NCBI GenBank assembly: GCA_030272155.1
Contig: CP126196.1
Location: 6,076,501 to 6,140,500, forward strand
Source: Tetradesmus obliquus
Lineage: Eukaryota; Chlorophyta; Chlorophyceae; Sphaeropleales; Scenedesmaceae
Direction of reading: 5' to 3'
DNA length: 64,000 bases
Position 1 is the stretch's first letter, and each line of letters starts with the position of its first letter. A program made the translations under genes and the position numbers. Of this stretch, positions 1 through 64,000 are shown piece after piece. The notes beneath the pieces are model-generated. The model was not told the DNA's origin and did not search any database. It saw nothing but the letters and a program-made list of their open reading frames with translations.

Positions 1-1
1 A

Positions 2-1105
2 GTTTCCATTCCACTGCGCTGGTGCAGTGCAGGGCCAAGGCCAGCATCATGTGCTGTGATACGCGCCCAGTCAATTAGCCAGTCTCGGCCACGCAGCTCC
101 AGCACAAACCTGCAGCTTGCAGGGGTGTCAAAGCCTACGGTTCAAAAGGGTCACCACGCCCTGCTGGCCAAGGCAAACACAGCCCTGAATGACAGCCTTG
201 GCAGGGCTGCAATGTCAGGGAAAGGCCTGACAGACAGTGCTGCTGGCAGCCCCTCCAACAGGCTGGCCGTGGCTGCAGCTGGCTCAAGCGTCGATCTGAA
301 GCATTTCACGGCTGCCTTGCCACACGAACAATGCATAGTCATGAGCTCAGGGCTGTGGCAAGTGATGCATTGCGGCTCTCCTGCAATGACGCCCCCAGCA
401 GCAGCATCAGCTGCAGCAGAAGCAGCAGCAGCAGGGCCCGGGCCGAGCGTAACAGCAGCGGTGATGCCTGATGTGGCTATTGGCTTGTCTATGCACACAC
501 AGCCCTCAGGACTGCACCCTCAGCAGGACCTGCAAGACTGGCCCGCCAGCAACAGTGCAGGCACCAAGCGACAGTCCATCCTTGTGCAACAGCCGCCTAC
601 CTTTGACGTGGTGCGCGGTCTTGCACCCGGGCCAGGACGGGAGTCCGCCTACTTGCCACCCCCGCACCTGCAGGTATCCATTGATGGTCGGAGCGCTCTG
701 CGGAATTGGGCAGATCAGAGCTTGATGCCACCTGCAGCTGCATCCCTGCATGTGAGCCCCACGGATGTCAACAGCAGCGGCAGTGTAGAAGTGGCAGCAG
801 CGACAGCAGCAGACATGCCATTGCCACCTTTCGGCAGCAGTGCGAGCACAGCTGCTAGTGTGCCAGCTGACACACTGCCTGTGCCACTGCGGCAGTCCCT
901 GTTCCAGCAGCTCTCGATGCTTTTGCAAATGCAAGAGCAGCAGCAGCAGGAGATAGAACAGCAGCGTCAGACGGCAGCAGACGCCAGGGCTAGCTGCCAG
1001 CGTCAAATGCAGCAGCAGGTAGGTATGATTCAGCAGCTGCAGCAGCAGGTGGCTGAATTGAGGAGTGTGCTTAGGCTTAATACCAACAATTGTCTGCCTG
1101 CGTGA
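2..1105 (+). CDS. 3' end of a Gln/Ala-rich protein gene (partial)
   Basis: This reading frame is open from the first bases of the window to a TGA at 1103-1105, so it is probably the last exon, or part of it, of a gene that starts upstream. The product is rich in Ala, Ser, Pro and Gln. The last roughly 60 residues form a Gln-rich heptad-like stretch (EQQQQEIEQQ, then MQQQVGMIQQLQQQVAEL), suggesting a coiled coil. I see no catalytic domain, signal peptide or membrane segment. The composition would fit a transcriptional regulator or scaffold, but also a transposon Gag-like protein; similar Gln-rich coiled coils occur in the transposon at 3802-5040 and the degraded stretch at 6290-7090. An intron in the first 60 bases cannot be excluded. 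Function is not recognised. Confidence 0.45.
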   Translation, partial: VSIPLRWCSAGPRPASCAVIRAQSISQSRPRSSSTNLQLAGVSKPTVQKGHHALLAKANTALNDSLGRAAMSGKGLTDSAAGSPSNRLAVAAAGSSVDLKHFTAALPHEQCIVMSSGLWQVMHCGSPAMTPPAAASAAAEAAAAGPGPSVTAAVMPDVAIGLSMHTQPSGLHPQQDLQDWPASNSAGTKRQSILVQQPPTFDVVRGLAPGPGRESAYLPPPHLQVSIDGRSALRNWADQSLMPPAAASLHVSPTDVNSSGSVEVAAATAADMPLPPFGSSASTAASVPADTLPVPLRQSLFQQLSMLLQMQEQQQQEIEQQRQTAADARASCQRQMQQQVGMIQQLQQQVAELRSVLRLNTNNCLPA

Positions 1106-3796
1106 AACAACGCAATGAGTGAGAAATCGCACATGTGCTACGCCACGGGCTGTGACGCGGCAAAGCATGCAGACAGAGGCGAACATATGTGTGTTCACCT
1201 GCCCGCACAGGCGGCGTGGAAATGGCAGCAGAAGCAACAATGATGTGCAGCAGTTGCTGCGTGAAATGCACCGGTACCATGATTTTACTATACACAGCCA
1301 GTAGTATGCACAATGTTGGAGGTTGGCTAGTTCAATCTAAGGCATATGAGCGGGTGAATTTTTTCGGCCCTCATCCACAGTACTGCATGTTGATGAAAGT
1401 TGGAAATTGCAATCACTATCACCCTCTGGTGCATAAAGCGCCTAACACTTGCAGCTGATGTCGGCCCGAAAAAGCTTCGTCCTTGTGTGTGTTGTGTGTT
1501 GTCATAACACAGGTGATACGCTGGTTGTTATGGATTTCATTTTCTGTTGTGTGGCTGGTTTGGTATGCTAAGAGTGCAGCGTCTCTCTACATGGCCCGCA
1601 TGTTATGCTGCATTTCCAAGAAAATCTGCTTATGCTCTTTCTCGAGTGGCTGCGTATTCAGTCGTACAACGCCAGTAATATCATTACATTATGCTCGGTG
1701 GCACTAAGCTATGCTGTGTGTTGTTACATTACATACATACAAGGTTCTGCTGGAGGCTATGCCGTGCCATGCTTTACTGCCAGTGTACACTGCAATATGC
1801 TATGGATCAGCCAGAAACACGCTTTCATTTTTCAGAGTCTGCCACGACACGTGGTGCGACAACATGATTCTTGATGGTGTGGCTTGTGCAGCGCTACATC
1901 TGATGCATTTGTGGCGACCTGCAGCAGCTGGTTTTTATAAGCCATGATGCAGCTGCGTCATAACCAGGTTTGATTGCTTGCATTATGTGTTTTTTGCATG
2001 CTTGCTGTACACCATAATCTTCTGCCGGTGCTACACAGCTCACTTGCTGCGTGTTTCTTAGGCTTTTTTGCAGTTGCAGCCTGTGAACATGATGCTGCCG
2101 CCAACACGTAATTAGTAGTAACATACATAATCTGATGCAGCTCCTCTGTACATACAGGATGGCTCTTCAGCCGGCGGTGATGCCTGTTAAACGCTTATGT
2201 GCCACCTACTGTGACTGTGCTGTGTTGTGTGTTTGTCTCTGACTTTGCTGTCAGCAGCCACCGTAGCATGCAGGCCTGTCGAGCTGAGCTGTGTAGCCTG
2301 AACCTGTGCTGTGTGGCATGCAAGGCGTGCTGGGTCATGTGTGCTGCTTGTGACCACTCGTGTTTGCTGTGACCCGTTCCAGTCGACAGTACTGAAAAAA
2401 CTGTGACCAATTGCTGTGGCGCCCCCCCCTCCCCCCCCTCTCCTTCAGCACAGTGCAGCGTAGTAGCATTCTGGTGTTCATGTTTGTCAAAGAAAGCACG
2501 CATGTGTGTTGTCCAACTGCCGTGCGTATCGCTGGCATGATGATCGCGCTGTAAGGATTGGCAGAGCAACCGGAGCATATGGTCAATGGTATGCTGCTTG
2601 AGGTCCTACATACATTCAGGTGCAGGTGTTGTGGATGGAAGATAGCTTGGGTAATATGCAAGGTTGAACATGTACCACTGCCTTGGCATTCACATGAGGT
2701 GCTCAAGCATACAGCTCACTGCCCGGTCCAGTTGCTGGTGCGAGATGGAACATGTTTCTGTCGCCTTCCATGCTTTGAGCTCTGTTAAATTGAGTCTGGA
2801 TTCTGCTACAGTCAATGGTGGTGATGGTCAGTGCTAGAAGCATGGGTGTGCTTTGATGCAGCTGTCGTGTTCACATGGGAGCCGCTATAAACAGAAGCAA
2901 TTGTCACTGCATCACCATGGGTCTTATGAATGACCAGCCTCATCCTGAGGAACCAGCAATCAGTGATGCACAGTCATGTGTGCTTCTACAGTGCACAATG
3001 ACCACTGCACAAACGCATCATGCCTAATGACACAAGACACGTCATTGAGCGCGTGTGTAAATGAGTAAATTGAAGCATATGAGTATTGGATCTTATATGC
3101 GCAGCTGTTTCTTCCTAGCGCGTGAAGGAGAGCATGGGGTATCTGCACCATGCAGTTCCAAACTTTGAGTCAGCCTTGCTCTTGGGCGTGCTCTGACGCT
3201 TGAAGGAGGCATGCTGCATCAAAGGTGTCTGCAAGTGTCATTTTGCTGGAGTCAGCTTTTGGTGGCCTGCTGTGATAACTTGGCAACACCCTGATCATGG
3301 CCACGGTAAGCTTGCTTTTAGTGTTTGCTAGTCTATTGTTGGGGTTGTTGCGGACTAGTTCAGCAGCAGATTATGCCGGATATGCATTGTAGCTTTCGTC
3401 TGCAGGAGCAGCTGCATGACGGGGTACTTGCTTAATTAAACCACTATTTGGCTGCGCAGAGCAGTTGTGGTGTACGTGTTTGCAGCACTGGTGCTCAATG
3501 CAGCCCCGATGCAAATTGTTGCACCGTGTATCAGCCTTCACTGAGTAGCTTTGCTGCTGAGTGTTTCTAAAGCAGATTCATGGGTGATTTGCCTTCACGA
3601 CGTGTGAAACCTCCACGCGTCACTGAGGGCATGACCGGTCATGACATCTGAGATGATATCTCACAGCAGCGCCCAAGCCTGAGGTTTCAATTTCAAAATT
3701 GACATGCCACCCCTTCTGATGGGTCGTCAGCTGCCGAGCTGGAAGTGACTTGACAAACAAAATAAGCTGGTCAATGGTAGACGATCCACTTGTGCA
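1106..3796. other. Non-coding stretch, no gene seen
   Basis: No frame here has a convincing domain, and the short open frames lack coding character. The only notable local feature is a C-rich homopolymer tract near 2426-2441. The start may hold the 3' UTR of the gene ending at 1105. Confidence 0.5.
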
Positions 3797-3801
3797 AAAC
3801 T

Positions 3802-3889
3802 GCAGCTAAGGCACATGGTAAGGCCTACCAACTATAGGTAGGGTACCATACCTATAGTTGGTAGGTTACCATACCAGCTGTTGGTATGG
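3802..3889 (+). repeat. Left terminal inverted repeat of the 3802-5040 element
   Basis: Nearly the exact reverse complement of 4957-5040, with a few mismatches and a 3-4 bp length difference around the central GGGTACC. It contains a nested palindrome centred near 3843. Confidence 0.85.
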
Positions 3890-4672
3890 TTGACATAGTG
3901 GTGCTTGTTCACGAAATGAGGCTGAGCAACATCATTTTATGTCATCAGCAATGACCAGAGCCAGTTGTGCTAGATGCCTGAATGGGAGCTGCCGGCTGGC
4001 CCCAGCGGCCAGCCACTGGCTGGCAGCTGATCCTTCTGCCAGTTGCTGTCCATCAGCGAGGACACATTCTGCCTTTTGCACGTAAAAGGATACACAACTT
4101 GAGATTATTGTGCGCTATCACCACCACAATCCTCCTCACAAGTAAAGCCAACGCTGGCAGCAGGGCTGGAATGGTGACACAGCAGTATGAACATGCAGGC
4201 ATAACCCAGCGCGCATCTGGCCGACTTGTCCACTATCAGCCAGTATAACCTGTGATAACATGGTGGAAACAGTACCTCACAGTTGTGTGTTGTTGGTGAT
4301 GCTTCACTAGACCCTGCGGTGACACCACCCCATACCACCGGCAGTCCGTTGTGCCCACAGCAAATCCGCTAGACATCGTCGCCGTGTGGTTCTTGAAAAG
4401 TTTGCGTGCAAATGTCAAGTTGAGCCTGCCTGCCTGCCTCACAAGACCGTCTTGTGTCACTGTGACAGTGATCAAACTTCACAGTCGCGGATGCCGTGCT
4501 TTTGACCATACCAGCAGAAACGAGCTGAAGGATCAGGCTGATGAGTTTGGCAGCTGGTGGCTCCAGCTCCGACGAGTGGACATCAACCGAGCAGGTGGCA
4601 AGCCCCCCCCATTTCTGCCAGCACCGCTGCCATCACTTGTGCACTGTCGGTTGCTAACATCCATTATGATGA

Positions 4673-4954
4673 GTGTGTGTGTGTGTGTATGTGCAGCCAC
4701 GGCTCAAGGTCGGTACGGTTGCTGCCAAAGCAATCGCCCAAAGGGAGCAGCAGCAGCAGCAGGGGCACAAAAGCAAGAAGCAGCGCAGCTGTCAGCAGCA
4801 GCGCCAACAGCAGAACGATTTACAAGACTCAGAAGAAGAAGATCAGGAGGATGAGGCAGCTGGGGTAGAGGACCAGAGCGGACAGGATGCACTGGGGCAG
4901 CTGCAGCAGCGCCTGCGCAGGCTGCAGCAGCAGGTCGCTTGTGGCCGTTTGTAA
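4673..4954 (+). CDS. Gln-rich acidic/basic ORF inside the TIR element
   Basis: This open frame lies in the right half of the transposon and stops just before the right inverted repeat. The product has a Gln run and a Lys/Arg patch (GHKSKKQR), then an acidic block (DSEEEDQEDEAAG) and a short Leu/Gln heptad segment (LQQRLRRLQQQV). Such charged, Gln-rich coiled-coil proteins are common in transposon accessory genes and in nuclear proteins, so no function is assigned. It may be part of a longer spliced gene carried by the element, or captured host sequence. Confidence 0.3.
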   Translation: MCVCVYVQPRLKVGTVAAKAIAQREQQQQQGHKSKKQRSCQQQRQQQNDLQDSEEEDQEDEAAGVEDQSGQDALGQLQQRLRRLQQQVACGRL

Positions 4955-4956
4955 TG

Positions 4957-5040
4957 CCATACCAACAGCTGGTATGGTAACCTACCAACTATAGGGTACC
5001 ATACCTATAGTTGGTAGGGCTTACCATGTGCCTTAGCTGC
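4957..5040 (-). repeat. Right terminal inverted repeat of the 3802-5040 element
   Basis: Mirror copy of 3802-3889, ending in CCTTAGCTGC immediately before the AAACT target duplication. Confidence 0.85.
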
Positions 5041-5618
5041 AAACTGCTGATTTGAAACTGGACACTTCAATTCAATTGAGCCATTGCGCAAAATCCTGGC
5101 CCGGTGCATACGGGCAAATCCTTGGGCTTTTTCAATCAATCAAAACGGCAACCACGAAGAAACTTAACCTAAAATACTTGAGTGCCAGTGTTGATTGAGC
5201 AATGCACATCAAATGTTAGCGGGGCAAAAGCCACTGCAGCGCAGACGATTATAAAGTTTTGGCACATCACCAAGCCCTGCAGCAGTTCATCCAGATGAGC
5301 TCTGCTCTGCTGTCTACCAAGGCAACATGAAGGCTGTGTGCACTGCACACAATCCACTGCGACACGGTGTCGCGGCTGCCCGTCCAGGGCAAGCCAACGA
5401 ACCCCGCTGCCCTGCACACTTCTCTGCGCCCACGCGTATGTCCGTCGTGTGATGGTGTGCTGTCTGCCTGTTGCGCCTGCATGTCACCCCACTTGGAGCA
5501 TCAAGAGACTTATGGCCGGGGGTCTCATGATTCAGCAATCATTGCATGATGCTCAGAGGTATGGGTGCTGCCAGATGAATGCTTTGCCTCCGTGTCAGCC
5601 CAGCTGACGAGTGTTGTG

Positions 5619-5700
5619 AAATGACGAATTATAGACAAAGTCAGGATCCCGAATGACGCTGGTCATGCACAGCTGCGCACCTTCAAGCAATGCTGAGCCA
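5619..5700 (+). repeat. Fragment of dispersed repeat family R1
   Basis: About 82 bp, clearly related to the starts of the long copies at 31417 and 34787. All share AATGACGAATT followed by a CACAGCTGCGCACCTTCAAG block. The rest of the repeat is missing here. Confidence 0.8.
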
Positions 5701-6289
5701 TGTTGTGCCATTATAGACACCTTTATTGGGGCAGCTAGCACTGAGTGTTGGTCGAGTGTGCGCAGCATGCATTTGAGTTGTAGCACACCAAGGGGTGTGG
5801 GGGTTCAACTCATCTGCTTATGTTTTGGTCCGGGAGCTGGGCACCTCCTGTATAGGGGTGTTGAGCGTGTCTTGCTGGTGGAGGCATTGCCTTGTGTCCC
5901 CTGCAGTCAGGTTCGCCTAACTGTCGCGTGTGACTAGCCAGTAGGATTCCCCCCCCCCCCCTGGTAACAACAACAACAAAATAAATGTTGTGCCTGGTTG
6001 CCTGCTGCAGCATACGCGGAGCGTCTGCCAGACGCTCCGTTGGAGACTTAAAACGAGGAGCTGGTGCACATCCCACGCTTGCTGCAATGGCCTGGGGTGC
6101 CGGGCATGGTGAAGATCTCAGTACAGCTCAGCAAGGTGATTGCAATTGGCAACCATAGTGCCCCACCAGCGCAAAGCTACATAACAGACACACTAGGAGG
6201 CTCAACGGAAGGCTGGTACTGTGTGCCAGAACAGCGGCCATTCCCAGGGAGCAGCCTCGTCAGCAAGCCCGCAGCAGCCCCACAACCAC
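5701..6289. other. Stretch without a recognised gene
   Basis: Contains a C homopolymer near 5950-5961 followed by an AAC-rich stretch, and short open frames without family features. It may hold upstream parts of the degraded coding stretch that follows. Confidence 0.4.
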
Positions 6290-6545
6290 AGCTGGATGTC
6301 ATTGCGATGGGCAGCTTCTATTCGAGCTGCAGCAGATGCAGCACCGGACGCAGCAGTACAAGCAGCTGGTCAAGTAGCTGCTGGGATGTGGCGCTGCAAC
6401 CAGCGCGCGGCGCTTGAGACCATGCCACGGATGACGCGTGCATTCGTCAAACCGCAGATGGCGGACATGCTGCTAGCCCAAACAGCGACGAGCAGGTCTG
6501 GAACAGCAGCAGGTGCGTCAGTTGCAGCAGCAAATAGCCGCAATT

Positions 6546-6592
<47 letters not shown>

Positions 6593-6653
6593 CCAGCAGA
6601 TACGTGGCGGTGAATAAAAGCAGTTACAGCAGGTGCTGCAGCCGCAGCAGTGA

Positions 6654-6684
<31 letters not shown>

Positions 6685-7090
6685 CATTACCGCAGCAGCC
6701 AGTACAACAGCAGCCACATCAGCAGCCACAACAGCATACAGGCAGGCCGCCTCGGGTCAAAGCTTGGCTGCGTGCGGCTTCACAGCTGACACAGGCTCAG
6801 CGGGAGCGGGCAGCACAGCAGGAGGCAGTGGATGCATGCATTGCCCGCATGCAGACTCTGCAGGGTGAATATGACCAGCAGCGAACAGCCTAGCAAAATG
6901 AGCTGGAGTAGCAGGCAGCGGCTTTATGCTGGAGCGGGACGCAGCCAGGCAGCAGGTGGCAGATCTATGTAGTAGAGTCTCTGAGGTGCACGAGCAGCTG
7001 GGCCAGCTCCGGGCAGCTGAGGACCAGTCAGCAGTCAACGCAGCCGTGGCAGATGACAGAGTTTTGAGAGCCTTGGGATCAGGGTGCTGA
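6290..7090 (+). pseudogene. Degraded Gln-rich coiled-coil coding sequence
   Basis: A Gln-rich frame with coiled-coil character can be followed through this stretch: LQQMQHRTQQYKQL near 6330, QLQQQIAAIEQQQ and a long CAG run at 6550-6590, then QRERAAQQEAVDACIARMQ near 6800 and VSEVHEQLGQLRAAEDQ near 6985. It is interrupted by in-frame TAA, TGA and TAG codons and by at least one frame change near 6925. With the standard code this is a decayed gene or a set of unspliced fragments. Reading TAG/TAA as Gln would repair part of it, but intact genes in the window encode all their Gln with CAG or CAA, so reassignment is not supported. The parent could be a transposon Gag-like gene. Confidence 0.4.
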
Positions 7091-7129
7091 GTCTGCCAGC
7101 ACAGGCGCAGCCTTTCCCTTTTAGCTTTG

Positions 7130-8962
7130 AACGGGAGGAAGATGTTCTGCCTGGATCAACACGCACATCACGCCAAACGTCAAGCTGCAGTTCTGCCAGG
7201 TGTTCCGCGCAGCATTCATGGTGCAGTTCAAGCACAGCGCAGCGCCGCCATGGGCAACCATCAGCGGTGTGCTGACAGTGCGCAACCCAAACCTGCTGGG
7301 CCCCATCCTGCTTGCACAAGCGCAGGTGGAGCTCAGCACGCCGGGCGGCACAGGGCTGTCTGCGCGCGCATGGGCTAGCTGCCCGCGTGACGCATCTGGG
7401 TATGCCTCTATGTCAGGACAGCTGGTGGGCTGTGGCACCTTGGAGTGTAGCTGGAGCACGGTTGTGCTAGCCTCAGGGCCGTACGGAGGCCTCATTGCGG
7501 CAGGCAACTGTGAAACTGGTGGCGATGGTGACCACCAGCACCGGCAGGCAGGCAGCGTCAGCAGCAGCGCCGCTCAGCAGCGTGCCTGCATGCACTAAGG
7601 CCGCCAGGCCTGCTTGAGCGTGCGCAGCGCAGCGCTGATGAATGTGTTCCAGATGATGGGTGCCGGCGGCGCGCAGCTGCTGCTGCCCAGCGCTGCCGGC
7701 AAGGCTAGCAGCAGCGACCTGCTGCATGGAGAGGCTGACGGGAGCAGGGCGGCAGAGTTTGAGTGACAGCCTGAGCACGAGCTACAGCGTGACGTACGGC
7801 CTGCTGACGGACAAGGAGTGCGGCACCACCATGAGAGCATGGTCAATACCAAAAATGTTGTTTGTTGTCTCTTTGACTCCTTGGCTGCCGGTTGCTGTCA
7901 TCAGCGCCTCATTGCAGACAAGATGTTAGTGCTGAAAAGCTCTCATGCCAGCTACAGCAGGTGCTTGTGCGAAGGGCAGCTGACAAAGAACCCGACCATG
8001 TTGATTGCAACCACAGGAGGAAAGGGCAAGCACTCTTGATTGATGTGAATGTGCATGATCACAGCTCTACCTCATGTGTGTTGGCTGGCTTCTTTGCGTG
8101 CCAATCCCTGTGATTGCTTGTTAATTGCTGTGAAGCATATGTGCTGGATCTTCATGCTATGCGTGTGCTGCTGCAGACCATCAACTTGGCCATGGCCAGC
8201 CCCACCACAGGCCAGGGTGACCTGGCAGCAGCAGCAGGCACAGTTATGGAGTTCAGCGGCTGTCCTGGAGCACCAGCGTCCATGAACTTTACAGCGCTGC
8301 AGCTACAGATGCTGAAGGCGGCATACTGGAGCATCACTGGCCAGATTGCCGCAGGCAGCAGCATTAAGGAGTTTGTTGGCTCCACCCTCGTTGTCTCGTT
8401 TGGCCTGCGGTACACAGCAACCGCAGAGCAAGGGGTTCGGCAGATGATTGGGGCTGTCAGCGTGCGCAGCGTGGGCAAAGCAGCGCTGCAGGTGTCGCAG
8501 CTGCTGCTGGATGTGACGCCCCTTGATGCAGCCACGGCAGCCCGGGGGTCCCTGGTGCCCGGGGGTCCCTGGTGACCTGGGGTGCGGCGCGTCCAGGCGG
8601 CAGCAACTCTGGCGGCACCAGCCGTGTTCCAGCATCAGCTGCACCTTCACTGGATATGTTCCTGCAAGCCTGACTGGCGCGGCGTCAGTGGTTGCGCGAC
8701 TGCAGCTGGTTGGTGGTACAGAGGCAGCCAACCATGCAGCACTTTTGACTTCACCAAGGCCCCGACGTATGTTGCGACAAAGGGCAGGTGTGCCATCATT
8801 GCTGACCAGTTCCTGTCAGGCGCTGGGCTGCTGCAGCCAGCACGCAGCAGCCGACCAGCTGCTGCTGCTGCCGCCAGGCAGGTGTGCAACAGCCAGAGTG
8901 TGAGCTTTGTGGCTTCACTGGGCCGGCTCAACAAGGCTCGTTGGAGGAGCAGCTTGCGGTGA
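7130..8962 (+). pseudogene. Degraded repeat-domain secreted/surface protein gene
   Basis: Two copies of one beta-rich domain can be read. Copy one (about 7130-7600) has a Trp start, then the signature ISGVLTVRNPN, a CPR motif and a GCGTLECSW motif. Copy two (about 8170-8960) has WSITGQIAAGSSIKEF, then IGAVSVRSVGKAALQVSQLL, a later SCTFTGYVPASL segment, and a tail in which DFTKAPTYV leads to GRCAIIADQF. The order is the same in both. The reading frame changes near 7610, 7750, 8560 and 8740, and 7830-8165 looks like an intron ending in a TGCTGCTGCAG acceptor. I believe this architecture occurs in large algal surface or matrix proteins, but no precise family is assigned. The frame breaks suggest a pseudogene, although assembly indels could contribute. 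An 18-bp tandem duplication lies at about 8540-8575. Confidence 0.45.
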
Positions 8963-11900
8963 GCGACAACCAGCAGTACAGAGAGAGATGCACCACCAGT
9001 GTTCAGTGCCCTACGCAAAATCCCATACGCAGGCCATTTATGTAAGCTACTTGACACTAGTTGCCAGAATGCTTGTCGCAAGGCAGCAGCGGGCCCGAAG
9101 CCTGTGCTGCTTGCAATTGTCTGTGGCAAGCTCACAGCAGTTTTGCATGGCGCTGCAGTGACAACACAGCTGCAGCATATTATACATATTAGTGCCACAG
9201 CTGCAGCATATTATACATATTATACATTTGCTGCTCTGTTGCTACCCATGTGGTGAACCTCGCACGTGTCAGTCCGGTCAGCACCTCAGCCATCCAGTTG
9301 TCTATCAGCGCTGCTACAATTCTTGGCGTGAACGTCACTGGCGGCTGTGGCAAGGGCAGCTGAGTTGCCTGATTGCAGCATGCAGCATGCGATTGTTATG
9401 CTCATTTCGGTGTCATGATGACGTGCACTCGCTACACTGGCAGCAAGCAAGCAGCATGCCAGCCAAGTCCAATGTGATGCAGCGGGCCTGGGCGGGGCAG
9501 GTAGCGGCATGCGATGGCATTGTGATCTGTTATTTTGCATGCGTCTGAGTTCAAATGCTCTGGGGATCAACTGTTGGTTCTTGCGTTTTTGCTTGCAAGC
9601 TAAGAAAAATATGAAAATGTTAGGCATACTGGTGGCCAGCAGCAGGTCATAGGGTAATCTTGTCAGCCACAAGTTGTGCCAGCTTGCAGTGGGGGTTAGA
9701 GTGCTGAAAGCAAGCCCCATCTGTTCCCCCTGAATATACCTACTGAGAGCAGCTCTGTATATTGGTATGTAGCATCGTGTGGGGATGGCGCCTCTGTGCA
9801 GTTTTTAAAGGCTTGCCAAGCGCTCAGTGTGTGCCGCGCACCCCAGCGGACAGATTTCATGAGTGCATCCAGGCTTGAACTGGCGCATGTTGTGCATCTT
9901 GCATCTTGGGGGCCCACACTGTGCTCTCTTTCCTCGTCTTATGACGCCTTTGATCTTTGCAAGTCTGCTGCAAGTGGCCCTGTCTGGGCATACCAAGCAG
10001 CACAGGCTTCGGCAGCACTGTGTTTTGAGAGATCGCTCAGCAACTGCAATCTCTGCAGCACAGCATGACATGTATGGTTGATGATGCATGATGCGGATCG
10101 GTGTCGCTTGATAAGGTGGTAAGTTGCGAACGCATGAGCCTGTAATTTGGGACATTATCACCAACATACTATGAAGTACATGTGAATGAGCAATGGCTGG
10201 TCATCAGCCATGCGGCATACGCCGAACCAACTTGACTGGTACTTTCTTTCTTTCAAGCCACTGTTGTAACTGCTGGTCAGAAAGTGTCATCTGTCTGCTC
10301 AGTAGCAGTATGCAGGGCCTGCCCTACAAATGCCAGGGGTATTTATCTTATAGGATACCTTGATTATCCCATGAAACCCCCCAGGATAACCTGATTATCC
10401 CGGGTGGCTTGAGGGATAAGCCCTTGTTAACATTGTTCCTGTGCCATTGAAAAAAAAAAAAAAGAAATTATCCATGGATTATTGACCGATACTGGTTACA
10501 GTCTGCTACAGCAGATCCAACGTGTGCTTGGTGCAGCTCAGTGCAAAGCTGTACACGTACACAGAACCTTCAAAGATCAAGCAGAGTCGTGCGTGAACCA
10601 AATGCAGCCACATGTCAGCAGCCCCGCAGCCAATTGGCACTGTGACAAAGCCTTAAGGGCTGATCCACAGACAGTCCACTCACTGTCTCGTGGGGGGCGT
10701 TTGGGCCCCTGCTGTGGATGACTGTGAGGGCGAGTAACCTCAACGGCTTGCGCGGTCTCATACATTGTTTGTTTAGATTGAAAACACGGTTTGGCGTGGC
10801 AGAAACTGCTGGTGCATGCTCATGACCCCAAAACCAGCAGGTGGTCACCCATGCCATCGGTACCGGTGTCCATGATGGACACCCTTGACCCCCGACAATG
10901 ACATTGGCCTCCTGTTCACTGACATTTGGCAGCAGCCAAGTTGCGTTCAATGAACTTCATTTTTTGAAAAAGCCTGACTCATAGACGCACTACCATGCAA
11001 TTGAACCCTGATGACAACAGCATAGTCAAACCAGTAACTGTCAGTCCTCATGATCCCTGCAGCACAAAACGTGCTTACCAGTCTATTGTAGGGTTGGTGT
11101 GCTTGTTCAACTCAACGTGAGTGACAGACGACGTTGCAGCCAAATGTATGCGGGGCTCACTGTCACTATTCTTGACTATACTGTGCAGCGCCGAGGAGAT
11201 GGTGTGTTGATCAAGATATTGCAGTTGCATCGGCAGCTACTACAGTAACAAACACTGTGGGGGTGCAGCACAGCTACTTACTGGCTATAACCTGACCATA
11301 AAGCCTTTTGGTTGACTACAAAGCTGCTACAAAACCACAAGCTGTAAAGTTTATAGCACAGCAGTGTGGTTGACTGGTACTAGGCAGTATATAATCATTG
11401 CGATGATCGCAAGAGGTATTGGACATTTTGAACTAGTACCTTCCTTGAAATGCTATATATAAGAGATATTAGTTGTATTCAAGCGTACAAAGAGTGGATT
11501 TTGCAATATTTCCAGCACACATGTCGCTCCCAAAGCATCGTCATTACGCACACTGCCTTTGCCAGTGTTACAACCGCACGCTGAGACACCCATCAATTCG
11601 TGTGATACGAGTTACCAGCATTTAAACCAAATCCTGCAAACAGCTCTGCAAGAGGGCTGCACAGATGCTGTTCAAACAGCTGCCTGCTGCTACTGTTGGC
11701 TGGCAGCACACCAGCTGCATGCACCCACCCAGACCCAAATCATGAAAATTCACCTGCTGTTTTCCCCTCTCCTGGCAGTTTTCAAATGGCGCACGCAACT
11801 ACCCTGGGCTAGCAGCTAACAACCAGTTCAGCAACCGTTTGGTGCACAGCACTGCGATGGCACAGCAGCAGCAGCAGGTAGGAGGAGATACTCAACAGCA

Positions 11901-13287
11901 AAGCTTGTGCTACATGTAGCTGTATAGAACACATGGAGCAGCAGCGCTCAGCGGATACTGGGTATGTAACAGTGGTGCACCATAACCTGCTCTCAGCCAC
12001 AGCCTCTGCAGCTGCTTCGTGCAACACAAGCATAGCAAACATGCAACAACTTATGGTTTGAGCGTGCAAGCATACCCTCACACCGTCTCTGTAAGGCGCC
12101 TCGGAATGGTGGGGTAACAAAGTTCTTTATCTCAGCTCTGCTGTGGCCTAAGCGTGCCTCAAAATGATTTTGTCTGCCTATTGATCTATAGCAAAATTTA
12201 CAAGACCAGCTGCGAATGTTGTAAGAGTGGCAAAGGCAGTGGCAATACTTCTACTCATGTTTCACAAAGACCTGTTGGCTGCATAATATGCACGTTCAGC
12301 ACACATGTTCAGTTGAAAGCAGCCTTTTTCTGCGAGTAGTTGTTCACCCCGTATAAAAAAGTTATTGTCGCAGCACCAAGGCCTTTCGGAAAAGAAGCCC
12401 TTTACAATGTGACAGCAGCGCTGCATGTATGCAGCTATTTTTGTTAAAATACTTAACTTGTTGTTTTTTTATTTTTTATGTTGTTGATATTTTCAAGTCT
12501 TTTTTGCCTGTTCGTCACCCGTGCTCGCGAAATCATAGTTGAAACCCGCCATAAGTTCCGAGAGACATCATCAAGCAGGAATTAGGGGCGCTGCAGAGGT
12601 AGAAGAAGCGTACATGAAAACATTTCATTCATTTTGGAGGTTGTAAAACGCTGCGACTCCAACTTGCAAACATGAACCCTACTCTTGTGCTCGTTTTATT
12701 GGTATACCCTTCGCGAAGCAGTAGTGATACCGAACCACATCAGACAACTCATCACACATTCTCACGTGATTTGAAATGCCAACACGCATACTGGTATTCA
12801 GGGCCTGCTTTGTGTCCCGTGGGGCATCTGTCCTGCGGACACAGGTGGGACCCAGGTCCCAGCTGTCTACGCCTTGAATGCGGGTCTGCGTCTTGTTCAA
12901 GCGCGCTGCTCTAGCACTGCACCTGTCGCATTTGATTCATTCTATTTCATAAGCGTTCCTGTCCACAAGCGTCCAAAAGCGCCAGCCTGATCCCACTGGC
13001 CCAACCCGATCGACGTGCCCCACAGCCTCAGCTCTTGCTGGGGTAAGCCCAAGGTGAGTAATGCGCCGTCAAATCTTCTGTTTTGCGTATTTTGAAGACG
13101 CAAAAGACGGTGTTCAATCACCGCGAGTTTTGGGGCTATGTACGCAGCGGGGGTTTCATCTGAAGGCAGCAGGTTGACAACCTCGGCCTCATTATGCCAT
13201 TCGTTGCAACGCAGGTTCCATCACCTACCTCAAGCGCACAAGGTCCCGTAAGCGCCTCGTGCACAGGCTTCATCGCCCTGACTGGCC
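8963..13287. other. Long non-coding stretch upstream of the SP-rich gene
   Basis: No gene is recognised. Visible items are a tandem repeat of AGCTGCAGCATATTATACAT at about 9168-9230; a cluster of GGATAA/TTATCC motifs in both orientations at 10340-10425; an A-run near 10450-10463; a 94-bp repeat at 10988-11081 whose inverted copy is at 45346-45439; and an AT-rich patch at 12430-12510. The last few hundred bases should contain the promoter and 5' UTR of the gene starting at 13288, but I see no clear core element. Confidence 0.5.
10988..11081 (+). repeat. Dispersed 94-bp repeat (inverted copy at 45346-45439)
   Basis: Includes the shared core CAGTCCTCATGATCCCTGC. The same 94-bp length is found in reverse complement at 45346-45439 with only scattered mismatches. 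Confidence 0.75.
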
Positions 13288-16200
13288 ATGTCGAGCAGGC
13301 AAGTGTCGAGGCAGGTGCTCCTGCTGCAGCTCAGTGTGCTGGCTCTTCTGCTGGTGCATCAGGGAGCCTGCAGGCAGATGGCGCCTCCGACATCGGACGC
13401 TTGGCCCGCCCTGCTCAGGCGCATGCTGCAGCAGGATGCCACCACCAGTGCTCGGCTGACCCCACAGCAGCGGGACCCCGCTGCGCTTTGCCAAATCAGT
13501 GACGGGCAAAGCCAGAATCCCCCAGTGAATTTGACTGCTGCGTGCCACTCCAGCTGCCAGATTTGCACCAACACAAACGTTGTCTCAGGTTTAAGACCAT
13601 GTCAATGTTGCAAAGCCGGCAACTATGGTGTTCCAGGGGGGAGCAACACCTGTCGCAGATGCCCGGCCGGGCAATGGTCAAATGCTGGCGCAAGCGACTG
13701 CAGGTGAGGACGTGTTCTTGCTGATTTGCTGAGTGTGCTTGCCAAGTCTTTGACGGTGCAAAGAGGTGTTGCGCTTGAGTTGAATTCTCTCATTTCTGTA
13801 AAGCAAGCTCAGAATCTTAAAGAGCACCGAGTAGTCGCCCAGAGGCGGAAATGCCAGTGGTGTCACATATTCATCAAGCTGCTCTTGCCAATACACATGA
13901 TGTCATGGCAGGCACAAGTACTGGCAGGCATTTCATGTGTGCCAACCTGGAGCATTTACCGCTGATTCAAACTAATGTACATAAGGCAGCCAATCAGCAT
14001 GAATGAAATTGGTGTTTGTTATGCAAGTTCGAAAAAATCCATTTGCGCATCGCAACAACGACTGCTCTCATTATTTTTTCCGTGCAGAGCTTGCCCTCGT
14101 GACACTTGGACAAGCGGGGCGGACAGAACCACCTGCACAGGTATGCCTATGTCGGCATCTTTACGCTAGTCTTTAGTGAGGGACACCGTGATATATAATG
14201 GAACAGATGCAGCCTCTCGTGTAGATGTGTTCAATGCAGGTTCTGTGAATCAACCAACATGAATTTTTTATCATGTCCCACGGCTGACTGCACTGAAGCG
14301 GCGGCAGAACACAGGATTGTTGGCAACCTATGATCAATTCACCAACGAAGCACATATGTTTCCACCACCCATGCACGCCCCTGCAGTATGCCGCAGAGGC
14401 TGGTCTGTCTACACCGCCACAAACGCCGCTGGTGCTACTGTGTACGGGTGCAAGGCGTGCCCGCCTGATACTGTTTCGCTCGGGGGGCCTTTTGAGACGG
14501 CACCGACTGCTTGTGCAACGTGTCCGACGGGGAGAACGACCACCAATGCAGTCACGTGCAATGGTAAGACACAAGTGTTACTAATGTACACGTGCCACAC
14601 GACCTGCAGTGCATGCCACGATCTTCTCCATGCTGTTGGATCATTCATCATGCGCCCTGCATCTTTGATATGGTGTCAGCTAATAGCAGAGTAGCATGGA
14701 ACAAGTATGACCCTGGCAGGCATCATCACCGACCTTCAGCATGCACTAGCGTCTGTATTGTTGCTGACAGGCCGACCCTGGCAGGCATAAACACAGACCT
14801 TGAGCATGCACTAGCGTCTGTCTTATTGCTGACAGGCTGTGTGCTCTGGTGCTGTCAACTACTCATTGTGTTGTCGCAGTATGCCTCCCGGGCTTCGGAC
14901 GACCGGGGTGCAGCACATGCCGTCCAAACACATTTTCTGAAGGTGGACTTGCAGGGGCGGCAGTATGCTCACCATGCCCACCTGGCACAACCAGTGGGTC
15001 GGGTGCATCTGCATGCACAGCCAACCCAACCAGCCCTGAACCTGGCACCAGCCCCAGCCCTGCACCAAGCCCCAACCCTGGCACCAGCCCCAGCCCTGCC
15101 TCGAGCCCTAGCCCCAGTCCAAGCCCACAGCCCAGCCCAAGCCCAAGCCCAAGCCCCAGCCCCAGCCCAGGCCTCAGCCCCAGCCCCAGCCCCAGCCCAG
15201 GCCTCAACCCCAGCCCCAGCCCAGGCCTCAGCCCCCGCCCCAACCCCAGCCCAAGCCCCACCCCCACCCCCAGCCCTTCTCCCTGCATCTTCAACTGCGG
15301 TGGCGGCAGTGGCGGCGGCGGCAGCGGCGGTGGCGGTGGCGGCGGTGGCAGCGGTGGCGGTGGCAGCGGTAAGTGATAAGGCGGGTGTCTAATGGAGCAC
15401 CTGTCTATGTGAACAGCCTCCTGTTGCTTAGTTCATATCTGATGCTGACTCCCACGCGTGCAGACTAGCAAATTCTGATGCATACTAAGGCCGTACTGCA
15501 AGACACAGCCGCACTGCACATGCTCTCGATCATGATTGCCTTCCCTTTTGTGTGTACGCAACCCTCTGCTTGCAGCCAACGTGTTCCCTGCCGGAGCAAC
15601 ATGCACCAATGTGGGATTCGTCTGCGCCACTGGGTTCAACAACACAGCCGGGGGGAGCATTGCCGGGCTTTCACCCGCCACCGGCTTCAGTGTGTGCTGC
15701 ACACAGGTGCGCGTGCATGGCGTGTTTGTGATACACTCGCGCACTGGCTGCTTGGCTGTTGTTTGTTAGCATGACTTGTAACTGGCTTTCAAGCATCACC
15801 CCACCCGCTGTTGTGTCAGTCCTGATTGCTGGGTCACCCGATCTGGCCATGTCCTGGGTGTTGTCATTAAATTGAAGCCCAACCACTTGCATAGTCACAA
15901 ATCCCGAAGTGAGGCAGCTATGTGCTGATCATCTGCAATATGTGAGAACCCAGGCTTGAGCTGCTCTGATGCAAGGCTCCATAATTTACAGAGGAAAGTT
16001 GTATGTGGGTCCTGGCACCATCTTAGATAATATGAGCCACCACCACTACCACCACCGCCAATGAACAAACATGGCGTTCAAACCATCAGCAGTGCACGCC
16101 TTGACCACATGAGCTTGACTTCCCTCATCTTCTGTGTGCGGCCGCAGGACTCCACTCGCACATTCCCGGCACTTGCGACATGCGCGGACATACGCGGCGA

Positions 16201-16315
16201 CTTCTCGCGCACGCCGTTTGTGTGCGGCACCGGCTACCAGGCCAGCGCGGGAGGCTCGATCGGCAACGGCAGCCCCGCAAGCGCTTTGGCTGTGTGCTGC
16301 ACGCCTGTCACGTGA
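13288..16315 (+). CDS. Secreted Cys-rich, SP-rich, Gly-rich wall-type protein
   Basis: A complete six-exon gene can be built with matching phases: 13288-13703, 14088-14140, 14387-14563, 14880-15368, 15576-15706 and 16148-16315 (stop TGA), giving 477 residues. Residues 1-30 are a signal peptide (core [18 protein letters not shown]). Residues about 75-262 carry Cys modules of the GCC2/GCC3 or ephrin-receptor-like kind, with repeats such as [13 protein letters not shown] and [13 protein letters not shown]. Residues about 265-352 are an extensin-like SP hinge, a known substrate for prolyl hydroxylation and O-glycosylation in algal walls. A Gly-Ser run follows (about 355-378). The C-terminus holds two copies of a module with FPA..ATC, FVC.TG, AGGSI and VCCT, one per exon. 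A cell-wall or extracellular-matrix glycoprotein is the best interpretation. Confidence 0.85.
14709..14838 (+). repeat. Two-copy 65-bp tandem repeat inside an intron
   Basis: The unit begins GACCCTGGCAGGCAT and ends TTGCTGACAGG, with the second copy offset by 65 bp. It lies within intron 3 of the SP-rich gene. The period is not a multiple of three, so it is unlikely to be coding. Confidence 0.8.
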
Positions 16316-18314
16316 TGACCTGCAGATCAGAAGCCCTGCAGGAGCTCACCAAGATGATCACCAGCACTTTGCCACTTTCCAGTTTGTGGCAAGACTGCAC
16401 CCGACGCCTCTGGTGCCACACTGTAGGTTGTGTTGTTTTGTCGTACTGTTGGTGTACCAGGCGCTTATGGTGCGCTGTTGGTAGCGGCAGAGGCCCCACC
16501 ACAGCAATTCCATGACGCTGACAGCACCTCGCCTGCCATATAGCTGCTGTTTCAAAAGATTGGATGGCATCTTTTGGCGTCACCGAATGTGGGCAGCTTT
16601 TAACGACGATGCAGCGACTTGATCACAGTACCTCCTACATGCACGAAAGCCAGCTGGTGCAGGTTGTGGGTGGCCAGACCCCTCATCAATCCATGCACAT
16701 CTGATTAAACGAGAACCTGACGGAAACGACTGTGTATGCAGACCCCATTTCAGTTCATGTGGAGCGTGCATCTTGCTAGACGTTGGTGAGCATGAGTATG
16801 TAGTATCCTTGATCAGTGCATGGCAAGCTGCTTGTGAATCCGCTGTGTTTCCTTAGACTGTTTGTGGAGCTGCTACTGAGTATGCAACGGTCCCCGTCAC
16901 ATTCGACGTGCCAGATGATGGCAGGCACCATGATAGCAGCAGCGGCAACCCGCCTGTCACGTTGAAATGGGTTTTGGTTCAGGTTTGCTTCCATCAGCAG
17001 ATTGAGCAATACCAGACCTTCAGTGGCTGCCTTGAAAGTGGAACAGAGGTCAGGCCTGCTCAGCAATTGGCGCTATTGGCTGTACACAGCCATATGTGCT
17101 GCATGCAGCCTATGCAGGCGCTTCACATTTGTTTCTCTGCATGTTTGTTAGTTGTTCAGGTGCACTTCTATGTAAGTTGCCTGCTTGTGCATGCAGAGTG
17201 TGCAGATCTTGTGGCTGGCTCTGAATCACATGCTCACGTCAGTGCAGCTGGGTGAGAAGCGTGCATGCCAGGATCTCACGCAGCAGGAGCGTGCTGGCCC
17301 TGTATCTTGATCGCAGTAGCATGATAAGCAGAATACCGATGAGCAGAGACACCGCCAATGCTGGCAAGTTGTCTGCGCTTGTTCTTGACTGTGTGTGGGC
17401 AGGTCTAGCCGCTTGTCACATACTGTGTGTGATGTTTGATACAAATCCAGCGGCAATGGCCTGGATTTGTGCACATTAGCCAGCTGATGTGTTCGTTGAT
17501 CACCTGGTTTTCTGTTGAATGCATGCCTTGATGTTCATGTGATAGGCTATACGCCTTCACGGTTCGTGACGTAGTTTTGCTGTTGATGATAGATTTGTTG
17601 TAGGCCCTCAAGGCATTGACAACAAAGTTGAAAAGTTCACGTGGCTGGGCCATGAACTTGCTTCACCCTGCCGCACAACAGCTACGATGCAGCCACTCAG
17701 CTGGTCACGCTGGATGGTTTTGGCTGTGTGTGTCGATGATGATGCTGGATGCTGGATATACTGTCGAGGTTTTAGAGTAACACTGTACATTGTGCGTATG
17801 GCTCTTGGGATTCCGCAAACTAGGTAAGCATGTAACAACTCAGCTGAAGATTTCGCCTGTCACACTACAGACCAGAAGTTTACCGTGCACCCTAGACACA
17901 GTCACATGGTCACTATGCTGGGCCATGAGGTCTGCCTGCGTGATTGCGTTGCCAGCATCAAGACGGCCGCAATGCCACACATATCATACCAGTGGTGGCT
18001 TGGTTCTTAGCCAAAATAATAGCACACAAAACAGCGGGGGATTGCGTGCTCCCAACCACCCTTACGTTCTATGTGAGCTTCTTGATTATGCCTACGCGCT
18101 GAGATCAGGGCATAAATGATCCTCTTACCGTGGAAACATACAATATACTATGATGGACACAGAGGGTGGAAAGGTGCTTGCCTTAATAGCAGGCGAAGCA
18201 CGGGAGCTGTTGACCTGGACGGCCAGGCGCCAGCCCCACTGCAAGCGCAGACTGGCGACATAGCCCCGTGCGACACGCGGCATAGCCATTTTGTCCGGAT
18301 GAGCAACTTGCTGC
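16316..18314. other. Non-coding stretch downstream of the SP-rich gene
   Basis: Presumed 3' UTR, then intergenic sequence. No domain, RNA gene or repeat was recognised. Confidence 0.45.
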
Positions 18315-19340
18315 ATGTTGGCATGTCGGCATGTTGAACATGCCCAGCAGCAGCATTTGTCAGCAGAGCGGGCTGTCGCGCACCTGCAGCATGTGCTCAC
18401 CAGGGCGCTGGCTCCACTCAACCTACAGCAGCTTGCAATAATGCGTGCATCGGTCAGGGCAGCAGTGCTGTGGCTAGAGATGACTACGCTTCACGAGCAG
18501 CTGACGCAGCCAAGCAGGGGGCAGCTTAAATGGATGTGTTGACGGCGGCAAGCACAATTCTTACCCTGCCAACTGCCCCTGACGCGGCCACCAGCCAGCA
18601 GCAATCGCTGGCGGGAGCGCTGGGCGTGGCACCGACTTCTCCCGGCCTCAGCGCGGTTCTCGCCTGCAGTGTGCTGCAGAGCACAGCGCTGCGCTAGCGG
18701 CGGCAGTGGCTGCTGCAGCAGCAGCAGCATCAGCAGCAAGTGGCGGCAGTGGCAGCGGCGACAGCTGGCTGGAGCAAGGGCCCGACCGCGCGGCTGCCGC
18801 CGGTGGGTCCAAAAAGTCATCCTGGTGGGCATGATATGCATCAATGCAGGGCTCTGGAGCCGTGGCCCACGCTGAGCGTCAAGCGCAGCCTGCAGCTGCA
18901 GCTGGACAACGGCTGCAAGGTCTGGCACCAGGTCTTCGCCCCGGGCAGCACATCAGAGCCGGTGGAGCGCCCCTGCACATGGGCATGTTTGCAGGGAAGC
19001 AGCTGATGCTGGTGACGTACGCGGTGCAAAATCTGCAGCTGCTGATTGGTGGTGGTATCTACACAGTAGATCTGCTGGTTGTGCCCCACACCAACTTCGA
19101 CCCAGTTTTGGGCAACGATTGCGTGTATCTCTGCGCAGTGCGCACCTGGGCGCGTGACTTCCGCCAGGTCGGCTGCTACCTGCTGCTTCCGCTATTGGTG
19201 TCCCTGTGGCGGCCGGGTGTACAGGCCGCGCGCCGCCCTCCCGGCGCTGGCGAGCACTGGTACCCAGGTGTGCGAGCAATAGTGGGGCGTGCGGCGCGTG
19301 GCCCCCAGCTAGTAAGCGAGCAGTTGCGTTCAGCGTGATG
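18315..19340 (+). pseudogene. Degenerate Gag/retropepsin-like fragment
   Basis: This GC-rich stretch has coding character in shifting frames. First comes a Gln/Leu-rich helical segment (HLSAERAVAHLQHVLTRAL), then a frame starting at 18532. Near 18900 there is QLQLDNGCKVW, which could be a decayed aspartic-protease active-site region (normally D-S/T-G). Near 19060-19110 there is IYTVDLLVVPH followed by FDPVLGNDC, which resembles the typical retropepsin end (flap, dFlVip, fDvILGmDWL). That order and spacing fit the protease of a Ty3/gypsy-like polyprotein. No reverse transcriptase or integrase follows and the frame is broken, so this is at most a relic. The assignment rests on short motifs. Confidence 0.35.
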
Positions 19341-19617
19341 CGTCTTTTTGATCCCGCCTTAACCGTCAATTGGTTTATACCAGTATCTTCCAATCTGAGT
19401 AATGTTGAGTCCGGAGTGAGTTATGTGCAGGATGCGGGCAGCAATGCGTCTGCTGCACTTGCATCAGCAGCAAGGCTGGCGGCTTTGGTGCAGGCGTTGC
19501 GGCTGCCGTGTAACTTGCAAACACAGCTGTAACTACAGGAAATTGCTTAGGTTAAGGTATCAGGTTCTGGCGCAAGGGAAATCCCATGCATGCATATGCA
19601 AGGAGTGCCTGAGCACC

Positions 19618-19733
<116 letters not shown>

Positions 19734-19866
19734 TGCAGCCTGGTTGCACGGCAAAGTAAAGCAACGTTTACATAAATGGTTTGAACAAAAGACTGGGAGT
19801 ATTCAGCACATGCTACACAACATTCTCTATCAACAACATGCAGTATGCATTGACCCTGTGCAGCCG

Positions 19867-22800
19867 CTACACAGTTCCTGCATGGACCTGATGGCTCATA
19901 CTGCTATAGATTGGCAAAGTCATTGCGCACAATGCCCTTCCACTTTTCTTGCTTTGCTTGTACAGAATCCTGATCATATACGACCGACCGACTAAGCAGG
20001 ATACGATACTTAGTGCAACCCCAGTTGGCAGCAGCAACAGCCATAACAAGACACTCTGGGACAAGCTGGCCACTTGTGCAGCGGTGGGATCTGTGATGGG
20101 GCTTCGCCTAAGAAGAAGCGGCGAATATCTGCTCCCAGCTTCCACAGACGCCACTACACCCGCTGCAGGCCTTGGATGGGCTTTTCTTGGAGGGTCCTGG
20201 CATACTGCTCTCCTGGACACCGTGAAATAAAATGCTCTGATTTGCATCGGCTGCAAGATCACTCGCGCGCTGAGTGGCATGGACCCCACAATGCGATTGC
20301 TGGTGAAGCTCTGAGGACCTGACGGCAGCAGCAACGGCGGCTGCCACGTTGTGAGTGTCTTGCTTATGTTGTACTGGGGCCTCAGTGCATCGCTGTCAGC
20401 CAGGACGCGCTCACCAAACAATGTAGCCTCTTGCACCTGCTTCACTTTCAAGTAAAGCAGCTCAGCCAATGAGGCAAGATGCACAGAGGCAGGCTGGGAC
20501 AAGCTAGGGTGCTCTCCTGCCTGGAACATGTGGCTTAAGCGCAGCAGCACAGTGCTGCAGCTCAACCATCGCACAGTCAGCAGGTGCACATTGTGTGGCA
20601 GATCCTTAGCGGCTGCTTGTCTGCTGGAGGTGGGCCTAAACTGCATGCCAGGTTTGAAGGCACTGAAGGCAAGCTGCATTGGGTCGTGCAAGATCTGCGG
20701 TGGCAATTGAGCCGCAGCAGTAGTAGCAGCAGCAACGGTAACACACATGAGTTGTAAAGAGCAGGACACACAAAGTCAGGGCAATGCTGTACTTGATTAA
20801 AGCATGTTCCCTAACCTGTCAACATACAACAGCTTGAGGTATTCCTGAGATGTCACATATGCTGCTGTAACCTGTACACACCCATCATTACACGTTCAAT
20901 CACAACCGTGCTGACCTGCCTAACCCCACCGTGGTGACCATGCATCTAACACCTTTGTTGTGTTGCCAAATGCAAGCTTCATCATCATTTAAATGTGTCT
21001 AAAGCATATTTTACGTCATGATCATCACCTGTTCATAATGTCGCTGCGTGATGTCGTGCTTGATGGTTGCATCTTGATCTGGTTTCCTGAATGACACAAC
21101 GTGAACACCAGCTGCAACGTGACGGTCAATCAGCGGCTGTGACATGCCTTTTCCATCATCTGCGGCACTTTTCTGGTGCAGGTTGATGTCGAGCTGCCCG
21201 TCCGCCATGGATACCGCGCCCTGGGCGCGGTCCACAGCCACACTCATGGTCGTGGCAGTGTCCTTCAGGTAGCATCCAGTTGTGATTGGGTAAATGTTGG
21301 CGGGAAGCCGGTGCGTTGCTGTAGGTCCGGCAGGAAGTTTGAAAGATGGGCGGTAGTCACGCCGGCGCTGCTGGTATTCCCTGCCGTTGGCATCAGTGAA
21401 CCACAGGCTCTCCGACTTGATGTTGCTGGTGTAGCGCACAAAAGCCTCCCAATCGCCACCTGCGTCTGGTGGTGGGCCGGCAGTCTACTCCACCTCCAAA
21501 TGGGACTGGCCGACCCATAGCCGCGTTGTCAGGGCGCCTGGCATATCATGAAACTTCTGGTGTACCTCCTGTAGCAAAGGACCCTGAGTGACAGATATTT
21601 CGCTTGGGGCTGGTGCGGACGGCTCTCCTGTAGCTGCAAATGTGTAAGCTCCAGAACTGCGGAAGTTGCCTTGATACTTGAGGAGTGTTGAGCTGTAGCT
21701 GATGGTGCCACCGGCGACACCCACACGGCTGATGCCAGCAGGACCCACTGTGAGCAGCAGCTTGTCGTTTGACAGCGTCAAACTGGAATTGCCCGCCACT
21801 GTGGCGACACGTGTTGACACACTGAGCTGCTGGTCTTTTCTTTGCTGCGCAGCCCGACTGGCGGTCTCTCCAGCATGCCTTGCAACCCTGTACACGGCAT
21901 GTCCAAGTGGCGGCGCTGACACAAGCAGTGCCAATTCCGCTGTTGGTGTGCTGCTGTCCTTTGCCATGTTTGTGGCTGACCAAACCAGTTGCGATCCTAC
22001 TGAAAGCGGCAGCAACTGGCTTTGGACAGGATGGCTGTCGGGCCCAGTCACCGAGTAATTTCCAGCATCGACAGGCACGCGTATGCCCCACGTGTAGGAC
22101 CATTGCAGCGGGTTGTACACAACTAGCAGGAAGCCGCCTGCTTTGGAAAGCAGCACAGAGCTGCTGCAGAGGCTGCTGTTGAGACTGAGGCACATGCTGA
22201 GCATGGGAGCTCGCCTGGTGGTGTTTGCTGCAGCTGACAAATTGAATGGCGCCTGTGCATCTGGCTTCCATTGAGGGAGCATTATGTTTTTGGACGAGCC
22301 TGCGCTTAAAGATGTCGCCAGCATATGTCTGTGAGGTCGGAACTGCTGCAGTGTTGCTGCTAACTTGGCCTGGGAACACCAGCTGCTGGAGACCCAACAA
22401 TAGTTTTGGCGCAGCTTTCACCATGCCAACATGAATCCACTGTTCGTAATCTTGTGTGACCTGCAAGACTTGGGTACCTGCAGCTCAAGCATCAAGCAGC
22501 ATTGTTGTCAGACAATTCACTCAGAGTGCACACTTGAATTTTATGAGACAATGAAGCTTGCCTTCTAGTTCCGCTACGTTGAATTGCAGATGCTTCTGCA
22601 CTCAACTGCTAACATGGTGGCAGCAATAATGTCGTGCAGGACATGTAAGCCCTGACCCACCAGTAATGCCGTCGTGGTGCAGGCTGGTCGCCAGCGCAAA
22701 CTCCAGCACCGCTGGATCGCAGTTTGGCGCCAGTGTGCCCGCAAGCTTCACAGTCTCTGATGTCTTCTGGTGGCCCTCATACTGCAGGCCTTTGGTTGTG

Positions 22801-25800
22801 GCCAGCTGGCGGCTTCCAGGTTGCAGCTCAGCCAGCACCTCCACTTGGTGAATGGCACGCAGCAGAGCCCAGCCACGCCGGACCTGCGCATGCATGGCGG
22901 CCGGCCGGATCAGAGCTTGATTGAGAAAACCAGCTGCACCACAATAAATGTTGCTGGCAACCAGCTGCACCCTCAGGTTGCACACAGTGCGACAAACATT
23001 TCAAAAAGTGATGGACAGCTAAATGCATCAGGGCCTCTCCTTGCATGCCATTTGTCACTTAGCCGAACGCCTATAGCGGATGAAACGGGTACAGCTGCTA
23101 TGAAGCCAGTCAGCAGCAGCGCAACATGTACAACCAGAGTACTGCATCATCAGCAGTGTTTCAGGCTTGCTTTGCTGCCTGCATGCGTGCGTTGCTTTGC
23201 ACCGCACCCACCTGCGCTTTCAGAGTTGGCCGACTAGTGAAGTAGCCTGTCCAAAAATCTGTGCCGGCTGTGTTACTGCAGTACGGGAAGAAGTCATCAG
23301 TCTTCAACGGAAGTGTCAGTCCCGGTGTTGCCAGCTTTGCTGCCAGGTAGCGTGATGGCGTGCTGTAAAAGGTGTTTACCCTTCCATCCTTGTTTACATA
23401 GTGAATCATCTGAGGACAGCAGCATAAGCAGCAGCAACAACAGCTGCAACATCAGCGACAGCAGCAGCAGCAGCAGCGCCAGTGCCAGCCGCAGGCAGAA
23501 ATCTTATCTGGACCCACGTACTGCAACCTTGGAGCTGACTTAACAATGAAGATGTACCACTGGCCCCTGTATGTTGCTCTGCACTTTGATAGCCCGTCTC
23601 TGTTGGCGTTCAGCGCTTACTGTGAAGTTGTGCACATGCAAAGGCTGCTGAGCAGCCGCACAGTAGATCACAACTACGCTGTATTGCAAAGGATTGCACG
23701 AGACATAGTCTACTGCCTGTGAAGTTTCACCCCCGCACCTTGTCTACATTCCTGAACCACATATGCGCATCACTGTGGGTGAAGTCCGACCCCATGAAAA
23801 GTACACATCATTGCCTGCAGCAACAGAACATGCAAGTGAACAATCAAGCCGTTGCTAAAGAGCCGGCTGGTGGTTCTTTAAAAAACTCCAAGACAATCAC
23901 TGCAGGTGCTCTGCAGCTTCCCAGCTGAGCAATGTGTGGCGTCTGCTTCATTGCGGGAGGGCATGTGCTGGCACAGCACACAGGGGCAGCTAGCACCTGA
24001 TGTACGTTTGGCTGGTCAGGTTGCCTTGTGATGCAACTATAAGTGAGAGGCGTGCTGTGCTAAGCCACGGCTGAGGTGCTGCCTTGCGGCATGTACGGCT
24101 TTTTTCCATGCTGATGTGTGTTGATACCACAATCAACCTTTTGCGCACCTCTCACAAATCCTTGCCATTCCTTTGCTTTCTGAACAAAAGTATCAACTAT
24201 TTCCCCAACATTGTAGCTGCCTGTCTCTGGGTCGTCTTTGATCGAATCTGCCATAGCTTTACCTGTGAGCAGTTCACACGACACAATTTAAATCATGCTG
24301 CAATTTCAGGGAAGCTTTCATTGGACCCAGACCAGCAGGAGGTACAATAGCCTACGCGCTTTGCTGTGTGACAGACAGTCCAGGCAGTCAGGTTCACCAT
24401 CTGGGCACGCCATGGCTCATGTAAAAGGTCTAGCAGCTTGAATGCTTGCAGCTTGTCAGCATATATACACCCGGGCACTCGGTCGAACCAGCACCAACTG
24501 CACCCACCATAGCCGTTGCGGCGCTCAAAAAACCAATTTGATCCTGGTGGGCCTGTGAGCAAGGAAACCCAGTATTCAATGTATTGCGGCTTCTGCCGGC
24601 ACGGTTGTAAGGCATGCATACGTGCTTCACCTGCCTCTAGCAGCAAGGCATGAAGTCAAACATCCTCGTTAAAGTCCAACAATGTTGATGCTGCATGCAC
24701 TAAAAAGTGTGCAGGTCATGCAGTCAACACAAGCATGCCCAGCCTCCAATCAGCCGCAATGTCCACCCAGCACTCACCATAGTTTCCTGTGCAAACAGTT
24801 TCAAAGCATGCAGCAGCATTCAGGTGGCGCAACCGGTTAGTGCTTGATAGTTCAAGGTGACAAAGTTGTGTTGTGATCAGTGCAATGTGACAGTACACAT
24901 AGTAAGAAATGGAGCAACGATAGCCACTGCCATATCTGTTGTGGAGCATGCATCGCATGCTGTAAACCCCTGGCCCCATGCTATGTGTTCTGTGCGTATC
25001 AAAGCAACTTGACGCAGCTGCCCAGTATCTGCTGCTGTCTGCCATTTTGCGACCCTAAGACCGTTAAGTGTGACCTGATTCAGCTAAACGCTGAAACGAC
25101 ATCCACAGCATACCTGTTGGGTACTGGGATGTGAACATGTCTGTCTCACTCCCGTATGACTCGCTGCCACGCCACACAAGCTCTAGGCTGTGGTTTTGTT
25201 TCCGCTGCATCATATCCGCTTCATCAGCTCTGCAGCAAACACAAGTAGCAGCCACCAACATGAGTAACAGCCTGCTCTTGCCCTGCACTCAGCCATGCGG
25301 CTGCCTGTCCAGCTTGGCACAGAGCTCTGGCATGCTTCTGTGCCATGCGTGATAAGAATATCACCGGTTGTTGCCTGCTGGCATGGGCACGACTCCGGCA
25401 ATTCTTGCCCAGGCCGTGACGTCATTGAGTTGGTCAAGACTAAAGTCTGCAGGGTCAGTCGCCTGCTGAAGATGGTACCCTTCAATTGCTTGTTCGGAAC
25501 GGCGTGAGTTCAGGCGGTTTTTGATTGAAGCAGTTGCAACCATGCTGGTGCAGCGTGCTGCTTTGGAGTATCTGACCTAAGACCCACCTGCCGAAAAACA
25601 TTGCATCAAACCCACCCATGGACTTGAGAAGAGGCTCTGTGCGGCTGTGGCCAAACCCATCCAGCTGCAGCAATGACAACACGTTGAACGGGAGTGTAAG
25701 GCGGCAAGGGCAAGCACATGCATCATTGTAATGAATTTGCATAAAATTCCTCATATGTTTCTACAGCTGTAGCTCAGAATGTGTCACAGCAGCATGGCAC

Positions 25801-27025
25801 AAAGGTTGTTCACTCAAAAAATTTCTGGTCTCAGATCATGCACTTGTCCTGTTGTGGCTTATACCATCTCAGACGGTGCCAGGAGTTGCATGTAATTACC
25901 CTATTCCTAGAAGCTTGGATGATGTGTGTGGCGCACCCGCCACACCTCGCCGCCTGGGCCGCGGTCATGAAGTGTCCACACATTGATCCGGCCATGCAAT
26001 AAATACGTGCATCACACAATCATCTACAAGCTACACACTGTGCATGCAGTAACTCACTTGCCACGCTATACGGGGTGCAAGGCCAAACTCGTCCTGTAGA
26101 AAACGCATTCCAATGCTCATCTGGTCCACCATGCCGCTGTAGTGGCTGTTGGCCTCATCGTGATGCACGATGCCCCCGCCAGTGAATTCAAAGCGACCCT
26201 GCTTCACCAGCTGCCGCACAACTGCCTTGGTGTCCTCATGCAGCTCCTGCCACCACTTCACAAAGAAAGTAAGGTCGGCATATACAAAGGTCCTGTCTGG
26301 GTTGTCCACCAGGCTACTGACTGCTGTGTCTAGTATGGCTTCCACTCCGCCTGTGGCAGCAGCGTTTCAGCCGCAGAAAACATTGAATGTGTTGCATAAG
26401 GTTCTTATGATAAGGAAATTCCATGCAAGGACAGTCAGGGTGAAACATGGCTTGCAATAATTGCAGTATATGGGGCAGCAACTGTGCTTGACACTTGTCC
26501 TCTGGCTTGCCATGCAAGCATAACTTGTTGGACATCAATGTTCGTCACCAGAGTAAACTGCTTTAGGCTCAGAACTTGTTGGGGACCAGGATGTATGCAC
26601 TGACAGTTGTTGCTTTGCTCTATCTGCAGCCAGCTTGACTTGCGCACACACCATGGCAAGTTGCGCATGTTGCACTGCACATGTGTTGGGATCTCGTACC
26701 CGCAAAACATCTGATGTAGGCGACCTTCTAACACATGTATCTCGCTGTATGAGCCCGGGAATGCTTCTGTTCAGTGCAAGTTACGTATCACTCGTGCGCC
26801 AACTGCTGAGCACTCACCAATCACATGCCCATCGAGGTCCAGTGTTCGGTGGTACTGTGCGTAGCTATGCAACCATCCCGGGTCGTTATGAGTGTGGCTG
26901 AAGATGTGTACATTCAGCTTTGCTTCCACGCGAGAAGCTGTGGTGTTGTACAAGGCGCTCCTGCATGCTACAGCCTGAGGTCCTAACAACAGTGTTAGTG
27001 CTGCCACTAACAGCAGAGCATGCAT
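19867..27025 (-). CDS. Class II alpha-mannosidase (GH38), 13 exons, apparent lesions
   Basis: GH38 enzymes trim mannose from N-glycans in the Golgi or vacuole. Exons, in transcript order: 26818-27025, 26058-26350, 25588-25664, 25114-25229, 24778-24786, 24508-24552, 24149-24262, 23739-23814, 23212-23409, 22661-22883, 21029-22477, 20415-20694, 19867-20318; about 1,180 codons. An N-terminal signal peptide (ALLLVAALTLLLGPQAV) is followed by HTHNDPGW (zinc ligands His and Asp), WQLDGFGHS (nucleophile Asp), WTGYFTSRP, LHHDGITGT (zinc ligand His), NGREYQQRR and a C-terminal LPHNVHLLT domain. A late hydrophobic stretch (VLLWLLLLPTGVALSIV) could be a membrane anchor if the last exon is read through to its TAG. 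Three defects appear: exon 8 is one base short before MGSDF, exon 11 is one base long at a CCC near 22380, and TAG (21485-21487) stands where the family has Trp after EVE. It may be a recent pseudogene or carry assembly errors. Confidence 0.85.
24778..24786 (-). other. 9-nt microexon of the mannosidase gene
   Basis: On the minus strand the nine bases GAAACTATG sit between an acceptor TTTGCACAG and a donor GTGAGTGC. They join the phase-1 exon ending PT(G) to the phase-1 exon starting PPGSNWFF, adding the residues needed to form GNYGPPG. GH38 enzymes have a conserved hydrophobic/Tyr-Pro-Pro segment at this point, and skipping the microexon would delete it. Confidence 0.7.
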
Positions 27026-29317
27026 CACACAATTGCTGCACCCGAAAGTCTGCAGTGTGATGTGTTTCTAGGCAGCGAAGACACTGACGTCTCTGTCACA
27101 GCACTGGTGGCAGCATGCAGTGTGCCTGAATGGCGAGTAGGCAACTAACTGGTGGCAGTATGACAGCGTAAGACAGTGTTCATCGGCTGGGTGATGACAT
27201 GTCCAGTGACTCGGCAGACTTTCGGTTACTACTTATTTAGTGGTCAAGTTGCTGGCGCGACAATCCGGTGTCTCTACACGAGGTGGCTTCATCAAACGTC
27301 TGAATCTTGGTGTATCTACTAGAAGGTGATTGAAATATAACTTGGCTGCTTGGGGTATAAAAAAACTGACTTTCAGATAGCAGGCAAGGTCACCACGAAC
27401 ATAGTTCACCGCGCATCAGTCCGACTGTCCGCGGTGTTGGCATGCACCGTCTAGCTGGTAGACCACCCAACAGGTGCGACTAGAGTTAAAGAAGATAAAC
27501 TGTTTAATTCAACATTCGTGTTCGTAATCTGCTGCTGCAGTGACGAATGCTGCTATGTTGGTGCCAAAGTCCGCTTGGAATGACGCGCCGCAACACCATC
27601 AAATTGAAATCATTGACATGATAAACTTGCATTCAGTCCAATGAGTGGGACTGCAGAGGATTCAATGTGGAAGTGGCGAACTTTGAAAGAATCTCATACA
27701 CAACTGGGCCGCTCGAATCAAGATACAATTTAAAATTATTTGTTGAGCAGGACTTTCGACGTTTCGTCAGTGCTACGCCAACCGAAACAAACAATGCTGT
27801 TGTCCCGGGTGCCTGTACAGTTTAGATTGTGCTTTTAGCGAGTGACGATTCGTGACCAGGGATAACAAGTGTGATATGTGTTCAGTGCAGTTCGTCAGCA
27901 GGTGGCAGTCATTCGGTGATCACCCCATAGCCATTCACCACTGACACGCCATCGCTATCGGCCGCTGCCAGCGTGACGGTCACGATCTCAATCGTTGCCA
28001 ATTGACCCACCCACCTCCCCCCTCTCTTGATTGGAAGAGGGGCATTAAACTGATGCAACCACGAGCAGTCATCGCAGACTTGACAAACAAAGAGCTTCAA
28101 CAGGGTTCACGAGCAGTCAGGGTATATACTACACGCATGCCTCACTGAGGGCTTGCTGACCAAGATTGATGCCATGATCATGACATGGACGATGAGCTAG
28201 CATCGAACAGTGTCCTGCTCGCAGTGTCGCCGAACCCTGGCAGGGCTGTGGCATGCATGTACTCTACAGAGATCAAATATATGGAGCAACTGTGGTGTGT
28301 ACCCTAGCTGTCAAATTGTAATGCAGACAGCGTGCTCAAGAAATTGTGCAAGTTGGTAACCTGAACACGCTGTCAAAGATCATGAAATTTTGCTAGTTCG
28401 CTTGGTCATGCTGGTTGCTGCGTCATGTACATTAAAAAGTCGCTGCAGGCCTCCTGTTTGGTCGTTGAGCGGTGCGCTTAAAACTGAGGGTATGGAACCG
28501 GTGCTACTCTTCAGCAGCAGTACATGTATGTATGTATGTGTGTATACTATATAGTATAGTATGTGATTATCCGCTCTAACCGGAGGCGCACTGCACTTTT
28601 TGGCGCTGCCACATTGCTGTCAATCTGCAGCTGCTTGGGATGCCCAAATTGCAGGCGAGACAACATATATAAAAACTTCAACACGTCTTCTTTCTCTCAA
28701 CATCAAGCCGACATCGCTGGCCCATAGAGATTACCTCAACAAACACCTCAGGATCACCGAAACCAGCATGCTCCAATCACCAAGCAGGTGCGATACAAAC
28801 TACGTTGCTGTAGCACACGAACCTGAACAACCTTAAAACTCCAGACATTGACCGGACGTGCATTGCAAAGGTTTGGAGAGAACAAAAGATGATTTACACT
28901 TGTGGGTCCTGGCAATCTTAGACGGTATGGTTCACAACGGGCAACACGCATGGTCCAAGACTAGACAGTAAGAGAACGAACAACATAGATAGTTGATGCA
29001 CATGCCCGGCGGATGCACGCCAGCCCTCTCATGCATTGATATAGGAGAGGATTACGGTGGCGCAAAACGGCACCAACAGCTTGCTCAGCAAATATAGTCC
29101 ATTTGCAACTGAACCAACAGCCAGCAGGTTGTCTCGGATCAATAGCCAGATGGCCCAGGCAGCTGTGGCAAAGGGGCAGGTCCAGCAATCGGCAAAGTAA
29201 ATAAGAACCACCCACAACAACGACTATACTATCCGCGGATTGCTGCACAACACCGCCATGTTGTGCCACCGCACTTGACTTGACCGTGCCACGCTCACAC
29301 ATATCCTCTCAATTATC
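27026..29317. other. Head-to-head intergenic region between two glycan genes
   Basis: Separates the minus-strand mannosidase from the plus-strand glycosyltransferase, so it probably contains both promoters. Visible items are a GTAT/TATAG-type microsatellite at about 28517-28562 and the possible membrane-protein exon at 29026-29168. No clear TATA element or conserved shared motif was recognised. Confidence 0.45.
29026..29168 (-). other. Exon-like hydrophobic segment, possibly choline-transporter-like
   Basis: On the minus strand a good acceptor (CCCTTTGCCACAG) is followed by an open stretch encoding two hydrophobic segments, including LLIRDNLLAVGSVANGLYLL and SKLLVPFCATVILSY, ending at a TGA. 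The pattern N-L-x-V...L-x-K-L-L recalls a conserved segment of choline-transporter-like (CTL/SLC44) proteins. I see no neighbouring exon that completes such a protein, so it may be an isolated relic or chance. Confidence 0.2.
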
Positions 29318-31182
<1,865 letters not shown>

Positions 31183-31416
31183 AGCTCCGGCTGGCATTTG
31201 TGTGCTAGTCATTGTATTTTCAACGTTCGAAATCCAGTATGTGAGATCATGTGCACCATCTCATGTTTGAGACTTGCAGCTATGGTGGCTGGGGTCCCTA
31301 GTCTAGTCATGTGAGTGAGCAATGTGTTGCCTTGTGCTTTGTAAAGTGTGCTTCCAGCGATTCACACAAGGATCTCATTTGCTCCCTTGTCATGTGACTC
31401 AAGTAAGGAATGTGTA

Positions 31417-31849
31417 AAATGACGAATTCTAGGCAAAGCCAGGATACCGAAGTACGCTGGTCATGCACAGCTGCGCACCTTCAAGCAATGCTGAGCCAGA
31501 AGACCCCCGCCAAAGTCTCCTGGCACTCCAAGTGGGGCTGTTCATGTAGGCACGGCTGCCCGGCACCATAGCATCATGCGAAGTTCTCACCTGTAGGCAC
31601 AGAGAAGGTTACAGGGTCGTTAGGGGTCCATGGGCGGGACCACCTGTGACCCCTGCCCCCGGCCTTCAAGTAGTCCTGGGTAGATCGTGGTGTAGGTTCC
31701 AGTCATGACACTCGCGGGGAGATCGCAATAGCAGCCAAAAACAAAGCATTAGGCATTGTGTATCACAGATATCACATAGCAGTGTTGTATATGGTGTGCA
31801 AGGCATGCAGGCAGCAGTGGGCGGACAGAGTTGTTTGTTACAGAAGGTG
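31417..31849 (+). repeat. Dispersed repeat R1, long copy 1
   Basis: 433 bp starting AAATGACGAATTCTAG and ending GTTACAGAAGGTG. It is almost identical to 34787-35224: I count about three substitutions plus a 5-bp insertion in the other copy. Flanks are unrelated. No inverted ends or coding domain were recognised. Confidence 0.9.
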
Positions 31850-32440
31850 ATGGCCATAAATGTATCACGGGCACACAGCCGTCTGGTGCTCCCCATGACA
31901 CATGCATCCTCGTCACACGTCAATTCTGTAACCACTGTAGGGTGCAGCGGCACCACCACAGCACGATGCTCATGCCCCAAGCACACAGATCAGCGCAACT
32001 CCTGCAGACTGTCATTTTGAGTTGACCACAAGCTCCCCTGTACTTGCACACAGCACAATCAACCCAGGTTGAAAGTCTCCTGCAAACTATCACGTAGCCT
32101 GCAGAGTTACGTACTAAACATACAGCAACACCTCAAACAATCCAAGGAACACAGCGAAACCGTCTAACACACCTGGCAGCTGGCTCATCTGTGTCACATT
32201 TGCGTTTGCAATGGGGCAGCTCCAGTACGCAACATCACTGATGAGGCTGGTCAGGCCCCTGCCCGTGAAGCACACCTGCCACACCACATCACCCTCATCA
32301 CCCTCCACAGCAGCAGCATTGGGGTACTGCACAGCAGCAAACAGGACATCTGCTGCATCACACACTGTAAACGGTATCCACTGTAGGGTGCATCGGCACC
32401 ACCACAGCATGATGAACATCTGCTGCAACATGCACTGTAA
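31850..32440. other. Spacer between repeat copies
   Basis: No gene seen. It holds a two-copy motif, CACTGTAGGGTGCAGCGGCA near 31935 and a close relative near 32380, each followed by CCACCACAGCA. Confidence 0.5.
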
Positions 32441-33466
32441 CTAGAGGAAAGCAAGTTGAGTTAAGTCGTGCTATTTTGTTATGTGTTGGCGTGGTGCAGG
32501 TGTGCAGCAGGAGCAGCCTCTGCTGCACATGTGGGTTGTGGTTCTCGCTAGCTATCGCGAAAATTGTGCGACTGCATCACTGAGATCAAGTCATGTTGTG
32601 CAGGTTGTGCTGGCCGCTGCTGCGCAGCTAGTTGTACAGCACATAGTACATGCTGCAAGCGAGTGGTTGCATGGGATAGCCATGTCATATGGCTGTGCTG
32701 TTGCTGCTGCTACTGCCTTCGCGCCTCAGGCAGGCAGAGTGCTGCGCTGTACATCACGCTATATGCAGCCTGACAACAAATGCACATGCAAACTCTGCGA
32801 CTGACAAGGTGCTGGCATATCCATGCTGTACCTACTACTGCTGCTGCTCGTGCTGCTACTGCTTCCACGCCTGCTGCCGATGCATCGTCGCCAATTTGAA
32901 GCTTGATACCGCATAATCGAATAACAGATTAAACATTCAACATTATACAGCCCTCGTACTGAAACGTCCCAGCTGTGCATTGTCCGTAGCTGTACGAGAT
33001 TCTGACAGTCACTGCCTGTCTGGACATCGCCCTGCCGGCGTGGACAGACTTGAAATTTATCGAATAGTGCGTTTGGTAAAATTTCAGACAATTCGGGGCA
33101 ACTACAAGGCACTCAACAGCAGGCCGCCTTTAGGATGGCGGTTTTACATTGGACTCAGCGCCTGAGGGCGTGCCTGCCTGCACGCCCCGAAGCACGTTGT
33201 GAATGTGGAACTTAATGTAAGTAGCTTTGAAACTGGAAACACATGTGTTCAACTGCCGTGCAGGTGTCCAGATTTAAAGCAAATTGTTGCCGGCCCGTGT
33301 AGGCGTGCATGCCTGCACGCCCTGATGCAAGATCCGACAAGCACACTGCAATGTACTGTGTCATGAAGCATTCATGGTGACAGATCAGAGCACCTGGCAG
33401 TAGCCCGATGGATAGCGCATTTTTACCGGCCCGGAGCTATGCATAAGACGCCAAAGTCTCAACTTG
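32441..33466 (+). repeat. Dispersed ~1-kb repeat R2, copy A
   Basis: Begins CTAGAGGAAAGCAAGTTGAG and ends near CCAAAGTCTCAACTTG. Related copies in the same orientation are at 38237-39281 and 54343-55318. Shared landmarks in order are the CAAGTTGAG start, a GCTGGCATATCCATGCT block, an AGGCCGCCTTTA..ATGGCGGTTTTACATTGGA block, a GCGTGCATGCCTGCACGCC block and the terminal CTCAACTTG. The outermost bases form a short inverted pair. No long open frame is preserved, so this is probably a non-autonomous element of unknown type. Confidence 0.75.
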
Positions 33467-34047
33467 TAAAAAGGTGTGCGCTTCGCAGCGCAGCTGGACA
33501 GATGCCGGATCAGAATAAAGAGGCAATGGACGGCGACCTGCACAGAAAACGGCTCCCTCACGCCAACTGGGGATACCCAGCTGCTGCTGTTGCTGGCCCG
33601 ACCGTTGCTGCTGCTGCTGCTGTGGCTGCAACCAACGCTGCTATGCATAAGACACCAAAGTCTCAACTTGCAAAAAGGTGTGCGCTTCGCAGCGCAGCTG
33701 GACAGATGCCGGATCAGAATAAAGAGGCAATGGACGGCGACCTGCACAGAAAACGGCTCCCTCACGCCAACTGGGGATACCCAGCTGCTGCTGTTGCTGG
33801 CCCGACTGTTGCTGCTGCTGCTGCTGTGGCTGCAACCAACGCTGCTATGCATAAGACACCAGAGTCTTAACTTGCAAGAAGGTGTGCGCTTCGCAGCGCA
33901 GCTGGACAGATGCCGGATCAGAATAAAGAGGCAATGGACGGCGACCTGCACAGAAAACGGCTCCGTCACGCCAACTGGGGATACCCAGCTGCTGCTGTTG
34001 CTGGCCCGACCGTTGCTGCTGCTGCTGCTGTGGCTGCAACCAACGCT
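33436..34047 (+). repeat. 204-bp minisatellite, three tandem units
   Basis: Units start at 33436, 33640 and 33844, each beginning GCTATGCATAAGACNCC. The unit equals 68 codons, so frames stay open through all three copies on both strands. The plus frame gives a repeated 68-residue unit containing GQMPDQNKEAMDGDLHRKR and an Ala/Val-rich half. The first bases of the unit are the terminal bases of R2 copy A, so the array probably arose by amplifying the R2 end plus flanking sequence. Confidence 0.9.
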
Positions 34048-34394
34048 GCCTCAAACAATGGCTTGATAACAAATATACACGAAAATATAAAACGTAAACG
34101 GTGCTTTCGGGCAGTCCCAAGCACACTGCACCCCCGCCCCCCTCACCTTAATCGCAGTGGTGCTGATGTCCGCATCTGGGCGTGCTATTGTCTGGCATCC
34201 ATATCAGTCACTGCTTTGCACTACCACCGTCCCCAAACGTCAGGCCCCCGTCCACCGTGCCTTATCAGTCAGCACGGTTCCGCCTGGAGAGCAGTGGGCG
34301 GGATCTCATCGAGGCAAGGCGGGCCACATGCTAGCACGGTGGTTTAAGCCGCGTAGGAGTGGTTGTCCGCCAAAGATGAGTCCTAGCCCACAGT
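34048..34394. other. Spacer without recognised gene
   Basis: Unique sequence between the minisatellite and the truncated LINE copy. No gene seen. Confidence 0.4.
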
Positions 34395-34726
34395 ATGGGC
34401 TACTATTGCTGGTTGCCACCCAGCAGGCGGTGACATGATCACTTTTATGAAGCAGTCACCTGCTTTGGTGGCTGCTTTTGTGCACTGCTGCTATCTGATG
34501 CGGTGTCACCCGGACACCGATCCTGAGGTCTTTCTGTCCTGTCAGGCTATTGCTCAAGTTATTGATGATGCTGATGAGTTTTTTTCTGCGATTTCTTCTG
34601 ACGGTTGGGATGATGATGATGAGTTGTTCTTCGATGTTTCCTCCCCCTGTGAGCCTCTCGTTGGCTCCTGACTGGGGTTCCCACTCCTCGTTGAGTGGAG
34701 CATGTAATGTATTGTAATGTAATGTA
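34395..34726 (+). mobile_element. 5'-truncated 3' end of the LINE family at 55660-57775
   Basis: Begins ATGGGCTACTATTGCTGG and matches 57453-57775 closely to the end, including the last coding residues (EPLVGS, TGA), the GGGGTTCCCACTCCTCGTTG trailer and the AATGT-rich tail. Severe 5' truncation with a retained tail is the hallmark of target-primed insertion of a non-LTR retrotransposon. Confidence 0.9.
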
Positions 34727-34786
34727 GTATGGGTGGACAGCGCTAGGTCCCGTCTACGGACTAGCCGAAGGCAGTTCAATGATGTA

Positions 34787-35224
34787 AAATGACGAATTCT
34801 AGACAAAGCCAGGATACCGAAGTACGCTGGTCATGCACAGCTGCGCACCTTCAAGCAATGCTGAGCCAGAAGACCCCCGCCAAAGTCTCCTGGCACTCCA
34901 AGTGGGGCTGTTCATGTAGGCACGGCTGCCCGGCACCATAGCATCATGCGAAGTTCTCACCTGTAGGCACAGAGAAGGTTACAGGGCAGGGTCGTCAGGG
35001 GTCCATGGGCGGGACCACCTGTGACCCCTGCCCCCGGCCTTCAAGTAGTCCTGGGTAGATCGTGGTGTAGGTTCCAGTCATGACACTCGCGGGGAGATCG
35101 CAATAGCAGCCAAAAACAAAGCATTAGGCATTGTGTATCACAGGTATCACATAGCAGTGTTGTATATGGTGTGCAAGGCATGCAGGCAGCAGTGGGCGGA
35201 CAGAGTTGTTTGTTACAGAAGGTG
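34787..35224 (+). repeat. Dispersed repeat R1, long copy 2
   Basis: 438 bp, more than 99% identical by eye to 31417-31849 apart from one 5-bp insertion (CAGGG at about 34987). It starts about 60 bp after the truncated LINE tail. Confidence 0.9.
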
Positions 35225-36117
35225 TTCTACCATGTGTTCCACCATGGAACCATCGCATGGTGATGGGACTTGGCTCAGTGTGGACAGCATCTGGTACATC
35301 ATCTATGGTGGTGATGTCAAAAAAAGACAAGCTTAGGAGTCGTGTTTTGAATATGAGTCTGCAGGGCTTGCTGGCCCACCATGATTGGCAAGGTCTACAT
35401 GCAGTTCCCCATCTGACCTTGCCCCTCCTAAAACTTTGATTGCTGATTTACGGAATATTGACATGGAAGCCTGGGTGAAACATGATGGTCGCGCATGATG
35501 CTGGGGTGGATGCTGCCGATTGCCTTGACTCCTATACAAAATCTGCACACACCTAAACCTCGTCCCTTACAGTGCCCGGCCACTGCTGACGTGACAGCAC
35601 CATCAGCCAGCTTGCTACTGTCCGTGGGCACCATCTGCTGCACCAGTTGGTGCGCTCAGATCGAACCCCAAATGCATGGGCACTCCGACTGCCCCGTCAG
35701 CAACAGCTGCTGCGGCTGACGCTGCCGGAGCTATCAGAGCGCCCGGCATGGCCCGGTAATCTGTATTCACCTGATGGTCAACGGAGGGTGCCGCTGCAGC
35801 AACAGCTGCTGAAGTTGTCGCTGCTGGGGCAGTATTGCAGTCCAATGTCTCCTGAAGCTGTTTCCGTCAAATGACATGCAAATTCTGGTGTGAGATCACC
35901 TGTTACAGGAATCTCAAGCAGCTGCTTGCTGCTGCTGCTGCTGCTGCTGCTGGAAGAAGAACTCAGTTCGTGTGCTGAAAGAGTGTAGTAGTGGTTCACT
36001 TATAACACAGCATACCGACGCTGAATTGTTGTTCAGCGGCAAGTGGGAGGTGGCCAGGCAGTACTCATATGTCAGAGCCCCGATACGCCTCCAAGCCAGG
36101 AGGTTCACAGGCATCTA
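35225..36117. other. Stretch without a recognised gene
   Basis: Contains a CTG run at about 35927-35952 and an Ala/Gln-rich open stretch at 35615-35845 that reads in several frames. No domain was recognised. Confidence 0.4.
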
Positions 36118-36246
36118 CAATGACGAAAATATACAGTGAATGCACATCCAAGCACCTTCAAGCAATGCTGGACTAGGAGAGCCCCGCCCATACTCGCCTA
36201 ATGCTCCGAGTGGGCTGCCATGCCAAGCTGCCTGGTAACATCTGCA
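36118..36246 (+). repeat. Diverged R1 fragment
   Basis: Retains AATGACGAA, CACCTTCAAGCAATGCTG and GAGTGGGCTGCCATGCC in the same order as the long R1 copies, with many substitutions. Confidence 0.6.
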
Positions 36247-36668
36247 GTCATTGACTGGCAGCCCAGCACAGGCAATGTTATCTGGCGGCATGCATGCGCT
36301 GCAGCACACGCACCTGTACGATTTGTACATGTTAAAAATGCACGCATGGCACAACATGAGCCACAGAGTCTGTGAGGTGATGTGTTATGTCAGCACGTGC
36401 GTGCGTGCAAGTCACATGCACCCACATTCCACTTTTCTGCAGCAGTAATTCCCTGGACTCAGGGAAACGGTCGGTGGAACTGCAGGAAGGATACTGCTGT
36501 GTCCTCGCGGCTCTCCAAAGGATCTGTCGATTGCTGGCTACATACATACCAGCCCTGCCAGGCACGCAGCCAACCGTATGGGTAACCCCCACCTGCTGCC
36601 TGGTGAAGGCGGTGAGGGGGTCTGGGTGGTCTACCCCTCACCAGTAGAAAGGCAATAATAGTCGTAAT

Positions 36669-36967
36669 ATGACAGAATTAGGCATGGCAAATGCACAACC
36701 GTTCACCTGCAAGCAATGCTGGTCCAGAAGTCCTGCCCGAAGGCTCCTGGCGCTCCAAGTGGGCTGTCCACGCAGGCACGTCTGTCCAGCATCATGGCAC
36801 CATAGCATCATGCGAAGTTCTCGCCTGTATGCGCAAAGAAGGTTTACAGGGCAGCGGCAGCGTCAGATGAGCACGCCCGGGCAGGGCTGCCATCTGCGCG
36901 CACCGCACCCCCTTGAAGTAGTGCCAGGTAGACCGTGGTGTAGGTTCCAGTGATGACACTCGCGGGA
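36669..36967 (+). repeat. Diverged R1 copy
   Basis: About 300 bp alignable to R1 from ATGACAGAATTAGGCA to the GACACTCGCGGG block, including CACCATAGCATCATGCGAAG. It is clearly older than the two long copies. Confidence 0.75.
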
Positions 36968-37799
36968 CACAAACAAGCACAAAACAGAACACCAGCAGCA
37001 GCTCTGCTGCATGCCTCTCATGTGCACGAGAGGAAAGTGTTGTTGCAGATGCTGAGCCGCAGCATCTTCTTGTAGTGGTTCATCCCAGGGACGCTGCAGA
37101 GCAAGGCTGCTGCTGTCGCGGAGGCAGAGTTGGAGGCAGTGCCGGCGTCCTTGGTGTTGTTGCTCGCGCTGCTGCTGCTGCCGGTCCTCCGTCAGTAGGT
37201 GCTTCGAGGAGAATCCCGAACAAACAAAACAGGTCCAGCAGCAGCGGAACCAGCAGCCAAGGTGCAGGTAAACAATAAGCTGCAACATGTTGACCTGCCC
37301 ACTGGTGCACAACCACTCCAAGGCTGGCGACCTCAGCCGCTGACTGCGGCAGTAAAACTGCACCAGCTCGACGCGCAGCCAGAAGCCTAGAGGCAAGGCG
37401 TGCGGCTGTTAGCCCAAGGTGTTTCTTATCAGCAGTCCAGCGGCCGACTGCTATCGCTCGAATTGTATTATAAGCAGGAGGCCGCTGCAGCAGCCGCACA
37501 AGTTAAGGTCGTGTAACTGGCTGCTATGTCCCTGCTGCAGGTAGTGTCCGGCCCGTACAGCCAGCTGCACGTTGATTAAAACATCCATGCTTTTGCGCTG
37601 TGCTAGAGAACAGCATAACCAACATCACAATGGACCTTGCATGGTTCATCTTGCTGCTAATATGCCACTAGGGCAGCGCTGGTTCATCTTGCTGCTAATA
37701 TGCCACTAGGGCAGCGCCCAAGGTGAGCAGCAAGAGACTGCAACAGTCACGCGACACTAGACAGTACTGCAAGACACAACTCCATCATTCTCATAGTGC
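36968..37799. other. Stretch with Gln/Leu-rich frames and a short tandem repeat
   Basis: GCTG-rich sequence gives open frames on both strands at 37075-37500, but no domain is seen. A 38-bp tandem duplication lies at 37642-37717. Confidence 0.4.
37642..37717 (+). repeat. Perfect 38-bp tandem duplication
   Basis: Unit TGGTTCATCTTGCTGCTAAT and the following 18 bases, present twice in a row without mismatch. This suggests a recent event. Confidence 0.95.
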
Positions 37800-37975
37800 A
37801 TGTACTTTGGGGTTGTTTATTCGAACCTGCTCTACTACAAAAAAAAAACTCATAAGCTGTTTTTCAATTATAATTATATTTTATATTACATAGATTATAT
37901 GCCTTTGGGCATAGGCCAAAAAAAAGATAAAAATGGTTTGTTACTTTTAGATTTTTTCTACAAATTTTGGTGGCT
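37800..37975. other. AT-rich plastid-like insertion (possible NUPT)
   Basis: A sharply bounded AT-rich patch with A-runs and AATTATAATTATATTTTATA, then ATGCCTTTGGGCATAGGCC, a short palindromic motif of the kind scattered in chlorophycean plastid spacers. Composition differs strongly from both flanks. No organellar gene is recognisable, so the organellar origin is inferred from composition and motif. Confidence 0.45.
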
Positions 37976-38236
37976 GCATTGATCCACGCCAAGGGATTGA
38001 TTGCTCTTCACCATTTCATGTTCGCCGCACAAATGAGCACCTCTCATTGACGACACACAACAATATTTAGCAGCACAAAATGACGCAGCGTCGGCCGGCG
38101 TCCTTCGGTGCTGCTTAGTATTAAAGCAGGACCTCTGCATCTGCCAGCCATGTTGCTGATCAATGATACAGTGAGTGGCAGGTGTTGACTTGTGCGTTTA
38201 TAACATGAGGAACATGCAGCACATCATCAGACACAA

Positions 38237-39281
38237 CTAGAGGCAGGTAAGTGAGTTAACTCAAGTTGTGTTTTGTCGTAATGTGGATGAGATGCAGATG
38301 TGCAGCAGGATCAGCCTCCGCTGCGTATGTGTGGGGTGTGTCATGAGACACGCGCAAGCTTGCTAGCTATTGTGGAGGGAATGTGTGACTGCGTTACTGA
38401 TTCAACTTGCCTTGTGTAGCTTGCGCCGCCCGCTGCTGCAAAGCCAGTTGTGCAGAGCATGGTGCATGCGGCAAGCGAATGGGTGCATGCATAGCCATGT
38501 CACTTGGCCGTTCTGCTCTGCTGTTGCTGCTGCTGCTGCTGCTGCCTTTACGCATCAGGCAGTTGGCAGTGCTGCGCCATGTTACGCTGTATGTAGCCTA
38601 ACAACGAATGCACATGCAGAGTCTGTGATTGACGAGGTGCTGGCATATCCATGCTACAGCTGCTGCAGCTGCTAGTGCTGGTGGTGATACACCTGCTGCC
38701 GAGGCACTGTCGGCAACTTGAACCCTGACGAAGCATAAGTAAACAACAGAAGAAACAGTATAAAGCCCTCGTATTCGAACATTCCAGCTGTGCATTGTGC
38801 AGTACGAGATTCTGACCATCACTGCCTCTTGGCAACGCCCTGACAGCGTGAATTGACTTGATCCTGATCGAGTAATACTCTTGAAACAAGATTACAAGAT
38901 TTTGGGGCAACGACAAGATTCTCAAAAGCAGGCCGCCTTTACGATGACGGTTTTACATTGGAGCTGGAGTCAGAGCCTGAGGCATGCATGCCCGACCTAA
39001 AGCACTGAGTGATACATGATTTGCAGCTGCAAACCTTAGAATATGCTTATCCAGTGCTCAGATGCCCTGCATGTGCCTATATCAGGCGCACATATCTGCC
39101 GGCCGTGTACACATGTGGGCGTGTATGCCTGTAGGCCCTGATGCTGTATCCGCCAAGTGCAATGGTTTGCTGCTGTTTCAAAACATATGCAGCACTTTCA
39201 ACAAGCTTACGGCAGTGCCCCGATTGATAGCACACTTTGACCGGCCCGGGGCTCTGTATCAGACGCCAAAGCCTCAACTTG
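38237..39281 (+). repeat. Dispersed ~1-kb repeat R2, copy B
   Basis: Same order of blocks as copies A and C: CTAGAGG start, a GCAGCAGGATCAGCCTC block, GGTGCTGGCATATCCATGCT, AGGCCGCCTTTACGATGACG, ACCGGCCCGGGGCTCTGTAT and a terminal CCTCAACTTG. Same orientation as the other two. Confidence 0.75.
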
Positions 39282-39391
39282 CAATTAGTCGCGTATGTAT
39301 GGCCACAATCCCCAAGATTGCAGAACATGGTTGCTTGTAATTTGTGTGCACTCCACGCCAGTCTGGTGTTTCACCGTTGGGTGCTGGTGTT

Positions 39392-39686
39392 TCAAGTGCA
39401 ATGGCCATTGTGAAGCTGTGCACTGACAGTGCGCACTGCTGCTGGCAGCTGACATGCCGTCCTTGCACTCCTTCGTCGTTTGGCTGCACCTGCCATGACT
39501 GCTGCAGGGGCCTTGAGTCCACGGGATTGGCTGCACCTGCCCGCAGCATTGAGATTTACGTGTGGGTGACAACAGCTCCACATCCAAATAAGCAGCCAAC
39601 CATAGGTGAGCATACAGGCTGTCCAGTGGCAATGAGGCATGCTGGGGCGTTTGGAGCTTGTACAACTGCCCAATATAAAGTTGCAA
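39392..39686 (-). other. Possible EGF-like exon
   Basis: The minus frame encodes CSSHGRCSQTTKECKDG followed by HCQCTASQW. The spacing resembles an EGF-like module (C..HG.C...C.C) of the kind found in algal exostosin-like (GT47) proteins. Flanking exons of such a gene were not recognised, and a plus-strand frame is also open here, so the call is weak. Confidence 0.2.
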
Positions 39687-40010
39687 ACACCTGGTGTGCT
39701 AAACAGCAGGGTCAATGCTTGACTGCCAGCCGCACAGGACAGCTGCCGCATACACTGCACTTTTCTTAGGTGCTGAAACCGACCCAGGACCCTGACTTGA
39801 TCCGTAACGTAATGCACACGCTGCCCGGCGGTTGGCAACAGCCGGTAACGGTGACGTAAACAGCTACTCCCTCTCATGACAGGGATGCCGCAAAAGGGTC
39901 ACAGAGATTGTTCGCTTGCAAACAATTATAGCATGCCAGACAGGCAATTTAAACACAACTTGCCGGAATGTACTGTACCGTCTGGTAAGCAGGGGACCCG
40001 TGCGTGTTGT

Positions 40011-40125
40011 ATGAATGAATGAATGAGCTACGCGTGGTGTGTTCACACTTTTCACCCGCGTAAGTTAAGGAAGGGGACGTGTGTGGCGATGAGGATACCT
40101 CATGCGCCTCCACGCCTCCTACCAT
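40011..40125 (-). mobile_element. Truncated 3' end of the element at 51533-53375
   Basis: Reverse complement of about 53255-53370, sharing CACACCACGCGTAGCTCATTC, the CTTAACTTACGCGGGT block and the ATTC tandem tail (here GAATGAATGAATGAG). Only the last ~115 bp are present, as expected for a 5'-truncated non-LTR insertion. Confidence 0.85.
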
Positions 40126-40960
40126 GTTGAACAGCATCTAATCCATTTGCGTGCTCAGGACCCCTTTATTACAACGTGACCCTGACTTAATTGGCAGGAT
40201 TGTTCAACAAATGCGCACTAAGGACTTTTTGCAGTGCTTATCCAGCTCTGGCAGTTGGCTGTACTGCTGATTAGCACAGCACTGCACTGTTCCTGGCAGG
40301 AACACGTCTGTGCCGCTCGTGCTTGCCTTGGGTGATTGGTGTTTGCAGTCCCAGTCACGTGCTTTGTGCAGGCCAACCATTGCATGGCTACAACATTGCA
40401 TGGCGTCGCACGGCATGGCAGCATGCGATTTCATGAACAGCAAAAGGACGCCACTGCTCTTTTAGCTCCAACTTTCCATGAGTTACTAGGTGTTAGTTGC
40501 TTGCACAAAATTTGCTGGAAACCGTATCACGCATGTGTTTTGTACATGTCATGTTCTGTTCATAAAGTAAGCACGTCAACTGCAAAAAAGCAGCTGGTTT
40601 TCACCGTGGACAAATTATTAGAGTTTCACCCAGCAAGAAATCCGCACAGGCTAACAACATACACGCGTTAGCGCTACGCCCAGAGCAAAGCTGCGGAACA
40701 TGCACATGAGCTCCTCTGCGTAATTGTTTGGTCCGGTTCAACTGGAAACAAACAATCGATCAACCTCTGCCATGCTTTACGTCAAATCAGTACGGTGTTA
40801 ACAAACGTAATGCATCAGCAGGTCTCTGGTCCACCACCAGGCTCTAGGACCGACAAACACAACTACATCATCCTTAGCGGCGACTAGCCATGTTTTCAGG
40901 CTAGAATATGAACTTCCCTGAGCATCTGCTCAGACTGTCCGAGGTTGCTGCCAGGGTGAG
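40126..40960. other. Stretch without a recognised gene
   Basis: Probably includes the 3' UTR of the minus-strand gene that ends at 40961. Nothing else recognised. Confidence 0.4.
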
Positions 40961-43900
40961 TCAGACACTGCCCAGTCCAGCCAGTGTTCCATGTGCATCT
41001 GCATATGGCTTGTCAGCCTTGCACCTGACTGTGGCACGCAGGCGTTCTGTCAAGACTGACCACATTGATCCAAGTGTGCCAACCCAGCCTGTTGTATGCA
41101 CCACAGCAAGGCAAGCGGCAGGAATGGGATCACCAGCAAACAGTGAATAACAGGTGTGAGACTTTGAACGTCACCGAACTACGCATCCACCCACCATCAG
41201 CGTAAACGGATTGTGCATGTGCCCTATAAATCTTTCTGTATATGCGCTGTTTGTGCTGTGTGTCAGCATTCGTGTCAGCAGGATGGTGAAGACTAAAATC
41301 CATGACATTGGGTGGCACTAGTCATGCCTCACCATCACATTCGAGAGCCAGGTCCAGGTTAAGGAAAGCACGCAACGCCTCCGTTGTTGGTGCTGTGGCA
41401 AAAGGCTGCAAGCACAGAAAGCACAACAACGAGCAGATGTCTGGCAAAGCTCAGGCAGATGTTTGCCGAGTTCTGCTTAAGTGCGGCCTGGTGAGTTTGA
41501 GCTGTTGCTTGTGTTTTTACATCATTATTCGGTAGACTTGGTGATGCATAAAATTTGCAAATGCACAGCACCCCTCCAGCAGGTCAAGGAAGCAGTAGGT
41601 GTAAGCTGGGCCCCTTGACAGGACCTGGCCTAGGCTGGGCCAATGCCAGCCTGCAAGCCTTTGTTTGCTGTGCAACAATAGAAAAATGATGAGTGATCAA
41701 AAAAGCTACAAGGCAACACCATACTTAGTGATAGCATGATTCCAGACAGACCAGCCTGGGACTCACCGATTTACCATCATGATTGTTCCTTGGCACACTT
41801 GTGTACTGTATGGTCCAGGAGGTCATATTCCCAGCTAAGATCTTCAATGCCACAGGGTCTTCTGTGCTGACAAAAGCAGTTTGGTTCAGGACGTCAGTGT
41901 TGGCTGCGTGCAGAGCCTGGGCATAGCTTTGATATGTCGACTCGTTCACATACCGCATCTCTCCAATCCTAGTTTTGTCACCTCTGCGTATGTGAACTGA
42001 AACAGTGCCAGGCCCAATGACATGTTCCTGAAAGAAATGGCTTCTTAAAATGTTGACAACCTGCACAAATAAGGGACATGCTACTTGTGACATGCAGAAT
42101 ATAGCACGCGCCAGGCAGAGGGGGTGATTCCAAGCAGGAAGTGCTGTGTGCGCTCATGCATGTATAGACACTGTCACATGATGTAAACACATGTGCTGAT
42201 AAGCTAGCCACACATGGTCGCAAGTTTGCACGATAAACAGCAATGATACAGTACCCCTAGTATGGAGTTCAGGAGCAGTACCTGTAGCGTCCTGCTATTC
42301 AGGCGCATCAAGTAGCTCGTGGCAACGGCGCGGAACCAAAACATCTCTGAAACAATCCCTCCAATCTTCACTCCTTGGATGATTTTGTTGAGAAAGGGGT
42401 GCGCCTGCATCAAAAGCACAACTACGTTGAAAGGCAAGGCGGCAGATGATAGGGGCAGTGCTGCAACCCCTCCTGTGACAAGCACATTACCCAACGTTAC
42501 AATATGCACCTGCCTTACGCGTCAGCTCTGCAGTCAGCTCTTGAGGACGACAGAATTGCCTGTTCCCAGCAGATGACAGTTGAGTTGCAAGGGGGAAGAT
42601 ACAATTGACCTATGTCAGACTTGACGAAACCGAGGTGCACTAGCAGCCAAGAGACACACTTCTAGTGCATTATTTACAACATCCCTTGACTGTGCAAAGG
42701 TAGTTGTCTGCTGCTGTAGTGCATGCCGGGTGATCGGACACATTCAAGGGGATGTCTCACACACCTGCGGAGGCACCCGGCTGTATTCATTTTTATTTGT
42801 GACTGCGTTGAATAGTATCTTGTGACCATGCAGGCGCTTGCGCGCCGCATCCAGTACACCGTCTTGCAGGGACTTGCCCCATGCCGCCACAACTTCTGGC
42901 CCATACGCATCACGCAAGGAGCAGGAGGAAACTGGCTCAAAGTAGCATTCATCCAACGCCAATGCGCCGCCCTGGCAGTACCTGTTGCGCCAACCAGATG
43001 CTCAGTTAAAGCTGGTGGTACCATTAGTGCACCATCTATTCCAGGAAGTCGGACAACATTTCCATTGTGTTTCTGTTCACCTGATTTGCTGTTTCACACA
43101 GCACACTATCAATCATTAAATGCATTCTGTTGCTGCTGCTACTGTTGCTGCTGCTGCTGCTGCTGCGGATGCTGCTGCTGGTGCTGCTGCTGCTGCTGCT
43201 GCTGCTACTGCTCTGCTATCACTGTCACAAGGGGAGGTTCAATAACTGCTTGCCATCCAAGATCAGAACTTGGTGCATTCTTGAGTTGCTGATTTGACAC
43301 CTCATGAGTGGTTTTGCTCAGAGCAAGCATGGTCCAGCCCTGACAAGCTGTGGAGACTTGACAATCAGGAAAGACTTCAGCATGGAATCAAGCTGCATGC
43401 ACTGCAACGCTTAAGCAGTCTATCTGCATAGTTAACTTCATGTAACTTACGTTTTAGGTGAACCTCTGCAAGCAGGTACAAGCAAGCAGTATTTAGCCAC
43501 TGGCAGTGACCATATCCACATAGGCATGCTCCTGCTGTGCAGTGCATGAGCATGCACTAGCTCATGCTGTGCTCCTGACTATGTTTGCACATCGATGTTG
43601 CACAAGCACATCATATGTTTGCGTTGCACTACACGATCCATATTGCACTGAAGTAACCTCAATCTACCTGCGGAACACAAGAATAACATGAGTGCATGCT
43701 GAGCTCTATCTGCATCTAAGTGCTTGAAATCACATGTGCAAACTTAACACAAACCAGCCGCACTTTGTCTTAGGTTACGCTAGACCAAGCCCATGCGATG
43801 CATGCTGCCACAGCCCACCATTCAGTGACTGTCTCCAAGTGTGAAGTACCTTGTCCAAGGTGACTGATAGTCCAGCAGCAGCACCCTGCCCTCTGTCATA

Positions 43901-44241
43901 GCCCAGGCAAGGGCGTCTGCCAAGTAGTCCACCATCGCCCCAAGACCAAGATGGGTGGGGTGCCTGAACACCAAGAATGTGACATTGCTGCAGTCACTTG
44001 GGTGCTGGTGCTCGAATATGATCCTCTGCATCTCTGCAGTGCCAGGAAGTTGTGCTATGCCTTGCTGCTCTACTTTAGATGGCAGCCACGCGCGAGGCAG
44101 CTGCTTTGCAGAGCAGGGCTCCAGCTGCACTGATGCATTCGCAAGCAGGTAGTGCGTCCTCCAGGTGGGGCGCTGTTGCTGTGCTTTGCAGCAGCACACT
44201 GCCAGCGAGAATCCCAGGAAGAGATACGCCAAAAGAGTCAT
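40961..44241 (-). CDS. Fucosyltransferase-like protein (GT23-like), five exons
   Basis: Exons in transcript order: 43850-44241, 42765-42981, 42282-42404, 41767-42060 and 40961-41161 (stop TGA). All junction phases agree and give 408 residues. The N-terminus (LLAYLFLGFSLAVCCC) is a signal peptide or signal anchor. The first exon has DCSNVTFLVFRHPTHLGLGA and a conserved EGRVLLLDYQSPWTR, typical of the donor-fold entrance of alpha-1,6-fucosyltransferases. Exon 4 holds VSVHIRRGDK (His267 to Lys273), matching the GDP-fucose-binding HxRRxDK signature of FUT8/NodZ-type enzymes, followed by a Glu as in that family. The last exon has WVGTLGSMWSVL, like the conserved VGTxSS segment. Core fucosylation of N-glycans is plausible, but linkage is not provable here. 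The exon-5 acceptor is weak. Confidence 0.8.
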
Positions 44242-45170
44242 GAGACATGGACCAGGAACTGCCTGCTTGCTACTCGTACGAATGTTTGAGCGTGAGAACC
44301 CCTGACGTCAAGCAAGTCTTGGTTGTGACAGCTTTCGACGATGCAACAGTCTTACGGCTGTCAGAATCGCCGCATAGGCTGAAAAGTTGGGTGCGCATGT
44401 CGCATGTCCAGCTATTGCATGCCACCAGCACGCCGACGCCAAAATGACGACACGGTTGTGAACTTTGGTCATTAAATACGTACAGAAGACTGATCAGCAG
44501 CTCATGGGCATTTTCAAGTATTAATGGACAATAATTGTCCAAAGTGCAGGTTTCCATTTTTGGTGAGTCACAGCTGTCACCAGGTTCACTCCGCAAGCAC
44601 CTTTCCGTGATCACTTCAATGCTTAGGAATTTTGAGACTGTATTTATCCTTTTACTCTAGCAATGTTATTAGGGTGATTGGTGATTCGCGCTTAATAGTC
44701 CGGGCGGTCTTGCATTTCAAAACGAGTGCCGCAAGTCCTTGAGGCCGCATTCCGCAGTGCCAGTGTGCCTGTTTGGGCGATGGGTAGACGCCAAGCCACC
44801 TGTCAAAGATCCCGCAGCAGTTGTTTTATGACCCTACCTGAAGTTCTGCTGGGCGTGCCAGTCACTGGCTCACTGGTGACATCGTACAGGCTGCACTGAG
44901 GCATAGGTGTCGGGGGTCATCATCTCATTGCTGGTCACGCCGTGCCCCTCCCCTCCTCTCCCTCTACTGTGGACTTCTTGGAAGATGATCAAAGCTCCTG
45001 CAACCGCATCTGCATGGATTCACCTGCGAGCTGGAAGTGGTTCCGTGTGGTGTATCACCGCGTGCCCAGCCATGCTGCAGTATTCAAGGGTTATAACGTG
45101 CGGGGGAGTGGGTTGGGACTTTTAGCGGACTTTTAGCACTTTTACCACAGGTCCGGGCTGTAGTGTAATA

Positions 45171-45346
45171 TGTGCTGTGTGCTGCTCAGCTGAGAATGCT
45201 GAGCTGTCACTGCTCTGGCGGCTGCTGTGTGCGCGGCACACGCGTAGCCTGCCCGCTTCTGGCCCAACCTCACTCATTGCTGGCATGTACGTTGTTATGT
45301 TAAGTCAAGACGGCGATATTGTAACACACCTAAGACAATCATGATC
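45171..45346 (+). repeat. Direct repeat, unit 1 (pair offset 443 bp)
   Basis: Almost identical to 45614-45789. Contains the palindrome-like CTCAGCTGAGAATGCTGAGC and GCGCGGCACACGCG. Confidence 0.9.
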
Positions 45347-45439
45347 TGGTAAGCACGTTTTGTGCTGCAGGGATCATGAGGACTGACAGGTGTTAGTTTG
45401 ACTAGGCTGTTGTCATGAGGGTTCAAGTGCATGGTAGTG
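45346..45439 (-). repeat. Dispersed 94-bp repeat, inverted relative to 10988-11081
   Basis: Sits immediately after direct-repeat unit 1. It is the same length as its partner near 11 kb, with few mismatches. Confidence 0.75.
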
Positions 45440-45613
45440 TGATTTCGCTCTATTAAAGCAGATACAGCTTGGCTTGAATGCCAGCTGTTTGATTGTACGG
45501 GAGCAACGTTTGTGCATGCGCGTTTCCCTCCCACCCACCCTTGATACTCCATTGATGGGCTGGCATTTGCCTCTGCTTGACTGCATACCACCATGTCAGT
45601 GCTGTTTGGGATG

Positions 45614-45789
45614 TGTGCTGTGTGCTGCTCAGCTGAGAATGCTGAGCTGTCACTGCTCTGGCGGCTGCTGTGTGCGCGGCACACGCGTAGCCTGCCCGCT
45701 TCTGGCCCAACCTCACTCATTGCTGGCATGTCTGTTGTTATGTTAAGTCAAGACGGGGATATTGTAACACACCTTAGGCAATCATGATC
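45614..45789 (+). repeat. Direct repeat, unit 2
   Basis: Second copy of 45171-45346, differing at only a few positions. Confidence 0.9.
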
Positions 45790-46368
45790 GTGCATGCAGG
45801 TCAATCATTGCAAGGGTTATAACGTGCATGCAGGTCAATCACTGCATCGCAGCAAGGGGGTCTTCACTACACACAGTACACGCTGTGAGCGATGGAGGTG
45901 TAGCCCGGTGTAGCTAAGCAATTTACCTCAGCAACAATAGTGCCACCGGGTGAGTCAGCACACAGCTTAGCGAACACAATTGAGCATGAGCACAAATAGC
46001 GTGACAATGTGAGTCAAGGGACGTTCCCAAGGGCAAATGAATCAGCTCAATGCGATGAGGAAATGCCTGCATTCCGACAGTCATTCACGTCAAGCCCTAA
46101 GACCTGCTTGCTGTGAACGCGCCCTCCAATGCCAAACAATAAGCAAATCTCAATCGACAAGCTATTGACTGTAGGCATGCTGAAAAATCCACAAGTGCAC
46201 TGAGCTAAGCAAAACCACGACATGATAACGTCAGCAGCCCTGGTCTGATGACTCCCAGCCAGCTGGATTGGCTACAGTGCCAAGGGCACTTCAGAATGCA
46301 TTGCTGGCCGCACTACTAGTCAAGACAAACTTAGGCCAGATTTAGAGTCAAAAGGAGTTCAAGCTCCC

Positions 46369-46428
46369 GTGAACTCTGCTGCTGCCGGGCCTATGTTGTA
46401 GAAGGCAGTCTGAAGCGCTGCCTGCTGC
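46369..46428 (-). repeat. Extra copy of the GT17 C-terminal coding motif
   Basis: Read on the minus strand this encodes TAFYNIGPAAAE, a diverged duplicate of PAFYDLDPAAAE that ends the GT17 protein at 46550-46600. It lies about 185 bp past the GT17 stop, separated by a CTG/CTT triplet run. Confidence 0.7.
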
Positions 46429-46549
46429 TGCTGCTGCTGCTGCTGCTGCTTCTGCTGCTTCTGCTGCTTCTGCTTCTGCTGCTGCTGTTGCTGCTCATGC
46501 TGCTGCTGCTCCTGGATGATAGGGCTGCAGGGCTTGAGCAATCGCAGCC

Positions 46550-49500
46550 TCAGATGCACTCTGCTGCTGCCGGGTCCAAGTCGTAGAAGGCAGGCTCACA
46601 GGGAGTCCAGAAAGCGAAGGCCTGCATGTTCTGTGCCACCAGCCAGGGCACTTGCAGCGTGACGTTCTTGTAGACAGGGTTTTGCCTCAGAACACAGTCT
46701 GGGTGAGGAATGCGCTTGCGCCAAGTCTGCAGGAAGATGCATTTTCCAATGGTCATTTGCTCATGCATTGGCGGGTGCTCTATTAGTTTTTCGAAAATGG
46801 TACTGTCACATTTGTAGTGCTGCCTGGTAGTGTTCACAAAAGCCAGCGACTTACAGCAACTCAACCTTAGTCAAGTGAAGGCGGAGTGCATAAAAGTAAT
46901 CAATATCTGGTTCTGCAGCGGCAGCAGCCAAAGCGACAGGCATACATATCAGCAACAAAGCAAATCTGTATCCAATTGTAGGACTAAGGAGCAGCCACAT
47001 TGATTGAAAGCACATCATACCACTATACTTGTCCTTGTGTGGCGGCTTCTGGTTGCAATCTCAAAATCTGTGTCGTCCTGCAGGTCACAGTCAGCATGTC
47101 GCGAGGACGAAACCATCGTATGCAAGTCTGCGCCTGCGCCCTACCCGCTCCCGCTTGCGCCTATCCATGGCCTCGGCCCCCGGCCAAGCACACTGCACAC
47201 AACCGTATGCGCACCTCGCGGCCGGGAATCAAGGGCGACACACTGCGCTGGGCAGTCAGATGCCTGTGGACGTCACTGATGTTTGGGAACTTTGCAATGC
47301 GAGAAACTCCAATCTCGGCCACTCCGATGTACTTCAGGTACAGCGCGGGTGCAAACAGTGTGTAGCCCAGGTGCCAGCCGCCCGGCTCTGTTGGATGGGA
47401 GCCTGCAGATCGGTAGTTCCGCAGCTCCAAGGGTTCACCGGGGTTTTGGGGGTCGCCTTTTCGCACGGTGCCCAAGGTCCACACCTGCATCAAGTGGTTG
47501 CATCCAACAACGAATGCGCAGGTGCTGGGCAGGTAATGAAAACACCTTCAGATCAGGCGCAACTCGCACGAGATGCTCGCCTTGTGCGTATGATTGCAGT
47601 TTACTATTCTTGTCAAGTCAGGTGCAGCTCAGAACAGGGCGGGTGACACAGTTCGGTAACTCCGCGCACTTCATCCAAGGAACCGTTGAACACTTGGAAT
47701 GCAACTTTGAAACACATTTACAAGCAAGACATGCATGCTGATGTTTCTTTCAGGCTACACACCTTCAACAAATGCAGTAATGCTAGTGCAGTGCATAGGC
47801 TGTATTTGACCTGCCGCATGAGCCACACTGCTTTTACACACTGTTGTAGTTCAAGTGTGCTGAAAGGTGTGGCCCCACATGAAACGACTACACCTAGTCT
47901 CTGCAAGCAGTGCTGCCTTGTGCTGCCACAGCTGCACTAACTAAAGTGCGGCGACGTGCACGACACCTGGCAAGCAAATGTCGCATTTCTCCCGCACACC
48001 GCCACACACAAACCTGCACGCATCCACTTCCTGAGCCAGCATCACGCACCGTTGGGAAGCGTAAGCTGTAGGGGTAGCCGCCACTGGGGGGCCAATCTGA
48101 CCTGAACATGTAGCGGTAGTCGGCATGCCAGTAGACTGCAAACCGAAGCGGCCATGTAATGCAGCCGTCCATTGTCCAGGTGTGGCAGTGACGGGCAGAT
48201 GGCGCACGATGTATCAGTGCATGTGAGGACCAGGGGGGGCCATTGCAGTGCAGTCCACACTGGTGTGAAACGGGCAATACTTATTGCCACTGCAATTGGA
48301 GCAAGCTGTTGCCAACAAACCGGGTTTGGTGTGGCATTGGATGGTGCCAGCCCCCCAGCGTTTTTTTTAATATTCATCACTGCACTATGCGGCCACTCAA
48401 CCATTGGCATCAACTCGTTCACATGAACACTGATCATTGCAAAAAAGCACAGCATGTGCTAGGAAGCGGCTGTTACCACAGGCAGCCCACAGGGCATGAG
48501 CACAACGTGTCTGCGGCAGCTTTGTGCCTGCATGCTCACCTATGTTGCTGTGGATGGGCTCCTGCAGGCCCGGCTTCAGCTCGCAGTGCTTCAGATGCAG
48601 CAGAAAGTCCTCATCCGCCATCTCATCCATGTCTCCATACACCACAAGGTCGCTGTCCGCCCAGCCCGCAAACTGCTTCGGCAGCTCCCGGTAAATCGCT
48701 TGGTGGTGCCGCAACTCGTTATCCCATACAACTCCCGTGGCGGTGGTAGTCGTGCCGGTCCGCCAGGAGAACTGCTTGCGCCATGTTGTGTCGTCCAGCA
48801 CATGGTGCGTTATATTCTCCAAAAAATTTTGGAAGTGGTGCTTCACGGACTCGTAGATCAGCGGCTTGGGCGTGCCTGGTAATGTACGCATCAAAAAGGA
48901 TAGGCGGCAAACCACAACAAGCACTTATATGATGAAACTGTGAAGCTGCAGGAAACCCCTTGCGACAGGAGCGGGGTGTGCCCCAGAGCTGGTGTCGCGG
49001 CAGCAAGCTGGCAGCATCAGGAGCAGCACCAAAGTTTTTAGCATCAGGTGCAGCAGCAGCAGGAGCAGTCATGCAAGTCATGCAAACGCCAAAGCCACCC
49101 TGCAATCATCCTTTATGCATGCACATGCTGCAATGACGCAAAACAGAACTGCAGGCTATGCCGCAGCAGTGCAGGGTGCGCAGCCCGAACCACCTTCATA
49201 ACAACAGGCCGTTTGCAACGCCAACTCTGGCAACAAAAGTTGCTTGAAAAACGCTTGCATGTCGATATGACTGCTAGTGCGGTCACCGGTGTAGGCCAGC
49301 CGGCTGCTTTCGCTGATGAAAAAATTGTCCACCAGGTCCTTGTATGTGTGCAGCCGGAACACCAGCAGGTACGACTCAAAGGAGAACCTGCTGGCCCACA
49401 CAATCTTGGCTGGCTGCTGGCGCTTGGTTCCGCTGAGGATGCTGCTGAACTTGGGTTTGCTGCACTCCAAAGTTAATGTGTGCGGGCGCTGACCGTTGAT

Positions 49501-50671
49501 TGGCGCAATCCTGCTGACATATTCTGTCACAAAAGTCGAGGCATCAAACGTGAAACTTGCCACCTGCGGGCGCAGTAGCGGAGCCACCATCATGGCCTGA
49601 AAGAACGAGAAAGCGCCTGTCTGAAACATGAGGGAGGGCACTTGTGGTGGGCCTGTTTGGTACTGTTGATGCTCTCATGGCTCAAAGCTTGCTCTGCAGG
49701 TATCATGTCGTGTCACTGGCTTCACTGTCACGCCCAAACAGGCCCATTTATATATATCAGACGGAGAAGACATAGACATTAATCAACTATCATACAAACA
49801 GTAGCCCTTCGTGCCATCAGGTGCAATGGAAAACGAACATCTGCAGCAATCTCAGGAAGATAATACAGGAAGGGTTTTGGTGGTCCACCAACATTCAGCG
49901 TCACTTCAAGAATGTTGAAATAGTTCAGCGGGTTAGGTATTTTCGAAACATTTGTTCATGGATATACCATCGTTGTGTTGGTTAAATGTTGCTTGCGCGC
50001 CCCTCAGATACCTATATTGAAGCCAAATATGTGCCCAAGCAACCAAAGTGTTACAGCAGGGCTGGGCTGCTGGAGCTGTTACTTGTTCTGTCCACAGCGC
50101 ATCTGCCATGCAACGGGGAAACACATAATGCAAGGCTGTCACGTCACGTCCGCTGCAGCAGCAAGAGCCAACTGACTGGGTTGAAGTGCTGCGACTTTCG
50201 CCAATGATTTGATGCTGCAACCTTTCAGAGACCATTGCACCTTCAGCTGTATACTGGCATGCTAGGCCGTGGCATCAAAGCGACGCCTGCCAGCCACTCA
50301 CCTGTCTGGAGAGCTGGCCCGCGTCGAGTGATGCGCCATCTGCAGCACCAGGCTGCAAGAACGGCGCAATGGACACCAGATGTGCAAACTGCTTGGTGGT
50401 GTACGGGTGCTTGTGTTCTGGGCAGCCTTGCACGTTCAGTGCATGCCGCATGGGCGCCCTATGATGTCCGGGGGACGCTGAGAAATGCAGATGCAAGCAA
50501 GTAGGGTTGAGGCTGTGCTCATTGGGGCGGTCTTAATGAAACGCTAGACAAAGTTTCATCACCTTCAAGTACACAGTCATCTCCCACATCTAAGTGCAAA
50601 CCACACATGGACGGTGTGGTTGCGAGCCACATCCACTCCTGCTGATGCATTGTATCATCAGCAGCTGCTAG

Positions 50672-50703
<32 letters not shown>

Positions 50704-50897
50704 CTTTTGCTGCTGCACGGCAGTCATGTGATGAATGTGCGTCAAGGCACAATCGTTGCGTCAGCTAAGTGCAGCTGCTTTGCATGTGCGACGCTAACTT
50801 CTGATCTGCACACAATGGCCTGGGGTTGACAGGATGCTCAGCACCAACCTGCGGACAGAACGGCATGTAGCACTAGCAGCAGCTGCAGCCCCACCAT
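46550..50897 (-). CDS. GT17 N-acetylglucosaminyltransferase-like protein, eight exons
   Basis: Family GT17 includes beta-1,4-N-acetylglucosaminyltransferase III, which adds the bisecting GlcNAc of N-glycans. Exons in transcript order: 50849-50897, 50302-50477, 49287-49620, 48540-48875, 48050-48135, 47277-47484, 46866-46912, 46550-46726 (stop TGA). All phases agree and give 470 residues. The tiny first exon encodes a signal peptide (MVGLQLLLVLHAVLSA). Then come SFESYLLVFRLHTYKDLVDN and FFISESSRLAYTG, joining across an intron to TPKPLIY; the WDNELRHHQAIYREL helix; GDMDE (residues 267-271), matching the family's GDvDE metal site; and GGWHLGY, matching the GWH motif. The end (NVTLQVPWLVAQNMQAFAFW) fits the family's C-terminal Pro-Tyr-Asn region. 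Exon 5 could instead end 36 bp later, and exon 7 is short and least certain. Confidence 0.85.
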
Positions 50898-51532
50898 AGG
50901 TGACACCTCGCATGCTGAGCGGTGGCCATGCTTGATAAAGCACTGCATACCAGTTGCAGCCATCAGTGACTGATGTTCCTATGTAGATGCTGCAAGGATG
51001 TGTTGGGAACAGCGCTGACAGGTCAGCATCGCTGCTGTGGGTGTCCTGCTGATTTCATGCGAATGCTGCGCCTGCCTAACTGCTATGGGCAGGGAAGTGG
51101 TCCGACCAGCTCCGAAGACAGTGCAGACCAAGCGGCTAAAACGGAAATCATTACGTTGAGGGTCACCGTCTGTCCGTCATTAAACCTTTGAAATGCCTGT
51201 AAGCAGCGGCTACAACCCGTCCTGCAGCAAAACTTCGGTCTCGTATCCGACAGTCAGTATCCGAACATAACAATAAGTTATATCTGAAGCTATGAAAAAC
51301 CTTAAGCGCTGTACTATCACGGCTGCACTGTGGTTTCAGCGTTCGCGATAGCGCAGGCCCCAGAAAATGTGCAGTCGTATGATGTCTGGGGCCTGACTTC
51401 TGCTTCAACTTGTTCTGCTGTATCTCAATCGCTGTTTAGAACAGAAATATCAACGCATGGTCTGCGCAGGCCGACGACAGCATGCAACCAGCTGAACATA
51501 TGCAACAAACACGTAGCATGCACGTTTTTTAA
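50898..51532. other. Intergenic region upstream of the GT17 gene
   Basis: Likely promoter and 5' UTR of the minus-strand GT17 gene, then the upstream flank of the decayed retroelement. No reverse-transcriptase coding sequence is visible before the RNase H part. Confidence 0.4.
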
Positions 51533-53375
51533 GGAAATCAAACACTGCAATACAATGATTCTTGGGAAAATGTGTGTAAAATAACCTTGGCTGGTATAAG
51601 CAGCTGCAGAGCGCGCATTTTCGCGATGCGCCACCTGGGTGGCGTGTGCAATACATACACTGTCTGCGACCACGAATTCAGCGAAAAGCGCATGGTTCCG
51701 GAATCATATGCCACTTACGTCAATACCATAAACAGAGCGGAACTTGCGGCGATTAGAGTCGCGGTGAAAATTGGGTTGAAGAACTGCGAAAACACCGGAG
51801 ACACCGAAGTGCACATAGCAACAGATAGCCTAGCATCCATCTTCCAACTGCGCAATGCAACGACCCGGCCTCAAGACATGCGGGAGCGCAGACACATAAC
51901 GCTGATTCAAGATATAGTAGCGGGATAACATACTCCATATACACAGTCCACTTTTGAGGGGTGAAAAGCCACGTTGGCATTGTCGAAAACGAAATAGCCG
52001 ATGCAACGGCAGTAGCGGTCTCCAAAGGGCTGGACCAAGCTGACGGCGTGGCTAACGACGAATACAAAGATCCTAGCAACAACAGGCATGACATGTACTG
52101 GCTATACACCGAGGCGGAGGCGCCAACCAACAAAACAACGGAGTCCATTGCGGCCATGGCCGCTATGGTGGATGCGGAGACCAACAACCCACCAAACACG
52201 ATCCTTGTGCCGGAACCAAACATGAAAGAGTCTGTAAAGGCCCGCATCCACAGCGTGTGCAAGCTGGGACAATCCAACACCAATACAGTGTATCACGCAA
52301 GTTGGGATAGAATGGCTGAGAAAATTGACCACCGGTACAGTCACCTGTTCATGGCTAGCACAACTGTAGCCAGCCACCTCAGGAAGCTCGTGTTGCAGTA
52401 TGGATATGGGTTACTTCCGACCTACAAACTTCTTAAACGGTACAAAAAGCCCGACACTCACCTTTGCCCCTTGTGCGGACAGGAGGACGGAGGCCGGGCC
52501 ACCACGCACTGAGCGGGTGCGAAAAACTGCTGAAGAAAGCCACATTGCGGCATAACAACGCCGGCTCACTTATCGTGGAAGCCATATACATGGGAGAAAA
52601 AGGACACCAGCTCATAGCTGCGGACGTGGGCCTCAACAAGCGAAGGAGAGCTGAAGGCAGGGAAACCTTGGATGTGAAGCGAAGCATCCCAGCATTGGCG
52701 CTACCAGCGGACATACCCAATAATAGTTGAAACAAAACTACAAAAACAGCGCATACCAGACGCGTTTCTCTACAATTACAATCACAAAGCCCGTCGTCGC
52801 GAATACACTGTAGTGGAAATCAAGTACTGCAGGGACACCAAGCCTGAGGACCGAGAAGCGAGAGCCATCCAGCAGCACATGAACCTAGTAGAAAACCCCC
52901 AGAAATATGACCCCAGGGCGAACGTGAAGCACTGCGTTCTCCTGCTAGGACTAGCAAGCGTGATCTACAAGGACGTAGGCAAGCAGTTATCACAAAATCT
53001 CGGTTTTGAAGGGACACTCTCTAGACAGTCTGCTCCGACAGCTTCAGTTTAAGTCAGTAAAAGCAGTGGGAGACATGTGGAAACACAGGCGAGCTCTGTT
53101 GCAGCACAAACTTGGCACTAAGCATAAGTAGGTTACAGGACTGAAACGTCCCTGCCATGGGTTTACTCCACACCACAGAACCACAGTCAAAAGGAAGAAG
53201 TGACAAAACATAATGGCCCCAGGGGTACCTTGCCGAGCCCTCGGGATCGGTGAGGATGGTAGGAGGTGTGAAGGCGCATGGGATATCCTCATCGTCACAC
53301 ACACCCCCTCCCTTAACTTACGCGGGTGGCGAGTAATAACACACCACGCGTAGCTCATTCACTCATTCATTCATT
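51533..53375 (+). mobile_element. Decayed non-LTR retroelement: RNase H, zinc knuckle, RLE
   Basis: Only the 3' part of a retroelement is present. RNase H residues can be read as Asp (codon 51557, in YNDSW), Glu (51740, in NRAELAAI) and Asp (51824, in ATDSLASI), then VKSHVGIVENEIADA near 51963. A zinc knuckle CPLCGQEDGG...HALSGC lies at 52465-52525. Next is a PD-(D/E)XK nuclease: IPDAF near 52753 and VVEIKYC near 52810. The frame is broken at about 51925, by a TGA at about 51958, and at about 52490 and 52715. The 3' UTR ends in an ATTC tandem tail (53355-53375). RNase H plus a restriction-like endonuclease in this order is known from algal Dualen/RandI-type elements and some other RLE clades. 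The exact clade is inference. Confidence 0.75.
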
Positions 53376-54342
53376 GCTCCTTAAAATTACTGTGATCAAT
53401 TCGCAGCATACGGCTGCAGCGGCTGCACCATGAAATGTCCAAGGGGTGATGTACATCTTATAATGAGACACACCTGCTACTACTGGTTGCGTAACCACGT
53501 CATAGATGCTGGTGATTTTGTAATGCTGGTGCTATCCCATGCAGCATGGGTGGGGCAGTTGCTGTGCGCCAGCAGCAGCAGCAGCAGCAGCGGCTGCAGC
53601 ACTGTACAGCTGGGAGTTGGCCTGCGGGCCTCCAAAATCAGGCAACAAAGGCTGCTTGCAAGACGTGCTGTCGGTGAAGAAGCCCTCAGCAGGCAGCCAC
53701 ACAGAGTAGTTGCCATGTTAGCGTGCTGCCTTGGGACACAACTGACCTGCATCTCATGAGCGCGCAGAGCGCTTCAAAAGCTCAAGATGTGTGGTTGTTT
53801 CAACACACGGCAAAAAACTACAGTGCACTGTTAAGTGACCGGAACATCGTGCATTGCATGGGGTGCAGCTTGTTGAGGGGCAAAGCTAGGACTGCTATCA
53901 GGGTTGTTGGGACTGCCAAATGATTGCCAAGCTGAGCTGCTTTGCACACAATGTTACGTTGATGTTTGTGAATGTTTTGTACTTTGTATGGCATCTGTAT
54001 GGTGCGGCCATGGGTCTTTCGTTTATGCTGCATGGGGCAATGCTTTTAAGCCGTAATTACCGTGCATTTACACACTGCCCTACAAGGGCAGTGCCATTTG
54101 TACCACCGCTTCAGCTGGTCGAATCTTCTCTCATATAAATCACTGGGCAATCGAATCACTTTGAGCCATGCTCAGGCCACAGAAGAGCTGACACAGAGAA
54201 CTGTGTTACCCCACCACACACTGGGCGCAATGCTACTGACACCAGCAGAAGCACTGCAAGCAGGGCTATGTTTGCTGGTGCTGCAGCAGCATCCCTGCCC
54301 TCCTAGCACACATATATGCAGATGATGCACTTCAAATCAAAC
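53376..54342. other. Stretch without a recognised gene
   Basis: Contains a short CAG run near 53570-53592. No domain or repeat family was recognised. Confidence 0.4.
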
Positions 54343-55318
54343 CTAGAGGAAAGCAAGTTGAGTTCAGTCGTGTTGTGTTGGTGTGCGTTTGATGTATTGT
54401 GTGTGCAGGAGGGCCAGATGCTGCCACACACATGTGCAGCACATGTACATGTCAGCGGCACAACTGTTGCTGATGTTGTTGGCCCGGGCAGGTGCTGCGC
54501 AGCCCACCGCTGCAAAGACAGTTGTGCAGAACATGTGGGTTTGTGCAAGGTGTGAGGACCTGGCACTGCGCTCCGCTGCTGTTGCTGCAGTTGCTGCCGC
54601 CTTCAAGCATGCTTCTGCTGCAGATGGTGTTGCCTTTTAGGCTCATGAATACGGCAGATGTGCCGCCACACGTGGGATTGTGCAAGTGCCGTTGTGCTGC
54701 TGCTTAGCAGTTGTGCTGATACTGCTACTGCTGCTGCTGCCTTCGACCCTACTGCAGATGTATTGGTCGAGAAACGAAACTCCAGCAACTGCTTGTCATA
54801 TGTAGTCGTTCTGATAGACTTTGCACGAGTCCATACCAGGTGTCTGCGATGCAAATCGTGTAACAGTCGCGGTGGACATCGTCCCTTTGCTGTTTTAAAG
54901 TAGAGTTGGTCAGAGCAAGCAATTTCACGAGCATTCTGCACGTGCCTGTGGTTCTTTTGGACAAGCCGTCTTTACAGCTGTCAGGGTTACGCAGTTACAT
55001 TGGACTCGCCGCCCGAGGGCCTGCAGGCATGCACGCCTCGAAGCACGCTCTGAATGTTCCTTGACCTTAAAAATGTTTATATCATGCTTATGAGACCTCT
55101 TACCTGCCGTGCATGTGTCCAGATTCATACGCAAACAGTTGCCGGCCCGTCTGGGCGTGCATGCCCGCACGCCCTGATGCAGGATCCGACAAGTACAGTG
55201 CTTTTCAATCATTTTTGTAAATTCATGGCAGCACTACAGAGCTCCTGACAGGGCCTCGGTCGTTATTGCGTTTTTCCCGGCCCGGCGCTATGTACATTGC
55301 ACCAAAGTCTCAACTTGC
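54343..55318 (+). repeat. Dispersed ~1-kb repeat R2, copy C
   Basis: Starts CTAGAGGAAAGCAAGTTGAG exactly like copy A and ends ACCAAAGTCTCAACTTGC. Middle parts are more diverged, but the GGGCGTGCATGCCCGCACGCC and CCGGCCCGGCGCTATGTA blocks are clear. Confidence 0.7.
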
Positions 55319-55568
55319 ACTCAGTATGCCGTGTGCGCATAGCAAGCTCACGGTGCTGTGCTGTCAGCACCTTGCTGCTGCACAGTATCGTTCCTGCTGT
55401 TGCAGCTGCTTGCAGGACTCCAGGACGGTGTTCAACTGCAGGCTGCAGCTGCGTTCAACATGCTGTTCTTCAGACATGTTTTTTTTTAATATTTGCCTAC
55501 ATTGGAAGTCCCTCCAACTCGCCTGCAATATGTAGTGTAACTTAGGTCAGCGCGATTTCTAAGGCACT

Positions 55569-57725
55569 TTGTGTTTTTCTTGTGGTGCAATTGCTGCAGT
55601 TTGCTGCGGTGGCAGCTTATTCGTCTCTTGGCATTCTGCTTACCTGTGGTGTTCTGCTTACCTGTCAGCAGTGTTCAAAAAGGGTGACCCCAGTGACCTG
55701 GATAACTACCGTGGTATAGCTGTTGGCTCAGTCATGGGCAAAATGTTCAGTATGTTGATCGAGAAGCGTTTGGCAGCCTACTGTGAAGAGCGTGGTTACA
55801 GGGCGTGGGGGCAGGCTGGTTTTAGGGATAGGCACAGGACGTGTGACCATGTTTTTGTGCTGAAGCACCTTGTGGATCGCAGCCGTTTGGGTCACGGTCG
55901 CTTGTTTGCATGCTTTGTGGATTTCAGGAAGGCGTATGACCTGGTTCGACGCGACCTGCTTATGCGGTGCCTGGCAGACATTGGCTTGCGAGGCAATGTG
56001 CTAGCATCTATCGTTTCTATGTACTGGAATGCGCCTATGATCACTAAGTTGTCAGGTAGAGTTGGGCAGCCCTTTGACAGCACTCGTGGTGTGAAGCAAG
56101 GCGACCCGCTATCGCCTCTGCTGTTTGGCATATTCATCGATCGAGTGGAGCAATGGCTAGCCGACCGCTGTGGTGCGTGTGGCACGGCTCTGGGCAGCAG
56201 AATGGTGAGGCTGCTGCTGTATGCTGATGACCTGGTGCTGCTAGCAGAAACAGCCGGCAAACTACAGCAGCTGCTGGATGCCCTGCAATCATTTTGTAGT
56301 GAGTATGACATGCAGGTTAATGTGGGCAAGACAGAAGTAGTTGTGTTTGACAGGAAGCGCTACAGCGGTGCAGCAGTGTGGCAGTACCAGGGGCAGCAGG
56401 TTCCGGTGTCACAGCAGTTCAGGTACTTGGGCGTCCAGTTCCATTCCACTCAGGGTGTGTCTGTTTGCACTGATGCTCTGGCTGCGGCTGGTAGTAGAGC
56501 GATGTGGGCTATGCTGGCCAGATGCAAGGAGCATGGCATTCGCAGTTTGTCAATGCAGGTGCAGCTGTTCAACTCTCTTGTGTCTCCAATTCTGTGCTAC
56601 TGTTCCGAAGTGTGGGGTCCAGCCCTGCTCAGCCAGGCGGGCTCGGGTGCTGCTTTGGTCAGCAAGCTGCAGAACAATGTCATCAGCAGGGTGCAGTTCA
56701 CGTTTCTGCGTACACTTGCAGGACGCGTCCGCAAGTCCACTGCTCGCTTGCTTCTGTCAAGAGAATTTGGGGCCCAGCCTTTGGTCAGTTTGTGGCTTCG
56801 TGCGGCTGTGAGCATGTGGAATAGGGTTGTGGATATGGATGCGTCCTCCCTTTTGGCTTGTGCTATGCGTGACAACTTACGGTTGTCCACTGCTTCCAGC
56901 AGCGGCGCAGTGTGGTGCACACAGTTGCGACGTGTACTTGAATACGTGCATTCCCACTCACAGCAGCTGGGAGATGCCGTGCAACGGCTGCAAAACTTCC
57001 AGTCTCTGGATCTGAAAACCATAGCGCGTGCTTTTGATGGCGTTTTGTATCAGCAGTGGCAGGGGTGCCCTGTCAACCCGCGTGATGCTGCTAGTGGTCA
57101 TGGTGTCTACAATACCTATGAGCGGTGGTTTGCGGCATGCTCTTCTGCTGACATGCTGTCTGTGAGCCCAGCTTTATGGTGCCCAGATTACGTCTCTCAA
57201 ACTGCTGGGATCAACAGAGAGCATCTGGGGTCTTTGACCCGTTTCCGGTTGGGTGCTCATGATTTACGTGTCTGCAGTGGCAGGTGGCAGCGACCACCTA
57301 TGCCGCGAAGTGACAGGGTGTGCCTACGTCCTGGCTGCCAGTCTGAGGTTGTTGAGGATGAGTTTCATATGGTCTTTGAGTGTCCTTTCTATGCACCAGT
57401 CCGCGAGCGATTTGCTATGTTGTTCGAACCCTTCGGGGACTCGTCACAAACATGGGCTACTATTGCTGGTTGCCACCCAGCAGGCGATGACATGATCACT
57501 TTTATGAAGCAGGCACCTGCTTTGGTGGCTGCTTTTGTGCACTGCTGCTATCTGATGCGGTGTCACCCGGACACTGATCCTGAGGTCCTTCTTTCCTGTC
57601 AGGCTATTGCTCAAGTTATTGATGATGCTGATGAGTTTTTTTCTGCGTTTTCTTCTGACGGTTTGGATGATGATGAGTTGTTCTTCGATGTTCCCTCCCC
57701 CTATGAGCCTCTCGTTGGCTCCTGA
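55569..57725 (+). CDS. Non-LTR retrotransposon reverse transcriptase (C-terminal part)
   Basis: A single open frame of up to 718 codons ending in TGA. Real element sequence probably begins about residue 31-35, just before FKKGDPSDLDNYRGI, which is the start of RT block 1; the residues before it are flanking DNA. Further RT blocks are ACFVDFRKAYDLVRRDLL (catalytic Asp), STRGVKQGDPLSPLLF, the catalytic YADD at residues 218-221, VNVGKTEVVVF and FRYLGVQF (thumb side). A C-terminal zinc knuckle, C-x4-C-x9-H-x4-C at residues 585-605 (CLRPGCQ to FHMVFEC), is typical of LINE ORF2 proteins. No frameshift or stop interrupts it, so the insertion is fairly recent, but without the endonuclease half it cannot be autonomous. 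It resembles L1-like algal LINEs. Confidence 0.9.
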   Translation: MCFSCGAIAAVCCGGSLFVSWHSAYLWCSAYLSAVFKKGDPSDLDNYRGIAVGSVMGKMFSMLIEKRLAAYCEERGYRAWGQAGFRDRHRTCDHVFVLKHLVDRSRLGHGRLFACFVDFRKAYDLVRRDLLMRCLADIGLRGNVLASIVSMYWNAPMITKLSGRVGQPFDSTRGVKQGDPLSPLLFGIFIDRVEQWLADRCGACGTALGSRMVRLLLYADDLVLLAETAGKLQQLLDALQSFCSEYDMQVNVGKTEVVVFDRKRYSGAAVWQYQGQQVPVSQQFRYLGVQFHSTQGVSVCTDALAAAGSRAMWAMLARCKEHGIRSLSMQVQLFNSLVSPILCYCSEVWGPALLSQAGSGAALVSKLQNNVISRVQFTFLRTLAGRVRKSTARLLLSREFGAQPLVSLWLRAAVSMWNRVVDMDASSLLACAMRDNLRLSTASSSGAVWCTQLRRVLEYVHSHSQQLGDAVQRLQNFQSLDLKTIARAFDGVLYQQWQGCPVNPRDAASGHGVYNTYERWFAACSSADMLSVSPALWCPDYVSQTAGINREHLGSLTRFRLGAHDLRVCSGRWQRPPMPRSDRVCLRPGCQSEVVEDEFHMVFECPFYAPVRERFAMLFEPFGDSSQTWATIAGCHPAGDDMITFMKQAPALVAAFVHCCYLMRCHPDTDPEVLLSCQAIAQVIDDADEFFSAFSSDGLDDDELFFDVPSPYEPLVGS

Positions 57726-57775
57726 CTGGGGTTCCCACTCCTCGTTGAGTGGAGCATGTAATGTAATGTAATGTA
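55660..57775 (+). mobile_element. 5'-truncated LINE with AATGT tail
   Basis: The element starts inside the reverse-transcriptase region and ends in a short trailer plus (AATGT)n at 57758-57775. A second, much shorter copy is at 34395-34726. Truncation has removed the endonuclease and any ORF1. Confidence 0.85.
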
Positions 57776-58049
57776 TGCATTCCCTGCATATTTTTCTTTC
57801 GTCAAACATTCCCGCACGATATGGCATGTGTCGCACCAGGCATATCCAAGTCAAAAGGGCGGGATCATTTATGTACAGCCGCCATGGCCGCAACTAAACA
57901 TTTGTTTCTCGCTCAGCATCTCTGTGCCGGATTGTCACAATGCGACCCTGCTAAAAAGATAGACTGAAATGGCCAGCCTCTGAATGATATTATATATCTG
58001 GCCCTAGGCCTGCTGAACGGCTGCTGCATACTTTGGAGCTGCACCAGCT
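57776..58049. other. Short intergenic spacer
   Basis: Likely 3' UTR of the minus-strand gene that ends at 58050, invaded on its far side by the LINE tail. Confidence 0.4.
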
Positions 58050-60167
58050 TCACACCCATGAGTGTGCCCGCCAGCCCTTCTGCCTCAGCTGCAAGAACAG
58101 CTTATAGGCATCTGCCAGCTTCTTGTTGGGGTCCTCGCCCCCTGCCCACCAGGGCATCATGGGCGCAAAGGTCACATGGTACTCCATGAAGAACTCGTCC
58201 ACCAGGGCAGCTGCTGTTGCATCACCCGAGAGGCTTGAGAGGATGGCATTCTCTGCAACAACATTGTCGATGTCTAGCTTGAAGGCCACAAAGTCTGCCG
58301 GCTGTGCAATGGACTTGAGCATGCGCACCTGTGCAACACAGCAGCAGCAGTAGAAGCCGACAGCACATCCTGACCCACATGGTATTGCTTCTGAGGGATA
58401 TTTGCATCAGGCCGTGCTGGAAACACAGACGTCGGGTAAGCAGTAGGGCTGCTGGTGGCTGCAGCGGCCAGTCTGCACTCTGCTGGCTCTTGACAGCACA
58501 CTAGCTGATGAACTCAACCTGCCACGCTCCTAGGCAGTGACACCGCCATGCATGCAATTGGTTGACAGCAAATGACTGACTGAAACTGTTGCTGCCACAG
58601 GCAAAACTGCTGCCGTCATGGTGTCACTGCACCGAGCCAAACACGGTGTGTGGGCAGCATGCACAGTCAAGACCGTTTGTGCCAGAACCAGGCCAACCTG
58701 CCGCTCACAAGTTGAAGCAGGCTGACTGCTGGGCACACAAGCAGCCAGCCACTGTAGCACGGCTGCACTTACTGCGTGCGAGGCGTCGCTGTAGTCGGTG
58801 ATAGCGGGTATGTTGAAGTACTGGTACCGGTGGAGCAGCTCCTTGGGCAGCTCAGCAAAGATGCCGCTGGGTGGGCTGACGGGCTTGGCCTCCCACAGCA
58901 GCAGCCGGTCCATGTCGATGCCGCGCCGTGCATAGCTCCTGAGAGTGGCGGCAGCAGACATAGCATTAGGGATTAGCGCAACTCACGCAAGGGTGACTAT
59001 CATAAACCGATTTTTCAAAACATGCAAGTGTCAGGTATTGTTGGCACCCAACCATGGCAAAAAAAGCACACAATGCATGCACAGCAAGCGCGCAGATGCC
59101 GGCTGGCTCCTGCAAGGGCTTCTTTGCCCCGCGCCGTGTAATCATTGCCACGTCTCCCAGCAACTTGTCAAGCTTCAGAGCAGTCATCCTGGCAGCAGTG
59201 ATGGCAAAGGGCAGCACAGCTGGCAAAGAGCAGAAGCTGCTGTATCAGGGACGCTGTACATGCAGCACACATATTAACCACAGCACATAGCACATGCATG
59301 CATGTTGCGGGGCACCAGTCTTCACAATGCTGCGCTGGCACAGTTGTTTTGAGTGGAAACGTTCCTGCATGCAGGAATAGGTAGCTGCATTGTGTTGTGC
59401 TGAGCCCACCTGTAGAACCACCCCTGACCGACCGACTCAGGCGCCGCCTCCCAGCGCGTCGCGCCCAGGTCCATGTATATCGCCTGGCAGCTCCTGTTTA
59501 TGCATGCCTCCTTGCCGCTGGGGCCAGCAGCAGCACGCAAGGCCAGCATGTCCTTCTGGTTCTCGAGCAGCAAGTAGGTCATGTCGGCGATGCTTGCACC
59601 CATGCCACATAGTGCCTGTGGGTGCCGCAAACCGTGTGCTAATGGCTCGATCCATGTGGTTATCTGCTCTGGCTGCTGTTGGCCAAGGCACGTGCGGGTG
59701 GTGACAAAGCGCGAGAACACTGCTGGGTCAAACTGCACATCGGGCTTGCCTGCCGTGTCGGCTGCTATAGTGTCGAGCCAGATCTTGGTCCACTGCTGCT
59801 GCTGTGGTGTTTTTACAACTTCACAGAAGCTCTCTTGCCAGGCTGTCACGTTGCCCAGCCAAGCCAACTCAAAGTCAGATGATATGTATGTTGTCTGTGT
59901 TGTGCATGGTGCCTGCTCCTGCTGCTGCTGCTGCTGCTGCTGCAGCTGCTGCTCCTGCCTTTTGGCTGCAGCACGCCCAGCTGTTATAAATGGTGCATTG
60001 GCTGCTGCTTTATCTACGCTGTGCTGCAAGCCTGCCTGTATCACACAGCGGCTCCTGGCACCAAAATCTGCATACAGCACTGTCACCAAGGTAGCAATAC
60101 ACAGAGCCAATGCTACTTGGTACCACAATAGTAGGTTGCCGCGGCCTTGCTGCGTACTTGTTTGCAT
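58050..60167 (-). CDS. Type II membrane protein, FkbM-type methyltransferase-like
   Basis: Three exons, 59410-60167, 58773-58938 and 58050-58328 (stop TGA), join with matching phases to give 400 residues. The ATG at 60167 is chosen because it gives a short N-terminus followed by one signal-anchor helix (YQVALALCIATLVTVLYADF). A Gln-rich stem follows. The lumenal part has AIYMDLGATRWEAAPESV, then a junction giving WFYRSYARRGIDMDRLLLWEA, then ITDYSDASHAV and FVAFKLDIDN. The order DLG, later a D-R-L-x-W-E-A strand and an F-V-x-x-K-x-D-I-D strand resembles SAM-dependent FkbM-type methyltransferases (D-x-G and K-x-D-I/V-E motifs). The substrate is unknown; a sugar or glycoprotein acceptor in the Golgi would fit the membrane layout. 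No lesion is seen. Confidence 0.7.
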
Positions 60168-60744
60168 TGTTGTTGGGTGGATACAGCTTGATGACGGAAC
60201 TGTAAGACAACACCCGTTGATGCCTGGCACATGCCGCACTCAACCGCAGGGCGAATTTTAAGCACCCGAGCTCACGTTTTCACCTATACAATACAATCAG
60301 ACATAGTCCAGCTAAGATGATACAGGCTGATATCTTGTGGGGTTCCGTGCAGCGGTTTGTTCGCAAAGGGCATACCGTTGATCGGCAATCAATGATCGTG
60401 ACACTGTCAAACACGGATGCGCCATCTCCCCATATCAACCTGTACCAGCACTTATTATAGACAACTAAAATATGTATACAGCTGCGATTTAGGCACTAAC
60501 AGCAGCACTAATGCAGCTCCCTCATTCTGTGCTTTCTGCCTCAGCAAAACCCAGTGATACTTGTGGCTCACATGATCGTCAGGCCCTGTCACCTGATGTT
60601 GACAGAGAGTTTACATACATGTACAATGGGCGGAAGCTGCAGCTGCCATCTGGCGTCGAAAAGATGCATCCTGCGTTGAGTACCCTGCGTGCTGACCAGG
60701 CAAAGGATTGAATATCATGGAACCTACACTGTGGCGAGGCAGGC
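60168..60744. other. Upstream region of the methyltransferase-like gene
   Basis: Probable promoter and 5' UTR. A minus-strand TTCCGTCATC preceded by GTTGTCTTACAG could be an acceptor for a non-coding first exon. Confidence 0.3.
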
Positions 60745-60790
60745 CTCCCTAACCCGTCCCTAAGTTGTCCCTAGCCGTCCCTAAGTGCTG
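60745..60790 (+). repeat. GTCCCTAA array, left member of an inverted pair
   Basis: CCTCCCTAACCCGTCCCTAA followed by two further GTCCCTA units. Resembles the reverse complement of 63455-63495. Confidence 0.65.
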
Positions 60791-62030
60791 CAGCGGCATC
60801 CCTTAACCTGCTGCAGGCTGACATGGGCTGCTGTGTGTCCTGGAGGGCCTTTGCATCCGTTCTCTCACTTGATCATGGGTATTTGTGTACTATTTTATCA
60901 TTTTGAGCGTCTTCAGCACACATTGCAGGGGCTGCTGTCAGATGTTTGAGCAATGATGTCTTGCATGTATAGGCAGGTGCCGGGTAATTCGTGACGCAAC
61001 AAACAATTATTTCATATGTTATACGTTATTGCTGCATCTGGCAGCCGGATACACGACCCTCAACAATGCAGTGCCTGTCCCCTCAGTGCTGCTGCTGCTG
61101 CTGCAGCAGACCCGAGTGCCAACACTAGTTGGTCTACATGCATCACCTCTCGGTTTCACTTGCACCCAGGATATGAAAGGGGCAATTTGCATACTCGATG
61201 CAATGCAAGGTCCAGTCATAGGTGGCACTAGGGGGTTCAGCACATACGTTTGACCCAGCACATGACAGCTCGGGCTCAGCCCCTTGCTTGCAAGCCAAAT
61301 CAACCGCTTACTTTGGATATACACTTCTTAACGGTTTGATGTGCTCTGCGAACCGCTGATAGCCACATAGCGACCCGTTGCTCGCACAGCAGTGCTGAGC
61401 ACTTTCAAGTCCGCCTTCAGCATCGAGCAGCACGGCATGCAACATGAAGAGGCACTTCGATTGCTGTCAGCAACAATCAAGCCATTAGCTGGGTCGATTC
61501 GAGTGATGTATGGCTCAGATCGGTGGGGGTTGACCTGAGGTGGTTGAACTGCCCTGGGCCTTGTCCTGCACGATCATCGCCTGCTGCGGAGCCTAAGCCC
61601 ACCCGCAGTTGTGCTGGAGATGGCGATGTCAGCTGTTGGGGCCGTAACCGATGAGGTAGGTGCAGCAATGGTGCTCTGCAGCACCGTTAGCAGCAACTGC
61701 TGCTGCCCTGGCAATCTTGCTCATGCAGTGCTGCCTGCAGGACGCACAAGCAGTATACGTTTAAGATGAAAGGTGTAGGTGTAGCTTCTGCGCACATCTG
61801 CTGCAGCGACATGTTCCTGTAGAAGTTGGCAGGGCAACCTGCTGCAGGACCAGCAGCAGCATGTGGTGGCAACAGCAAGAGAGACTCTCTGGGCTATGTA
61901 CGCTGCCACCATGTTCAAGCACCGTGTGTTGGACAAACGGTTGCTCACTCTTCTGTCTGATGATGTCCATGCCTTGCAGTTGTGTTGTCACTGCCGCCCC
62001 TGTACTACCCTGTGCAGCAACTGAGGCGAT
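60791..62030. other. Stretch without a recognised gene
   Basis: Open frames near 61016-61253 lack family features. A frame containing GFTCTQDMKGAICILDAMQG could be an exon but is unsupported. Confidence 0.35.
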
Positions 62031-62912
62031 CATGGTGACCAGTGACAGCTTTGAGGCAGACCAGCAGTGCTCTGCCTGTTGTGTCAACTGCGCGGCGGCT
62101 TATACCATACAGGTGAGCTCAAATTGTGTGGGTGGACACAGCCGCTATCCATGCTGTGGCTGCTGACACTTGCTGTGGCTGCTGACATTCCCAATGTTGT
62201 AGGTGCATGTCAGCATAGGCACAACAACCGCTGAACAGCTGCACTGTTATGCGCGCACATCATGTACCGCACTCACTAAAAAGCACTCCTGCCATCTTCA
62301 TACTGTTTCTGTCACGTGCAGTACTTCTTCCACCAACGGTGACACTGCAAAGGAGGCATGCTGCGTGGCTTGGACAGCTGCCACTACCGGTCACGCATAC
62401 AGGTGAGTGAGCAGTAGGTTCAGCGGCCTTAACAGCCAAGCAGCTAGTGAATGGTGCTGCCTGCACTAGTTGTTGTCACAACGTGTGATTAAAACTGTAG
62501 TATGTAGTGCATGGCACAGACATCACCGAAGGACCCTTGCAGAGCTAGTGGTGACAGCCATTGCACAAGGCGCACCAGCAAACCCAGCGAGGCATGAAGG
62601 GCATGTGCAGCTGATAAGGCCATCCAGCAGTGCATTTCAGGCTGTGCAAGTAGTTGACGCTTGCCCCAGCAAGCAAGGATGAAGTAATATGTGCCATGTG
62701 TTGCTGCTCGCACATGTCGAATGTGCAGGGTCTGCAGTGAAGCGCGCCAGCAGTGTGACGTGAAGTTTTCAGCTGTAGGTAGAGGCGGCCACACCATACT
62801 GTGGTCCAATCAACCTGAAGGGGCGCCCCTGCTGGCAGCAGCTTCTTGCGGGACAGGCAATGTGGCTACTACAGCTCCAGGCGATGGTGTTGGTGTGGTA
62901 TGCAATGCATAG
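62031..62912 (+). other. Possible small Cys-rich gene, exon-like pieces
   Basis: Three pieces have coding character and splice-like borders. One ends QQCSACCVNCAAAYTIQ before GTGAGC at 62112. One spans about 62323-62402, encoding STNGDTAKEACCVAWTAATT before GTGAGT. One starts after a TGTGCAG near 62730 and encodes VCSEARQQCDVKFSAVG, then GVGVVCNA and TAG. The second and third join in phase; the first does not join the second cleanly. Dense Cys suggests a secreted protein, but no family is recognised and part could be chance. Confidence 0.25.
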
Positions 62913-63362
62913 ATGTGTGACAGCATACTTGACTGTTTGAAGCAGCGTGTACACAACAACTTGTGCTGCTGATGACAGCCAGTTGTCTGTGCATCTGGTA
63001 CTGATTGCTGAGCTCAGCTCTATGAAGCCAACTTTGCGTCATCCTGCAGCAGCAGCAGCAGCGCAACAAGCTGTTTCTTTTTCTGCGCACCACAGCATTG
63101 CTGTGCTCCATTGTTCTCTGTTGGTGGTGGGCCACAGGCAAAGCACTTTTGTTACCATGTTGCTGGTATCGTGCTTGTGTTGCTCTTGGCACGCAGCATC
63201 TGTTGCTGCTGAGTCCTGCCCCTTTTGCACCGTACTGTTGAGGCACTGCCAGGTTGTTGAGCAGCGGCGTGGATGGGCTCATGTTTCGTATTTATCATCA
63301 ATATACTTACTGTGATCGGTAAATTGCAACAGGAATCATCGCATGAACGTTCGACAAATAGG
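62913..63362. other. Stretch without a recognised gene
   Basis: A short CAG run near 63046-63062 and an open Val/Leu-rich frame without domain features. Confidence 0.35.
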
Positions 63363-63495
63363 GAAAGTCAGTGCGAAATAGGGACGGAACATAAGTCCCT
63401 ATATGTTGTCGCTAACCAGTCCCTAACCGGTCCCTAAGCCATCCCTATACAGCGTTTAGGGACGACTTAGGGACTGATTTAGGGACTGGTTAGCG
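63363..63495. repeat. GTCCCTAA/TTAGGGAC foldback
   Basis: CGCTAACCAGTCCCTAA at 63410 pairs with TTAGGGACTGGTTAGCG at 63479-63495, giving a long imperfect hairpin with several GTCCCTAA units per arm. A smaller TAGGGAC...GTCCCTA palindrome precedes it at 63379-63401. Confidence 0.85.
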
Positions 63496-64000
63496 AAGCC
63501 AGTCTTAGTGCAGTGCTATCACCTGAACGGTGCCGGACATGTAATTATCCTCTCTCAAAAATACAAAAAATTCAGCCCTTAGAGCAACAGGAGGTACGTT
63601 ATCAGGCCGCTGCTGCGGCAGCAGTACTGATCAGTAAGTATGAGTATCAATACCGATTCAATCAGCGTGTCTGGCTGTAATATACTATTTTGTTGGTGGC
63701 TAAGCAGCAAAAGAGCATGAAGTGTGATGGCAGGCTTGAGTTGTTGGTTTTTGTTGATGACCAAATCATAGTGCAGAATTCCAGCACTTCATAGCAGCAG
63801 CTGCCAGCTGCAGACAGTGTCTGCTGCACTGTAAAAGTATGCTGATTATCAAACCCTGCTTGCCTGCAACCTCAGCTTGTTTTACCAGACCAATTTTGAA
63901 AATTTTGTTGTCGTCAGCTGGGCTGATACCGTATGACATATATTTGTTCCACTGTGACTGTCCTGCAGGCCATCATGATCAGCTGATCAGCCCTGCAACC
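63496..64000. other. Window end, no gene seen
   Basis: No coding, RNA or repeat feature recognised. Confidence 0.4.

Follow-up and report, generated by a model that had tools for sequence, protein, structure and literature searches.

Linked sugar-processing genes near chromosome ends in the green alga Tetradesmus obliquus

Genes and features of the window

Gene models place five non-transposon genes in unbroken succession between 20.2 and 60.2 kb of the window, the 64,000-nucleotide stretch of Tetradesmus obliquus DNA analysed here (Table 1), and this cluster of sugar-processing genes is real. The initial annotation had delimited the neighbourhood at 19867 and 60167, and both limits hold: the latter is the exact ATG of the modelled last gene, and the former is where the last open frame of the GH38 gene has its low end. 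An SP-rich gene had also been noted beside the cluster, and a gene with an SP repeat is present there. This putative wall-type glycoprotein gene, which is convergent with the GH38 gene and matches Ephrin_rec_like twice and weakly (E 0.0062 and 0.0048), remains uncertain in its exon structure and 3' end. Among the five family names first proposed, GH38, GT69/CAP59 and GT17 score above their Pfam cut-offs and GT23 falls just under, while the methyltransferase is without profile support; four of the five names can therefore be kept, and the fifth is unverified.

Table 1. Features modelled in the window, with strand and supporting evidence
Feature	Position	Strand	Evidence and remarks
Putative wall-type glycoprotein gene	13288..19335	+	Signal-like start, Cys-rich pieces, Ser-Pro repeat at 15029-15276
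GH38 alpha-mannosidase	20206..27025	-	Gene model; Pfam GH38N E 1.2e-52, GH38C 1e-10
GT69/CAP59-like glycosyltransferase	29318..31182	+	CAP59_mtransfer E 2.4e-8, 34.4 bits, cut-off 28.8; at least two exons, the join of two set by hand and the profile score resting on that join
Tandem repeat	33436..34049	.	204 bp x 3.0, 98% matches
GT23/FUT8-like fucosyltransferase	40961..44241	-	HIRRGDK motif; FUT8_N_cat
GT17 glycosyltransferase	46550..50451	-	Glyco_transf_17 E 2.6e-13, 50.2 bits, cut-off 26
Retroelement piece, RNase H-like	51533..53049	+	Open frames; RNase_H E 0.014, below cut-off, for 51533-52509
Non-LTR retrotransposon reverse transcriptase frame	55563..57722	+	720 aa; RVT_1 E 9e-32
Methyltransferase-like (MT) family gene	58050..60167	-	Gene model, four exons; N-terminal membrane (hydrophobic) anchor

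The N-terminal catalytic domain of the GH38 protein scores 179.5 bits against its profile (cut-off 25), which places it in the family. Its model comprises 12 exons, of which one of 5 bases is doubtful, and two further modelled exons (19192-19246 and 19617-19732) were dropped as unlikely. The first residues look by eye like a cleavable signal peptide. Compared with PDB sequences, the protein matches jack bean alpha-mannosidase best (6b9p, 385 bits), with 196 bits to a lysosomal enzyme and 157 bits to Golgi mannosidase II; the last identity was rejected on these scores, and by sequence the protein resembles the vacuolar/lysosomal enzymes more.

The GT69/CAP59-like protein carries an N-terminal membrane anchor and a long polyglutamine stretch (29522-29690). 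The GT23/FUT8-like protein, whose last exon was located through a copy on chromosome C16, gives 27.4 and 27.0 bits against FUT8_N_cat (E 1.8e-6 and 2.4e-6; cut-off 27.6). A search of PDB up to E 10 returned eight sequences for it (E 0.14-0.26), all of them alpha-1,6-fucosyltransferases, a weak but specific signal. A PDB search up to E 10 returned no match for GT17, a copy of which elsewhere on C6 (C6:5475k) is 78% identical to the window protein over 382 aa. The MT protein, in whose model the second exon (59072-59239) is doubtful, has no profile or structure match in Pfam, NCBIfam, PHROGs or PDB. By eye, its motifs resemble those of SAM-dependent methyltransferases of the FkbM-like kind; FkbM-like frames, sought with two motif patterns in 80 bacterial loci with the aim of obtaining a profile, were not found.

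ARAGORN detected no tRNA genes in the window. The reverse transcriptase frame has a copy among the related genes on C16 that is 97.9% identical over 478 aa, and a further copy in the right flank. The cluster continues past the right edge of the window, where a TPT-type transporter gene and a GT2-like transferase gene lie within 15 kb. Both genes are present twice to the right of the window, with a spacing of 18.58 kb and equal match scores, and the contig end, with TTTAGGG repeats, lies 84 kb beyond the window end. The window most likely holds the larger part of one glycan-gene island among several in the genome. The assembly consists of 17 contigs (104.66 Mb), with TTTAGGG at most of the contig ends examined.

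Recurrence of the gene families and their linkage

Paralogs of the window genes are grouped on C5, on C16 and elsewhere on C6, in islands that lie at most 0.8 Mb from chromosome ends (C5; C6 at 5.47-5.53, 5.79-5.80 and 6.10-6.17 Mb; C16). The C5 island has an MT gene 11 kb from a GT69 gene and a GT17 gene another 63 kb on. It also contains a WecD-WecE-like fusion, a 4,6-dehydratase nearest to dTDP-glucose 4,6-dehydratase, an extracellular REJ-domain gene, several matchless frames and, at its edge, a phosphate acetyltransferase (E 2.7e-30). The C16 island holds two MT, two GT23 and two GH38 genes in 306 kb, and a second island on C6 combines, within 46 kb, GT17, GNT-I, TPT, an RXYLT1-like piece and CAP59. 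Across the islands, Golgi-type glycosyltransferases, TPT-type (nucleotide-sugar-type) transporters and the MT family occur with transposons interspersed; a secreted-type glycosidase is found in two islands, and enzymes making nucleotide sugars are found, among the islands, on C5 only. MT, TPT transporter and GT2-like transferase genes recur as a set on C6, C5 and C16. MT paralogs were identified on C5, C3, C16 (two) and C6 (C6:4686k). By eye, no glycan neighbour was recognisable around the MT copy on C3 (30 kb) or the GT69 copy on C7 (20 kb); GT2-like copies on C13 and C4 are away from the five families, and none of the three loci of another glycan family, exostosin GT47, falls in the islands.

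The initial annotation had called the clustering unusual for a eukaryotic genome and suggested a physical association of wall or N-glycan genes. Bacteria commonly cluster their genes for glycan synthesis, whereas few such clusters are known from eukaryotes. An unusual association does exist, and it is not confined to the window: other places in the genome again show linkage of these families, beyond chance. Leaving out the window and merging same-family copies within 100 kb, the five families form 21 loci, with five inter-family pairs within 100 kb at three places (three pairs on C5, one on C6 and one on C16). Even placement predicts 0.34 pairs (p 0.0005), and placement that preserves the distance to the chromosome end predicts 0.77 (p 0.002). 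Without the five loci recognised by the CAP59 profile only, the remaining 16 loci form four pairs, with 0.18 expected under even placement (p 0.0005) and 0.61 with distances kept (p 0.006); with mitochondrial-carrier genes as the null for these 16 loci, p is 0.00015. A test on nine families (39 loci, 24 pairs) is biased, because TPT, GNT-I and GT2-like were picked after they had been sighted in islands. The five-family test is free of that selection bias, but it comprises 21 loci, and these are non-independent, three of the five pairs coming from one island. The GT2-like family, searched afterwards, added seven new merged loci, five of them at most 30 kb from a five-family locus.

These figures bear on a rival reading, which we regard as unlikely, in which chance and the growth of gene families in distal regions leave multi-copy glycan families adjacent without selection for linkage. 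The distal bias that this reading draws on is strong: 11 of the 21 loci lie in the distal 0.5 Mb (16.2% of the genome), versus 6 of 38 for the control mitochondrial-carrier family. The 18.58-kb repeat to the right of the window points to recent local growth, and preserving end distance more than doubles the expected number of pairs. The five pairs nevertheless exceed the distance-kept null. Moreover, the control, a multi-copy family of which 150 of 205 candidates were scored, is without distal bias, and none of its 43 genes falls in the islands, even when these are widened by 100 kb. GNT-I, a glycan family of two loci, has one of them in the islands, where the WecD-WecE-like fusion also lies.

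Divergence and origin of the islands

In the closest paralog pairs, 34-58% of fourfold sites differ at an amino-acid identity of 64-87%, and the genes therefore look constrained. Fourfold-site distances to the closest paralog are 0.45 for GT23, 0.55 for GT17, 0.67 for the nearest MT and 1.0-1.1 for GT69. Because the ages of the paralogs differ and the closest partners lie on different chromosomes, a single block duplication was rejected as the source of the islands.

The best explanation, which we consider probable, is that there are several such islands, spread by distal duplication and exchange and kept for glycan variation. Genes would have multiplied and moved among islands through segmental duplication and exchange near chromosome ends, with selection perhaps favouring their linkage. 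Their products, acting presumably in the Golgi and on the cell surface, may have been retained for the variety of sugars they create on secreted and wall glycoproteins. The arrangement is a hint that surface-sugar genes are maintained and reshuffled in sets.

A functional N-glycan cluster, whose products would modify a single N-glycan one after another and be co-regulated through their linkage, appears improbable. The serial action of GH38, core fucosylation and GT17 on one N-glycan, put forward in the initial annotation, is weakened by the PDB scores of the GH38 protein, which is nearer to vacuolar/lysosomal enzymes. We know of no N-glycan step for GT69, MT or GT2-like proteins, and no GNT-I occurs in the part of the window cluster that was read, even though GNT-I shares another island with a close GT17 paralog. 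The GT23 gene, for its part, agrees with the report of core alpha-1,6-fucose in Scenedesmus (PMC12507850). The passages available from that source describe, for Scenedesmus-like algae, core alpha-1,6-fucose together with predicted genes for GT23 and GnT I, features shared with the genes considered here; they give no gene order, and the word 'cluster' does not occur in its main text.

Joint import from a bacterial or large-virus source, an origin suggested for portions of the picoalgal small outlier chromosome, is very improbable, and foreign import fits single genes at most. In its favour, the C5 fusion scores 481.8 bits against bacterial WecE (curated cut-off 375) and has a WecD-like front part; the matching stretch of an Algoriphagus contig consists of two separate adjacent genes in the same order. 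Against import, GH38, GT17, GT23 and GNT-I are known as eukaryotic-type families, and the gene models are spliced. In viral contigs, 167 stretches fit an MT pattern, none of them encoding a relative, and the GT2-like search gave no matches; these searches reach close relatives best.

Relation to known systems

Among bacterial polysaccharide loci, that for enterobacterial common antigen comprises WecD, WecE and dTDP-glucose 4,6-dehydratase, and the C5 island has counterparts of all three, with transferases nearby. Unlike in the bacterial loci, the C5 genes are spliced and scattered among other genes across 60 kb. Neither the aminotransferase, nor the acetyltransferase part, nor the 4,6-dehydratase was found in the window.

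The closest known system is the small outlier chromosome (SOC) of Ostreococcus and its relatives. Reports on Ostreococcus, Micromonas and Bathycoccus describe, in the parts available, an SOC mixing glycosyltransferases, methyltransferases, epimerase/dehydratases and sugar (triose-phosphate-type) transporters, with PLP proteins in two species, as well as transposons, duplicated blocks and putatively foreign genes (PMC5082852, PMC3491373). Taken together, the islands resemble this description in packing glycosyltransferases, sugar transporters, a dehydratase and a PLP enzyme with transposons. The dehydratase and PLP enzyme are on C5 only, and the SOC methyltransferases are paralleled only by the methyltransferase-like MT family. 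Unlike the SOC as described there, which is one small low-GC chromosome, the islands are several, lie on ordinary chromosomes (C5, C6 and C16; 6.7, 6.2 and 4.4 Mb) and include the N-glycan-type families GH38, GNT-I, GT17 and GT23; a tie to virus resistance is reported in these passages of the SOC only. The same literature states that Chlamydomonas, Volvox and Chlorella yielded no outlier chromosome and that Chlorella has scattered low-GC regions (PMC3491373).

N-glycan diversity is reported to be great between close algal strains (PMC7383745, in the part available). It is possible, and we propose this tentatively, that core green algae have an SOC-like glycan compartment spread over chromosome ends as module-swapping islands, the shuffling of which would give lineage-specific surface glycans, explain algal N-glycan diversity and perhaps serve escape from viruses or grazers. 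Among titles and abstract openings of the open-licence literature, we found none that reports such islands of glycan genes near the chromosome ends of core green algae. If the islands hold in relatives, they would provide a genetic address for fast change of algal surface glycans and a link to the picoalgal outlier chromosome, and would single out genes that may serve core alpha-1,6-fucosylation and the synthesis of a bacterial-type amino sugar in a green alga.

Like the SOC, the islands are perhaps lower in GC: the window has 52.2% between 20 and 60 kb and the C16 block 53.7%, versus 58.5% for one non-island block on C3; C7, however, is at 54.8%, and the C5 block ranges from 52.5 to 59.2% in 10-kb pieces.

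Family assignment and extent of the glycan-gene cluster

The window spans C6:6076501-6140500 and ends 84 kb from the chromosome end, the 6,224,436-base contig C6 finishing in 150 bases of TTTAGGG-type repeats (genome: 104.66 Mb, 17 contigs). A small splice-aware gene finder, for which the exons of the window itself served as training set, yielded four multi-exon gene models at 20.2-60.2 kb, together with a first exon for GT69; among these, only transposon pieces and repeats were otherwise recognized. Comparison with paralogs backed the first exon of GT17, added the last exon of GT23 and allowed the second exon of GT69 to be inferred. The initial annotation had named families for five genes, and four of these assignments stand: GH38 (E 1.2e-52), GT17 (E 2.6e-13) and CAP59/GT69 (E 2.4e-8) by profile, and GT23 with 27.4 and 27.0 bits, just short of its 27.6-bit cut-off. 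The fifth, methyltransferase-like gene (MT) had no match in any library searched; its identity to copies on contigs C5, C3 and C16 is 78%, 70% and 60% (the C16 copy aligned in part). The proposal that the products act in sequence on one N-glycan was not upheld as written, the GH38 protein ranking jack bean mannosidase first in the PDB, lysosomal mannosidase second and Golgi mannosidase II third. From anchors recognized by eye and from family membership, the products are predicted to work in the Golgi, with secreted and wall glycoproteins as their substrates.

The cluster extends beyond what the window sequence alone could reveal. Within the next 10 kb to the right and slightly past lie a TPT-type (nucleotide-sugar-type) transporter (TPT), another copy of the LINE present in the window, and a GT2-like gene, whose family has no match in Pfam and matches a galactosyl transferase in a phage library (E 6.6e-8). 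In own-genome searches the TPT and GT2-like genes appear doubled, with equal scores and a spacing of 18.58 kb, which points either to tandem duplication in the recent past or to an artefact of assembly.

Islands elsewhere in the genome

Own-genome searches with the window families, and examination of 260 kb of sequence around the paralogs, revealed that these families are also linked elsewhere, on C5, C6 and C16 (see table). No glycan neighbor was recognized by eye in the 20 kb read around the C7 GT69 copy or the 30 kb read around the C3 MT copy. A trio of MT, TPT and GT2-like genes, selected post hoc after being noticed, recurs within 17 kb in the window island, within 28 kb on C5, and on C16. 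The C5 transporter is absent from the own-genome matches of the window island's transporter, indicating that the C5 slot holds the same kind of gene and no close copy.

Locations of islands and sequence features (positions without contig are in the window; E values in parentheses)
Feature	Location	Content
C5 island	C5:6346-6425k	MT, TPT (6.9e-9), GNAT-DegT fusion (DegT 3.4e-76, GNAT 6.1e-16), GT69, GT2-like, N-terminally anchored protein (weak methyltransferase match, 0.0075), 4,6-dehydratase (3.7e-58), Nucleotid_trans (weak, 0.031), unmatched gene, GT17
WecD-like acetyltransferase/WecE aminotransferase fusion	C5:6354534-6358136	five-exon model
REJ domain	C5:6397704-6398648	in large Cys-rich extracellular-type gene within C5 island (2.6e-18)
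Second C6 island	C6:5465-5510k	GNT-I (1.6e-68), TPT (1.2e-22), GT17, RXYLT1_C piece (7.5e-8), CAP59
C16 island	C16:171-494k	GT2-like (two), GT23, MT, GT23, GT2-like, MT, TPT, GT2-like, GH38, GH38
C16 trio	C16:323k, 337k, 355k	GT2-like, MT, TPT
TPT/GT2-like doubled unit	C6:6141661-6150742 and 6160242-6169324	
LINE reverse transcriptase frame	55563-57722	
CAG run in GT69 gene	29522-29690	56.3 copies at 87% matches; interpreted as polyglutamine
One of numerous other CAG/CTG runs	19618-19739	40.7 copies
58-codon stretch, present twice	31674-31847 and 35049-35222	repeat, 3.4 kb apart
Three-fold repeat	33436-34049	204-bp unit, 98%

The C5 fusion exceeds the NCBIfam WecE cut-off (481.8 bits against 375), while its front part is closest to WecD, below cut-off (80.4 against 219); the C5 dehydratase is likewise closest to dTDP-glucose 4,6-dehydratase, below cut-off (344 against 365.1). 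In Algoriphagus, WecD-like and WecE are two separate adjacent genes, in the same order as in the fusion. WecE-like genes of bacterial origin have been described in dinoflagellates and excavates (PMC2064935).

Linkage statistics and distal placement

The main test excluded the window, took the five families at E <= 0.001 and merged same-family copies within 100 kb, family counts being lower bounds. At least 23 loci were listed, 21 once merged, with five inter-family pairs at <=100 kb (three on C5, one each on C6 and C16) against 0.34 expected under even placement (p 0.0005) and 0.77 with distance to the chromosome end kept (p 0.002). At <=50 kb there were three pairs (p 0.0017 and 0.006, respectively). 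Adding three weak matches (MT, GT69 and GT23, one each; E 0.0017-0.003) gave 23 merged loci and still five pairs (p 0.00025 and 0.0025). Removing five loci found by the CAP59 profile alone left 16, with four pairs at <=100 kb (p 0.0005 and 0.006; p 0.00015 under a mitochondrial-carrier null) and two at <=50 kb (p 0.0045 and 0.025). Extending the test to nine families, with 39 loci, raised the count to 24 pairs against 1.24 and 2.57 expected, a biased choice, as TPT, GNT-I and GT2-like were picked once noticed in islands; the two GT2-like loci noticed earlier (C5, C16) were excluded.

None of 43 mitochondrial-carrier control genes falls in the islands plus 100-kb padding (1.47% of the genome). 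Counting against the island reading, none of three GT47 loci lies inside islands. The distal 0.5 Mb holds 11 of the 21 five-family loci and 6 of 38 mitochondrial-carrier loci; the binomial p of 0.00014 for the former overstates the bias because linked loci are non-independent.

Paralog divergence and proposed exchange

Relative to their nearest paralogs, window genes differ at 34-58% of fourfold sites and retain 64-87% amino-acid identity, and by sequence they look maintained. Since their ages are unequal and their partners lie on differing chromosomes (MT on C5, GT69 on C5 and C7, GT23 and GH38 on C16, GT17 on C6), repeated movement is favored over one duplication. Our best reading is that these are distal islands where surface-glycan genes would collect, be copied and be swapped, with repeats such as the LINE perhaps assisting copying or exchange between islands. 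The LINE reverse transcriptase frames of the window and the C16 island share 97.9% identity over 478 aa, and the element was probably active recently.

The content of the islands is strikingly similar to that of the small outlier chromosome of Ostreococcus tauri, which has genes for glycosyltransferases, methyltransferases, epimerase/dehydratases and sugar transporters as well as a few PLP proteins (PMC5082852), but their location is different. The authors of that account describe duplicated transferases and triose-phosphate transporters with modular shifting, and link the chromosome to virus resistance.
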